DNA of 51,004 nucleotides from Lachnospiraceae bacterium. Its GTDB lineage: Bacteria; Bacillota; Clostridia; Lachnospirales; Lachnospiraceae. Both the position numbers and the translations under genes were made by a program. The DNA is taken from assembly GCA_017387565.1 (NCBI GenBank), contig JAFOEY010000017.1, positions 1 through 51,004 of the forward strand, in the 5' to 3' direction. Below, in pieces: positions 1 through 51,004 of this stretch (positions within the stretch are counted from its first letter, which is position 1; each line of letters begins with the position of its first letter). Below the pieces are notes generated by a model. The model was not told the DNA's origin. It searched no databases and worked only from the letters and a program-made list of their open reading frames with translations.

Positions 1-39
1 ATCTGCTGTAAATCACATCTTCAGCAATATCTTGGCATT

Positions 40-80
40 CGCCAACATTTTTCACAGAGAAATAATTTTATATGTTGGCG
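40..80. other. Inverted repeat / possible stem-loop at the left edge
   Basis: CGCCAACAT at 40-48 is the exact reverse complement of ATGTTGGCG at 72-80, giving a 9-bp stem with a 23-nt loop upstream of the first gene. No T-tract follows, so a classical terminator is not supported. It could be the end of an upstream transcript, an operator or a chance dyad; the upstream gene lies outside the window. Confidence 0.3.
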
Positions 81-140
81 GAGTTAGATTTGTTTTGAAA
101 ATCTATTTTTACTCATGGCTCCGTCGGTAAGGAGGTTTTA

Positions 141-1067
141 ATGAGTAATAAAGATTTTGAAGACTTAAGTTTGATTGACGGTTTTTTGGTACTGTCAGTG
201 GCATCTGATTTGAAATGCGGACCGGAATGCGGACGGCTGTTAGCCGAAGGGCTTTTGCATGAAAAAGTCGGATATGTACGTATCCATGCAGAAAAGATTG
301 TTCCTGGAATTGGCCTGGCCAAGCGAGGAATCCGGATGGATGTGGAATTACAATCATTCCCTCACAAACCGGAAGAAAATGAACTGCCGGAAAAGATTTA
401 TGATTTCGAACCGCATCACAAAAATTCAGACAATCTTTTTAAGCGAAACCGGTTCAATCAGGCAAAGATCGATGCCCACAACCTGTATTCGGGTGAAAAA
501 GATTTTGATAATCTGCCGGATTTATGTGTCATTAACATTCTGGACTATGATCCTTTTGGCAAGGGGAAGGCAAAATATCATTTCCACAACATGTGTGAAG
601 AGGATATTTCCATTCCCTATCCGGACGGATTGGATCATTACTATTTCAACACCAGTTCGCCTAATGATGAGGATGACGAACTGAATGCCCTGCTTAAATA
701 TATCCAGAACAGTACCGAAGAGAATGCAACAACAGAATTAACCAAACAGTTACATGAGTATGTGACGAAGGTAAAATCGTCACCGGAAGAGAGGTATCGG
801 TATATGACATGGGGAGAATATATTGATTTTGAAACAATGGAAGCAAAGGCAGAAGCTCGTAAAGAGGGGCAGGCAGAAGGCCGAGCAGAAGCAGTACTTG
901 CGACATATCGAGAGAATACTTTAGAAGTACTAAATAAATTTGGAGATGTCCCGGATGATGTTGTGGAGAAAGTGAATTCTGTCACAGATGTAGATGTATT
1001 AAAGCAGTGGTTCACACTGGCTATCAAATCCGATAGTATGGCATCGTTTTTGTCCCAAATCAATTAA
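141..1067 (+). CDS. Rpn-like PD-(D/E)XK nuclease family protein (transposase-like)
   Basis: This 308-residue protein resembles the Rpn/PDDEXK_2 family of recombination-promoting nucleases, which are often labelled transposases and are abundant in Lachnospiraceae. The sequence shows a GIRMDVEL strand carrying the first acidic residue, a following IYDFEPH segment that matches the family's YDxEP strand, and the family block RFNQAKIDAHNLYSGEKDF followed by NLPDLCVINILDYDPFG. The C-terminus is charged and alanine/glutamate-rich, with a helical tail, as is common in this family. The ATG is preceded by GGAGG at 131-135. It stands alone between the window edge and a bidirectional terminator and is unrelated in function to the polysaccharide locus. 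Family assignment is fairly safe; in vivo activity is unknown. Confidence 0.75.
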   Translation: MSNKDFEDLSLIDGFLVLSVASDLKCGPECGRLLAEGLLHEKVGYVRIHAEKIVPGIGLAKRGIRMDVELQSFPHKPEENELPEKIYDFEPHHKNSDNLFKRNRFNQAKIDAHNLYSGEKDFDNLPDLCVINILDYDPFGKGKAKYHFHNMCEEDISIPYPDGLDHYYFNTSSPNDEDDELNALLKYIQNSTEENATTELTKQLHEYVTKVKSSPEERYRYMTWGEYIDFETMEAKAEARKEGQAEGRAEAVLATYRENTLEVLNKFGDVPDDVVEKVNSVTDVDVLKQWFTLAIKSDSMASFLSQIN

Positions 1068-1089
1068 ATAAAATACAGTATCGGTAGCA

Positions 1090-1121
1090 AAATGGCACGC
1101 TGCTCAGGCAGTGTGCCATTT
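1090..1121. terminator. Bidirectional rho-independent terminator between convergent genes
   Basis: AAATGGCAC (1090-1098) pairs with GTGCCATTT (1113-1121), and the inner bases extend the stem to about 13 bp with one G-U pair and a six-base loop. A short A-run on the left gives TTTT after the stem on the minus strand, and a pyrimidine-rich stretch follows on the plus strand. It lies between the convergent ends of the Rpn-like gene and the sugar transferase, so it can serve both. Confidence 0.65.
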
Positions 1122-1122
1122 C

Positions 1123-2559
1123 TTACTTAGCCCCTCTTTTTCCAATCACAACTCCAATTGTTTGAAAAATAATCTTAATATCCAGTCCCAAAGACCAATG
1201 GTCAATATAGTGCAAATCCAGACGAAGAACATCTTCAAAATCGGTAATATCACTGCGTCCGCTGACCTGCCAAAGTCCGGTCAGACCGGGTTTGATACTC
1301 AAACGGCGGCGGTATTGCAGCTTGTACTGCACATATTCATCCGGAGTGGGTGGACGTGTGCCGACCAGACTCATTTGCCCAATCAGGATGTTATAAAACT
1401 GAGGAAGCTCGTCTAAACTTGTACGTCTCAAAAAACGTCCGACTTTTGTAATGCGGGGGTCATTGGTAATCTTGAACATCGGTCCGTTCATTTCATTCGC
1501 ACAAAGTAAATCATCTTTTTTGGCATCTGCATCCACATACATAGACCTGAATTTTATAATCTGAAATTCTCTTCCATTCAGACCAATCCGTTTTTGACGG
1601 TAAAAAACAGGTCCCGGAGAATCTATTTTAATTGCAACAGCAATAAAAGGCGTCAATACAATGGTAAAAAACAGTCCGATGAAAGAACCAATCACATCCA
1701 TGATACGTTTTATGGCAATTCGGTGAAAATCATAATCAGACATACTGTATGTCATAACAGATAATCCTGCATAATTATCAATTGTTTTGTGAGAAATAAA
1801 GTGATCATAAGGGTCGATGCTGACATGAACAACAATACCGGCCATTTCGAATTTCCGAATCATATTCCCCAGTTCTGTATTGTTATAGGTAGGAAGATAA
1901 ATCAAGACTTCATCCACAACAGATTGCCCCAGACAATCATACAGATTGTGTTTGGAAGCGATAACGGGAACTCCTTCATAAACAAGGGAAGCATCTTCCT
2001 GAACTGTTTTATCTAAATCAATCAATCCCAAAGAAGTGATTTCATGTGCCCATTCTGCCTTGGACTTAATGAGCGGAATAAGTTTTCCGACAAACTGTGA
2101 TTCGGTTATAATCATCATTTTCAGACTTCCGGCAGAGTTCATATAAATGTGTGTGACAAATTTCTTTGCTAAAATATGAAAAAGATATGTAAAAATAAAG
2201 TTGTATATGATAAAAAAAACAAATGCCAGACGGGAAAAATCCTGCGCGTTTTGCGTCAAAAACAAAATGAGACCTAATCCGGCTCCGATGATAAAGTCAT
2301 ACTTTATGGTAAAGAAAAATTCAGCCAAACTGCTTCTGGTCAAAAATCCATGGTTCAGATTTAAGAAAATATATGAAAATATGCAAAGCATGATGGCAAA
2401 AAATAAAATTAGTAAATAATACTCTGTATTTCTATAAAAATCTGAAAGAATGCCACGTGTTACAAATGCTAAGGCATAGGCTATACAAATGGATAATACA
2501 TCCAGAAAAAGCAATATGAAATTTTGGAGCGTGTATTGTTTTTGGGTATTTGAGTGCAT
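1123..2559 (-). CDS. Polyprenyl-phosphate sugar-1-phosphate transferase (WbaP/CpsE-like)
   Basis: The 478-residue protein should catalyse the first step of a lipid-linked glycan, moving a sugar-1-phosphate from a UDP-sugar to undecaprenyl phosphate at the inner membrane face. Residues 1-120 hold four or so membrane spans, residues 130-270 form a CoA-binding-like soluble region, and the last 200 residues are the bacterial sugar transferase domain. That domain has a membrane helix after KRIMDVIGS, then SPGPVFYRQKRIG, the catalytic-type KFRSM segment, SLDELPQFYNIL, MSLVGTRPP and KPGLTGLWQVSGRSD. The start is supported by GGAG upstream on the minus strand. It sits 11 bp from the acyltransferase gene, also on the minus strand, so the pair is probably cotranscribed. 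The exact sugar cannot be read from the sequence. Confidence 0.88.
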   Translation of the reverse strand: MHSNTQKQYTLQNFILLFLDVLSICIAYALAFVTRGILSDFYRNTEYYLLILFFAIMLCIFSYIFLNLNHGFLTRSSLAEFFFTIKYDFIIGAGLGLILFLTQNAQDFSRLAFVFFIIYNFIFTYLFHILAKKFVTHIYMNSAGSLKMMIITESQFVGKLIPLIKSKAEWAHEITSLGLIDLDKTVQEDASLVYEGVPVIASKHNLYDCLGQSVVDEVLIYLPTYNNTELGNMIRKFEMAGIVVHVSIDPYDHFISHKTIDNYAGLSVMTYSMSDYDFHRIAIKRIMDVIGSFIGLFFTIVLTPFIAVAIKIDSPGPVFYRQKRIGLNGREFQIIKFRSMYVDADAKKDDLLCANEMNGPMFKITNDPRITKVGRFLRRTSLDELPQFYNILIGQMSLVGTRPPTPDEYVQYKLQYRRRLSIKPGLTGLWQVSGRSDITDFEDVLRLDLHYIDHWSLGLDIKIIFQTIGVVIGKRGAK

Positions 2560-2570
2560 AAGTACTCCTT

Positions 2571-3620
2571 TTATAGATTATTATCTTTTAAGGGGACGAG
2601 TTTTGTAGTACGTTTTTTCACAATATTTATCAAAATGCGGACTAAAATAATCAATAGAAAAATAGCAATATCCATCAGTAATCTGAGAAGGACTCGAATG
2701 TATTGATCTGAGGGTGAAATCCATATGGTTTTCCATATAGAATCAAAATAATGAATAAGTAATAAAATGAGGGAATGTTTCCCTATCAAAGCAAAAAACT
2801 TCGAAATATGAAGTTTTGAAAGGATGATGCAACATGTGCACAAAAAAACAGAACCGGTGATAGCTGTAAAAAAGCATAATGGATAAAAAGGATATTTTCT
2901 TGCAAAAAAGTCAAGATGCTCAGTGTTTCTTGGATGCGGATGCATCAAAAATAAGCCTGTTATCCAGATTAGAAATGAGCAAATGCCATACATAAACGGT
3001 GCTTTTGATATGTTTATCCTTTTTATGAATTGTCCACACAGGAAAAATGGCAGGACAGTGAGTACAATATCAAAAGAAAAAATCATATAAGTTTGTATCC
3101 CGATTGCATAGCCAATCAATGACAGGAGGGAAGTAACAAAAATAAGTTGCTCCCGGTTTAATAAAAGATTTAAGTAATTTAATAATGTACGACAGAGAAA
3201 TAAAACTACTAAAAACCATATATATCCAAACAGGTATATAAGGTCTTGCTGATTATTTATTTTTCCTTTGCTAACATACAACATTGAATATAAATGATTG
3301 ATAAAAAAGTTGAAATTGATATTATCAGGTTTATCAATTACCATACAAATAAATAATTTACAAATATAGGCTACATACGCAGGAACAAGAAGTGACATAG
3401 CCAGTTTTTTTGTTTTAATCAAAAAGTCCTCTTTCGTAGAAGTAAGAGTAGCTGTAAATCCACTTAAAATAAAAAAGAGGGGCATATGAAAAGAATATAT
3501 AACCGTATGGATAATTGAACCGGTGTTTCCGTAGTAAACGGTATGAGCAATAATAACAAGCAAAATAGTGATTCCTTTTGCTGTATCAATCCATTCAATT
3601 CTTTTGTTGGTACAATCCAT
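2571..3620 (-). CDS. Membrane acyltransferase, acyltransferase-3 family
   Basis: This 349-residue protein has about ten hydrophobic segments and the N-terminal signature of acyltransferase family 3, WIDTAKGITILLVIIAHT followed by SFHMPLFFILSGF. The IAHT histidine is the residue usually invoked for catalysis. Such enzymes O-acetylate (or otherwise acylate) surface glycans, taking the acyl group across the membrane. A GGGGAG ribosome binding site lies upstream of the ATG on the minus strand. It is the first gene of a two-gene minus-strand unit with the sugar transferase and is divergent from the plus-strand export genes, so a role in modifying the locus polymer is likely. The acceptor is unknown. 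Confidence 0.85.
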   Translation of the reverse strand: MDCTNKRIEWIDTAKGITILLVIIAHTVYYGNTGSIIHTVIYSFHMPLFFILSGFTATLTSTKEDFLIKTKKLAMSLLVPAYVAYICKLFICMVIDKPDNINFNFFINHLYSMLYVSKGKINNQQDLIYLFGYIWFLVVLFLCRTLLNYLNLLLNREQLIFVTSLLSLIGYAIGIQTYMIFSFDIVLTVLPFFLCGQFIKRINISKAPFMYGICSFLIWITGLFLMHPHPRNTEHLDFFARKYPFYPLCFFTAITGSVFLCTCCIILSKLHISKFFALIGKHSLILLLIHYFDSIWKTIWISPSDQYIRVLLRLLMDIAIFLLIILVRILINIVKKRTTKLVPLKDNNL

Positions 3621-3716
3621 AGATAAATCTCCCCACCAAAATTCATAGGATAAAAATCAAAAATAAAAAATTATACTATAGGGCAAGTATACCATATTTA
3701 TCAAAATATAGCACTT

Positions 3717-3737
3717 TTTGCACAAATAATGTGCAAA
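3717..3737. promoter_or_regulatory. Dyad in the divergent promoter region
   Basis: TTTGCAC (3717-3723) and GTGCAAA (3731-3737) form a perfect 7-bp inverted repeat around a 7-bp centre. It lies in the 223-bp space between divergently transcribed surface-glycan genes, an expected place for an operator. A TATAAT-like hexamer on the minus strand at 3670-3675 could serve the acyltransferase unit, but its -35 partner is poor. No convincing sigma-A promoter for the plus-strand genes was found. Confidence 0.35.
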
Positions 3738-3843
3738 TTATTGTGAATTGAAGTAAAATACAATTAAATGTAGTGTAGTCAACTTGGATTGGAAAAACAT
3801 ATGTAGTAAAATTAAAAAAGGTTTAGCGTTTCGGAGGTAGATA

Positions 3844-4626
3844 TTGAAAAGATTCGCATCTGATGTAAAAAAATATTGGAATTATATGCTTTATGAAGCA
3901 AAGTCACAGTTAAAAGCAGAGGTTGCCAATTCATATCTAAACTGGATTTGGTGGATTTTAGAGCCGCTGCTTCTAATGATGGTTTATGCTTTTGTGTTTG
4001 GATTCTTATTTAAACACAAAGAAGAGAATTATAATGTGTTTATTTTTATTGCATTGGCATTATGGGATAATTTTAATCGCTGCATTAAAGCATCTGTTAC
4101 GATTGTGAAGAGAAATAAGTCGATTGTGTCAAAAGTGTATTTACCCAAATATGCATTAATCATTTCCAACATGATGGTTAATACATTCAAAATGTTTATT
4201 TGCCTGTTAATTGTGTTTGGTATGCTGATTGTAAACCGGATTTCCATAGACTGGCATATTTTGGAAATTGTTCCGATTATTGCTAATGCTTTACTTTTTA
4301 CTTTTGGATGTTGTTGTATTCTGGCTCATATGGGAGTTTTTATAGAGGATATGTCTAATGTGATAAATATAGTATTACGATTTATGTTTTATCTGACCGG
4401 CATATTTTACAATATAGGAACCAGTATTCCCAAACCATACTCAACAATTTTACTAAGTTGCAATCCCATAGCACTGTTTATCGACTCGCTACGAAACTGC
4501 ATGCTGGAAAAAATGTCCCCAAACTGGATTTTAATGTTGATATGGTTTGTGATAGGTCTTGGTGTTTCTGCGTATGGGGTATATACAATTTATCGCTATG
4601 AAAACACCTATGTAAAAGTAATTTAA
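3844..4626 (+). CDS. ABC-2 type glycan exporter permease (TagG/Wzm-like), exporter 1
   Basis: The 260-residue protein has the pattern of a TagG/Wzm permease: a short cytoplasmic N-terminal amphipathic segment, an entry around YLNWIWWILEPLLLMMVYAFVF in the native order, and about six membrane spans. Together with the next gene product it should form an ABC transporter moving a lipid-linked glycopolymer across the membrane. I take TTG at 3844 as the start because GGAGG at 3833-3837 lies six bases upstream and the reading begins directly in the family N-terminus. It leads a long plus-strand set of glycan assembly genes. Substrate is inferred from context only. Confidence 0.86.
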   Translation: MKRFASDVKKYWNYMLYEAKSQLKAEVANSYLNWIWWILEPLLLMMVYAFVFGFLFKHKEENYNVFIFIALALWDNFNRCIKASVTIVKRNKSIVSKVYLPKYALIISNMMVNTFKMFICLLIVFGMLIVNRISIDWHILEIVPIIANALLFTFGCCCILAHMGVFIEDMSNVINIVLRFMFYLTGIFYNIGTSIPKPYSTILLSCNPIALFIDSLRNCMLEKMSPNWILMLIWFVIGLGVSAYGVYTIYRYENTYVKVI

Positions 4627-4714
4627 ATTGAAACTTAATCAGAAAAGACATTTGAGAAAGGAAAAGTAAATCCAATCACTCTAATGAAGAATAATTGGAT
4701 AATATGAGCATTGT

Positions 4715-5443
4715 ATGAGCGAAGTATCGATTACAGTACAAGATGTGACAATTCGATATAAAAGTGTAAAATCATACTCCATCAAACGGAATCTATTACG
4801 GTTAAAACCGGTAGAAAGTAAAAATTTTGAGGCTGTAAAGAATGTCAGTTTCACCGTGAATAAAGGAGAAATACTGGGGGTAATCGGTAAAAACGGCAGT
4901 GGGAAATCCACTCTTTTACGTGCCCTTGCAAATATCTTCTCTGCAGATGAGGGAAACATTGATTTGCATGGAAATTCGATTTCGCTTTTAGCGATAGGCG
5001 TTGGTTTCAAAAATCAGTTAACCGGTCGAGAGAATATTATGCTTTCGGGGATGCTCTTGGGATTTCGTGAAAAAGAAGTACTTTCGCACATGGATGAAAT
5101 TATTGAGTTTTCTGAATTAGGTGAATTTATCGATCAGCCGGTTCGAACATATTCAAGTGGTATGTATTCCAAGCTTGCATTTTCCGTGACCGCAATTTTA
5201 GAGACGGATATCATGCTGATTGATGAAGTGCTTAGTGTAGGTGATGAGCACTTTAAAAAGAAAAGCTATGCGAAAATGAAAGAACTGATTACCAATAATG
5301 ACAGGACAGTTGTAATTGTTTCCCACAGTCTGGATACATTGGAGAAGCTATGCAACCGGGTACTGTGGTTGAATGATGGTGAGATAAAGGAAATTGGCCC
5401 TTCAAAAGAAATTATCAAAAAATATAGAGAATTCATGAAATAG
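4715..5443 (+). CDS. ABC exporter ATP-binding protein (TagH/Wzt-like, short form), exporter 1
   Basis: This 242-residue ATPase powers export with the permease encoded 88 bp upstream. The Walker A GKNGSGKST is at residues 58-66, the signature YSSGM lies near 150, and the Walker B IMLIDEV with a following H-loop SHSLD is intact. The 40-residue extension before the usual first strand is typical of polysaccharide exporters. Unlike the second exporter ATPase in this window, it stops right after the nucleotide-binding domain and has no C-terminal carbohydrate-binding domain. That suggests export not gated by a glycan cap. The ribosome binding site is weak (GGAT at 4697), so expression may lean on coupling or an unseen signal. 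Confidence 0.88.
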   Translation: MSEVSITVQDVTIRYKSVKSYSIKRNLLRLKPVESKNFEAVKNVSFTVNKGEILGVIGKNGSGKSTLLRALANIFSADEGNIDLHGNSISLLAIGVGFKNQLTGRENIMLSGMLLGFREKEVLSHMDEIIEFSELGEFIDQPVRTYSSGMYSKLAFSVTAILETDIMLIDEVLSVGDEHFKKKSYAKMKELITNNDRTVVIVSHSLDTLEKLCNRVLWLNDGEIKEIGPSKEIIKKYREFMK

Positions 5444-5553
5444 ATCAGAAAAAACAACAAAACGAGAGTACTAAATTATAATAAGAATACGGCAGTAAAA
5501 GAAGTTAAGTGAAATCAAAACAAATAGAAAATAATATCAAGAGGAAAATAAAA

Positions 5554-7167
5554 ATGAAAGAATTATTTAAAAGACAAAATATCGTCTTTTATGTTTTATA
5601 TTTTATCATTTTATTATGGTCAATATGGAATGATGTACATTTTTTTGATTTTTCTTATGTAGATTCCGGCTCTTATTATGTGCCTTCCGGCAGCCCGCAT
5701 TCCGTTTTATTTTATTTATCACTTAAAATTGTATTTGCATTTCTTTTATATCGTTTTATGGCTATATGTAAAAAATATTTTTTTGGAGGAATCCAAAAAG
5801 ATGCAGACTCCGGAAGACGTCTGATATTCGTTTTCATTATTCTGATAGTATATCTTGTCTTCCTGATTGCATGCTGGCCGGGTATATGGTGGTGTAACGG
5901 AGCAGATGAATTTAGAATGGTAGATTTTACAAAGCATCTGCAGGTCCAATACCATCAAGGCTTTATGATGTCGCTTTTTTATTTTCTGGCTTTTATGATA
6001 TATCCTGCCCCGGTGTCGGTAGTATTGTTACAAATGTTAGTTGGGAGTATGATATTTGGAGTTGTGCTTGCAGATTTATGGAAAGAAAGAAGGCGTTGGG
6101 CTTCGGTTGCTGTGATAGGGTTGATTTTTTCACCCTGCGGCCTGTATTTTGCCTTATATCCGATGCGGGCATATTTGACCGCTGTTTTCTTTGTGGCATT
6201 TATTTATAAGTATTGGAAGTTACAATATCAAGAAACGCCAGCAGTATCTGAATGGATACAATTAGCTTTGTTGGGTGCAATTGTAATTAATTTTCGTATT
6301 GAAATGATGGTTGTACTTGTCTTTTTCCCTTTGCTTATGTGGAAAAAGGCATATTCTGACAAGGTAAAAAGGTGGACATGGATTGTTATGTTGACACTTT
6401 TAATGTGTATGTCTGTTGGGATGGTATCCGGATGGAAAAAATTGGGAAATCAAGGTAATTCGGTCACACATAATCTGCTGTCTTTTACAGCACCTTTAAG
6501 TGAGATTTTGGTGTGGCATTTTGATGAATTTGAGATAGAGGATATGGTTCTCTTGGATAGATATTTTGACTTAAATAAAATGATAGAGGAGCACTCTAAT
6601 CCGGAGAATATCATTTCTTATGCCAATTATGAAAGGCTGACACATCCGGGGGATGTTGTAGATTCCAGGGAATATTGTGAGGTTAAAAAGATTATTGGTA
6701 AAATTCTGCTTTCACATCCGGAAGTATATCTAAAAAACAAATCTATTCTGGCAGCCAGAACATTTGGAATTATTGAAAGTGGAGCCAATAGATATCAATT
6801 TCCGGAAGAAATCAAACCGCAGGAAGTTGCAGGTATGTTTCATCAGCTTAATCCTGAATTGTCCGAATGGATAAAAGATAAGCTTGCGGGTGATTTTTGT
6901 TTCGCAGGGATATTTATGTTTAAAATTCTATATGCGATGTGGGTTCCGGAATTACTTTTGTTATTTGATTTGATACATGATCTGATGAAAAAAAATACTT
7001 CAAATATTATATTGAAAATAATGATATTGACAATTTTTGGAGCGGTATTTTTAACTGCCATGCATCAATATACGATGTACTATTTTACCCCTTTTCTGGG
7101 TGCGTGGATAACAGTTATTCTATCTTTCTCAGATAAAATGCGGAGGATGAAAAATCATGGATGTTGA
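5554..7167 (+). CDS. Polytopic membrane protein, possible DUF6020/GT-C-like glycosyltransferase
   Basis: From the chosen ATG the protein has 537 residues with about ten hydrophobic segments. An upstream in-frame GTG at 5509 would add 15 residues, but only the internal ATG has a good AGAGG (5540-5544). After two or three spans comes an acidic patch, WPGIWWCNGADEFRMVDF, followed by YHQGFMMSLFYF. This layout recalls polytopic GT-C enzymes and the DUF6020 family, where an extracytoplasmic acidic loop serves catalysis. A long soluble stretch (about residues 320-450) lies outside or between spans. It overlaps the next gene by 11 bp, pointing to cotranscription and translational coupling with the GT2-TagF gene. 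The family call is tentative; membrane topology is clear. Confidence 0.6.
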   Translation: MKELFKRQNIVFYVLYFIILLWSIWNDVHFFDFSYVDSGSYYVPSGSPHSVLFYLSLKIVFAFLLYRFMAICKKYFFGGIQKDADSGRRLIFVFIILIVYLVFLIACWPGIWWCNGADEFRMVDFTKHLQVQYHQGFMMSLFYFLAFMIYPAPVSVVLLQMLVGSMIFGVVLADLWKERRRWASVAVIGLIFSPCGLYFALYPMRAYLTAVFFVAFIYKYWKLQYQETPAVSEWIQLALLGAIVINFRIEMMVVLVFFPLLMWKKAYSDKVKRWTWIVMLTLLMCMSVGMVSGWKKLGNQGNSVTHNLLSFTAPLSEILVWHFDEFEIEDMVLLDRYFDLNKMIEEHSNPENIISYANYERLTHPGDVVDSREYCEVKKIIGKILLSHPEVYLKNKSILAARTFGIIESGANRYQFPEEIKPQEVAGMFHQLNPELSEWIKDKLAGDFCFAGIFMFKILYAMWVPELLLLFDLIHDLMKKNTSNIILKIMILTIFGAVFLTAMHQYTMYYFTPFLGAWITVILSFSDKMRRMKNHGC

Positions 7168-9835
7168 TTTCCTGTTTTCGGTTGTAATGCCGGTTTATAA
7201 CAGAGAAAAATATTTAGAGGATGCAATTAAAAGTGTTCTTTATCAATCTTGTGGTATATCGAAAATCGAAATAATCATGATTGATGACGGCTCGACGGAT
7301 GGCAGTGGTGAAATTTGTGATAAATATCAAAGAAAATATCCTGACCATATTAAAGTGGTGCATCAGGATAATCAGGGAGCGGCTTTTGCAAGAAAAAAAG
7401 GTGTAGAGTTAGCTTCGGGTAAATGGATTAACTTTTTAGATTCGGATGATAAACTTGCAAAAAATGTATTCCATGAAGTAGAAAGGTTTATCCGCAAACA
7501 TGATAAAGAAACGGATGTAATCGCTTTTCCTGTCTATTTCTTTGGGACGAGGAAAGGAGCCCATCTGCTCAATTACAAATTTGAACAAGGCAGCAGAGTT
7601 GTGGATTTAGAAGAAGAATGGCAAAATCCGCAATTATTTATCAATTCTGCAGTAATGCGGGCAGAAGTGGCAAAAAGGGTCAGTTTTAAAGACCCGGTAG
7701 ACATTCCCACTAATGAAGATGCACGTGAAATGTTACGCGTGTTATTGGAGAAGAAAACCTTGGGTCTTCTATCTACCACAAAGTATTTATACAGGCGCCA
7801 TGAAGATACCCTCGTAAGCAACTCTAAAGGAAATCCCAAGTGGTATACGGATAACTTGGAACAATTTTCACAATATATTATGGATTATTCTTATGAAAAA
7901 TGTGGATATGTTCCCAAGTTTGTGCAGTTTACAGTTATGTATGAATTTCAGTGGAGATTGAGACAGTCCAAGATTACTGAAAATACCTTAACTCAGGAAG
8001 AGGCGGAAAAATATAAGCAAAAATTATTATCCTTATGTGACCGCATTGATGCAGATGTAATATATGCTCAAAAGCAGCTCTGGAGAGAACAAAAATCGTA
8101 TTTACTTTATCGAAGAATGGGAGAATATCCGCACATTGCCTATGATGAAGAACAGAATCCGATTTTTGAGTTTGGTAATCTGGGAGTCGGAAATACAATA
8201 AATAACACACCGGTACATTTGTCATTTGCTGAATTGAAAAATGATGTTCTGACATTGGAAGGATGGTGCTCTCATTATTTATATGAGACGCAGGAACTGC
8301 CACCTTTGTTTTTGGAGATTGATGGAGAACTGCATGAAGTAAGGGTAGAAGAAATTCCGTCCGGACCACATTGTCTTGGTGAAAATCTATATCAGAAATA
8401 TAGTTTTTATGTACAACTTCCTTTAAAAGGAAGAAGAAAGCATCGAATAAAATTTATTTTGGATTTCGGCGGGACAAAAATTCAGACGGAAAAATTGGCA
8501 TTGGGACAGTTCTTTCCGTTGGATTCTCATTGCAGATATTCTTACAAAAAATATAAGAATTGGATATTGCAAAAAAAAGATGGTGAATTGATTGTTCAAA
8601 AAAACACCATTTGTTTGTTTCATGAGATTGCATATTTGCTGGGTATATTTGTAAGAAATCAACGCGGAAGTAAGAAAGCTATTTTAGTCAGATTGCTATA
8701 CGGAATATTAAGTGTGTTGCCTCATAAAGAAATATGGATGGTATCGGATCGAATTTTAAAAGCCGATGATAATGGAGAGGCTTTTTTTAAATATCTCATG
8801 GATAAAAAGCCAAAAGATCTGAAAGTGTATTTTGTAATCAGCAAGAATTGTGCTGATTATGAGCGTATTAAGAAAATTGGTCCCGCCGTTAATACATTTT
8901 CAATCAAGCACAGGATTCTACATTTGTTGAGTACATATAATATATCTTCGCAGGGTGAGAAAATTGTACAACACCCCTTTCATGGATATGAAAAAGCATA
9001 CCGGAGTTTAAATTTACCCAGGTTTGTCTTTTTGCAACATGGTGTAATCAAAGATGATTTATCCGACTGGTTAAATAGAAGAAACAAAAATTTATTCGGT
9101 TTTATTACAACGAGTCAAAGAGAATATGATTCCATTATAAATGGGGATTATGATTATACGGAAAAACAGGTATGGCTTACCGGACTATGTAGATATGATA
9201 ATTTAGAGGATAGAAGAGAAAAGATTGTTGCAATTGTACCGACATGGAGAAGTTATCTGTTAAAAGGATTGAATCAATTTACGGGTCTTCATGCGTTAAA
9301 ATTGGGGTATTTAGATAGTGATTTCTTTCAGTTCTATAATCGACTGATTAATGATAAGCAATTGATTGAGACTTTGAAACAATTTGGATATCGATTACGC
9401 TTTGTTCCTCATCCGTTAATGCAGCCGTTTATCAATAGCTTTGATAAGAATGATTATGTGGAGTTTGCTTGTGCTGACGATTCTTATCGGGAGTTATTTG
9501 CTAAAGGCAGCCTTTTAGTAACCGACTATTCCTCCACCGCTTTTGATTTTGCTTATTTGAATAAGCCGGTTGTATATTGCCAGTTTGATAAAGAAGTTTT
9601 CTTTGGCGGCAACCATACATACAAAAAAGGATATTTTGATTATGAAAAAGACGGATTTGGAGAAGTGGAATATACCTTAGAGGCAACCGTTGACCGTATT
9701 ATTGAATATGTGCAAAATGATTGTCGCATGAAGCCGGAATATCAAAAGAGAGTTGATGAAACATTTGCTTTTCATGACAAAAACAACTGCGAACGCGTGT
9801 ACCAGAAGCTTTTGGAGATGAAATCCGAAATATAG
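7157..9835 (+). CDS. Bifunctional GT2 glycosyltransferase / TagF-like glycerophosphotransferase
   Basis: This 892-residue fusion has an N-terminal GT2 domain (about residues 1-220), with VVMPVYNREKYLEDAIKSV, MIDDGSTDGS and the metal-binding FLDSDDK. A beta-rich middle region (about 330-450) follows, then a C-terminal CDP-glycerol glycerophosphotransferase domain (about 500-885). The latter is marked by FLQHGVIKDD near residue 625, VPTWR, VPHPLM and VTDYSSTAFDFAYLNKPVVY near 788. TagF-type enzymes transfer glycerol- or ribitol-phosphate from CDP-polyols to lipid-linked acceptors, so the polymer probably carries phosphodiester-linked polyol. The gene starts inside the preceding membrane protein gene. 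Similar GT2-TagF fusions are known from Firmicute capsule and wall-teichoic-acid loci. No CDP-polyol synthesis gene is in the window. Confidence 0.88.
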   Translation: MDVDFLFSVVMPVYNREKYLEDAIKSVLYQSCGISKIEIIMIDDGSTDGSGEICDKYQRKYPDHIKVVHQDNQGAAFARKKGVELASGKWINFLDSDDKLAKNVFHEVERFIRKHDKETDVIAFPVYFFGTRKGAHLLNYKFEQGSRVVDLEEEWQNPQLFINSAVMRAEVAKRVSFKDPVDIPTNEDAREMLRVLLEKKTLGLLSTTKYLYRRHEDTLVSNSKGNPKWYTDNLEQFSQYIMDYSYEKCGYVPKFVQFTVMYEFQWRLRQSKITENTLTQEEAEKYKQKLLSLCDRIDADVIYAQKQLWREQKSYLLYRRMGEYPHIAYDEEQNPIFEFGNLGVGNTINNTPVHLSFAELKNDVLTLEGWCSHYLYETQELPPLFLEIDGELHEVRVEEIPSGPHCLGENLYQKYSFYVQLPLKGRRKHRIKFILDFGGTKIQTEKLALGQFFPLDSHCRYSYKKYKNWILQKKDGELIVQKNTICLFHEIAYLLGIFVRNQRGSKKAILVRLLYGILSVLPHKEIWMVSDRILKADDNGEAFFKYLMDKKPKDLKVYFVISKNCADYERIKKIGPAVNTFSIKHRILHLLSTYNISSQGEKIVQHPFHGYEKAYRSLNLPRFVFLQHGVIKDDLSDWLNRRNKNLFGFITTSQREYDSIINGDYDYTEKQVWLTGLCRYDNLEDRREKIVAIVPTWRSYLLKGLNQFTGLHALKLGYLDSDFFQFYNRLINDKQLIETLKQFGYRLRFVPHPLMQPFINSFDKNDYVEFACADDSYRELFAKGSLLVTDYSSTAFDFAYLNKPVVYCQFDKEVFFGGNHTYKKGYFDYEKDGFGEVEYTLEATVDRIIEYVQNDCRMKPEYQKRVDETFAFHDKNNCERVYQKLLEMKSEI

Positions 9836-9908
9836 ACATACGCAAATGGAATGAAAGATTTGAAAAAGAAATCAGAAATAAGCAGTTAAAATAAAACATG
9901 AGAAAGTA

Positions 9909-10008
9909 GCCCGATTAGGGCGGATTTCGAATGTTTTAGGATTGCGAGAGCACAAAGTGCGTAGCAATCCGTTGGTATCATGGGGGTAAAATACCTTTTG
10001 ACCCCAAC
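9909..10008 (+). other. Structured intergenic element with three successive hairpins
   Basis: The 260-bp gap 9836-10095 contains no gene but three ordered stems. GCCC/GGGC is at 9909-9921. A compound stem at 9939-9970 has GGATTGC/GCAATCC outside and GCAC/GTGC inside. An 11-position stem runs from TGGGG (9981) to CCCCA (10006) with a TACC loop. GTTGG at 9971-9975 can instead pair with CCAAC at 10004-10008, an alternative fold excluding the last stem. The sequence has higher G+C than its AT-rich flanks. It could be a cis-regulatory RNA before the Stealth gene, a small RNA or a short dispersed repeat; I do not recognise it as a known riboswitch class. Confidence 0.45.
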
Positions 10009-10095
10009 ATCAAATATATAAAATATACAATTAAAATCAGATGATTAGAAAATAATAATCAAAATAATTATAGAAATTAAATTGTAGGAAACGAT

Positions 10096-11109
10096 ATGAG
10101 TAATAAGATACCATGTGAACCCATTGACTTTGTCATTACCTGGGTAGACGGCAATGATAAGGCATGGCTTAGCGAAAAAACAAAATATCAGACCACATCC
10201 ATATATGATGATGATTGTGAGGCAAGATATCGGGACTGGGATAATCTGCAGTATTGGTTTCGTGCAGTGGCGCAGTACGCTCCCTGGGTTCGCACCATTC
10301 ACTTTGTGACATGGGGACACATCCCGGGATGGTTAAATGTGGAACATCCCAAGCTTCATATTGTAAAGCATGAAGATTTTATTCCGACGCAATATTTGCC
10401 GACCTTTAATTCCCATACAATCGAACTGAATTTGCATCGTATTCCGGGGTTGGCGGAACAGTTTGTTTATTTTAATGACGATGTGTTTTTAAATCATGTT
10501 ATGAAACCGGAAGATTTCTTTAAAAATGGTCTTCCAAGAGATATACTGGGATTGGACTGTATTGCGTTTGGCCGTAATAGTGCCGGCATGTTCAACGCCA
10601 ATGATGTGGGATTGATTAATGACCATTTTAAAAGCCGGGAATGTTTTAAAAAGAATCCGGGCAAATGGTTAAATTACCGATATGGAATTAGAGTTCCTGC
10701 AAGAAGCCTGATTTTACTGCATAAAAGGTGGTTCCCCGGTTTCTTTTACCAGCATATCTCATCCAACTTTTTAAAATCCACTTTTGAAGAGGTTTGGGAG
10801 AAAGAATTTGAAATTCTGGATGATACCTGCAAATGCAAATTCCGGACCGCAACCAATGTCAATCAATGGCTGATGAAATACTGGCAGTTAGCATCGGGCA
10901 ACTTTTTTCCGCGTAAAAAGAAAATGGGTTTGTGCTTTCACGTAGAAAAAGATATTACAAAACTGCTGGCGGTAATTGAAAATGAAAGCCAGAACATTAT
11001 CTGTATCAATGATACTGTAAAAACGGTAAATTTCGAGGAGAAAAGGGATGCTATAAAGAGAGCATTTGAAAAGAAATTTCCGGAAAAATCTTCTTTTGAA
11101 AAAGAGTGA
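10096..11109 (+). CDS. Stealth-family sugar-phosphate transferase, copy 1
   Basis: This 337-residue protein carries all four conserved blocks of the Stealth family, which transfers hexose-1-phosphate units and builds phosphodiester-linked capsular polymers. Visible are CR1 (IDFVITWVDGND near residues 8-19) and CR2, running from RYRDWDNLQYWFRA through YLPTFNSHTIELNLHRIPGL to VYFNDDVF near residue 135. CR3 is around HISSNFLKSTFEEVW to WLMKYWQLASGNFFP, and CR4 is the short ICINDT near the end. The ATG has AGGA seven bases upstream. A second paralogue lies 1 kb downstream, and a TagF-like enzyme lies upstream. The donor sugar is not predictable here. Confidence 0.9.
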   Translation: MSNKIPCEPIDFVITWVDGNDKAWLSEKTKYQTTSIYDDDCEARYRDWDNLQYWFRAVAQYAPWVRTIHFVTWGHIPGWLNVEHPKLHIVKHEDFIPTQYLPTFNSHTIELNLHRIPGLAEQFVYFNDDVFLNHVMKPEDFFKNGLPRDILGLDCIAFGRNSAGMFNANDVGLINDHFKSRECFKKNPGKWLNYRYGIRVPARSLILLHKRWFPGFFYQHISSNFLKSTFEEVWEKEFEILDDTCKCKFRTATNVNQWLMKYWQLASGNFFPRKKKMGLCFHVEKDITKLLAVIENESQNIICINDTVKTVNFEEKRDAIKRAFEKKFPEKSSFEKE

Positions 11110-11189
11110 TAAATGGCAGTATATGACATAGGGAAACTGACACAATATAATGAAGTATACATCCGATGCTAAGGAGTATAAAGTGAATC

Positions 11190-11942
11190 ATGCAAAAAAC
11201 AAATCACACTTGCGACTGCTTTGGGTTACAAATTGTAGCGACCAATTTAAAGTCCGCCATTCATACAACCTGCAGACATTTAGAGCAGTGGAGGGGAAAA
11301 TATATCACCTTTGTCAATGTACATGCTTTAATGACTGCGGTAGAAGAAAAAGAATATTTTCGCGCACAGGAATTAGCCGTATGCAATTTTGCGGATGGCA
11401 TGCCAATTGTCTATCTGCAAAAAAAGCAGGATTATATCCAGGCAGCCCGCGTTGCGGGACCGGATTTTATGGATGGAATTTTGAAACTGTCCGGAAGTTA
11501 CCGTCATTTTTTTTACGGCAGCAGTAAAGAGACACTGGACAGACTGATTGACAATATAAAGGAAAAATACCCGGATATACAAATTGCAGGAAGTCTGGCT
11601 CCGGATTTTGTGGAAACTATAGAAGAAGATTCTTTTGCCACGCATTTTGATGCGGATATTCAGAAAATCAATGAATCCAATCCGGATTTTATCTGGGTTG
11701 GATTGGGAGCGCCCAAGCAGGAGTTGTTTATGATGCATGCAAGCGGAAAAGTAAACGGATTGATGCTTGGTGTGGGCGCAGCGTTTGATTTTCTGGCAGG
11801 AACACAGAAACGGGCTCCCAAATGGATGCAGGTGATAGGACTTGAGTGGTTATTTCGTCTTGCTTCCGATCCAAAGAGATTGTGGAAACGGTATGTTGTT
11901 ACTAATGTAAAATTTCTGTTTTACGGGTTGTGGGGAAAGTGA
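11190..11942 (+). CDS. WecG/TagA/CpsF family glycosyltransferase
   Basis: The 250-residue protein is a GT26-type enzyme. In known members the reaction is transfer of N-acetylmannosamine(uronic acid) or a related sugar from a UDP-donor to a lipid-linked GlcNAc acceptor. Family hallmarks are ITFVNVHALMTA near residue 40, the ADGMPIVY acidic motif, RVAGPDFMDG, FFYGSSKETLDRL, VGLGAPKQELF and a C-terminal GVGAAFDFLAGTQKRAPKW block followed by GLEWLFRL. It is full length for the family. The start is a compromise: the ATG at 11190 begins the correct frame, but AGGAG at 11172-11176 is spaced ideally for an out-of-frame GTG at 11183 and is 13 bases from this ATG. In teichoic acid pathways this enzyme makes the second linkage-unit sugar. 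Confidence 0.88.
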   Translation: MQKTNHTCDCFGLQIVATNLKSAIHTTCRHLEQWRGKYITFVNVHALMTAVEEKEYFRAQELAVCNFADGMPIVYLQKKQDYIQAARVAGPDFMDGILKLSGSYRHFFYGSSKETLDRLIDNIKEKYPDIQIAGSLAPDFVETIEEDSFATHFDADIQKINESNPDFIWVGLGAPKQELFMMHASGKVNGLMLGVGAAFDFLAGTQKRAPKWMQVIGLEWLFRLASDPKRLWKRYVVTNVKFLFYGLWGK

Positions 11943-11965
11943 AAAATTGTATACACTAAAGTCTG

Positions 11966-12111
11966 TAGATCCCAATTCAGGATGTTGTATTTGAGTGGAC
12001 CTATACAACGAACGAGAATGTAGGCCCCGGACACGAAATAAAGTCAGTTTGGGATGGCAGGCGAGAAGACCATGTGGGTCCAAACGCAGAGAAAAAGATT
12101 TTGTGGGTCTA
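11966..12111. other. Structured non-coding element with closing helix, hairpin and possible pseudoknot
   Basis: The 205-bp gap 11943-12147 holds no gene but several exact complementary segments. ATCCCAA (11969-11975) pairs with TTGGGAT (12049-12055), enclosing the hairpin GTTGTAT (11984-11990)/ATACAAC (12003-12009). The loop of that hairpin contains TGGACC (11996-12001), which can pair with GGTCCA at 12077-12082, a pseudoknot arrangement. The outer ends TAGATCCCA (11966-11974) and TGGGTCTA (12104-12111) are near-inverted repeats. It is either a structured RNA or a small MITE-like element lying between the WecG-type and second Stealth genes. I cannot name a family. Confidence 0.45.
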
Positions 12112-12147
12112 TATAAAAAGATATCGGATTAAATAAAAGCAAGAAAT

Positions 12148-13239
12148 ATGAAACAACAGAAACAAATACAAAAACAGAAAATCAAAACCAACAACTGTAT
12201 AGATTTTGTCATTACCTGGGTAGACGGCAGTGATGAAAAGTGGATACAGAGAAAACGGGACGTGGATTCACTTTTAAAAATGCCGGAACAGGCAGAGCAC
12301 TTTCGTGACTGGGGCTTTTTGCCCTATGTTTTGAAAAGTATCGAGTTGTATGCCCCCTGGGTGCATCACATTTTTATTGTTACCGACAGACAAGTTCCGT
12401 CCTTCCTTGACAGAAATGGAACGGTGGAATCGAATGATTTGCAATGTGAAAATATAAATAGTGATGCAAGCACTATTTGGGATAAAATAACAATCATGGA
12501 TCATATGGATTTTATCCCAAAGGAATATTTGCCAACCTTTAATTCGCATACGATTGAACTCAATTTTCATCGCATTCCCGGATTGTCAGAGCAATTTGTA
12601 TATTTTAATGACGACACCCTGTTGACCAATCCCTGCGAGCCGGAAGACTTTTTTGAGGACGGAAAACCTGTGGATTCTGCCATTTTAAATGGAATCAATG
12701 GAAAAGACAACCTGTTTGCGGGGATCCAGTTTCACAACATGGCTTTGATGAATGTGCATTATAGCATACAGGATGTCCGCCGGCATTTATCAAAATGGCT
12801 TCATCCTGCATATGGAATGCAAAATATCAGAACCATTCTATTGCTGCCTTTTCAGAGGCTGCAGGGGATTCACAATCCGCACGGTCCGATGCCGCTTTTG
12901 AAGAGTACTTATGAAAAGCTCTGGAAGCGCGACAAAGAAGTGCTTCATAAAACCTGCCTGTGTAAAACCAGACAGGAAGACAATGTTTCGGTCTATGTCA
13001 TGCGCTATGAGCAGCTTTTATCAGGAAATTTTATCCCTGCAAAAGTGAAGAACCGTTACCTTGAGGTAAACGATGAGCCGCAAAAAATCGCAAAGGCATT
13101 GAGGACATCAAAGTCTGCCTGTATCAATGATGTGCCTATGGGTGAAACTGAGTTCTTGGAGACAAGAAAACGTATTTTAAAAATCCTTCAAAAGAAATAT
13201 GATGAAATTAAATGTGCAAAAAATAAATCAAATAATTAA
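12148..13239 (+). CDS. Stealth-family sugar-phosphate transferase, copy 2
   Basis: This 363-residue paralogue of the upstream Stealth protein again contains CR1 (IDFVITWVDGSDEKW near residues 18-31), CR2 (HFRDWGFLPYVLKSIELYAPW through FIPKEYLPTFNSHTIELN to FVYFNDDTLL), CR3 (PLLKSTYEKLWKRDKEVL to YEQLLSGNFIP) and CR4 (SACINDVP). An additional insert of about 20 residues sits in the loop before the FIPKEYLP block. The start codon has only a weak GCAAGA-type ribosome binding site, and the structured element at 11966-12111 lies in its leader. Two non-identical Stealth copies suggest two different sugar-phosphate linkages in the polymer or two polymers. Confidence 0.88.
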   Translation: MKQQKQIQKQKIKTNNCIDFVITWVDGSDEKWIQRKRDVDSLLKMPEQAEHFRDWGFLPYVLKSIELYAPWVHHIFIVTDRQVPSFLDRNGTVESNDLQCENINSDASTIWDKITIMDHMDFIPKEYLPTFNSHTIELNFHRIPGLSEQFVYFNDDTLLTNPCEPEDFFEDGKPVDSAILNGINGKDNLFAGIQFHNMALMNVHYSIQDVRRHLSKWLHPAYGMQNIRTILLLPFQRLQGIHNPHGPMPLLKSTYEKLWKRDKEVLHKTCLCKTRQEDNVSVYVMRYEQLLSGNFIPAKVKNRYLEVNDEPQKIAKALRTSKSACINDVPMGETEFLETRKRILKILQKKYDEIKCAKNKSNN

Positions 13240-13282
13240 TCGAAAAATTGAATCAAATAAACTACGAAATCAGGAATAAATT

Positions 13283-14992
13283 ATGTCAAACAAATTAGCA
13301 GGAAATAAAAAAGATAATAAGAAAGCAAAAATGAAAGAGAATGCGGGACTGGTAATTGCCCGCAATGTGTTGGAATATACCGTAATGGCACTTGGAATTG
13401 CACTCTGTGTGTTGGTGCCCTTATATCTAAAAAACGGATATCACGGTGTCGGTGACTGCAAATATGAGCTTTATAAATGGATCATAATTACCGGAACGAT
13501 TGCGGTGGCATTTATGAGTATCATCTATTTCTGTCAGGGAGGATTTGTTACGGTTAAAGATACAAATATCCCCAAAACACAGAATCGCAACAATGCTAAG
13601 AATGAATTTGAAATACAGACAGACAAGCCGGATTCCAATAAATTACAGCCAACCGACCTCTTTGTTTTTGCATTTTTGTTTTTTGCACTTTTATCTGCGT
13701 TAGTCGGCGGTAACTTTTCGGCATGCATTGTAGGCTATGACGGTTGGTACATGGGAATATTATCACTGTTTAGTTTTGCACTTTTATATTTTATGTTTGC
13801 AAAGGCAGGAAGATATTACAAGGCGGTAGTTTGTGCACTGCTTGCGACGTCATTTATTACCTATATCATCGGAATACTGCATCGTATGATGATTGATGTG
13901 ATTGGGACCTATTATCTGGGGACAACAGAGGAAATAGCAGACAATTTTAAAAATCAGTTTCTTTCCACATTAGGACAGGCCAGCTGGTATTCAAGCTTTG
14001 TCTGCACGGTATTTCCGTTGGGGCTTGCCGTATTCTGGTATGCAAAAAAGAAAAGTATGCGTATTGCGTTAGGAGTTTTTTCCTTTGTCGGAAGTATGAC
14101 TTTGGTTACACAAAACAGCGACAGTGCATATATGGCCATGCTGGGATTTTTCTTTGTACTGTTTTGGTTTTCTGCTACGGATGTAAACAGAATGGAACGT
14201 TTTATGGAAGTTCTGGTTCTGTTTTTTGCGGCAACAAGAGCTATGTGGCTGTTACTGCTTATCCATCCCAATGAAAGGCTGGATTTGGATGCTCTGAGCC
14301 ATTTTATGGTATTCTCTCCCTGGATGTGGGTAATGCTGCTTGGTGTTATGGCAATATGGGGACTTGTACTTTGGAGTCAGAAGAAAGAGAACTATCCTGT
14401 CAAAGTCATGAAAAGTGTTCGCACAGGCTTACTTGTTGTGATTATTTTAGCCGTCTTTTGCGCAGTTATTCTTCTAATCATGAGTGCAAAAGGTATTTTA
14501 CCGGCCGGACTGTTGGCAGTCACGGAAAAGATACCCTATATGACATGGTCGGATAATTGGGGAAACGGACGAGGCCGGACATGGGCTTTCAGTATTCAGA
14601 TGTACCGGGATATGGATTTGGGACACAAAATATTTGGTGTCGGTCCGGATGGTTATGCTCCCTATGCATACAATCTCTATGCAGACAGACTGGTGGAAAT
14701 GTGGGGAGAGCGAAAGCTGACCAATGCCCACAATGAATGGATAAACGCATTAATCAATTATGGACTTGCAGGATGCATTGCCTATATCGGTATTTTTGTG
14801 TCTGCCTGCATCCAATTTGCAAAAAACTGGGAACAGCAGCCAATTCTGGCAGGTATCACGGCATGTGTAGTCTCCTATATGTGTCACAACGTATTCTGCT
14901 ACCAGACGGTATGCTGTACGCCGTTTATTTTCCTCCTGATGGGAATTGGTATCTATATTTCTACAAATTCCCACTTGAAAAAAGAGGTATAA
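13283..14992 (+). CDS. Wzy/WaaL-type O-antigen ligase-like membrane protein
   Basis: The 569-residue protein has roughly eleven membrane segments and one large extracytoplasmic loop. The loop and its exit contain AHNEWINALINYGLAG near residue 482, the typical end of the Wzy_C/O-antigen ligase domain, and a preceding FGVGPDGYAPYAYNLYADR stretch. In this superfamily the loop joins a lipid-linked glycan to an acceptor, either polymerising repeat units or ligating glycan to a wall or lipid anchor. The start has AGGA upstream. It closes the first assembly set and is followed 60 bp later by the first secreted enzyme. Whether it acts as polymerase or ligase cannot be decided from sequence. Confidence 0.85.
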   Translation: MSNKLAGNKKDNKKAKMKENAGLVIARNVLEYTVMALGIALCVLVPLYLKNGYHGVGDCKYELYKWIIITGTIAVAFMSIIYFCQGGFVTVKDTNIPKTQNRNNAKNEFEIQTDKPDSNKLQPTDLFVFAFLFFALLSALVGGNFSACIVGYDGWYMGILSLFSFALLYFMFAKAGRYYKAVVCALLATSFITYIIGILHRMMIDVIGTYYLGTTEEIADNFKNQFLSTLGQASWYSSFVCTVFPLGLAVFWYAKKKSMRIALGVFSFVGSMTLVTQNSDSAYMAMLGFFFVLFWFSATDVNRMERFMEVLVLFFAATRAMWLLLLIHPNERLDLDALSHFMVFSPWMWVMLLGVMAIWGLVLWSQKKENYPVKVMKSVRTGLLVVIILAVFCAVILLIMSAKGILPAGLLAVTEKIPYMTWSDNWGNGRGRTWAFSIQMYRDMDLGHKIFGVGPDGYAPYAYNLYADRLVEMWGERKLTNAHNEWINALINYGLAGCIAYIGIFVSACIQFAKNWEQQPILAGITACVVSYMCHNVFCYQTVCCTPFIFLLMGIGIYISTNSHLKKEV

Positions 14993-15052
14993 GTGTAATA
15001 AACTGATAAGTGAGTGTGTTTACATAATATACAAACGAAAAGGTGGTACAGT

Positions 15053-17284
15053 ATGATCCGTAAAATACATAAGTATTTAGCAGCATTTTTATTAATTCCC
15101 ATGGTTTCTGTTTCTGTATTTTCAGGTGGAATTTCTTTTGGAAGTATGCAGGTCCAGGCTGCTGAAATGCCGACTGAAGGTATTATGACAGATCCGGCAG
15201 AATATGAGAATGGCGCAGAGGAATTGACAGACGCTTTAGAATCTGAAACAGCGTTCGAAGTAAATAAATTAAACTATGTCTATCTGGATGCAAAGACTGT
15301 TTACACACCTTCTGCACAGACTGTGATGGTTTCCTATGGAGATGAACAGACACAGTTAGCAGAAGCTAAATTAACAGTGCAAAACTATCTGACAGGCAGT
15401 CAGACAGAATACAGCATGGCAGATACCTTTGAAAATACTGCCTTATTTTCGTTGGATTATACGGCATCAGATCGTGGAATTTATGAAATAACAGATTTAC
15501 ATATTGTTACAACTGAAGGCTATGCCGAGCAGATTCACCTGCGTGATACCGGTATGGAGCATATTTATTTTGGTGTGGATGAAGAATTTGAAGAGACTGA
15601 CGATGCAGACAAGGCATTGACGGCTGAGAGTTATCAGGAACTGACTGACGCTTATGCAACCATGCAGACGGAAAGTGAATCTGCCAATGGTTCCATTAAT
15701 TCCAATGCGCAAAGCAATTTGCAAAATGTAGATTTGTCGCAAATTGAATTTCAGATTGTTTCTCTTGGTTCAGACGGAAGTCAGATTTCAACTTCCGACA
15801 TCAATGATATTAAAAAAGCATTAGAAGCAGGAGAAACTACGGTAAATAAAAATGCCCGCCTGAGTACGGAAAGTGCGCTTTCGACAGAAGCAGAAGACTA
15901 TGTGGTTATGCTCGATCCCGGACATGATGCGACGCACTGTGGTGCCAATAAAAACGGTCTTCGTGAAGAAGTTCTTACCTTAAAAATAGCACAATATTGT
16001 AAGGCTGAATTAGAACAGTATAAGCATGTAAAAGTATATATGACAAGAGAAAGTGCTGCATGTCCTCTGCCGGGTTCAACATCGGTTGCAGATAATCTAA
16101 ACCGTGTTGCCACGGCTGCAAATGTAGGAGCAGACATTTATGTCAGCATTCATTTGAATTCTGCCGGCACGAGTACAGCTAAGGGGGCCGAAGTTTTTTA
16201 TCCGAACAGCAATTATAGACCGGGTATCGGATCAGCAGGAGCTAACCTCGCAACACAGATTCAAAGACAGCTAGTGGCTCTCGGACTGAATAACAGAGGT
16301 ATTTCCATTCGAAATTCCGGAGATGGTTCCCGTTATCCGGATGGTTCACTGGCAGATTACTATGCGGTTATCAAACATTCCAAGAATGCAGGTTTTCCGG
16401 GGGTTATCGTGGAGCATGCCTATGTTTCCAATGCATCTGATGCCGCGTTTTTGAAAAGTGAATCCAATCTGCAGGCACTTGGCATCGCCGATGCAACTGG
16501 AATTGCTTCTTATCTGGGGCTTTCAAAAGGACCGGATATAGATAGGGAAAAAGTTTTGGCGTTTGTAACACGGCTATATAATCTTGGTTTAAACAGAGCA
16601 CCTGAAGCAGGCGGACTTGATTATTGGACGGACATCATTTGTAGCGAAGAAATGTCCGGTGCAGAAGTGGCGCAGGGATTCTTTTTTAGTCAGGAGATGG
16701 AAAACAGAAATTTATCCGACCGTGAGTTTGTCGAAATTTTGTATAATGTCCTGATGGACAGAACCTCCGATTCAGCAGGTATATCATACTGGCTAAGCTA
16801 TATGAATTCCGGTATTGAGAGAGAAGCTATTTTTAAACAATTTGTAGAATCTCCGGAGTATTACAATATTTGTGAATCCTATGGTATTGAACGCGGTGTT
16901 GTGAAAGTCGCCGGCAGAAATAGAAATCCGGGACTTACTTTGTTTATGATGCGACTTTATACCAAAGCTATGGGACGTGAATATGACCGGGACGGACTGG
17001 ATTATTGGTGCAATGAAATTCTGGACGGCAATTATAAAATTCTGGAGGTTGCCGGAACTCAGTTTTTCAATTCGAAAGAATTTTTAAATAAAAAATTGAC
17101 AGATAAGCAATATGTACAGGTTTTATACCGGACATTCTTTGATCGGGAATATGATGACGAGGGGATGAATTACTGGCTTGCGCAAATGAAAAAGGGAATG
17201 ACGCGCAATCAGGTTTTAGAGCAGTTCAACAATTCAAAAGAATTTGAGCAAATTCGAGCCAATTATGGTATTATAGGTTTATAG
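15053..17284 (+). CDS. Secreted N-acetylmuramoyl-L-alanine amidase with DUF4214 tail
   Basis: This 743-residue protein begins at the ATG with AGGTGG upstream; an upstream in-frame GTG at 15014 has no ribosome binding site and would spoil the signal peptide. A signal peptide ends near residue 36 (VQAAEM). Residues 40-280 are an acidic region of unknown fold. Residues about 283-490 are a zinc Amidase_3 domain with LDPGHD, GLREEVL, VSIHLN and the final VEHAYVSN glutamate, so all expected ligands and the catalytic glutamate are present. Residues about 496-743 contain four 55-60 residue DUF4214 units (for example LYNLGLNRAPEAGGLDYW and LYRTFFDREYDDEGMNYW). It should cleave the bond between MurNAc and the stem peptide at the cell surface. 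Confidence 0.9.
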   Translation: MIRKIHKYLAAFLLIPMVSVSVFSGGISFGSMQVQAAEMPTEGIMTDPAEYENGAEELTDALESETAFEVNKLNYVYLDAKTVYTPSAQTVMVSYGDEQTQLAEAKLTVQNYLTGSQTEYSMADTFENTALFSLDYTASDRGIYEITDLHIVTTEGYAEQIHLRDTGMEHIYFGVDEEFEETDDADKALTAESYQELTDAYATMQTESESANGSINSNAQSNLQNVDLSQIEFQIVSLGSDGSQISTSDINDIKKALEAGETTVNKNARLSTESALSTEAEDYVVMLDPGHDATHCGANKNGLREEVLTLKIAQYCKAELEQYKHVKVYMTRESAACPLPGSTSVADNLNRVATAANVGADIYVSIHLNSAGTSTAKGAEVFYPNSNYRPGIGSAGANLATQIQRQLVALGLNNRGISIRNSGDGSRYPDGSLADYYAVIKHSKNAGFPGVIVEHAYVSNASDAAFLKSESNLQALGIADATGIASYLGLSKGPDIDREKVLAFVTRLYNLGLNRAPEAGGLDYWTDIICSEEMSGAEVAQGFFFSQEMENRNLSDREFVEILYNVLMDRTSDSAGISYWLSYMNSGIEREAIFKQFVESPEYYNICESYGIERGVVKVAGRNRNPGLTLFMMRLYTKAMGREYDRDGLDYWCNEILDGNYKILEVAGTQFFNSKEFLNKKLTDKQYVQVLYRTFFDREYDDEGMNYWLAQMKKGMTRNQVLEQFNNSKEFEQIRANYGIIGL

Positions 17285-17302
17285 TGTTCAAAAAATTTAA
17301 TA

Positions 17303-17347
17303 AGGCGACCGTTAATGCATCGTTTATTATGATGCTTACGGTCGCTT
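17303..17347 (+). terminator. Stem-loop between exoenzyme genes (terminator or processing site)
   Basis: GGCGACCGT (17304-17312) pairs with ACGGTCGCT (17338-17346), and an inner GCATC/GATGC stem continues it after a small internal loop. The T-tract is poor, so this may be a weak terminator, an attenuator or an mRNA-stabilising hairpin between the amidase and the next secreted protein. Confidence 0.45.
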
Positions 17348-17394
17348 AAAGTGATTATATATTCATAATTCTTTTTAGGGAGGGTTTTCAGAAA

Positions 17395-19446
17395 ATGAAA
17401 AAGAAAAAACTATGGAGCGGGCTGGCTATTTTGTTGGCAGCAAGTCTGGCTTTGTCAGGTACAAACTGTGTGCTGGCATCAGAAAAAATTACCAAAGATA
17501 CGGTTGAGACATGTAAAGAACAAACCGGCGGATATGTTACGACAATGCCGACGGGAGTACGGGCAGATGAGGATAAATCTTCTTATCAGGTCTTTTTGGA
17601 TTCTTTGTCTGAAGGTCCTACTGGATATGGTGTGGAAAGTGCTGATCAGGTTTCAGCCAATGCTATTATAACGGAACCGTTGTCGGATATTGATGTCGAA
17701 CATGATTTATCTGCTGCCTCTGTTTATAATTGTATGATTAGTATGAAGGCTTATTTTCCGGAGGGAATGTATTGGACGAATGAAAACTTTTATGCCTGGA
17801 ATGGCGGTGGAAGATATTATGGAGGTTACGGATGCGCGGGATTTACATTTTTGTTATCAGATGCCGCTTTCGGTAATCTTCCATCACGTTATATAGACAG
17901 TTTTGAGTGGGATAGCTTCCGCGTCGGAGATATTCTTCGTGTAAACAATGATTCTCATTCTGTAATCATTCTGGAAAAATATGATGATTATGTGATTGTT
18001 GCAGAGGGTAATTATAACAGTTCGATTCACTGGGGACGTAAAATGACAAAGGAGGAAGTCGCAGATGGTTTTACAAATTATGCGACACGTTATCCGATTG
18101 ATGGTTCCAATCCCAATGTGTTGCCTGCGATTAATCATTGGACCGGTCCGGGAGAAGCGGAAAGTAACCAGACATATCCCATAGACTTTGATGAGAGTAC
18201 TGCCAAAGATAGCAGTGCATTGATTTTTGAAGTGACAGATGTCAGAACAGGAGCAAAGGAGAGATTCAATTCTCAAAACGGAAGATGCAAGGTTTTGGTG
18301 TTTGGCGGTATCGGAAGCTGCGGAAATACCATGAACAATATGGCTCGTCTTTCTCAAATCGCTGAGGAAGATGGATTAGATCAGATTGAATTCTGGGCAT
18401 TTGATATAGATGATAATTCAGATGCAACTATTCGTGATATCAGTGCGCTCTTTGGGATTAATTCCAATATGAAGATTATCAATGGAACCACGGATTGGGG
18501 TGAATGGAGCAATCTGTACTATTACTTACGTCAGGAAGCAGGAAATAATGGATTGTTGAATAATGGTATCCTATATATGCCTCTGATTGCTTTTGTAGAC
18601 GGAGAGGGTATTGTGTGGGGAGAAACCGTTTCATCCCAGTCGAAAGCATCTTTAAAAGAAACCCTTTCTGATTGCGGTTTTTATGAGGCAAATCAGCATT
18701 ATACGAATGAAACAGCTGCCATCGCTGCTTTTGTGGATCGGTTATATACAAAAGTTTTACAGAGAACCTATGATACAAGCGGTCTGAATTACTGGGTGGA
18801 TGAATTGTACAGTGGTGCAGAAACGGGAGCTGAAGTTGCCGGAGGATTTTTCTTTAGCCCGGAATTGAAAGCAAAGAATCTTTCGGACGAAGAATTTGTG
18901 AAATTATTATATGAGGTTATGATGAACCGTGTTCCGGATCAGGAAGGATTGGACTACTGGATAGGTCTGATGAAGAATGGATACGGAAGAGCCGGTGTGT
19001 TCAATGATTTTGTGGAATCTGCAGAATTTCACGGTATTTGTGACAGTTATGGAATAAAGGCAGGAACGTATCCGGTAACCGGTGCGAGCCGTAATTCCGG
19101 ATTGTCTGCCTTTATGTCAAGATTGTATACCAAAGCTTTAGGAAGGGATTTCGACCGTGAAGGACTTGATTATTGGTGTGAAGAGATTTCACAGGGAAAT
19201 TACACTTTGATGCAGGTTTCTACCGAACAGTTTTTCCATTCTAAGGAGTTTCTTGCAAAGAACCTGGACGATGTGGAATACGTGAAAGTGTTATACCGTA
19301 CTTTCTTTGACCGTGAATATGACCAAGATGGTTTGAATTACTGGATTGCGCAGATGACCTATTTTGGAATGAGCAGAGATACCGTATTAAATGAATTTGC
19401 AAATTCCAAAGAATTTGCCATCATTCGTGCACAGTATGGTTTATAA
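17395..19446 (+). CDS. Secreted NlpC/P60-like plus thioredoxin-like protein with DUF4214 tail
   Basis: The 683-residue protein has a strong GGGAGGG site and a signal peptide ending near residue 28. Residues about 110-240 look like a papain-fold NlpC/P60 or CHAP-type domain: YGGYGCAGFTF puts a candidate catalytic cysteine near 147, and NDSHSVIIL a histidine near 188 with a following AEGNYN. Residues about 275-435 resemble a TlpA-type thioredoxin fold (KVLVFGGIGSCGNT and YMPLIAFVDGEG), but only one cysteine remains where CxxC is expected, so disulfide exchange of the usual kind is doubtful. Residues 441-683 are four DUF4214 units ending ANSKEFAIIRAQYGL. The two catalytic-like domains are my reading of motifs; the tail is certain. 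A weak CGTCG/CGACG hairpin lies downstream at 19463-19482. Confidence 0.72.
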   Translation: MKKKKLWSGLAILLAASLALSGTNCVLASEKITKDTVETCKEQTGGYVTTMPTGVRADEDKSSYQVFLDSLSEGPTGYGVESADQVSANAIITEPLSDIDVEHDLSAASVYNCMISMKAYFPEGMYWTNENFYAWNGGGRYYGGYGCAGFTFLLSDAAFGNLPSRYIDSFEWDSFRVGDILRVNNDSHSVIILEKYDDYVIVAEGNYNSSIHWGRKMTKEEVADGFTNYATRYPIDGSNPNVLPAINHWTGPGEAESNQTYPIDFDESTAKDSSALIFEVTDVRTGAKERFNSQNGRCKVLVFGGIGSCGNTMNNMARLSQIAEEDGLDQIEFWAFDIDDNSDATIRDISALFGINSNMKIINGTTDWGEWSNLYYYLRQEAGNNGLLNNGILYMPLIAFVDGEGIVWGETVSSQSKASLKETLSDCGFYEANQHYTNETAAIAAFVDRLYTKVLQRTYDTSGLNYWVDELYSGAETGAEVAGGFFFSPELKAKNLSDEEFVKLLYEVMMNRVPDQEGLDYWIGLMKNGYGRAGVFNDFVESAEFHGICDSYGIKAGTYPVTGASRNSGLSAFMSRLYTKALGRDFDREGLDYWCEEISQGNYTLMQVSTEQFFHSKEFLAKNLDDVEYVKVLYRTFFDREYDQDGLNYWIAQMTYFGMSRDTVLNEFANSKEFAIIRAQYGL

Positions 19447-19543
19447 TTTTGTGATGTAATTACGTCGTTTGTCATGGCGACGAGGGAAATTTCTTTAAAT
19501 AAAATTAAAAAAGAGATATAAAAACGAGAGGGGCAATTAACAA

Positions 19544-21739
19544 ATGAAAAAGAAACTGTTAACGTCACTGTTTTCAATGGCGCTTGCATTGACACTGGCA
19601 GTGACAGCAACCGATATTACGGTTTTTGCAGAGCCAACCGTGTCTTCCAATGAAACTTCGGAAACCTTCGAAGCGGAGGTTGGGGTTGAGGAAGATGAGA
19701 TTGAAGAGGAAGAAGTAAACTGGGAAGAGGAAAGCTACTTTTCAAAACAGGGACTATCCCCTGAAGAAGCAGCAGAACTGGAAGCAGAGTGCCGTGAAAA
19801 ATACGGCGAAGATGCATTACAGACCAGCTTGATTCCGGAAGACATTTCCTACTTAAAGGAAAGTGCATGGGATTCGACAACGATGGTCAGAGGTACGCAG
19901 GCAAGTGGAAACTATTTCCTTAACTTAATTCTAAATGATGTATGGAGTTATAATCCACCGTATGGAGTACCTTTTGAGTTTGAAGGTCAGATTTACTATT
20001 TCAATAATATGTCAAACTATGTTGGCTCAGTTAAAGCAGCCAACAAAGCAGGAATTCCTGTTAGCGTAGAATTACTGTTGAAATCAAGCGAAAGAGGTTA
20101 TCCCGGATTAGAATTATATGATCCTACTGCAATTGCAAATTATCAGGCAAAACCTAAAAACAATAATTACTGGGCTCCCAATGTGATAAATGAAAGTTCC
20201 AGATATTACAGAGCCGAGCTTGCATATTTAGCACAGCTATTTTCACAGGCAGACTGCCATATTGATAACTGGATTGTCGGAAACGAAGTAAATATGCCTA
20301 ATTCATGGTATTTTACAGGATCAAGTGATCCGCAGTACAATGCTAATTTATATGCGGCAGAATATCTGGCTGTTTACAATGCGGTACATCAATATACAGA
20401 CAAATCACGTGTAAGCTTCTGCTTTGATCACAGTTGGCAGCACAATGATGAAGGTAGAGGTATCGCGGTAAAAGATTATCTGAATCGTCTGGTTGCTGCA
20501 ATTAATGCAATACAGCCTAATGTTGATTGGACAATTTCATATCATATGTATCCCGCATATTTGCCGGAAGCTGCAGTATGGACATCAACACCTTTTGAAG
20601 GACTGTGCGGAAGAGATTTAAATCCAAGACACGAAGGTGCGGAATTTGTTGATGGCTATAATTTATTTGTTATGACGGATTATATTAAGCAGAATTATGG
20701 AACGAGTCATAAGATCATGCTTACCGAGCAGGGATTTGCAAGAACGATGGGAGATGAGGTTCAGGCAGCGAGTCTGGCATTATCCTATTATGCTGCAAAA
20801 TACGACCCGATGGTTGATGCATTTATTATTAATGTAGCGAATGAAGGTGGTAATCAGGATTTTTCATTGAGTAATCTTGCATTGGCGGTATGGAATCATC
20901 TGGATGATGCTCCGGAATATGTTGAATCTGTGACGTTACCGGTAATCGGAATTGGATCTTACGCAGAAATTATTCCTAATTATGGTGTAGAAACCAAAAA
21001 AGCTGACCGTACCAAGGTAAAAGCCTTTGTTTCCAGAATTTATGAACTTGCACTCGGAAGAGAACCCGAAGAAGAAGGACTTTTGTATTGGACGGACGAA
21101 CTTTGCAGTGGCCGTATGACAGGAGCAGAGGTTGCCGGAGGATTTTTCTTTAGTCCGGAAATGAAAAACAAGAATCTGACGGATGAAGAATTTATTGAAA
21201 TCTGCTATAAAGTTATGATGGATCGTACCTCTGACGAAGGAGGCATGAATTACTGGCTGGATTGCAGAAAGAATGCATTCGGATTAGAAGGAATCTTTAA
21301 CGAGTTCTGTCAGTCAAAGGAGTTCAATGGAATTTGCAATAATTATGGTATTTCAGCCGGAAGTTATAACGTAACCGGTTGTAGCAGAAATATGGGTATG
21401 TCAGCTTTCATGTCAAGACTCTATACCAAAGCATTGGGCCGTGCTTATGACCAGGAAGGTTTAGATTACTGGTGTGAAGAAATCCACAAAGGAAATTATA
21501 CATTAATGCAGGTTTCAACAGAACAGTTCTTCCATTCCAAGGAATTTTTATCAAAGAATTTGAATGATGAAGAATATGTCAAAGTATTATACCGTACGTT
21601 CTTTGATCGCGAATATGATAAAGAAGGTCTTGACTACTGGCTGGCACAACTAAAAGCCGGACAGAGCAGAGATGCCATTTTAAATGAGTTTGCAAATTCA
21701 AAAGAGTTTGCGCAGATTAAAGCACAATACGGATTGTAA
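19544..21739 (+). CDS. Secreted glycoside hydrolase-like (DUF5722-type) with DUF4214 tail
   Basis: This 731-residue protein has a GAGAGGGG site upstream, a signal peptide ending near residue 29 (VFAEP) and a strongly acidic linker at about 40-60. Residues about 100-470 look like a TIM-barrel of the DUF5722/GH-A kind. NWIVGNEVNMP offers the acid/base glutamate near residue 247, and IMLTEQGFA a nucleophile glutamate near 394; TISYHMYP and aromatic-rich loops are typical of a sugar cleft. Residues about 488-731 are four DUF4214 units ending ANSKEFAQIKAQYGL. It probably cleaves an extracellular polysaccharide; host, dietary or self polymer is open. A strong terminator directly follows. Confidence 0.75.
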   Translation: MKKKLLTSLFSMALALTLAVTATDITVFAEPTVSSNETSETFEAEVGVEEDEIEEEEVNWEEESYFSKQGLSPEEAAELEAECREKYGEDALQTSLIPEDISYLKESAWDSTTMVRGTQASGNYFLNLILNDVWSYNPPYGVPFEFEGQIYYFNNMSNYVGSVKAANKAGIPVSVELLLKSSERGYPGLELYDPTAIANYQAKPKNNNYWAPNVINESSRYYRAELAYLAQLFSQADCHIDNWIVGNEVNMPNSWYFTGSSDPQYNANLYAAEYLAVYNAVHQYTDKSRVSFCFDHSWQHNDEGRGIAVKDYLNRLVAAINAIQPNVDWTISYHMYPAYLPEAAVWTSTPFEGLCGRDLNPRHEGAEFVDGYNLFVMTDYIKQNYGTSHKIMLTEQGFARTMGDEVQAASLALSYYAAKYDPMVDAFIINVANEGGNQDFSLSNLALAVWNHLDDAPEYVESVTLPVIGIGSYAEIIPNYGVETKKADRTKVKAFVSRIYELALGREPEEEGLLYWTDELCSGRMTGAEVAGGFFFSPEMKNKNLTDEEFIEICYKVMMDRTSDEGGMNYWLDCRKNAFGLEGIFNEFCQSKEFNGICNNYGISAGSYNVTGCSRNMGMSAFMSRLYTKALGRAYDQEGLDYWCEEIHKGNYTLMQVSTEQFFHSKEFLSKNLNDEEYVKVLYRTFFDREYDKEGLDYWLAQLKAGQSRDAILNEFANSKEFAQIKAQYGL

Positions 21740-21751
21740 AATAAATCTATC

Positions 21752-21788
21752 AAAATAGCGGAACAGCATTTGCTGTTTCGCTATTTTT
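21752..21788 (+). terminator. Strong rho-independent terminator
   Basis: AAAATAGCG (21752-21760) pairs with CGCTATTTT (21779-21787), and AACAGCA continues the stem, giving about 16 bp with a very short loop. TTTTT runs through the end of the stem. It separates the first exoenzyme group from the next glycan genes, which have their own promoter about 60 bp further on. Confidence 0.88.
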
Positions 21789-21849
21789 GCTAGTGCAAAA
21801 AAGTGATGTTTTGCTCCACGAAATGGTATTTTTTTCTGTGCTTGTAAGT

Positions 21850-21878
21850 TTGCATCAAAGCAGAAAAAATGATACAAT
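21850..21878 (+). promoter_or_regulatory. Sigma-A type promoter for the 21940 gene set
   Basis: TTGCAT (21850-21855) and TACAAT (21873-21878) are separated by exactly 17 bp, each one mismatch from consensus. Transcription should begin near 21885, leaving a leader of about 55 nt to the ATG at 21940. Its position right after a strong terminator supports it as the start of a new transcription unit. Confidence 0.7.
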
Positions 21879-21939
21879 TATATGAACTATGTAATAATGG
21901 TTATAATAGAATAACAAACGGAGAAAAGGAACACTATAG

Positions 21940-23307
21940 ATGAAAGAACAATATAAGCATTTACTGAATTTCTGTGCAAATTTTATCATGCTACTTTTCC
22001 AGTGTATGCTATTTTCTTATATATGGTATAAGTATTATTCGGTTGGTCCGTATTTGTTTTACCGAAGAGGACATTGGGCAGCAATCGGATTCTATATGTT
22101 GATTGTGTTCTTTTTTACAAAGACATTTAACGGATATAAAATCGGGTATCTACGTATCATGGACATTTGCCTTTCGCATATTCTTGCTATCATTTTGGCA
22201 GGCTGTGCGGGATATTTGGAAATCTGTCTGATTATCAGGGATTACGTGGATCCAATGCCATTAGTGATAGTTAGTTTGATAGACATATTTTTTGCGGTTA
22301 TTTGGGTATATCTGGTCAGATACACATATACCCGTATTTATCCGCCACGTGACGTTATCTTTATTTATGGAGATTATCCACCGGAATCATTAATTTCTAA
22401 ATTTGGCAGTCGACAGGATAAATATCATATATGCGACACTGTTTCATATAAAGAGGGCATGGAAAAAATTGAAGGCATGATTGACAAATATCAGGCGGTT
22501 ATGCTGTGCGATTTGCCGGCGTATGACCGTAATCTGATTTTAAAATACTGCTATCGCAATAATGTAAGAGCATATGTGACCCCAAAGATATCGGATATTA
22601 TTATGGACGGCGCAGATAATATTTTTCTGTTTGATACGCCTCTTCTTTTATGTAGAAATCGTGGACTTTCGATTGAGCAGAGATTTATAAAACGATGCAT
22701 GGATATTTTGATTTCTCTCATTGGAATTATTCTTGCCTCACCGTTTATGCTGATTATTGCCATTGCGATTAAATTGTATGATCATGGTCCTGTATTTTAT
22801 AAACAGGAGAGATTAACAAGGGATGGAAAAGTCTTTGAAATATATAAGTTTCGTAGTATGAGTACAGATTCGGAAACAAAGGGTGCAAGACTTGCCATGA
22901 AAAATGATTCTCGTGTAACTCCGGTTGGGAAAATTATACGCAACATTCATTTCGATGAACTTCCTCAGTTATTTAACATTTTGAAGGGAGAAATGTCTGT
23001 AGTTGGGCCTCGTCCCGAGAGGCAGGTTATTATGAATCAGTACAAAAAAGAGTTGCCGGAATTTGACTTCAGATTGAAAGTAAAAGCCGGTCTTACTGGG
23101 TATGCTCAGGTTTTCGGGAAATATAATACGACACCTTATGATAAGTTGAAATTCGATATGCAGTATATTGAAAACTATTCTTTTTGGCTGGATATCAAAA
23201 TAATGATTTTGACATTCAAAATTTTGTTCCAAAAAGAAAATACGGAAGGTGTTGATACAACGCAAACAACTGCATTAAAATCAAACGGAGACAATAAAAA
23301 AGAATGA
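21940..23307 (+). CDS. Polyprenyl-phosphate sugar-1-phosphate transferase, second copy
   Basis: The 455-residue protein is the second initiating sugar transferase of the window. Four or five N-terminal membrane spans (residues 1-130) and a soluble middle region precede the catalytic domain (about 250-440). That domain shows CMDILISLIGIILASPFML, HGPVFYKQERLT, YKFRSMSTDSETKG, NIHFDELPQLFNILKG, MSVVGPRPERQ and KVKAGLTGYAQVFGKYNT. The motif details differ clearly from the minus-strand copy at 1123-2559, so the two probably use different UDP-sugars or serve different polymers. The start has GGAGAAAAGGAA upstream. It overlaps the following GT2 gene by four bases (ATGA), a sign of translational coupling. 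Confidence 0.88.
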   Translation: MKEQYKHLLNFCANFIMLLFQCMLFSYIWYKYYSVGPYLFYRRGHWAAIGFYMLIVFFFTKTFNGYKIGYLRIMDICLSHILAIILAGCAGYLEICLIIRDYVDPMPLVIVSLIDIFFAVIWVYLVRYTYTRIYPPRDVIFIYGDYPPESLISKFGSRQDKYHICDTVSYKEGMEKIEGMIDKYQAVMLCDLPAYDRNLILKYCYRNNVRAYVTPKISDIIMDGADNIFLFDTPLLLCRNRGLSIEQRFIKRCMDILISLIGIILASPFMLIIAIAIKLYDHGPVFYKQERLTRDGKVFEIYKFRSMSTDSETKGARLAMKNDSRVTPVGKIIRNIHFDELPQLFNILKGEMSVVGPRPERQVIMNQYKKELPEFDFRLKVKAGLTGYAQVFGKYNTTPYDKLKFDMQYIENYSFWLDIKIMILTFKILFQKENTEGVDTTQTTALKSNGDNKKE

Positions 23308-24071
23308 ACACATCCCCTGCTGTGACGGTAATTATGCCGGCATATAATTGTGAAAAGTATATAAAAGAGGCAATAGATAGTGTCATTGCTCAGACATTTC
23401 AGTCGTGGGAACTTTTGGTTATTGATGACTGTTCTAAAGACCACACTCTGGAGATTGCTTTAGAGACAGCCGGTGGTGATTCGAGAATAAAAGTAATCAG
23501 ACAGGAAAAAAACGGTGGTGTGTCTAAAGCGAGAAATACCGGAATTGATTATGCGGCGGGTGAATGGATTGCTTTATTGGATTCGGATGATTATTGGACA
23601 AGTGATAAATTGGAAAAACAGTATCAATGCGCAATGGATTATAATGCCGACATTGTATACTGTTCTTATGGATTTGTGTCTGAGGACGGAAATGAGTATG
23701 GAGAGTTTATTGTGCCAAAACAAACCAATTTTGAAGACACTTTGTCAAAAAGTGTGATTAGTTGTTCCACTTGTTTTATTCGTGCAAAGTTGTTTAAGGA
23801 AAATCATTTTTCATCGGAGTTTTATCATGAGGATCTATTCTTATGGTTGAAAATGCTGAAACAAGGAGCTGTTGCAAGAGGTGTGACCGATATTTTGGCT
23901 TATTATCGTCAGGTGAATGGTTCACGCTCGAATGACAAGCTTCATTCGGCATTGGAACGCTGGAAAATATTCAGAGTTGCATTTAAACTTCCGTTTTTTT
24001 ATAGCTGTAAAGCATTTATCAAATACGCATTTGGTGGAGTATTTAAATATTTTTTGAGAAAGGATTCCTAA
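23304..24071 (+). CDS. GT2 family glycosyltransferase
   Basis: This 255-residue enzyme is a GT-A fold family 2 glycosyltransferase. It opens with VTVIMPAYNCEKYIKEAIDS, then LLVIDDCSKDHT, NGGVSKARNTGIDYAAGEW and the metal-binding ALLDSDDYW. FYHEDLFLWLKMLK near residue 180 fits the catalytic-base ED motif. No membrane span is obvious, so it probably works at the inner membrane face on the lipid-linked acceptor. It overlaps the sugar transferase by four bases and is followed four bases later by a GT4 gene, so it belongs to the same operon. Donor and linkage are not predictable. Confidence 0.88.
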   Translation: MNTSPAVTVIMPAYNCEKYIKEAIDSVIAQTFQSWELLVIDDCSKDHTLEIALETAGGDSRIKVIRQEKNGGVSKARNTGIDYAAGEWIALLDSDDYWTSDKLEKQYQCAMDYNADIVYCSYGFVSEDGNEYGEFIVPKQTNFEDTLSKSVISCSTCFIRAKLFKENHFSSEFYHEDLFLWLKMLKQGAVARGVTDILAYYRQVNGSRSNDKLHSALERWKIFRVAFKLPFFYSCKAFIKYAFGGVFKYFLRKDS

Positions 24072-24075
24072 AATC

Positions 24076-25197
24076 ATGATTTTGATGGTGGATGCTCGAA
24101 CAATGGGAAGTCAGCCAAGCGGAATAGGTATGTACCTTTATAATTTTCTAAAAGAAATCGTAAAAGCACCTGAGATTCGATTGGTTTTGGTTTCTGATGT
24201 TGCCACTAGCTCGGAAATATTGGACATGAAAGAGCGTGGCGTTGAAATACTTCTATATGGAAAAAAGGTTTTTCGAAGTGGAGGGGTGTTTGCCTATTTT
24301 AATTATGTCAGAAAACAGGCAAAAAAATATCAGCCGGATTTATTTTGGGAACCCAATATACTCATTCCGCTCCCAATGCATGGATATCATGGGAAAATCG
24401 TGCTTACCATACATGATATTTTCCCTATTACTGCAGCCGAAAATTACGGAATTATCTATCGGATTTACTTCCGGTTTTTATTAAATAAATCAATTAAACA
24501 GGCTGATTTAATTCTTTATGATTCTGATTTTTCGAAAAAAGAAACAGAAAAATATTCAAAACCTGCCCGAAAGAAAAAGAATTTCTTAACTTATGTCATT
24601 ATCAATAAAGAACAGAAATCAGAATTGAATCAATCCAACTTTGATAACGACTATTTCCTGTATGTTGGATATCTTGGAAAGCGAAAAGGGACAGATATAT
24701 TAATCAAGGCATATGAAGCCTACGTTCAAATGGGAGGCTGCCGAAAGCTATATCTGGCCGGTGGCGTAAATGATCAGAGTGTTATTGATTTGCTTGAAGA
24801 GACCAATGCCAAATTGCAAGGCGCAAATAAAGCAACCATCGAATATTTGGGATATGTTTCAAAAGAAAGAAAAGCGGAATTGATTGAAAATTGTGCTTGT
24901 TTCTTGTTTCCGTCACGAGCGGAAGGGTTTGGGATGCCGATTATTGAGGTGATGGAGTACTATCGTCCGGTTATTGCAAGTGATTTGGAAATATTCAAGG
25001 AGCTGATCGGAGATGCGATCGGTTATTATCAGCATAGCGATGATATTGCGCTTGATGTTGATAATTTAGCCAAGGCAATGTATCAATTTGTCGGTGGACA
25101 GCAAATTGATTTGAATGTTTATGATGAGGTGCTGGAGCGTTATCGTGCCGAGAAACTTGGCCCGCCTATGATACAATGTCTGCTGGCTTCTGTATAA
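24076..25197 (+). CDS. GT4 family glycosyltransferase
   Basis: The 373-residue protein has the two-domain GT-B layout. The N-terminal half carries SQPSGIGMYLYNFLKE and LTIHDIFPIT. The C-terminal nucleotide-sugar half shows YFLYVGYLGKRKGTDILIKA, IEYLGYVSKERKAELIENC and FLFPSRAEGFGMPIIEVM, the E-x7-E type motif of GT4 enzymes. It is soluble or peripheral. The ribosome binding site (AAAGG at 24058-24062) is somewhat distant, and coupling to the upstream GT2 stop at 24071 is likely. Its stop codon lies within the first unit of a small tandem repeat (25195-25265). Confidence 0.87.
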   Translation: MILMVDARTMGSQPSGIGMYLYNFLKEIVKAPEIRLVLVSDVATSSEILDMKERGVEILLYGKKVFRSGGVFAYFNYVRKQAKKYQPDLFWEPNILIPLPMHGYHGKIVLTIHDIFPITAAENYGIIYRIYFRFLLNKSIKQADLILYDSDFSKKETEKYSKPARKKKNFLTYVIINKEQKSELNQSNFDNDYFLYVGYLGKRKGTDILIKAYEAYVQMGGCRKLYLAGGVNDQSVIDLLEETNAKLQGANKATIEYLGYVSKERKAELIENCACFLFPSRAEGFGMPIIEVMEYYRPVIASDLEIFKELIGDAIGYYQHSDDIALDVDNLAKAMYQFVGGQQIDLNVYDEVLERYRAEKLGPPMIQCLLASV

Positions 25198-25265
25198 AAG
25201 CAATATCGTAAAAAGCAATGCTATAAAAAGCGATATATAAAAGCAATGCTGTAGAAAGTAATTTA
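25195..25265 (+). repeat. Five imperfect tandem 14-15 bp repeats
   Basis: Units beginning TAAAAGCAAT recur at 25195, 25209, 25224, 25238 and, more degenerate, 25252. They alternate between a type ending ATATCG/ATATA and a type ending GCTA/GCTG, so units 1-2 and 3-4 look like a 28-29 bp duplication. They fill the gap between two glycosyltransferase genes; the first unit supplies the stop codon of the upstream gene. They are too short and lack spacers, so not a CRISPR. Confidence 0.7.
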
Positions 25266-25277
25266 TTTGGAGTAAAA

Positions 25278-26540
25278 ATGATTATCAAGTTAGCAATAAA
25301 AGTAAAACCTTTTTTATTGGAACTGCTTCCATATCAGTTTTGGAAAGCAATCAAAGATTATCTGGTTACCCATAAAGAGAATAAATTAAAATGTGCCGGA
25401 AGAAAAGAATTCACCCTCGGAGTTTATGAGAAGGGCATAAATTTAATCGGTGGAATCAATGTTCAGACCGGTTTGGGAGAAAGCTGCAGGATTTTGGCAA
25501 GAATATTGAAGCATTCTTCATTTCCTTTTACTGTTTGTGAGTACTGTGCGGATGCGCAGGTGGGAAGAAATGATCACGAATTTGATGATATGATTTCCAA
25601 TGAGAAAAAGTATGAAATCAATCTTTTGGACCTCAATCCCTATGAGCTTAGACTTTATTATGTGGAAAGCGGAAACGAACTGCTTGATTACAGATATAAC
25701 ATAGGTTTCTGGTCATATGAATTGGAAAAAATACCGGATGGATGGCGTGAGGCAATTGATCTGGTGGATGAAATATGGACACCGTCAGAATACACGAGCA
25801 ATTTGTTCCGGAAATTAACAGATAAGCCTGTGTGTTCAATGCCATATTTCATTACGGCACCGGTTGATGATACCATGGATCGATCCTATTTCGAACTGCC
25901 GGAAGATAAATTTCTGTATTTGATTATGTATGATACAAATAGCACGATGGCAAGAAAAAATCCGCAGGGTGCAATTGAAGCATACAAAAAGGCATTTCCC
26001 GTTGAACGGGAGCAAGTCGGACTGATTGTAAAAATTAACCATATCACGCCGGAAGACGAAGGTGTGCTGAAAAAAGAGCTTAGTGGTTATCAAAACGTTT
26101 ATTTTATCGGGAAAACTTTGACAAAAATCGAAGTGAACAGTTTGGTAAAATGCGCCGATGTTTTTGTGTCACTGCACAGAGCCGAAGGCTTTGGACTGGT
26201 TATGGCAGAAGCTATGTTAAATGGGACAGCCTGTGTTGCAACCAATTATTCAGCCAATACAGAGTTTATGAATTCGGAATGTGCGTGCATGGTTGACTAT
26301 GAATTGGTTGATATGACCGGGGATACCGGACAGTATCCCAAGGGCAGTAAGTGGGCTGAAGCGTCCATGGAAGAAGCAGCAGACTATATGATGAAACTAT
26401 ATCAAAACCAAGATTTTTATCAGGAGATAGTTTCAAATGCCAAAAAGAAAATGGTGGATGAACTGAGCATAGAAAAGGCGACAGAAAGAATCGAAAGTCG
26501 TATTGAGACGATTTATGCAACAGCACTGGAGGAAATGTGA
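25278..26540 (+). CDS. GT4-like glycosyltransferase
   Basis: This 420-residue GT-B enzyme has a glycine-rich N-terminal nucleotide loop region, GINVQTGLGESCRILARIL, then WTPSEYTSNLF at the end of the acceptor domain. The donor domain has YNVYFIGKTL-like order (QNVYFIGKT), VKCADVFVSLHRAEGFGL and VMAEAMLNGTACVATNYSANTEF. The layout resembles the glycosyltransferase modules found in multi-domain mannosyltransferases of ABC-dependent O-antigens, although donor identity is not shown. GGAG is well placed before the ATG. Its stop overlaps the start of the secreted glucosaminidase (TGATG), directly coupling glycan synthesis genes to an exoenzyme. Confidence 0.84.
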   Translation: MIIKLAIKVKPFLLELLPYQFWKAIKDYLVTHKENKLKCAGRKEFTLGVYEKGINLIGGINVQTGLGESCRILARILKHSSFPFTVCEYCADAQVGRNDHEFDDMISNEKKYEINLLDLNPYELRLYYVESGNELLDYRYNIGFWSYELEKIPDGWREAIDLVDEIWTPSEYTSNLFRKLTDKPVCSMPYFITAPVDDTMDRSYFELPEDKFLYLIMYDTNSTMARKNPQGAIEAYKKAFPVEREQVGLIVKINHITPEDEGVLKKELSGYQNVYFIGKTLTKIEVNSLVKCADVFVSLHRAEGFGLVMAEAMLNGTACVATNYSANTEFMNSECACMVDYELVDMTGDTGQYPKGSKWAEASMEEAADYMMKLYQNQDFYQEIVSNAKKKMVDELSIEKATERIESRIETIYATALEEM

Positions 26541-28711
26541 TGAAAAAATTACGAATGATGAGTATATTGCTTGCAGCAATTATGATATTCGAGAGTGGCG
26601 TATTAAGCGTTAGCGCTACAACGTTAAGCGACAATTCTGTGATTGATACAGAAGGAATGGCGATAAGTGAAGAAAAATCCGTATCAGATAGTTCGTTTGC
26701 TGATGCGCAAAATGCATTGACCGATATTTTGTTAAAAAAACCGATTTATGCTTTGATTTACAATTCCGATTACTACGATCTATACGAGAAGCCCGGCAGA
26801 CAGGGCAATATCACCGGCTCTGCTCCGAGTGGGACTCAGGTTTTTATAAAAGATGTGGCACAGAGCCAGGATGGAGATATTTATTATCTTGTAGAATGCG
26901 GAATTGCCGGGAAAACAGTAACCGGCTATGTTCAAAATGGCAATCTTGCATCCGAAGATGTTGATTTTTGTTCATGGAAAGAGGAATACTTAACTCCGCT
27001 TATTGGTGCGAGATTACAAACCGAGGCGTCCAATATAGAATCCATTTATGCAAATTTCCCAAGCGGTTATCACGAAAAACTTGTTGCATTGGCAGCAGCG
27101 CATCCGAACTGGACATTTGTGGCACATAACACCGGTGTTGACTGGTATGAGGCGGTAACACAGGAGCGTGTGGGAAACCGAAGTCTGGTCTATAAAACCG
27201 TTATTGATTCCTGGAAATCCAAGGATCCCGGAGATTATGACTATTCTACCGGAACATATATTCCTAAAAGTGGTCCGAACTGGTTTAGGGCATCACAGGA
27301 AGCAGTTGATTTCTGTATGAATCCTATCAACTATCTGGATGAAACACATATTTTTGCTTTTGAACAACTTACTTATAATGCAAATGCACATAATGCAGAC
27401 GGAGTAAATGCCATCATTCGTAATTCTTGGATGTATAATACTGCTTTGGAGGATGGTTCTAGCGGATATTATTGTGATGTGTTTGTATTGGTCGGTTTCC
27501 TTACGGGAGTCAGTCCCTATCATCTGGCAAGCCGCGTGCTTCAGGAGCAGGGGACAAGAGGGGACGCAGCGCTGATTTCAGGATACGGCGGCGTCTATAA
27601 TTATTTCAATGTTCAGGCGAGTGGTGCAACATCAGCAGAGATTTTGGCAAATGGAACTGCCTATGCACAGAGTCAGGGATGGACAAGTCGCTATGCTTCC
27701 ATATATGGTGGCGCCGCAAGACTTGGCGAAAACTATATTACAAAGGGGCAGGACACCTTATATCTGCAGAAATTTGATGTTGATAATTCCTATTACGGTA
27801 TGTATACACACCAATATATGCAGAATATTCAAGCGCCTACCACAGAGAGCGCATCCGTTTATCGAGCTTATTCCAATGCAGGTGCTCTGAATAATAATTT
27901 TGTTTTTAAAATTCCGGTTTATAATAACATGCCCGGAAATGGCGATTATCAATCACCTAATACAGAATATCCCACATCGGAAGCTTTTATCAGACAGGTC
28001 TATTCGGTTGTTTTGGAACGTGAGCCGGATGAAGAAGGCCTGCGCTATTGGATGAATCAGTTAAGGATTGGTGAAACGGCAGCGGATATTGTTGGAGAAT
28101 TCTTTAATAGTCAGGAAATGAAAAATAAAAATCTGAATGATAAAGAGTTTTTAACATATGCTTATCGTGCCATCCTGGGAAGAGAGGCTGATGATGCCGG
28201 ATTGCAGTATTGGTTATCTGAGTTGCAACAGGGGGCAACCAGAAGGTGGTTGTTGAGCGAATTTGTGGTGTCAACAGAGTTTACTCAGCTTTGCGGCAAT
28301 TACGGTATCGTTCGAGGAAACATTACAGGATTAGAACATGCAGACAAATCTGCGGGTGCAACAAAGTTTGTTACGTTCATTTACCGAAATGTGTTAAAAC
28401 GGGATCCAGATTTAGAGGGCCTGAATTACTGGACAGGAGAGATGATCGAAAATGGCATGACGGCATCACGTCTGGTAGAACAATTTGCAAAAAGTCCGGA
28501 ATTTGCAAGTGCAAATCTCAGTAACGAAGAATATGTTGAGAGGCTATATGAGACGGTTCTTGGCAGAAAATCAGATGAAAACGGAAAAAAATACTGGGTT
28601 TCTCTCATGAACAATGGGTATAGCAGACATGACATTTTGCGGGAATTTACACACTCTGCGGAGTTTGCAGCAATTTGTGCATCTTATGGGGTATCAGTAG
28701 GAGAAATTTAA
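26540..28711 (+). CDS. Secreted endo-beta-N-acetylglucosaminidase-like protein with DUF4214 tail
   Basis: I start this 723-residue protein at the ATG at 26540, seven bases after GGAGG (26528-26532) and overlapping the previous stop by one base; a GTG at 26537 is possible. A signal peptide ends near residue 27. Residues about 65-140 look like a bacterial SH3 domain, and about 175-465 a glucosaminidase domain of the LytD/GH73-like type. The latter shows VSPYHLASRVLQEQGT with a candidate catalytic glutamate near 335, GYGGVYNYFNV, IYGGAARLGENYI and a closing FKIPVYNNMP. Residues about 475-723 are four DUF4214 units. This tail is the most divergent of the six and ends in CASYGVSVGEI instead of AQYGL. 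It should cut glycan strands of peptidoglycan. Confidence 0.85.
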   Translation: MKKLRMMSILLAAIMIFESGVLSVSATTLSDNSVIDTEGMAISEEKSVSDSSFADAQNALTDILLKKPIYALIYNSDYYDLYEKPGRQGNITGSAPSGTQVFIKDVAQSQDGDIYYLVECGIAGKTVTGYVQNGNLASEDVDFCSWKEEYLTPLIGARLQTEASNIESIYANFPSGYHEKLVALAAAHPNWTFVAHNTGVDWYEAVTQERVGNRSLVYKTVIDSWKSKDPGDYDYSTGTYIPKSGPNWFRASQEAVDFCMNPINYLDETHIFAFEQLTYNANAHNADGVNAIIRNSWMYNTALEDGSSGYYCDVFVLVGFLTGVSPYHLASRVLQEQGTRGDAALISGYGGVYNYFNVQASGATSAEILANGTAYAQSQGWTSRYASIYGGAARLGENYITKGQDTLYLQKFDVDNSYYGMYTHQYMQNIQAPTTESASVYRAYSNAGALNNNFVFKIPVYNNMPGNGDYQSPNTEYPTSEAFIRQVYSVVLEREPDEEGLRYWMNQLRIGETAADIVGEFFNSQEMKNKNLNDKEFLTYAYRAILGREADDAGLQYWLSELQQGATRRWLLSEFVVSTEFTQLCGNYGIVRGNITGLEHADKSAGATKFVTFIYRNVLKRDPDLEGLNYWTGEMIENGMTASRLVEQFAKSPEFASANLSNEEYVERLYETVLGRKSDENGKKYWVSLMNNGYSRHDILREFTHSAEFAAICASYGVSVGEI

Positions 28712-30817
28712 ATGAGGAAAAGAAATTTTCAATGCAATAGGATGATTGCTATAGCCACAGCGTTCTTTCTGACTTTTTCAACGAGCGCGGTATATGCAGA
28801 ACCTTTTGTTGCAACGGATTCGGATAACGAAAGTGTTTCCGCCAATGAATATAATGAGACAGAAACAAATAATTCTTTTGAGAAAATATTAAATGAGACA
28901 GAATCCTATGTGGATGAAAGCCGGGAATATTCCAAAGAACGCATTGTCGTGGTAATGGAAAGGGATGGCATCATAACGCTGCAGAGCGAATGCGAGGATG
29001 ATTCGCCATCGAATGCAGATGACGGGCTGTCTCAGGTTTGTGATGAGATTCTGGATTCTATGGAGGGAAGCGGAGATTTTCAGTTTTCGACCGTAGAATT
29101 ATCAGAGGATATGACGGTTTCAGAAGCGGTTGATTATTACGGAAACCTTCCGGGAGTGGCATTTGCCCAGCCGGATTATCTGTTGGAAGTAGAAAATACA
29201 ACAAATGATCCTTCTGTGAGTGCACAATGGTATTGGGAAAAACTTAACATGGATATCGTATGTGAATATACGAAAGATATGCCTTTTTCAAAGGTTAAAG
29301 TTGCAATCGTAGATACGGGACTGGATGTGAATCATCCGGATCTTCAGGATGCGGTAAACAGAGATTTGTGTGTCAGCTCCGTAAACTCTGATTTTGATAA
29401 AATCACAACGGATTTAGGAAAAACAGGTCATGGTACACATATTGCGGGAATCATAGGTGCTACTGCCAATAATGGAATCGGCATTGCCGGACTTGCGGCG
29501 GGCCGCGTGGAGATTATGGGCATCCGGTGTCAGACAGAAACAAGTATTTATTCATCCTATGCGGCGCGAGGAGTGGAATATGCCGTAGACAATGGTGCGA
29601 GACTGATCAATATGAGCCTTGGAACCACCAAGGATGATAATCTTTTAAAAACAGCAATGGAGTATGCATACAGCCGGGATGTTTTGGTTATCTGCTCGGC
29701 CGGAAATAGCGGCAGCAACGGTGTGCATTATCCAAGCAGATATGATGAGACGATTGGCGTCATTGCAGTTGGTCAGGACAATCATAAGACTTCCAGCTCC
29801 AATTATGGGAAGGATAATTTTATCAGTGCACCCGGAAGCAGTATATACAGTACACTTCCCGATGGGAAATATGGATATCTGAGTGGAACATCCATGGCAT
29901 CGGGAATGGTAACTGCTGTCGCTGCATACGTTTTATCTCTGAATCCGACCTTGTCCGTCGAAGAATTAAAGACGGTTTTAGCTCAGTCGGCAACGGATAT
30001 TTACACTTCCGGATTTGATGAATATTCCGGATGGGGAGTTGTCAATCCGATGGAGGCAGTTACGCAAGTGACACAAAATTCCAATACCGTAAGTGGCTTT
30101 GTCAATCGCCTGTATCGGCTGGCAATGGAGAGACAAGCTGATTTGGAGGGACTGTCCTATTGGGTTAATACTTTAAAGAGTGGAGAAAAAACCGGTGCAA
30201 AAGTTGCGGAAGGGTTTATTGAAAGTCCTGAGTTTGCAAACCGCAACTTATCCGATGAACGGTATGTTACCGTTCTCTATGAGATTTTTATGGGAAGAGA
30301 ACCGGATGCGGATGGTTACCGATACTGGCTGGAATTGTTGTCAAACGGTGTATCAAGGACCTTTGTTGCCAATCAATTCTGCACTTCGGCTGAATTTGTG
30401 CAAATATGCAAGAATTGTGGGATTACTGCGGGTTCTATGGATTTAAAAGAAAATCGGGACCGCAATGTGGGTCTGACCGGTTTTGTTGCAAGACAATATA
30501 CAAAGGCATTGGGACGGGCATTTGATGTTGAAGGTATCAATTACTGGACCGGAGAGATTCTTGACGGAAGATATAGTATAATAGATGTATGTACAGACGG
30601 TTTTTTCCATTCCAAAGAATTTCAAAACAAGAATTTATCGGATGAAGAATATATAAAAGTATTATATCGGACATTCTTTGACCGCGAATACGATGAAGAG
30701 GGGTTGCAATACTGGGTATCGCAGCTACATACAGGAAACATGACAAGAAATCAGATATTAAATGATTTTGCATTATCAAAGGAATTTCAAATTGTCAGAG
30801 CGCAATATGGATTTTAA
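28712..30817 (+). CDS. Secreted subtilisin-like (S8) serine protease with DUF4214 tail
   Basis: This 701-residue protease starts directly after the previous stop, with AGGAG at 28699-28703 inside the upstream gene. It has a signal peptide ending near residue 29 (VYAEP), a prodomain-like region to about 160 that finishes with FAQPDYLLEV, and an intact catalytic domain. The triad is Asp near 201 (AIVDTGLD), His near 240 (GHGTHIAGI) and Ser near 393 (GTSMASG), with the oxyanion Asn near 332 (CSAGNSG). Residues about 459-701 are four DUF4214 units ending ALSKEFQIVRAQYGF. It may mature or shed the other tailed proteins, or degrade external protein. Confidence 0.92.
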   Translation: MRKRNFQCNRMIAIATAFFLTFSTSAVYAEPFVATDSDNESVSANEYNETETNNSFEKILNETESYVDESREYSKERIVVVMERDGIITLQSECEDDSPSNADDGLSQVCDEILDSMEGSGDFQFSTVELSEDMTVSEAVDYYGNLPGVAFAQPDYLLEVENTTNDPSVSAQWYWEKLNMDIVCEYTKDMPFSKVKVAIVDTGLDVNHPDLQDAVNRDLCVSSVNSDFDKITTDLGKTGHGTHIAGIIGATANNGIGIAGLAAGRVEIMGIRCQTETSIYSSYAARGVEYAVDNGARLINMSLGTTKDDNLLKTAMEYAYSRDVLVICSAGNSGSNGVHYPSRYDETIGVIAVGQDNHKTSSSNYGKDNFISAPGSSIYSTLPDGKYGYLSGTSMASGMVTAVAAYVLSLNPTLSVEELKTVLAQSATDIYTSGFDEYSGWGVVNPMEAVTQVTQNSNTVSGFVNRLYRLAMERQADLEGLSYWVNTLKSGEKTGAKVAEGFIESPEFANRNLSDERYVTVLYEIFMGREPDADGYRYWLELLSNGVSRTFVANQFCTSAEFVQICKNCGITAGSMDLKENRDRNVGLTGFVARQYTKALGRAFDVEGINYWTGEILDGRYSIIDVCTDGFFHSKEFQNKNLSDEEYIKVLYRTFFDREYDEEGLQYWVSQLHTGNMTRNQILNDFALSKEFQIVRAQYGF

Positions 30818-30840
30818 TAACGTAATGGAGGGAATGAAGG

Positions 30841-32859
30841 ATGAAAAAGAAGAAAGTGATGCCGTTATTGACATTGGCAATGGTTGCCATAATGGCAGCA
30901 GAAGGGAGTCTGACGGAGATTTCGGCAGCTCCCCTTACTGAACTGGTAAGTGCACAGGATGCAGAATTGGGCGAGCCTGTTGCAGACGAGACAAATGTAG
31001 AGACAAGTGATACTGAAAATGATGCGACAGATATCGCAAATCTATCGGTTTCCGATGATTCTATCGGAGAGATTATGCAGCCGGAAGCTACCTATCTTGA
31101 CAGTGGTTCAGCATCGGTTTCAAAAATGTCAAAATCAGGGATTGCAAATCAACTTAATGCCATCTATAGTGCGAAATTTGGGCTTTACAGTATCGTGCCC
31201 AGCGTTACCGTTCCTTACAGTAGTGGAGCAGCATCGGCAGAACACTATAAATATACACTTGCAAGCGTTAACCTGATGCGACAAATTGCCGGATTGCCGG
31301 GTGTAACATTTAAGGATGAATACAATACCTATGCACAGTATGGAGCGGTGGTAATGGCGGCAAGAGAAGAATTTTCCCACACACCGTCTTGCCCGGCAGG
31401 GATGGATTCAGAGTTTTACCTGAAAGGACTGACTGGTACAAGCCGTGGGAATATCAGTATGGGAACTTCTTCTTACTATACCATGCCGAAATTTACCACA
31501 GGATATATGCAGGACAATCGAGGTAATAACGTATTGACTGTTGGCCATCGGAGATGGATATTGAATCCAAGTATGGGACAGACAGGTTTTGGTTATGCTG
31601 AATCAACGAGTGGAAAAAGTTACTCGGTTATGTATGCTTTTGACAAATCCAAAACAGGCGTGGATTATGATTTTATTGCATGGCCCTCGTCCGGAAATTT
31701 CCCCAATACGATTATGAGTGCTAAGGAGCCATGGTCAGTTACTCTGAATCCGGAGAAATTTAAGACGGATTCGGCATATTTAAATACAAACAATGTTTCT
31801 GTCACCATCACTGCACCAAATGGTGTGACCAAGACTTTTCGTGCTGCAGATAAAAAGGACAGCCTGATCGATGATCAGAGTAAGTCTTATTTTACGATTG
31901 ATACAGCAGGTTATGGTGTAAACAACTGTATCATTTTCCGTCCCGGTTCGGATGTCTTTGGTGCTAATGCACTTTCCGGTACCTATACCGTTGTTATCTC
32001 CGGTCTGAAGGAAAAACTGGGAACACCCGCATCTTTGTGCTATACGATTGATTTCTTTAATCCGCAGGATTATATTACGGATACCAATCCTGATTTGGGA
32101 AGTGGTGATAAGCAGGTAGATGAGGCAGCCTTAGAGGCGTTTATCAACAGACTGTATCAGAAGTGCTTAGACCGAGACAATGATACAACGGGGATGCTTT
32201 ATTGGAAGGATCAGTTGAAGAGCAAACAGCTATCCGGTGCACAAGTTGCACAAAACTTCTTCTTCAGTGAAGAAATGAAAAATAAAAAATTGACTGATGA
32301 GCAGTTTATTGACACTTTATACGTTGTCATGATGGATAGAAAGGCAGATGTTTCCGGTAAAGAATACTGGCTTGATTTGATGAAAAACGGAGTAGGCAAG
32401 ACAGGAGTTTTTGCAGAATTTGCCGCGTCCCCAGAATTTAGTGCAATCTGTAAAAATTATGGAATTACACGCGGTGATGCAGTTGTTTCCGAAGGGCGTG
32501 ATAAGAATATTGGAGCAACGCAGTTTATTGCAAGACTATACACCAAGGCACTTGGAAGAACCTATGATGTAGACGGATTAAACTATTGGTGTGATTGCCT
32601 AATTCGAAAAGAATATTCGGCTGCAGAAATTGCTTCAACACAGTTCTTCCATTCAAAAGAGTTTACGATGAAGGGCTTGGGCGACAGTGACTATGTAAAA
32701 GTACTTTATCGTACATTTTTGGGACGTGAATACGATGAAGAAGGTCTAAACTACTGGCTGTTCCAGATGAGAGTATATGGTATGAGCAGAGATACTGTTT
32801 TAAATGAATTTGCTAATTCAAAAGAATTCAAACAAATTATGGCTCAGTATGGTTTATAA
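30841..32859 (+). CDS. Secreted CAP-domain protein with DUF4214 tail
   Basis: This 672-residue protein has GGAGGG at 30827-30832 and a signal peptide ending near residue 30. A CAP (SCP/PR1-like) domain follows at about residues 135-270: ASVNLMRQIAGLPGV, the histidine-bearing EEFSHTPSCP and VGHRRWILNPSM near residue 235. A beta-rich region (about 290-410) comes next, then four DUF4214 units (about 424-672) ending ANSKEFKQIMAQYGL. CAP proteins of bacteria are extracellular; some bind or cut wall or lipid ligands, but no single activity can be assigned. It closes the second exoenzyme group and is followed 41 bp later by glycan genes. Confidence 0.87.
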   Translation: MKKKKVMPLLTLAMVAIMAAEGSLTEISAAPLTELVSAQDAELGEPVADETNVETSDTENDATDIANLSVSDDSIGEIMQPEATYLDSGSASVSKMSKSGIANQLNAIYSAKFGLYSIVPSVTVPYSSGAASAEHYKYTLASVNLMRQIAGLPGVTFKDEYNTYAQYGAVVMAAREEFSHTPSCPAGMDSEFYLKGLTGTSRGNISMGTSSYYTMPKFTTGYMQDNRGNNVLTVGHRRWILNPSMGQTGFGYAESTSGKSYSVMYAFDKSKTGVDYDFIAWPSSGNFPNTIMSAKEPWSVTLNPEKFKTDSAYLNTNNVSVTITAPNGVTKTFRAADKKDSLIDDQSKSYFTIDTAGYGVNNCIIFRPGSDVFGANALSGTYTVVISGLKEKLGTPASLCYTIDFFNPQDYITDTNPDLGSGDKQVDEAALEAFINRLYQKCLDRDNDTTGMLYWKDQLKSKQLSGAQVAQNFFFSEEMKNKKLTDEQFIDTLYVVMMDRKADVSGKEYWLDLMKNGVGKTGVFAEFAASPEFSAICKNYGITRGDAVVSEGRDKNIGATQFIARLYTKALGRTYDVDGLNYWCDCLIRKEYSAAEIASTQFFHSKEFTMKGLGDSDYVKVLYRTFLGREYDEEGLNYWLFQMRVYGMSRDTVLNEFANSKEFKQIMAQYGL

Positions 32860-32900
32860 GAAAAGATATGCCTAAGTTGGTATGATGGAGAGTGTAGCAT

Positions 32901-33326
32901 ATGGAACAAAAACCGAAGAATTGTTCGGAACAACTATTGGATGAAATTAAGAGTGAATTAGAACAAAAATCGATTCATGAAGAAGTCGTTCCTTTTCGTG
33001 AAAAAGCCGAAGAATCACTTTTCGTCATGCCAACGGCATGTGATGATGAGGCGTTGAAAAATGAAATTGTCAATGCCATGGCTCTTTGGGATACATCAGT
33101 TGAGCCATTGACAAATGCAAATGGTATAAAAGGAAAAATCAAGACTTTTCTAAATAAGGCTGCACGCGTTTCCATGAATTCGCATATGACCAGTCAAAAT
33201 GCATTTAATGTTTCCGTCGTCAATGCACTCCTGCAACTTGAGCAGCTTGCAAAGGAAAATCAGGAACTGCAGGACAGAGTAAAGACACTGGAACATGAAA
33301 TTGAAATGTTAAAAAGAGAATCATAG
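32901..33326 (+). CDS. Small coiled-coil protein of the glycan locus, copy A
   Basis: I do not recognise a named family for this 141-residue soluble protein. Its first 25 residues form a charged helix (EQLLDEIKSELEQ). A basic helix follows around residue 75-90 (KGKIKTFLNKAARVS), then MTSQNAFNVSVVNAL, and the last 35 residues are a clear coiled coil with leucines at heptad positions. The same plan occurs in the 129-residue protein at 38910-39299, including a Q-N-x2-N motif before the coil. Both genes sit directly upstream of GT4 genes. A scaffold or chain-length role for glycan assembly is my inference. Confidence 0.65.
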   Translation: MEQKPKNCSEQLLDEIKSELEQKSIHEEVVPFREKAEESLFVMPTACDDEALKNEIVNAMALWDTSVEPLTNANGIKGKIKTFLNKAARVSMNSHMTSQNAFNVSVVNALLQLEQLAKENQELQDRVKTLEHEIEMLKRES

Positions 33327-33350
33327 AGTTATATCATATGGAAGAGGCTT

Positions 33351-34433
33351 ATGAAGATTATAACGATAGTGGCATCCCTGGCACATGGAGATGCGGTAAG
33401 TAATGATGCATTGGCAATTCATGAGATGCTTTCAAAACAAGGTTTTGAAACTGTTTTGGCAGCGGAACGCCTGTATTACCACCCCGATGGAGTACAGGTG
33501 AGAGATACAGGTGATTTATCTTTTGTGCGAACGAAAGATATAGTAATATATCATCTATCTACAGGCACAACACTGAATTATCTAATTCCGGAAAAGAAAA
33601 GAGAAACGGAATTCACACTGATTTTGCGATACCATAATATTACCCCGCCTATGTTTTTTAAAGGATATAGCAAAGAAAAAATGGCCGGCACTTTGGAGGG
33701 GCTTCGAGGTGCGAAATATTTAGCGGCGTATGCTGATGGTTGTATTTGTGATTCTGAGTATAATAAAAATGATTTGATTCATATGGGATATCAATGTCCG
33801 ATGGATGTTGTTCCGATATTGATGGATTTTCATGATTTTAAAGCAAAGGAAGATGTAAAAACTTACCGTGAACTGAAAAAAGACAGTGATTGTATCAACA
33901 TCCTGTTTACGGGCCGAATAGTTCCCAATAAGCGCCAGGAAGAAGTAATGCAGGCATTTTATTATTACAATAAATACTATCATGCCAACTCAAAACTATA
34001 TTTCGTAGGCGGATATGTTGGAAACGAGAAGTATTACGGTGAGCTGTTAGATTATCAAAAAAGACTTGGTATGGATGATATTTTCTTTGCGGGGCATATC
34101 GGTTTTCGGCAGATGCTGGCATACTATAAGGCTGCAGATATTTTTCTTTGCATGAGTGACCATGAAGGTTTTTGCGTGCCGATTTTAGAAGCTATGAGCT
34201 TTGGGATTCCGGTTCTTGCAAAAGATGCTGGCGCGGTAGGTGAGACCATGGGAGATGCAGGTCTATTATTGGATGGTGATCCAAAGCTGATGGCAGCGGC
34301 CATTCATAGGGTTGTTTCCGACGAGGAATTAAGAGCAGAACTGCAAAAGAAAATGGCATGTCGTATGGAATATTTTGCAAAAGAGAATGTTGCGCAGATG
34401 TTCATGGAAAAAATAAAGAACTATATAAAGTGA
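33351..34433 (+). CDS. GT4 family glycosyltransferase of the GDAV-ND subgroup, copy 1
   Basis: This 360-residue GT-B enzyme starts with ASLAHGDAVSNDALAIHEML and contains IVIYHLSTGTTLNYL, LRYHNITPP and CICDSEYNKNDLIHMGY in the acceptor half. The donor half shows ILFTGRIVPNKRQEEVM, FFAGHIGFRQMLAYY and FLCMSDHEGFCVPILEAMSF, the GT4 catalytic-site block. It is a close paralogue of the next gene and of the first 355 residues of the protein at 39316-42036. A GAAGAGG site precedes the ATG. The series probably arose by gene duplication and gives successive transfers in one glycan. Confidence 0.88.
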   Translation: MKIITIVASLAHGDAVSNDALAIHEMLSKQGFETVLAAERLYYHPDGVQVRDTGDLSFVRTKDIVIYHLSTGTTLNYLIPEKKRETEFTLILRYHNITPPMFFKGYSKEKMAGTLEGLRGAKYLAAYADGCICDSEYNKNDLIHMGYQCPMDVVPILMDFHDFKAKEDVKTYRELKKDSDCINILFTGRIVPNKRQEEVMQAFYYYNKYYHANSKLYFVGGYVGNEKYYGELLDYQKRLGMDDIFFAGHIGFRQMLAYYKAADIFLCMSDHEGFCVPILEAMSFGIPVLAKDAGAVGETMGDAGLLLDGDPKLMAAAIHRVVSDEELRAELQKKMACRMEYFAKENVAQMFMEKIKNYIK

Positions 34434-34441
34434 GGACGAAT

Positions 34442-35674
34442 GTGGATAACAATAATGTGATGTTATTTGCCCGGCGAATAAAAAGAAAACTGAAAAAAAT
34501 ATATTATGGTTCTAAATTCCAAAAACAAAAAGCTTTACAAATGATGAAGTCGAATTGTACTCTTAATACTTCAGACAATGAAAATACAAGGATTGTTGTT
34601 CAGATTGTCGGAAGTCTGCACTTCGGAGATGCCGTCGGCAATGATGTGCTGGCTATACAAAAAGCGTTGTCGGAGGAAGGGTATTGTACCGGTATTTTTG
34701 CAACGTCCATCGATGAGAGAGTAAAATCGAATTTGGCTTTTCGATTGGATCAGCTTCCTGAATTAAAGAAAGATGATGTTGTTATATATCATTTTGGAGC
34801 GGCGGATATATCCTATGAGATTATCCGGGATTTGAAATGCAAACGCATCCTTCGTTATCATAATGTCACTCCGCCGAAATTTTTTGAGGGATATGATAAA
34901 GCGAGCGAGATTAGCACAACCAATGGTCTGAAACAGATTGAGGCGATGAAAGACTTCTTTGATTTTGGCATGGTCGATTCGGAATTTAATAAAATGGATT
35001 TGGTTAAAATGGGACATCGCTATCCAATCGAAGTCGTGCCAATCTTAATCCCATTTGATGATTATAAAAAGAGTCCGAGTACGCATATTATTGAAAAATA
35101 TAAAACAGATGGTTATACAAACATTGTATTTGTCGGAAGAATTGTCCCGAATAAAAAAGATGATGACCTAATCAAATGTTTTGCTGCGTATCAAAGAACA
35201 TACAATCAAAAAAGTCGTTTAATCCTGGTTGGAAATTACAACGGTCAGGAACAGTACTATGATGAGCTGAAAAAGCTTGTCGAAAAGGAGAAAGTCGACA
35301 ATGTGATCTTTACCGGTCATATTCCGTTTTCGGATATTCTGGCCTATTATCAGATTGCGGATTTATTTCTATGTCTCAGCGAGCATGAAGGATTTTGTGT
35401 CCCGCTTATTGAGGCGATGTTTTTTGAAAAACCGATTTTGGCATATAATATGGCAGCAGTTCCGGAAACACTTGGTGGTGGCGGAATGCTTATTGATGAC
35501 AAACAACCGGAATATGTTGCGCAAAAGATGCATGAAATATTGGAGAGCAAAGAATTGCAGGAGAAATATCTGCAGGGGGCAAGATATAAGCTGGATTCAC
35601 TACAGTATGAAGTTGTAAAGAAACAAATTTTGGATGGATTAAAGATAGTTATAAACAGAAAAAGCGGTATTTGA
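34442..35674 (+). CDS. GT4 family glycosyltransferase of the GDAV-ND subgroup, copy 2
   Basis: I take GTG at 34442 as the start, giving 410 residues: GAGG at 34432-34435 is six bases upstream, and the reading frame further 5' only overlaps the previous gene. A basic leader of about 50 residues (RRIKRKLKKIYYG) that may bind the membrane precedes the GT4 fold. Motifs are GSLHFGDAVGNDVLAIQ, VIYHFGAADISYEI, RYHNVTPPKFFEGY, MVDSEFNKMDL, IVFVGRIVPNKKDDDL and LCLSEHEGFCVPLIEAM. It is 8 bp from copy 1. A possible promoter for the next, exporter-led unit lies in the 127-bp gap that follows. Confidence 0.87.
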   Translation: MDNNNVMLFARRIKRKLKKIYYGSKFQKQKALQMMKSNCTLNTSDNENTRIVVQIVGSLHFGDAVGNDVLAIQKALSEEGYCTGIFATSIDERVKSNLAFRLDQLPELKKDDVVIYHFGAADISYEIIRDLKCKRILRYHNVTPPKFFEGYDKASEISTTNGLKQIEAMKDFFDFGMVDSEFNKMDLVKMGHRYPIEVVPILIPFDDYKKSPSTHIIEKYKTDGYTNIVFVGRIVPNKKDDDLIKCFAAYQRTYNQKSRLILVGNYNGQEQYYDELKKLVEKEKVDNVIFTGHIPFSDILAYYQIADLFLCLSEHEGFCVPLIEAMFFEKPILAYNMAAVPETLGGGGMLIDDKQPEYVAQKMHEILESKELQEKYLQGARYKLDSLQYEVVKKQILDGLKIVINRKSGI

Positions 35675-35712
35675 TACAGTATATAACAGATCAATTTGAT
35701 AATTATGATGAA

Positions 35713-35741
35713 TTGTTGGTTTGTATGTGCTAAAATATGAT
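35713..35741 (+). promoter_or_regulatory. Candidate sigma-A promoter ahead of exporter 2
   Basis: TTGTTG (35713-35718) and TATGAT (35736-35741) are spaced by 17 bp in the 127-bp gap before the second exporter permease. Start of transcription would be near 35748. The hexamers are only moderate matches, and read-through from upstream is also possible. Confidence 0.4.
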
Positions 35742-35801
35742 TTGGTAATTATTGTATTGCTTATATGAAAGAATATAAAAATAGGATTAGGGAATTGTAG
35801 A

Positions 35802-36581
35802 ATGATTAATATATTTAAAGAAATATATAGCTACAGAGAAATGATTAGTAGCATGGTAAAAAGAGATTTAAGAGGACGATATAAAGGATCTGTCTTAGGA
35901 TTCTTTTGGACGTTTTTAAATCCATTATTACAGTTGGCTGTTTATACATTTGTGTTCTCAATTATTATGAGAGCCGGAATTGAAGATTATTACTTATTTC
36001 TGTTTGTGGCACTTGTACCGTGGAATTATTTTGCAAGCTGTATAACCGGTGGGGCAAGTTGTATTATCGGACAACAAAACTTGGTAAATAAAATATATTT
36101 TCCAAGAGAGGTTTTGCCGATAGCTCATGTATTGAGTCAATTGATAAATATGCTTTTATCCTTTATTGTTGTAATTCTGGTTTTGATCGTATCCGGAAAA
36201 GGAATTAATATTTTTGTATGGCCATATTTGATTGTTGTAATTTTGCAGGAGACTTTACTTGGATTTGGTTTGGCCATGTTGTTCTCAGCAATTACGGTAT
36301 ATTTTAGAGATATGGAATGGTTTTTGGGAATTATTACAATGGCTTGGCAGTTCTTAAGCCCGGTAATGTATTCGGTGGATATGGTACCGGAGAGATTGGT
36401 TAAGTTGTTTTACTTAAATCCCATGACTCCAATAATTGTCGCATATAGAGACATTTTTTATTATAAAAAAGCGCCAGAGTTACAAGATTTCATTTTAGGA
36501 ACGGTATTTGGGGTGATTGTCTTGGTTGTTGGTTGGCTGGTATTTGGAAAAATGAAAAAACATTTTGCGGAGGTCTTGTAA
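35802..36581 (+). CDS. ABC-2 type glycan exporter permease (Wzm-like), exporter 2
   Basis: This 259-residue permease has the typical start YREMISSMVKRDLRGRYKGS and LGFFWTFLNPLLQLAVYTFV, about six membrane spans and the family's VNKIYFPREVLPI segment. It is clearly a better match to the classical Wzm/RfbA type than the permease of exporter 1. Its TAA stop overlaps the ATG of the ATPase by one base (TAATG), so the two are coupled. The pair should export a lipid-linked glycan chain. Confidence 0.92.
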   Translation: MINIFKEIYSYREMISSMVKRDLRGRYKGSVLGFFWTFLNPLLQLAVYTFVFSIIMRAGIEDYYLFLFVALVPWNYFASCITGGASCIIGQQNLVNKIYFPREVLPIAHVLSQLINMLLSFIVVILVLIVSGKGINIFVWPYLIVVILQETLLGFGLAMLFSAITVYFRDMEWFLGIITMAWQFLSPVMYSVDMVPERLVKLFYLNPMTPIIVAYRDIFYYKKAPELQDFILGTVFGVIVLVVGWLVFGKMKKHFAEVL

Positions 36582-37819
36582 TGAAAGACGGAAATGCAAT
36601 AGAGGTAAAAAATATAAAAAAGTCTTTTAAGGTCTATTTGGATCGAAGTAGCAATATGAAAGATTTTGTCATTCACTCAAAAAGACGCAGATATGAGTAC
36701 AGAGATGTGTTGAAAGGTATTAGTTTTGATGTAAAAAAAGGTGAAGCAATTGGCTTAATCGGACATAATGGTTGTGGGAAAAGTACGACTTTAAAGATGC
36801 TGGCCAAAATCATGTATCCAGATTCCGGTTCAATTGAAATTCAGGGAAGAGTATCCAGTTTGATTGAACTTGGTGCTGGTTTCCATCCGGACATGAGTGG
36901 ACGTGAAAACATTTATATTAATGCTTCTATTTTTGGATTATCCAAAAAAGAGATTGATAAAAGAATAGATGGAATAATCGCTTTTTCTGAATTAGAAGAT
37001 TTTATTGATAGTCCTGTTAGGACATATTCATCAGGAATGTATATGAGATTAGCTTTTTCCGTTGCAATTAATGTTGATGCTGATGTTTTATTGGTTGATG
37101 AAATTTTAGCAGTCGGAGATGCGAATTTTCAGGCAAAATGTTTCAGAAAACTAAGAGAAATTAAGGCTAAAGGCACAACGATTGTAATTGTATCTCATAC
37201 GCTTACTCAGCTTGAAGAAATTTGTGAAAGAACTATTTGGATTGATGAAGGTTTAATTAAAGAAGAAGGTAGTCCCCGAGAGATTCATCGGCATTATGCA
37301 AAATTCATGAGTGACTTTTCGTTAGCAAGAAGTGCTGACGAAGCTGATGGCGAAGAACAAGAAGATGACAGTGCAATTGAGCAAACAAAAAAAGAAAATA
37401 ATAAAGAAATGGAAATTTTTAATGTTCAGCTTTTTGATTCAGAAGGGAAAGAAAGATATAATTATGTTACCGGCGAGCGAGCATTGTTAAAATTTGATTA
37501 TATGGCCCATGTTCCGGATCGTGTATCTATGGAATTAGTAATACTGCGTAATGATGGATTGGAATGCTATGAGACGAATACATTTCGAGAAGGATTTCCG
37601 TTAATGGATGTTGATGGAAAAGGTCATGTTGAAATTGAAATTGATAAATTAAATCTGATAACAGGTGAGTATTGGATTGAATTATCAATCAGAAACTGGG
37701 ACGCCGTTCCCTATGATTATAAAGAGAAGGCGGCAACGATAACGATTACTTCTGTGGAGAGAGAACGTGGAATTGCTAAGTTAGATCATACCTGGCATTT
37801 TAGCCATAAGGAGAAATAG
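36581..37819 (+). CDS. ABC exporter ATPase with C-terminal carbohydrate-binding domain (Wzt-like), exporter 2
   Basis: From the ATG overlapping the permease stop and preceded by GGAGG, the protein has 412 residues. The nucleotide-binding domain has Walker A GHNGCGKST (61-69), signature YSSGM, Walker B VLLVDEI and SHTLTQLEE. An acidic linker (about 250-275) leads to a beta-rich C-terminal domain (about 278-412) with YVTGERALLKFDY, GEYWIELSIRNWD and a final LDHTWHF, the pattern of the Wzt C-terminal domain. In Gram-negative O-antigen systems this domain recognises the chain's terminal cap before export. By analogy a capped glycan is expected here. Confidence 0.91.
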   Translation: MKDGNAIEVKNIKKSFKVYLDRSSNMKDFVIHSKRRRYEYRDVLKGISFDVKKGEAIGLIGHNGCGKSTTLKMLAKIMYPDSGSIEIQGRVSSLIELGAGFHPDMSGRENIYINASIFGLSKKEIDKRIDGIIAFSELEDFIDSPVRTYSSGMYMRLAFSVAINVDADVLLVDEILAVGDANFQAKCFRKLREIKAKGTTIVIVSHTLTQLEEICERTIWIDEGLIKEEGSPREIHRHYAKFMSDFSLARSADEADGEEQEDDSAIEQTKKENNKEMEIFNVQLFDSEGKERYNYVTGERALLKFDYMAHVPDRVSMELVILRNDGLECYETNTFREGFPLMDVDGKGHVEIEIDKLNLITGEYWIELSIRNWDAVPYDYKEKAATITITSVERERGIAKLDHTWHFSHKEK

Positions 37820-37821
37820 AT

Positions 37822-38910
37822 ATGTACGATATCGCATTAATCAGTGACGAACACTATATAGTACCCACTTTGGTCACATTGAGATCTATTAAAATAAATA
37901 GAATTAGTGGTCAGAAGTACAGGGTGTTTGTTATAACAAACTGCGATGATAAGGTCATTAAGGATAAAATTGAAACAGAAGCTTGTGAACAATTCGAAGT
38001 CCATGTTCGCAAATATGACAGCCATCTTATAGAAATTGACGCCAATCATTTGTATGTATCGAAGGCCGCGTTGATTAAATTTTGTTTGGGTGAGATTTTT
38101 TCAGAGTTGAATTCCATATTGTATTTAGATGGTGATATATTGGTTCGCCCCGGAATGGAGCAGATTTTTTCGTATCATATTGAAAATGTCTATGCTGCCG
38201 TAGTAAAAGATATGAATGTTGGAATAAGTCAGCATTCAAAAGATTTAGGCATTGAGAACTATTTTAATTCGGGCGTTATGTTTCTGAATTTAAAACGCAT
38301 GAGAGAAGATAAGCTAAAAGAAAAGCTGTTTGCGTATAAAATAAGCGAAGAAAAACATACATTTATGGATCAGGATTGCTTTAATGTTTGTTTTAAAAAT
38401 CAAGTATTATATATGCCACTTAAATTTAACTTTATTTATGATATAGTAGGAAAATACACGAACGAGCAAATATTAGAGTATTATGATGAACAAGGTCAAA
38501 ATATAAATAATTTAGAGAAAGAAGCAATTGTATTTCATATGGCGGGTACAGTGAAACCATGGAAAGAGATAAATTCGATTGTTTTTCGGGAATGGTTATC
38601 ATATATCAATGATTTTTTAGAATTTTCATTTTGCATGGAGAATTTCTCCAAGAAAAACAAGGAGATTGAAGATAGAGGCCGAAGAAATGAAACTGCAATT
38701 GGATTTATAAATGAAGATATTAAAAGAGTGCAAGATGATTATAATGAACGTTGTGACTTCTTAACCGGACAGTTGGGAAATCTCCGAAAAGAATTTGAAA
38801 ATCTCCAAAAAGAATTTGAAACCGAAAGAAATAAGCATTTTTCAATAAAGCAAAAATTTTTTCGAAAAGGAAAAACGAGTAATAAAAAAGCCATAAAAGA
38901 GGAAGAATAA
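37822..38910 (+). CDS. GT8 family glycosyltransferase with C-terminal coiled coil
   Basis: The first 260 residues form a GT8 retaining glycosyltransferase: ALISDEHYIVPTLVTLRSI at the start, the metal-binding LYLDGDILVRP near 102-104, YFNSGVMFLNLKRM, FMDQDCFNV and HMAGTVKPWKE near 239. Residues about 265-345 are a charged coiled coil with a 21-bp tandem duplication at DNA level. The last 20 residues are basic. It lies two bases after the exporter ATPase and shares one base with the next start (TAATG), so it is in the exporter operon. GT8 enzymes use UDP-glucose or UDP-galactose in many known cases; the donor here is unknown. Confidence 0.88.
   Translation: MYDIALISDEHYIVPTLVTLRSIKINRISGQKYRVFVITNCDDKVIKDKIETEACEQFEVHVRKYDSHLIEIDANHLYVSKAALIKFCLGEIFSELNSILYLDGDILVRPGMEQIFSYHIENVYAAVVKDMNVGISQHSKDLGIENYFNSGVMFLNLKRMREDKLKEKLFAYKISEEKHTFMDQDCFNVCFKNQVLYMPLKFNFIYDIVGKYTNEQILEYYDEQGQNINNLEKEAIVFHMAGTVKPWKEINSIVFREWLSYINDFLEFSFCMENFSKKNKEIEDRGRRNETAIGFINEDIKRVQDDYNERCDFLTGQLGNLRKEFENLQKEFETERNKHFSIKQKFFRKGKTSNKKAIKEEE
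38778..38819 (+). repeat. Two tandem 21-bp units inside the GT8 coiled coil
   Basis: Two adjacent 21-bp units at 38778-38798 and 38799-38819 differ at one base and encode successive heptads, LRKEFEN and LQKEFET. The unit length equals one coiled-coil heptad, so duplication or loss lengthens or shortens the coil without breaking register. Confidence 0.75.
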
Positions 38911-39299
38911 TGTTAAATCAAAGCGAAATAATAAAAGAATTAGATAATATCAAATCTGAAATCGAAACTTCCGGAGAATTGTATGAAGAAACAATTCAGT
39001 TTAAAGGTTCAGTTACGGGAGAAAATAATGGCTATATTTTAGGAAAAGATTTGGAAGGTATGCAGATTCATTATGCATTCCCACTTTCTCCTGAAAATAA
39101 AAAGGCAAATCCTCTTGTTGTGTTTATAAAAAGAGCGATTAGAAAGCTTAACAAGTTTTTGCTTGTACCAATGATAATGGAACAGAATATGTATAATGAA
39201 AGGCTATGCCTGGAAATAAATATGTTAAAAAAAGAATTGAACAGTTGTAAAGAACAAATAGTAGATCTTGAAAGTAGAATAAGAGATTTAGAAAAGTAA
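38910..39299 (+). CDS. Small coiled-coil protein of the glycan locus, copy B
   Basis: This 129-residue protein is coupled to the GT8 gene (TAATG overlap) and followed 16 bp later by a GT4 fusion. It opens with a charged helix (EIIKELDNIKSEIE), has a central region with a basic amphipathic helix (VVFIKRAIRKLNKFL), an MEQNMYNERL motif and a C-terminal coiled coil rich in leucine. Length, order of elements and the Q-N-x2-N motif parallel the protein at 32901-33326, though identity is low. No known domain is recognised. An assembly or scaffold role for neighbouring transferases is inference. Confidence 0.62.
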   Translation: MLNQSEIIKELDNIKSEIETSGELYEETIQFKGSVTGENNGYILGKDLEGMQIHYAFPLSPENKKANPLVVFIKRAIRKLNKFLLVPMIMEQNMYNERLCLEINMLKKELNSCKEQIVDLESRIRDLEK

Positions 39300-39315
39300 A
39301 TGTGAGGGTAAATAA

Positions 39316-42036
39316 TTGAGAATTATACAAGTATTGGATTATTATGCCAGCGGAAATGCTGTTGCAAATTGCGCTGTTACATATTATCGATATTGTAAAC
39401 GTTTAGGAATTGATTGTGCGATTGTGGCTCGATTAATTGATAAACAGGATGATATGATTTCAGAAATGTCACTTTTAGACGACTTATTAGATGAAGATAT
39501 TATTATGTATCATTTATGTATTGGTACACCGTTGAACGATGAAATTTGTAATTACGAGTGCAAAAAGGTGTTGGTATATCATAATATTACACCTCCGGAA
39601 ATGCTGCGGGCATATGATTCAAATCTTGCCAAAGCATGTGAAATGGGTTTAGCACAGCTTGCAAATATGAAAGATGCATTTGATATCTGTTTGGCAGATT
39701 CTGAATTTAATAAGCAAGACATGATATCAGTAGGTTACTGTGCGGAAAACATTACGGTTATTCCTCCATTTGTATCAAAAGAAGATTTTAGTAAAACTCC
39801 TGATGAAAAAATTGTTAAGCGTATGAGCGATGGATGGACAAACATTCTATTCGTTGGACGAGTATCACCACATAAAAAATATGAAGATGTAATAAAAGCT
39901 TTTGATTACTACAAGAAAAACATTAATCCGAAATCTCGATTGATTTTTGCCGGTGGAGTAATGGAATCATATTATCTTCGTTTGGTAGATTATGTCCGAG
40001 ATTTAAAATTAAAGGATGTCATCTTTACAAAGCAAATACCATTTTCTCACCTTCTTGCATATTACGCTACCGCAAACATCTTTTTATGTATGAGTGAGCA
40101 CGAAGGATATTGTATTCCATTGATAGAAGCGATGGCATTTGATATTCCGGTAATTGCATTTGATGCAGGTGCAGTTAAAGGAACAATGGGAAATAGCGGA
40201 ATACTTATCGATGATAAAAATCCGGTTTTTGTAGCAAAGATCATTGATAAAATAACAAAAGATTCATCGTTTAGGGAAGGCGTCTTAGAAGGACAGAGAC
40301 AGTATTTAAATACAATAGATGATGAACATATTTTTAACTTGTTTGCCAAATGGACAGAAGGATTAGAATCCAGATTAGGTCAGACAATCCAGAAAAAAGA
40401 TTGTATCATTAATGAAAATTCGAATCCCTATGATGTTGTTGTAGTAATAAAGGCTGACGATTGGGATATCGCAAAAAGAAATATTAAATATATTCGCAAC
40501 AATTTAAATCCCAAAAGAGTCGTTATCGTTTCTTCTAAAAAAATTAAAAACAAGCTAAAACCAGAAGATAATGTCTCATTTATAGACGAAGATTCGTTAT
40601 ATCCCGGAATGAGTTTTTCAAGTATTCGAGAAATTTTTGAAGTAAAAGGTCATGATCGGTCATTGACGGGTTGGTTTTTGCAACAGTTTTTAAAAATGTC
40701 ATATTCTTTTGTTTGCAAGGATGACTATTATTTAGTTTGGGATGCTGATACAATTCCGGTTAAACCTATTGATATGATTAACAAAGAAACTGGAAAGCCA
40801 ATGTTTAATATGAAGCCGGAATATGTTGCACCATATTTTTCTACATTGAAGAATTTGTTGGGACTGAAAAAATGTGATGAAGAATCATTTATTACAGAGC
40901 ATATGTTGTTCAATGTAGAAATTATGAAAGCTTTGATTGCAAAAATTGAACAGAATCATAAGTATGAAGGTACGAAGTTTTTTGAAAAAATAATTAATGC
41001 GACAGATTTTAGTAAACAAGGTAATTCATTCTCTGAATTCGAGACTTATGGCACTTTTTGTGAATATTATTATCCTAATGTATATGAGAAACGCCATTTA
41101 AAAACTTTCAGAGCCGGAAAAATATTTTTGGGAACAGATGTAGACGATTCAATATTGGATTGGGTTTCGAAGGATATAGATACAATTTCTTTTGAGTATC
41201 CTCAAAAAGTTAATTTAAAAAGTCAGGCATTGTCTCATAATAGAAAATATAGAGAAAAACATACATTTATGAATTTGGTTTCAAGGATATATTTAACTGA
41301 GACTCTTTTTTATAGTGATGATTTACTTGCTGTTAAAGCTGCATTGGAAATGGATTATCCTTGGAAAGAAAAGGCAGTGTATTATGAGTCGGAGGATTAT
41401 GCGCAAAAGCAACAAATGCTTAAAATACATGAAAACAAAATAGTGAAATTTTGGTCTCCGAATAGTTTAGAATCTTTGTTAGCTTTACGATTTGCTGATT
41501 GTGGCTGGAATGTTATGATATTTGATCAGGATAAAAGATGTAGGGATAATTTGAAAAATAATCCATTTATAGGAGCTAATATATTAAGAAATGAATGGTA
41601 TGCTAATGTTTCGTTTGTAGAAGATAAAGAAATATATGAGAAAACAGATGCTACAAGTTTTATTTCAATCTCAGCTATAAATGATTTTGATAAAGAGACT
41701 GTAAAGAACAGTATCGTTCTTGTAAACGGCAATTTGTCTTTATATGCTAAATTAGTAGATGAATATGATGCGACATACATGGACATTTCTTTATTGAAAA
41801 AAGATAATATTACGAATCTATTCAGAGATTGTATTATCTTATTACAAAATGCGTCAAACAAAGATAGAGACCTCCTTGCTGTCCTTATGGAAAATTACAG
41901 TGTGCAGATGATGAAGGATATGGAAGAATTTAAACTGTATTCAGCATTTATAGGAAAAATAGTAGATGTTGTAAAAGATTGTAAAGGTAGTATTCCGGAT
42001 GAATTTTTACAGCAATCTAATATTTGGTTTGTATAG
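39316..42036 (+). CDS. 906-residue GT4 / DUF6492-like / unknown-domain fusion
   Basis: TTG at 39316 is chosen because GAGGG (39304-39308) lies seven bases upstream and the GT4 domain begins at once. Residues 1-355 are a GT4 enzyme paralogous to the two GT4 genes upstream (VYHNITPPEML, CLADSEFNKQDM, ILFVGRVSPHKKYEDV, MSEHEGYCIPLIEAM). Residues about 370-650 look like a GT-A-type domain of the DUF6492 kind, with YLVWDADTIPVKP carrying a DxD motif and FITEHMLFNVEIM. Residues about 660-906 form a Rossmann-like unit (WNVMIFDQDKR) I cannot name; it could be a degenerate methyltransferase or GT fold. Two transfers by one chain are likely. Confidence 0.8.
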   Translation: MRIIQVLDYYASGNAVANCAVTYYRYCKRLGIDCAIVARLIDKQDDMISEMSLLDDLLDEDIIMYHLCIGTPLNDEICNYECKKVLVYHNITPPEMLRAYDSNLAKACEMGLAQLANMKDAFDICLADSEFNKQDMISVGYCAENITVIPPFVSKEDFSKTPDEKIVKRMSDGWTNILFVGRVSPHKKYEDVIKAFDYYKKNINPKSRLIFAGGVMESYYLRLVDYVRDLKLKDVIFTKQIPFSHLLAYYATANIFLCMSEHEGYCIPLIEAMAFDIPVIAFDAGAVKGTMGNSGILIDDKNPVFVAKIIDKITKDSSFREGVLEGQRQYLNTIDDEHIFNLFAKWTEGLESRLGQTIQKKDCIINENSNPYDVVVVIKADDWDIAKRNIKYIRNNLNPKRVVIVSSKKIKNKLKPEDNVSFIDEDSLYPGMSFSSIREIFEVKGHDRSLTGWFLQQFLKMSYSFVCKDDYYLVWDADTIPVKPIDMINKETGKPMFNMKPEYVAPYFSTLKNLLGLKKCDEESFITEHMLFNVEIMKALIAKIEQNHKYEGTKFFEKIINATDFSKQGNSFSEFETYGTFCEYYYPNVYEKRHLKTFRAGKIFLGTDVDDSILDWVSKDIDTISFEYPQKVNLKSQALSHNRKYREKHTFMNLVSRIYLTETLFYSDDLLAVKAALEMDYPWKEKAVYYESEDYAQKQQMLKIHENKIVKFWSPNSLESLLALRFADCGWNVMIFDQDKRCRDNLKNNPFIGANILRNEWYANVSFVEDKEIYEKTDATSFISISAINDFDKETVKNSIVLVNGNLSLYAKLVDEYDATYMDISLLKKDNITNLFRDCIILLQNASNKDRDLLAVLMENYSVQMMKDMEEFKLYSAFIGKIVDVVKDCKGSIPDEFLQQSNIWFV

Positions 42037-42109
42037 TAGTTTTATACGAGAGGAATTAATTATATAAAAGAGACGTTTTTTATTATTCATTATATTATAA
42101 GGATAATTT

Positions 42110-43846
42110 ATGAAAGAAGTAATTTTGAAATATAGACATATTGTTTATCCTATTTTTTTTACCGCTTTATATGCCTTTATTATAATGTCTGTATTTAATA
42201 TTTATTTAGATAATGATGATACAAGTATGAGTAGAATTGTATCCGGTATGATGACAGGAACCCCGGATCCACATTGTGAATTTATTAATTATACTTTAAG
42301 TAGTATAATAGCATTTTTGTATAAATTGGTTCAAAATGTGAATTGGTATTCATTTTTAATAAATATTATTCCGGTTTTTGGTGGATTATGGATAATGATT
42401 TACAGGTTTATGGACATTTCATATAAAAAAAATCGCGAATATATTCTCATATCAGTTTTGGCAATTTTACTATACTCTTCTCTTTGTTTTAGTCAAATTC
42501 TGGAGCCACAATGGACACAATCGGCAGGAATTGTTGGCACGATGGCCGTTTTTTTATGGTATACTAGCAATTGGGAAAAAGATTGTTCAATTGTAAAAAA
42601 ATATTTTGAGCAAATCCTTATCATTTTAATGATATTGATATGTTTTGGAATTAGAGAATCTGTTTTCAAAATGATTGTACCGTCTGTGTTCATTTTGTTT
42701 GTGATTCGGGCTATTCAAAAAAAAGAACTCAAACAGGATATAATTATAATATTAGTTTCATGTCTGTGTATTTTTACTATGAGCAAAGTTGATCAGTTGG
42801 CGTATTCTGATGCAACATATGGACAGTTAAAAACTATGAACTCATACAGAGCTCGGATTGCGGATTATGGGGGGTTGCCGGATTACAACGAATATAAAGA
42901 TATATATCAGAAATATGATATCTCGTACGAAGAACAGTGTCTGGTGAATGGTCTGGCAGCTTATGAGTTTTTTGAAAATCTAACAATGGAAGATTTGATC
43001 GATTACTATTCTGTTTTATGTGAAGTAAATAATTTGAATACAGATAATAGGTTCAAGATAATTATTGCGATTGAAAATGCCGGAAAAGCGTTTTTTGATA
43101 TGAATAGTGTTGGGCATATTATTTTTCTGCTTTTACTACTTTTGTCATCGGGAATTCTATATTGTAAAAATAAGGATAAAATATCTTTTTTGAGTAATAT
43201 CCTCATTTTGGGAATCTATTTTTGTATGTGGGTTTATTTGGGGAGAAGTAACCGCTTTCCATTAAGAGTATTATTTATTATGCATTTCAGCTTGAATATG
43301 ATATTGATAGCGATATTGTTGAATTCTTTTTTGCGTTCATCAATTAACAAAACGCATATTTCTTTTCGTATTGGCATGGCTTTATTGGGTTTGGGCATAA
43401 TTGTTGCAGGAATTTTTCAATTAAAGTTATCAATTAATAATTATAGGAAAAGTAGTGAGCAATATTATCTTCAGTGCAATGCATATGAGTATATGAAGAA
43501 TAATAAAAAAGACCTTTTCTTATTGGGGCCGGATTTTCGCGTTTTTAAAGAGAAATTTGATTTTATTGATAATCCTAATGAACTGAACTATATTAAAATT
43601 ACCGGATGGGCAACCATTACGCCTGCGTTTCAGGAGATGATTACAAAGGGAAATGGAGAAGATATTTGGAATGTCATTGTGAAAAGAGATGATATCCGAT
43701 TGGTGACAGATTATTTGGATTGGGTTTACATTATTACAGATTATTATAATAGTATTGGGTATAATTTAGATTATGATGTAATCGATATTGTTAATACACA
43801 AATAGAAGAAAAAAAATACTATATCATTCAATTAAGATTACTGTGA
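42110..43846 (+). CDS. Polytopic GT-C-like membrane protein, copy 1
   Basis: The 578-residue protein has about ten membrane segments. After the first span comes YLDNDDTSMSRIVSGMM then TGTPDPHCEFINY, an acidic pair in the first outer loop as in GT-C polyprenyl-sugar-dependent glycosyltransferases. A soluble region of about 90 residues in the middle (starting near YRARIADYGGLPDY) and a C-terminal soluble tail of about 100 residues follow. Its neighbour downstream has the same plan. These proteins are common and mostly unstudied in Lachnospiraceae surface loci. A role in adding side-chain sugars outside the membrane is likely but unproven. Confidence 0.65.
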   Translation: MKEVILKYRHIVYPIFFTALYAFIIMSVFNIYLDNDDTSMSRIVSGMMTGTPDPHCEFINYTLSSIIAFLYKLVQNVNWYSFLINIIPVFGGLWIMIYRFMDISYKKNREYILISVLAILLYSSLCFSQILEPQWTQSAGIVGTMAVFLWYTSNWEKDCSIVKKYFEQILIILMILICFGIRESVFKMIVPSVFILFVIRAIQKKELKQDIIIILVSCLCIFTMSKVDQLAYSDATYGQLKTMNSYRARIADYGGLPDYNEYKDIYQKYDISYEEQCLVNGLAAYEFFENLTMEDLIDYYSVLCEVNNLNTDNRFKIIIAIENAGKAFFDMNSVGHIIFLLLLLLSSGILYCKNKDKISFLSNILILGIYFCMWVYLGRSNRFPLRVLFIMHFSLNMILIAILLNSFLRSSINKTHISFRIGMALLGLGIIVAGIFQLKLSINNYRKSSEQYYLQCNAYEYMKNNKKDLFLLGPDFRVFKEKFDFIDNPNELNYIKITGWATITPAFQEMITKGNGEDIWNVIVKRDDIRLVTDYLDWVYIITDYYNSIGYNLDYDVIDIVNTQIEEKKYYIIQLRLL

Positions 43847-43857
43847 GAGGATAAAGA

Positions 43858-45675
43858 ATGAAAAAATTGTTATTTAATCATAAAAAATTGTTAATTTCAT
43901 TTGCAATCAATTGTTGTGTATTATTAGTATGTGTATTAATGTTTTTCCCGACATTTAAAAATGAAGCTGATATCATTATGCAGAGTATTTTATATGGAGT
44001 TGGTGGATATGATTCTAGCTCAGCACATTTGCTTTTCTCAAATGTTTTGCTTGGAAAAGTGTTAAAATCATTATTTGCAGTATGCGCATCTTTACCATGG
44101 TATGCTTTGTTTCATTATTGCATGGTGTTCATCTCTTTATGGGCAATTTGTTTTTTTATTTTGAATAGAAGTGAAAATACATTTGGTTTGGTTTTGTCAT
44201 TTTTATTTGCTCTTTTTTTTGGATATGAAGGATATGTTAATCCGAATTATATTATTACATCAATAATCTTAGTATGTGCTGGATGTTTATTAATAATATA
44301 TTTTGCTATCACACAAAAAAAGTGTTTTTGTACGATTGGTGTTTTATTATACTTATTGGCGTCCCTAGTATCGTTTAAAATATTTGTTGTCGGATGTGTG
44401 TTTGGTTGTATTTGTTATGTAAGTTTTCTGACTACGGAGTTTTTCTCTCATCATACGATAGAAAAAAGCCAAATAATAAGGGTATTGGGAGCTTATTTTG
44501 TGATAGTCTTTTTGGGAATAATGCTTATGTTTGTAGATAGAGCAAATTATTGTGATACTACGATTCGTGTTCGTGCGTTAAGATATCGTAATGTATTTGA
44601 AAAAGCATTTTCTTTTGGATATGAAGATTATGACTATGATGCCATGCTTGAGATGGGTATAGAAACCGAGGGCGAATATATACGATTAGTAAGAGGAATA
44701 TTTGTTGAAGGTGATGAAGAAGATTTGAATAAAATGAAGTCCATTGTTGAAAAGACAAAGGAGCTCGATTTCTACAATATCAACAAGTATCTTAAAAGTG
44801 TTCCAATTCAATTTTTAGATGTCGGTATGACATATTTGTATTTTGTATTACTAATACTTTATATTCTTTATTCAAAAAAATCAAAAAAATATATTGTTTT
44901 TTCTTCAACTATATTATTATTTTTAGGGACACTACTATTTTATTTATATAATTTGATGAACTATAGCTGGATAAAAGCTGGCTGCATGATGTTAGTATGT
45001 ATATATGTAGTAATGTATATGAATAAAATAGAAATTGAAGGAGAAGAATTAAGGTATTTAGGGTTATTTATAGTAATATTTTTAACTATTTTAAATTCCA
45101 AATTTTCAACGGTTTTTACAAAAAGTGTGAGAACAGCGACACCCGAAGATATCATGGAGAATTTAGGGGATTCTCAAATTAGTATTTTGGACTTGACTCA
45201 TATGTTGTCCGATTATTCTGCATTCTATGTATTTCCTCGTGATTTTTGTGGACAGGACAATATTTATGTGGCAAATGGTGTTTTATCACTGGCTGACGGT
45301 TTTGAGAGTGCGATAAGTATTGGCGAATTAGAAAACTGCCTTGATAGTGGTTGGGAAAATCGCATCATGAATAAAGATTATTTACTTTTTAAAACGCATG
45401 ACTTATTAGTACCTGTTTATAATAAAGAAACAAAAAAAGTACAAATAACGGTTAAATACTTATATCCCTACGATAGTGCGGCATTATATTTATGGAGCAC
45501 ACAGGACCAGAATGATTTACAAGTGGTGGAGCTTTCTATAGGTAATGATGCAACTTCGGTGGTTGAAATTGATGTTTCGGATTTTCAGTTGGAAACAAAG
45601 ATGCAGATAGAATTACATACACGTTATAGAGATATTGATAAGATTTTGAGAAAGACACAAGTGACTTGTAGGTAA
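43858..45675 (+). CDS. Polytopic GT-C-like membrane protein, copy 2
   Basis: This 605-residue protein is a remote paralogue of the upstream gene. It shares the first outer loop plan (FKNEADIIMQSILYGVGGYD instead of NDD..TGTPD), a WYAL segment, a soluble insert beginning RVRALRYRNVFEKAFSF and a C-terminal soluble tail with a beta-rich end. The aspartate pair seen in copy 1 is replaced by E-A-D, so the active site may differ or be weaker. It starts 11 bp after copy 1 and ends the exporter-2 operon; the next gene has its own ribosome binding site after a 225-bp gap. Confidence 0.62.
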   Translation: MKKLLFNHKKLLISFAINCCVLLVCVLMFFPTFKNEADIIMQSILYGVGGYDSSSAHLLFSNVLLGKVLKSLFAVCASLPWYALFHYCMVFISLWAICFFILNRSENTFGLVLSFLFALFFGYEGYVNPNYIITSIILVCAGCLLIIYFAITQKKCFCTIGVLLYLLASLVSFKIFVVGCVFGCICYVSFLTTEFFSHHTIEKSQIIRVLGAYFVIVFLGIMLMFVDRANYCDTTIRVRALRYRNVFEKAFSFGYEDYDYDAMLEMGIETEGEYIRLVRGIFVEGDEEDLNKMKSIVEKTKELDFYNINKYLKSVPIQFLDVGMTYLYFVLLILYILYSKKSKKYIVFSSTILLFLGTLLFYLYNLMNYSWIKAGCMMLVCIYVVMYMNKIEIEGEELRYLGLFIVIFLTILNSKFSTVFTKSVRTATPEDIMENLGDSQISILDLTHMLSDYSAFYVFPRDFCGQDNIYVANGVLSLADGFESAISIGELENCLDSGWENRIMNKDYLLFKTHDLLVPVYNKETKKVQITVKYLYPYDSAALYLWSTQDQNDLQVVELSIGNDATSVVEIDVSDFQLETKMQIELHTRYRDIDKILRKTQVTCR

Positions 45676-45802
45676 TTCAAATATTCAAGGAAAAAACCGT
45701 CGAATTTACAAAATTTGTGCGGGATGAAATAGGATATGTTATATATAAATTTACAATAATAAGGCAAAAGTGCATGTTTTATTAGGGCTATTCAATGGAA
45801 TG

Positions 45803-45822
45803 TATATTTGAACTCAAATATA
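45803..45822. promoter_or_regulatory. 20-bp perfect palindrome (operator candidate)
   Basis: TATATTTGA (45803-45811) and TCAAATATA (45814-45822) are perfect inverted repeats around AC. This lies in the 225-bp gap 45676-45900 ahead of the CMP-sugar module, which otherwise holds no gene. A weak promoter pair, TTGTGC (45715) and TTATAT (45739) with 18-bp spacing, lies upstream. The dyad's length fits a dimeric repressor site. Confidence 0.45.
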
Positions 45823-45900
45823 GAATCAATTGAAGGTGAAGATGTATATAATGAGGATAACAATGTGTGTGAAAACCGTAATTAAGGAGGCCAAAACATT

Positions 45901-46656
45901 ATGAAAATAGTGGGTGTTATTCCAGCACGTTACCAATCATCTAGGTTGCCAGGTAAACCTTTAGCAGATATTTGTGGAAAGCCTATGATATGGTGGGTGT
46001 ATCAGCAGGTTTCTCAAGTTAAAGAATTTGATGAAATATATGTTGCTACTGATGATGAGCGAATAAAGAGTGTGTGCGAATCGTATTCTATGCCAGTACT
46101 TATGACTTCAAGTAAGACACCAAATCACATTCATAGAATATGGGAGGTTACTGAAATTATCGAGTCGAATTATTATGTTAGTGTTAATGGCGATGAGCCG
46201 TTGATAAATCCGGATAATATTAGGCAGGCAATAATGGCAATTCCAAACGAATTGTCAAATGAGCCTTATTTTGGGAGTGTTTATAGAGAATTATCTGACC
46301 CGGCGGAAACAATGGATTTGGCTAATGTAAAGATTGTGCTTGGTAATGAGAATCGTTGTCTTTATCAATCACGATATCCAATACCTAGTACAAAGGGCTC
46401 GTTAAATTTTAAGTATAAAAAAGCTATAGGTATTGAATGCTTCAATAAACAAGCTCTTGATTTTTTTGTTAGTACGCCAATGGGAATTTTAGAAAAAATA
46501 GAAGATATAGATCACCTTAGATTTCTTGAAAATGGTATTCCAATTTATTATACAAAAATAGAGTCTGAATCGTTGTCGGTTGATACAAAAAATGATTTAG
46601 AAAAAGTAAGAAGTATTATACAGTCGAGAGGTAAAGTTATAGATGAAAAATGTTAG
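45901..46656 (+). CDS. CMP-Kdo synthetase-like cytidylyltransferase (KdsB-like)
   Basis: The 251-residue protein should activate a 3-deoxy-ulosonic acid with CTP to form a CMP-sugar. It has the nucleotide-binding start IPARYQSSRLPGKPLADICG, KPMIWWVYQQV, IYVATDDERIKSVC, the metal-site VNGDEPLINP and the late KIESESLSVDTKNDLEKVR, all typical of KdsB rather than the shorter-motif NeuA. Length equals KdsB. AAGGAGG is ideally spaced before the ATG. It overlaps the aldolase gene by 14 bp. Kdo is unusual for a Gram-positive cell, so the substrate could be another ulosonic acid. Confidence 0.87.
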   Translation: MKIVGVIPARYQSSRLPGKPLADICGKPMIWWVYQQVSQVKEFDEIYVATDDERIKSVCESYSMPVLMTSSKTPNHIHRIWEVTEIIESNYYVSVNGDEPLINPDNIRQAIMAIPNELSNEPYFGSVYRELSDPAETMDLANVKIVLGNENRCLYQSRYPIPSTKGSLNFKYKKAIGIECFNKQALDFFVSTPMGILEKIEDIDHLRFLENGIPIYYTKIESESLSVDTKNDLEKVRSIIQSRGKVIDEKC

Positions 46657-48277
46657 AATTCTTGATTGTACATTGAGAGATGGAGGTAGAATTATAGATT
46701 GTGCCTTTCAAAATCAAGAAATAAAAAGTATATCAGAACGATTAGAAAAGGCTAAGATTGATATTGTTGAAGTGGGCTTTTTAAGAGACCATCGAAATAT
46801 CGAATATAATGGGAACAGTACATTTTTTACTGATGTTGATCAGATGCGTCCGTATGTATGCCACGGCAATAATAATACTATGTTCGCAGCGTTTATTGAT
46901 TTTGGGATGTGCGATATAGATAGTCTTAAGCCATATGATGGGACTTCTGTTGATGCCTTGAGATTTGGGTTTACCAAAAAAAATTATACGGAATCTAAAG
47001 AAGAAGTAATTCGATGGATGAAGATTATAAAAGAACGAGGATATAAGCTTTTTGTACAAGGTGTTAATTCATTAAACTATTCTGATATAGAACTGTTAGA
47101 AATAGTTAAAATGGTAAATGAAATTAAACCATACAGTTTTGGAATTGTAGATACATATGGTGCTATGTATATGGATGATGTAGATAGAATATATGGTCTT
47201 ATTAATCATAATATGGATCAAGATATTTGTATAAATTTTCATTCACATAATAATTATCAATTATCATTTGCTTTTGCTCTAGAAATCATAAAGCTGAATT
47301 CTAGCGGATATAGACAAATAATAATAGATGGTACCCTGAGTGGGATTGGAAAGGTTGCTGGGAACTTAAATACGGAGTTAATTGTAGAATTTTTAGTTAG
47401 AAAGAAAAAATATAATTATGATGTTGATATGATATTTGATATTATTGATGAGTTTATACATAAATATTCATTGACTCATAGTTGGGGATATTCTATTCCA
47501 GCTCTAATGTCTGGAATATATAAAGCTCATCCTAATAATGTTATTTATTTGACAGAGAAATATAGACTTGATACTAAGGACATTGGAAAAATTCTTTCTA
47601 TGATTGATCCAGAAAAGCGACAGACGTATGATTATGGAAATATACAAAGATTATACATGGAATACAATCATACAAAGGTGGATGACAGCGCGGATTTAAT
47701 TAGACTACATGAGTTGTTAGATGGGAGAAATGTCCTTGTTGTTATGCCAGGGTATTCAATTATTAAATATAAAGATTTGATAAAAAAATATGTAATTGAT
47801 AACGAGTGTATTGTGATTTCAGAAAATTTTATTTCAGATTTTGCCGACGAAGCTAACAGAATTGCTTTTTTCGGTAGTCAAAAACGATATAAGAATACAA
47901 ATAACCTTAATTATGAAAAAAATCTGGTTATTGTGTCAAATGTTGAAAAAGAAACTGGAGAAGAAATAGTTGTTAATTATGATAGCTTGATTCAGAGAGA
48001 TTATGAAGATTTTGATAATACTACACTTATGTTGCTTAATTTGCTTAGTAAGTTGGGAATCAAGCATTTTGCTATAGCTGGTTTTGATGGTTATAAATGT
48101 AATGAAACAAATTACTTTAACGATGAGCAGTTTGATGAAAGAAGATTTGCTGGTAAATATGAAGAAATTACATTGAATACTAGAAATATGTTAAATGACT
48201 ATGCAATGAGGTTGGATAGAAAGACAGATGTTAAGTTTCTTACACCAAGCGTTTATCAAGATATATTTGAACAATAA
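46643..48277 (+). CDS. HMGL-type aldolase fused to a DUF115/GT42-like C-terminal domain
   Basis: The first 310 of 544 residues are an HMGL/DRE-TIM aldolase: ILDCTLRDGGRIID at the start holds the metal-binding Asp and catalytic Arg, IVEVGFLRD follows, GIVDTYGAMY lies mid-domain, NFHSHNNYQLSFA near 198-204 gives the His-x-His metal ligands, and GTLSGIGKVAGNLNTEL closes the barrel. Such enzymes include 4-hydroxy-2-oxovalerate aldolase, whose reverse reaction joins pyruvate to an aldehyde. Residues about 355-544 (GRNVLVVMPGYSIIKY and LSKLGIKHFAIAGFDGY) recall DUF115/GT42-like nucleotide-sugar folds. Between KdsB- and KdsC-like genes it could make the ulosonic acid normally supplied by KdsA or NeuB. 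That function is inference. Confidence 0.75.
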   Translation: MKNVRILDCTLRDGGRIIDCAFQNQEIKSISERLEKAKIDIVEVGFLRDHRNIEYNGNSTFFTDVDQMRPYVCHGNNNTMFAAFIDFGMCDIDSLKPYDGTSVDALRFGFTKKNYTESKEEVIRWMKIIKERGYKLFVQGVNSLNYSDIELLEIVKMVNEIKPYSFGIVDTYGAMYMDDVDRIYGLINHNMDQDICINFHSHNNYQLSFAFALEIIKLNSSGYRQIIIDGTLSGIGKVAGNLNTELIVEFLVRKKKYNYDVDMIFDIIDEFIHKYSLTHSWGYSIPALMSGIYKAHPNNVIYLTEKYRLDTKDIGKILSMIDPEKRQTYDYGNIQRLYMEYNHTKVDDSADLIRLHELLDGRNVLVVMPGYSIIKYKDLIKKYVIDNECIVISENFISDFADEANRIAFFGSQKRYKNTNNLNYEKNLVIVSNVEKETGEEIVVNYDSLIQRDYEDFDNTTLMLLNLLSKLGIKHFAIAGFDGYKCNETNYFNDEQFDERRFAGKYEEITLNTRNMLNDYAMRLDRKTDVKFLTPSVYQDIFEQ

Positions 48278-48322
48278 TGAAATAGTTTAATATACATATA
48301 GTTGACAGGAGTGTTCTATAGA

Positions 48323-48814
48323 ATGAAAAAGATAAAATATCTGATTATGGATGTTGATGGAACTTTGACGGATGGAAAGATTTATTATACTGATGATGGG
48401 GAATTATTTAAGTCCTTTAATATTAAAGATGGTTATGGCATAGCCCATTTATTGAAAGATGCATTGATTGAACCTATTGTTATAACAGGTCGAAAAAGTG
48501 CAATAGTTGAAAAAAGATGTAAGGAAATAGGCATTAATACTATAATTCAGGGAAGAATGGACAAGTTGAATGTATTAAAGAACTTGATAGAAACCTCTGA
48601 TATTGGTAGTTGTGCGTATATTGGAGACGACATTCCTGACATGAAATGTATGAAGTATATAAAAGAAGCGGGTGGTATTATCGGATGCCCTTCAGATGCT
48701 GCTCAAGAGTTGATAAATATAGTTGATTATGTTTGTAAAAATAAAGCTGGTGAAGGAGCTGTAAGAGAGTTTATAGATTTGATTATTAAAGGCATTATTC
48801 ATACATCTAAATAA
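48323..48814 (+). CDS. KdsC-like HAD phosphatase
   Basis: Start at ATG 48323 with AGGAG at 48307-48311; an upstream TTG at 48302 has no ribosome binding site. The 163-residue protein has the KdsC hallmarks: MDVDGTLTDGKIYY (nucleophile and acid Asp), FNIKDGYGIAHL, VITGRKSAIVEKRCKEI and YIGDDIPDMKCM for the metal-binding acidic pair. KdsC removes the phosphate from Kdo-8-phosphate. Together with the KdsB-like and aldolase genes it completes a three-gene CMP-ulosonate set. It lacks a fused extra domain and is of normal length. Confidence 0.88.
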   Translation: MKKIKYLIMDVDGTLTDGKIYYTDDGELFKSFNIKDGYGIAHLLKDALIEPIVITGRKSAIVEKRCKEIGINTIIQGRMDKLNVLKNLIETSDIGSCAYIGDDIPDMKCMKYIKEAGGIIGCPSDAAQELINIVDYVCKNKAGEGAVREFIDLIIKGIIHTSK

Positions 48815-48842
48815 CTTATATTAACAATAATCCTGAATTATT

Positions 48843-48870
48843 CATGAGCAAATAAAAACACTCATGTTTT
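48843..48870 (+). terminator. Weak terminator-like hairpin after the KdsC-like gene
   Basis: CATGAG (48843-48848) pairs with CTCATG (48861-48866), followed by TTTT. The stem is only 6 bp with a 12-nt loop. The rest of 48815-48992 shows no gene I can support; it includes CCTG/CAGG dyad bases near 48942-48956 and is probably the end of an old insertion element. Confidence 0.35.
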
Positions 48871-48992
48871 GCCATTACCTTTGACTTCGTTTCAAAAATT
48901 AATTGTTTCATAGTAAATTCCTCTTTTTTAGGGCATAGTTATCCTGTTAAATCAGGAAAGCATTTTGAAACTGTCAAGGTACAACTACTTTG

Positions 48993-49196
48993 TCATTCCA
49001 ACTGTTTCAGCCTGAAAATGTTATTCATCGTTTCTAGGAATTCATTTTTATAAGGGCAATGACTGCACGGTTTGAATGTAATATATCTTGCTGAACGTAT
49101 AAACTTTGCCGCTATCTTCAGCAGTTTTAAGCGAATGGTATCTACCTGAAGTTTTTGAAAACTATTGGGCAGAACCAGTCGTCTGAACCAATTAAA
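48993..49196 (-). pseudogene. Transposase C-terminal remnant (IS4/IS1380-type), cut by the next element
   Basis: The minus strand reads 67 codons plus TGA with no N-terminus. It contains NWFRRLVLPNSFQKL, DTIRLKLLKIAAKFIRSA, RYITFKPCSHCPYK and NEFLETMNNI, the typical C-terminal end of an IS4/IS1380-type transposase. The recognisable reading starts exactly at the boundary base of the inserted element at 49197. The 5' part of the gene is not seen on the far side of that element. This is an old transposon relic. Confidence 0.72.
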
Positions 49197-50805
49197 TAAT
49201 GTCTGCTGAGAAGCAACAAAAAGTGCTTAAAACCATTGAAAACACTGAATTTATTAGCAATATGTGCTATACTGGAAGTGCAGGAAAAACATAGATTTTC
49301 AGCAAAAAACCTTGCACTTACCGGAGGACATATGTATAAATTTGAACATTATCGTCAATTAGTTCTGGCTGATTTCAACCAGCCGTTGGGATTCAAAATG
49401 AATCCTGAAAACAGATGGGTGAAGAAGGCAGCAACCATTCCATGGGATGCCATAGAGGAAAAATATGCGAAGCTCTTCCCAAGTAAAACAGGTATGCCTG
49501 CAAAGCCGCTTCGTATGGCACTAGGTTCACTCATGATCCAGAAACAGTATGGTTATTCTGACAGGGAACTTGTAGAACAGATTACGGAGAATCCGTATTA
49601 TCAGTTCTTTGTAGGTCTTCCCGGTTTTCGTAATGAACCGCCATACGTTCCTTCACTTCTGGTTGAGTTCAGAAAACGTCTTAATGACGAAATCCTCAGT
49701 GAGATCAATGAGATGATCATCGAATACAACAGACCGGATGATCCGGGACCCGGTGATGGAACCGATGTTGCTGAAGCAGCATCTGCAGAGACAGAAAACA
49801 AAGGCACCATCATTTTGGATGCAACATGTGCACCGCAGAATATCAGTTATCCACAGGATGTCAATCTTTTGAATGAAGCAAGGGAGAACCTTGAAGGAAT
49901 GATTGACAGGATATGCTACGATTACAATTACTACAAGCCCCGGATGTATCGGCAAAAAGCCAGAAAAGACTACCTGAATCTTGCAAGATGCAAAAAGAGT
50001 ACTGCGAAGAAAATCCGCAAAGCTATCAAACAACAGTTACAGTATATCCGTCGGGACAGAGCTTATATCACAACGTTCCTTGAAGATGGTGTCATTCTGA
50101 CACCAAAACAGGAAGAACGCTTAAAGGTAATTGACGAGCTCTGTAGACAGCAACAGTACATGTATGAAAACAAAGTCCATTCCGTACCGGATCGTATTGT
50201 CAGCATCAGTCAGCCGTACATCAGACCAATCGTCAGAGGGAAAGCCGCAGCGCCGGTGGAATTCGGAGCGAAGCTGGATATGAGCATTGATGAAAAAGGG
50301 CTTGCTCGTCTGGAGAGGTTATCTTTTGATGCTTACAATGAATCCGATGTTCTGATTGGAGCCATTGAAAGGTGCAAGGAACGTACGGGACATTATCCGG
50401 AGCGGGCACTGGCAGATAAGATCTACCGTAACAGGAAGAATCTGGCATACTGCAAACTTCATGGTATCCGCTTGTCAGGTCCTTCTCTTGGAAGACCGGG
50501 AAAGAATGCCGCGATGGATAAGAAAGCCGAATACATTGACAATGCAGACCGAATTGAAGTGGAAAGATCTTTTAGTCTTGCCAAGAGATGTTACGGACTT
50601 GGCAGGATAACAACAAAACTTGATACCACAACAAGAAGTTCAATAGCGTTGTCAATACTGACAATGAATGTAGCCCGCATTGTGGCGCTTTCATTGTGTC
50701 AATTTTTAATGACGATATTTTCAAAGTTCAAACAGCACAAAAATATGCTGAGATTTACAGTAAACAATTGCTGTGAAAAAATAGCTGCTTATTGAGCAGA
50801 CATTA
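49197..50805 (+). mobile_element. IS1182/IS5-type insertion sequence with terminal inverted repeats
   Basis: The left end reads TAATGTCTGCTGAG then AAGCA from 49197. The right end, read on the minus strand from 50805, gives TAATGTCTGCTCAATAAGCA. These are imperfect terminal inverted repeats of about 20 bp enclosing a complete transposase gene. The outer four bases could be part of the repeat or of the target. No clear direct target duplication is seen, and the two flanks come from unrelated genes, so a deletion or recombination probably followed insertion. Length is about 1.6 kb, usual for this group. Confidence 0.8.
49332..50795 (+). CDS. IS1182/IS5-family transposase
   Basis: The 487-residue DDE transposase starts at the ATG preceded by GGAGG (49322-49326); an earlier in-frame start is not supported. 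It has the N-terminal DUF772-type block (PLRMALGSLMIQKQYGYSDRE then NPYYQFFVGLPGF). The first catalytic aspartate is in IILDATCAPQNI, then a coiled-coil spacer region, LADKIYRNRKNLAYCKLHGI with LSGPSLGRPGK, and RIEVERSFSLAKRCYGLGRI carrying the final glutamate. No frameshift or internal stop is visible, so the element could still be active. Confidence 0.9.
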   Translation: MYKFEHYRQLVLADFNQPLGFKMNPENRWVKKAATIPWDAIEEKYAKLFPSKTGMPAKPLRMALGSLMIQKQYGYSDRELVEQITENPYYQFFVGLPGFRNEPPYVPSLLVEFRKRLNDEILSEINEMIIEYNRPDDPGPGDGTDVAEAASAETENKGTIILDATCAPQNISYPQDVNLLNEARENLEGMIDRICYDYNYYKPRMYRQKARKDYLNLARCKKSTAKKIRKAIKQQLQYIRRDRAYITTFLEDGVILTPKQEERLKVIDELCRQQQYMYENKVHSVPDRIVSISQPYIRPIVRGKAAAPVEFGAKLDMSIDEKGLARLERLSFDAYNESDVLIGAIERCKERTGHYPERALADKIYRNRKNLAYCKLHGIRLSGPSLGRPGKNAAMDKKAEYIDNADRIEVERSFSLAKRCYGLGRITTKLDTTTRSSIALSILTMNVARIVALSLCQFLMTIFSKFKQHKNMLRFTVNNCCEKIAAY

Positions 50806-51004
50806 AGTATGTGGGCTCATTATTACGAATTAATGAAGCCAATTGCTGATAAGTACGATATAGCGTTGCCTTATATCCCAGTGGAGTGTAAGCATAATGC
50901 ACATATGTTTTATATTAAAGTAAGGGATCTCAATGAGAGAACGGAATTATTATATTATCTGAAAAATCATGAAGTAAATGCTGTATTTCATTATATCCCA
51001 TTGC
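50806..51004 (+). pseudogene. 3' fragment of a WecE/RffA-type sugar aminotransferase, cut by the IS
   Basis: From the base after the IS end the plus strand reads open to the window edge: SMWAHYYELMKPIADKYD, then KHNAHMFYIKVRDLNER and AVFHYIPL. These match the C-terminal third of dTDP-4-amino-4,6-dideoxygalactose transaminase (WecE/RffA, DegT/DnrJ/EryC1 group). The PLP-binding lysine and N-terminal two thirds are absent. The gene continues beyond the window. It indicates that a deoxyaminosugar pathway of the polysaccharide locus has been broken here. Confidence 0.78.

Follow-up and report, generated by a model that had tools for sequence, protein, structure and literature searches.

Secreted enzymes with a common DUF4214 tail encoded among glycan synthesis and export genes in a Lachnospiraceae bacterium

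Genes at the locus

The window, meaning the whole 51,004 nt stretch analysed, is the forward strand of contig JAFOEY010000017.1 in the Lachnospiraceae bacterium assembly GCA_017387565.1. It includes six genes for secreted proteins that, as an earlier note on this DNA had described, are interleaved with glycosyltransferase and exporter genes (Table 1). The tailed enzymes, glycan genes and ABC exporters of the region are all on one strand, and the tailed gene at 26537 overlaps the 3' end of the upstream glycosyltransferase gene by 4 bases. The first tailed gene starts with GTG at 15014; position 15053, previously taken as its start, is an internal ATG that gives a cleaner signal peptide.

Table 1. 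Positions of the tailed genes and of the surrounding glycan and exporter genes in the window
Feature	Position	Strand	Tail	Detail or basis
First ABC exporter pair	3844..5443	+		ABC2_membrane 3844-4626, ABC_tran 4715-5443 (Pfam)
GT2 and CDP-glycerol glycerophosphotransferase fusion	7157..9835	+		Pfam Glycos_transf_2, Glyphos_transf
Stealth, WecG/TagA-type GT, second Stealth	10096..13239	+		10096-11109, 11190-11942, 12148-13239 (Pfam)
O-antigen ligase-like membrane protein (Wzy_C), immediately 5' of tailed amidase	13283..14992	+		Pfam
Secreted N-acetylmuramoyl-L-alanine amidase	15014..17284	+	16550-17272 (residues 513-753)	Pfam Amidase_3, four DUF4214
Secreted protein, cysteine-hydrolase-like and thioredoxin-like motifs (by eye only)	17395..19446	+	18718-19443	Four DUF4214
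Secreted DUF5722 protein	19544..21739	+	21014-21736	Pfam
Bac_transf, GT2, GT4, GT4, separating two tailed-enzyme groups	21940..26540	+		Starting at 21940, 23304, 24076, 25278 (Pfam)
Secreted glucosaminidase	26537..28711	+	27980-28693	PDB autolysins, DUF4214
Secreted subtilase	28712..30817	+	30086-30814	Pfam Peptidase_S8, four DUF4214
Secreted CAP-domain protein	30841..32859	+	32128-32856	Pfam CAP, four DUF4214
Small coiled-coil-like protein, GT4, GT4	32901..35674	+		32901 (Pfam match below cut-off), 33351, 34358 (Pfam)
Second ABC exporter, type A	35802..37819	+		Wzm-like permease 35802-36581, Wzt 36533-37819 (Pfam ABC2_membrane, ABC_tran, Wzt_C)
GT8, small protein, GT4-DUF6492, CTP transferase, HMGL-like, HAD-like (below cut-off)	37822..48814	+		Pfam
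Two proteins without Pfam match	within 37822..48814	+		Membrane-like by eye

All six proteins exceed the Pfam gathering score for DUF4214 (PF13946), with four matches in each and whole-protein E values of 2e-49 to 2e-58. The tails are 240 residues long and can be aligned end to end at 35-68% identity, and the heads are mutually unrelated, the best E value in an all-against-all BLAST being 0.019. Read by eye, all six N-termini resemble Sec signal peptides. The picture of six secreted proteins that combine unrelated heads with a common tail is thereby confirmed. A C-terminal LPXTG sortase signal was seen by eye in none of the six; sortases are present in all nine genomes of the genus.

Most of the enzyme labels proposed earlier also hold, with the amidase, DUF5722, subtilase and CAP heads recognised by Pfam and the glucosaminidase head by PDB autolysins (E value 2e-6). 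'NlpC-Trx' is unconfirmed, as neither half of that head matches Pfam at E values up to 1 and the whole head has no PDB match at E values up to 0.01. The structure model of the DUF5722 protein, which is of moderate confidence (pLDDT 66.8), resembles a GH53 galactanase, and the protein is probably a glycoside hydrolase.

Terminator-like sites in the region are somewhat more numerous than in shuffled sequence (19 versus 11.9, sd 3.7), which weighs against assuming a single transcript for the region; a promoter scan was at the shuffle level (57 versus 55.7). The genome contains 14 tailed genes, six of them outside glycan neighbourhoods, and one of these six is beside a single GT2-like gene; this distribution counts against a tie to the polymer of the locus.

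Fold of the tail

The tail model (pLDDT 97) consists of two phycobilisome-linker-like helical domains in tandem. Four units had been proposed for the tail; there are indeed four Pfam matches, but structurally they make up two domains, each approximately 115 residues long. Arg, Tyr, Trp and Asp residues are conserved in every unit. The tail has both a phycobilisome-linker-like fold and a PF00427-type sequence profile, and when 91 aligned tails were compared with Pfam, DUF4214 matched 91/91 and PBS_linker_poly also matched 10/91. PF00427 linkers belong to phycobilisomes, whereas DUF4214 tails sit on secreted enzymes with signal peptides.

Among the best matches listed, the fold relatives of the tail bind proteins, and this counts against a polymer-binding role. 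The tail could be a protein-protein docking module, as in phycobilisome linkers, through which the enzymes bind one another or gather on a scaffold resembling an S-layer. We consider this unlikely, as casual inspection of the locus genes revealed no candidate scaffold, docking leaves the exporter association described below unexplained, and a common fold proves no function.

The tail also has a weak sequence match to RsaA_NTD, seemingly in the same register. The available part of PMC6978808 describes the N-terminal domain of RsaA, the Caulobacter S-layer anchor, as all-helical and binding O-polysaccharide; the DUF4214 tail is likewise helical. A plasmid search for RsaA relatives found none. 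An alphaproteobacterial DUF4214 protein had no match in the PDB and hence provides no bridge to RsaA.

Conservation within the genus

Tails occur in seven genomes of the genus, and six of these, G007 being the exception, share the layout of the tailed, glycan and exporter genes, which has been kept although the glycosyltransferases differ in G002 and G005. A Wzy_C relative precedes the tailed amidase in G001, G004 and G008, and in G002 two ORFs intervene. The genes at 32901..35674 have relatives in the corresponding loci of the five other genomes. In G000, both the amidase head and the block upstream are nearest to those of G001 but the tail is not, so that tail type does not track the upstream Stealth/Wzy block, a point against the favoured reading.

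Among the nine genomes, tail and type-A exporter occur together in six, the exporter alone in none, the tail alone in one (G007) and neither in two (p 0.083). SLH repeats, which have a different fold from the tail, CW_binding_2 (CWB2, PF04122) repeats and Choline_bind_3 were each found in 0/9 genomes of the genus, and no tail matched any choline-binding model.

Association with one exporter type

Across 397 genomes of the family, the type-A exporter was present in 13/15 tail-bearing and 31/382 tail-less genomes (p 5.8e-12, species phylogeny ignored). With the genus of the window excluded, the counts were 11/13 and 31/381 (p 3.7e-10). As up to six tail candidates were scored per genome, the family tail numbers are lower bounds. 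Mapped onto the exporter tree, the tail label requires nine changes, and two of these are forced by well-supported branches. The label is also clustered on this tree, with at most one of 500 shuffles as low, which counts against the reading favoured here.

Outside the genus, 8/11 tail-bearing genomes have a tailed gene no more than approximately 10 kb from the type-A exporter, where 1.7 were expected (P 1.8e-5). This count includes a partial tailed gene at a contig edge in G314 and omits short partial tail matches in G333 (39 residues) and G048 (51 residues); among the eight linked regions, L168, L177 and L181 were retrieved centred on the tail, not the permease. The tailed gene adjoins a sugar-transferase gene in four of the eight genomes, as it does in the window. 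The heads found near these exporters are different (GH25, GH5, papain, YkuD and amidase), as seen in a scan of ten of the 13 tailed ORFs that these regions contain. A crude signal-peptide filter applied to the exporter regions flagged many cytoplasmic enzymes, and nothing was concluded from it.

A strict rule that the exporter implies the tail was rejected, as 31 of the 44 genomes with a type-A exporter are tail-less, and this too weighs against the favoured reading. Of 20 tail-centred regions from other genera, five included a glycan marker and 15 did not, compared with 0/20 control regions (p 0.047); both sets were hand-picked, mostly from long contigs, and three of the five marker-positive regions are also counted as type-A loci. 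A general link between DUF4214 and glycan loci was likewise rejected, as many of 80 loci, in a set without a control, lack a glycan gene when judged by window-derived markers. The tail is associated with a single type of exporter and not with glycan loci generally. The association that the earlier note proposed to look for therefore exists in this narrower form, in the genus layout, the genome counts and the linkage.

Tails without a type-A exporter occur in G007, G023 and G317. They count against a tie to this exporter and favour a general envelope anchor, with the tail binding peptidoglycan or another common wall component and the glycan loci being envelope islands that need wall hydrolases for polymer passage. 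The many tailed genes outside glycan loci and the several heads that are peptidoglycan hydrolases also fit this explanation. However, the heads at the loci include GH5, papain, subtilase, CAP and M6-like domains, so the common factor is the tail rather than wall hydrolysis, and the tail is linked to one exporter type. A general anchor thus appears improbable, though it is the strongest of the alternatives.

Exchange and evolution of the tail

The tail-less sister genome G003 has an amidase homologue (E value 1e-123 to the head in the window) downstream of Wzy_C in the same neighbourhood. It carries seven GBS_Bsp repeats and a glucosaminidase domain, and no DUF4214 tail. The glucosaminidase head is found with Dockerin_1 in three other genera (three of seven relatives scanned), and in G129 it is joined to a DUF4214 tail; inspection by eye showed no dockerin at the end of at least two of the relatives, G017 and G019. 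The 91 tails match five families, and Dockerin_1 is not one of them. The DUF4214 tail occurs at either end of proteins.

AU tests, chosen after the first tree had been inspected, rejected a single clade per head for the amidase, DUF5722 and NlpTrx tails (p values of 0.0012, 5e-51 and 3e-11, respectively), and the amidase and DUF5722 tails cluster by lineage instead of by head. For the CAP tails a single clade was rejected only at 0.022. The glucosaminidase tails are one clade and a single clade was not rejected for the subtilase tails; own genome aside, the subtilase and NlpTrx tails cluster by head, the orthology of the latter being unsure as the gene position differs between genomes. These groupings by head count against the favoured reading, as does the acidity of 36/39 locus and related tails. 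Together, the module swaps and the lineage-wise evolution of some tails favour a retention module.

The tail might instead have no retention role and aid secretion, folding or inhibition, its link to glycan loci being a historical consequence of family expansion in one locus. Tandem groups of tailed genes could indeed stem from local duplication. We regard this as very improbable, because the heads are unrelated, the tail is found at either protein end, it is replaced by other surface modules and it recurs in several genera.

A candidate surface-retention module

The shared tail and its recurrent glycan-gene context suggest that the tail holds enzymes on the cell surface. Specifically, we put at about 0.5 the probability that the DUF4214 tail is a non-covalent surface-retention module whose receptor is likely the type-A polymer or a feature that accompanies it; the earlier interpretation is partly supported, in that the genomic association exists and a retention module is favoured, and binding of the tail to the polymer of this locus stays a prediction. 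The two tandem domains would have been added to enzymes of many kinds, which would leave the cell via Sec and then stay in the envelope through the tail. In this family the receptor would most likely be the polymer of the type-A Wzm/Wzt encoded in the same locus, or something that goes with it. The locus, its genes perhaps jointly expressed, would then encode a surface glycan plus the enzymes displayed on it, including wall hydrolases, a glycoside hydrolase and proteases.

DUF4214, a domain of unknown function, thereby gains a role that can be tested and a locus that may supply its ligand, and the genus, in which the other anchoring repeats sought were not found, a candidate display system. 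If correct, the proposal would explain how wall hydrolases, proteases and glycosidases stay on these cells, and a light-harvesting linker fold would be in use as a surface anchor. More speculatively, and in our view doubtfully, a single helical superfamily could include DUF4214 and the RsaA anchor as well as phycobilisome linkers. Its DUF4214 branch would attach surface enzymes to ABC-exported polysaccharides of Gram-positive walls, in the way that RsaA is held on O-antigen, and the enzymes of this locus would be displayed on the polymer that the locus itself makes.

Retention had been thought undescribed for DUF4214. The anchor idea is in print, as the accessible part of PMC12780176 calls DUF4214 likely surface-anchoring in segmented filamentous bacteria, whose surface proteins share this domain with the tails in the window; a link to glycan loci was not found in the portions of the DUF4214 literature available, those on segmented filamentous bacteria included. 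Non-covalent retention by a wall polymer, as proposed here, is also described for SLH domains and pyruvylated secondary cell wall polymer in the sections available of PMC5817068 and PMC6030368. A related arrangement is that of the CWB2/PSII system of Clostridioides difficile, where, according to excerpts of PMC4973711 and PMC5817068, tandem repeats likewise occur on many surface proteins of varied function and the proposed PSII polymer locus adjoins cell-wall-protein genes. CWB2 differs in belonging to PF04122 and in that its polymer binding is demonstrated, whereas binding by the DUF4214 tail is inferred. The polymer genes of C. difficile are beside the protein genes, whereas in the window the enzyme genes are interleaved with the glycan genes.

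The window locus and its tailed enzymes

The window accounts for 51 kb of the 2.9 Mb, 69-contig assembly of its genome (G000), as contig C17, and holds a long run of envelope-glycan genes. Six of its proteins have signal-peptide-like starts and homologous last 240 residues (35–68% identity), each with four DUF4214 matches and here called the tail; their heads are not homologous to one another. One sugar transferase and three glycosyltransferases lie between the two groups of tailed genes. Pfam matches among the heads were to Amidase_3, DUF5722, Peptidase_S8 and CAP, and the glucosaminidase head resembles solved autolysin structures. The DUF5722 protein is probably a glycoside hydrolase: its GNEVN and TExGF motifs, which we take to be the acid pair of clan GH-A, are invariant in all eight aligned sequences, and a model of moderate confidence (pLDDT 66.8) resembles GH53 galactanases and other glycoside-hydrolase barrels.

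Features of the window and of fetched regions (L numbers)
Feature	Position	Remarks
Envelope-glycan gene run	3844-48814	All on the same strand
Tailed group 1	15014-21739	Three genes
NlpTrx, second tailed protein	17395-19446	Named from NlpC-/thioredoxin-like motifs read by eye; no family found for the head
Tailed group 2	26537-32859	Three genes
Small protein	32901-33326	Coiled-coil Pfam match, below cut-off
Type-A ABC exporter (Wzm/Wzt)	35802-37819	Wzt C-terminal domain; downstream of tailed group 2 and glycosyltransferases
Second small locus protein	38910-39299	
CTP-transferase, HMGL-like aldolase and HAD-like genes in a row	45901-48814	HAD-like match below cut-off
DDE transposase gene	49236-50795	Just past the glycan genes
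Amidase homolog of G003	L139:6211-10350	Amidase_3, seven GBS_Bsp-like repeats and a glucosaminidase domain in one protein
Choline-binding-repeat proteins of G070	L220:680-2206; L220:2298-3857	Beside the exporter locus
DUF4214 protein of a Geminicoccus genome	L084:8003-11023	

The two small proteins recur in relatives, beside glycosyltransferases and Wzm/Wzt; at a guess, they might be chain-length rulers or glycosyltransferase partners. The row beginning with the CTP-transferase may be a sign that the polymer contains a CMP-activated sugar acid.

Conservation in the genus

When 41 genomes were searched, tails were found in 7/9 of the genus (G000 to G008) vs 1/32 others. Six of the seven (G000, G001, G002, G004, G005 and G008) share a layout in which tailed amidase and DUF5722 proteins are followed by a sugar transferase and glycosyltransferases, then by tailed glucosaminidase, tailed subtilase and tailed CAP or NlpTrx-like proteins, and last by the type-A Wzm/Wzt. 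An O-antigen ligase-like gene lies upstream of the amidase in five of these six, with two ORFs intervening in G002; in G005 it is on a different contig. The glycosyltransferases between the same tailed genes are quite different in G002 and G005. This layout was not seen in G007 (180 contigs), which has tails, mostly on different heads, but in whose assembly the type-A exporter was not found; G003 and G006 have neither. A locus with a second kind of Wzm/Wzt (type B) and one tailed protein is present in G001, G004 and G008. In regions L121, L128 and L134, the single tailed protein of a second conserved Wzm/Wzt locus has a head that resembles a portion of the NlpTrx head (E about 1e-17).

G000 contains 56 DUF4214 matches in 14 proteins, including the six of the window. 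A DUF5722 paralogue (L031) adjoins a second Wzm/Wzt pair, and a GDSL esterase (L035) is encoded upstream of nucleotide-sugar genes. The other six are two BspA-type LRR proteins, a VanY-type peptidase, a sialidase-like protein with its DUF4214 module near the N-terminus, and two with no assigned head; the gene for one of these six (L037) adjoins a single GT2-like gene. Sortases were found in all nine genus genomes, and SLH, CWB2 and Choline_bind_3 gave no match in the nine.

Association with the type-A exporter

Among 397 family genomes, 15 had tails (E <= 1e-20), 44 had the type-A permease (E <= 1e-70) and 13 had both (Fisher p 5.8e-12, or 3.7e-10 with the own genus left out). These values carry no correction for species phylogeny, so some of the association may come from common descent. 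Mapped on a quick tree of 48 permeases, the tail label requires nine changes, of which well-supported branches force two, and it is more clustered than shuffled labels. Tails without the permease were limited to one match each in G023 and G317, the latter partial with an in-frame stop. The exporter occurs without tails in 31 genomes. Beside the exporter locus of one tail-less genome, G070, are two choline-binding-repeat proteins, perhaps an alternative anchor in the same role.

Linkage was examined in the 11 genomes of other genera with both tail and exporter, in a span reaching about 10 kb to either side of the permease; three of the regions had been fetched centred on the tail instead. A tailed gene was near the permease in eight (G077, G091, G092, G129, G133, G192, G312 and G314), vs 1.7 expected by chance when every first-look candidate is counted as a separate gene (P of eight or more, 1.8e-5). 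The unlinked cases were G239 and G328, on contigs of 14 kb and 5 kb, and G333, where the nearest accepted tailed gene is about 17 kb away. As in the window, the tailed gene adjoins a sugar-transferase gene in G091, G312, G314 and G133. Heads, scanned for 10 of the 13 tailed proteins in the linked regions, were L,D-transpeptidase, GH25 (two), GH5 (two), M6-like, papain, amidase, GHL10 and transglutaminase-like.

Evolution of the tails

In a tree of 60 tails, the amidase, NlpTrx, DUF5722, CAP and subtilase tails of G000 fall in one clade (98/94), together with the pair encoded in its other glycan neighbourhoods and a single G023 tail. Though the heads are related in function and in location, the amidase and DUF5722 tails split by lineage, those of G002 and G005 forming a separate clade (100/97) and those of G001, G004 and G008 a third (91/85). 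Outside G000, subtilase and NlpTrx tails cluster by head. For the 37 locus tails, one clade per head was rejected for amidase (p 0.0012), DUF5722 (5e-51) and NlpTrx (3e-11), marginally for CAP (0.022) and not for subtilase (0.175); glucosaminidase tails form one clade. Between the amidases of G000 and G001, identity is 75% for the head and 52% for the tail. From this gap and the lineage-wise clades, we conclude that, within a lineage, some tails have undergone exchange or homogenisation. Such a pattern would arise with a common lineage-specific receptor, and with neutral gene conversion too.

Module swaps and a proposed role

In tail-less G003, a homolog of the window's amidase head (E 1e-123) is encoded four ORFs downstream of a Wzy_C relative, in the neighbourhood that holds the tailed amidase in sister species, and has GBS_Bsp-like repeats and a glucosaminidase domain where the tail would be. 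In G006, GBS_Bsp repeats lie at the edge of a contig, ahead of glycan genes. Relatives of the glucosaminidase head occur in seven other genera (38–45% identity); the three of seven that were scanned (G016, G023 and G010) all end in Cadherin-like and Dockerin_1 modules, and a relative from G129 carries a DUF4214 tail. Thus, the same enzymes bear different localisation modules in different lineages, which in our view is the strongest evidence for the tail being a module of this kind.

We consider it very likely (about 0.9) that the tail provides retention of some kind. After Sec export, the tail, whose fold has been modelled, would keep the enzyme in the envelope, its receptor being the type-A polymer or something accompanying it, so that one locus would make both polymer and tailed enzymes. 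The earlier note inferred that the tail binds or is anchored to the polymer; we give about even odds to the polymer as receptor.

Such retention would work like that of CWB2 and PSII in Clostridioides difficile, where the proposed PSII polymer locus adjoins cell-wall-protein genes (PMC4973711); the tail, however, belongs to neither the CWB2 nor the SLH family. For segmented filamentous bacteria, DUF4214 has been described as a domain that likely anchors proteins at the surface (PMC12780176), and a view cited in PMC11970703 makes DUF4214 proteins part of an S-layer-anchored enzyme. A review of wall-binding domains (PMC5817068) is not one of the four papers found to use the word DUF4214, and a literature search of limited range returned no published report of its association with glycan loci. 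Further afield, the DUF4214 protein of Geminicoccus has Wzm/Wzt-, GT2- and GT4-like genes nearby.
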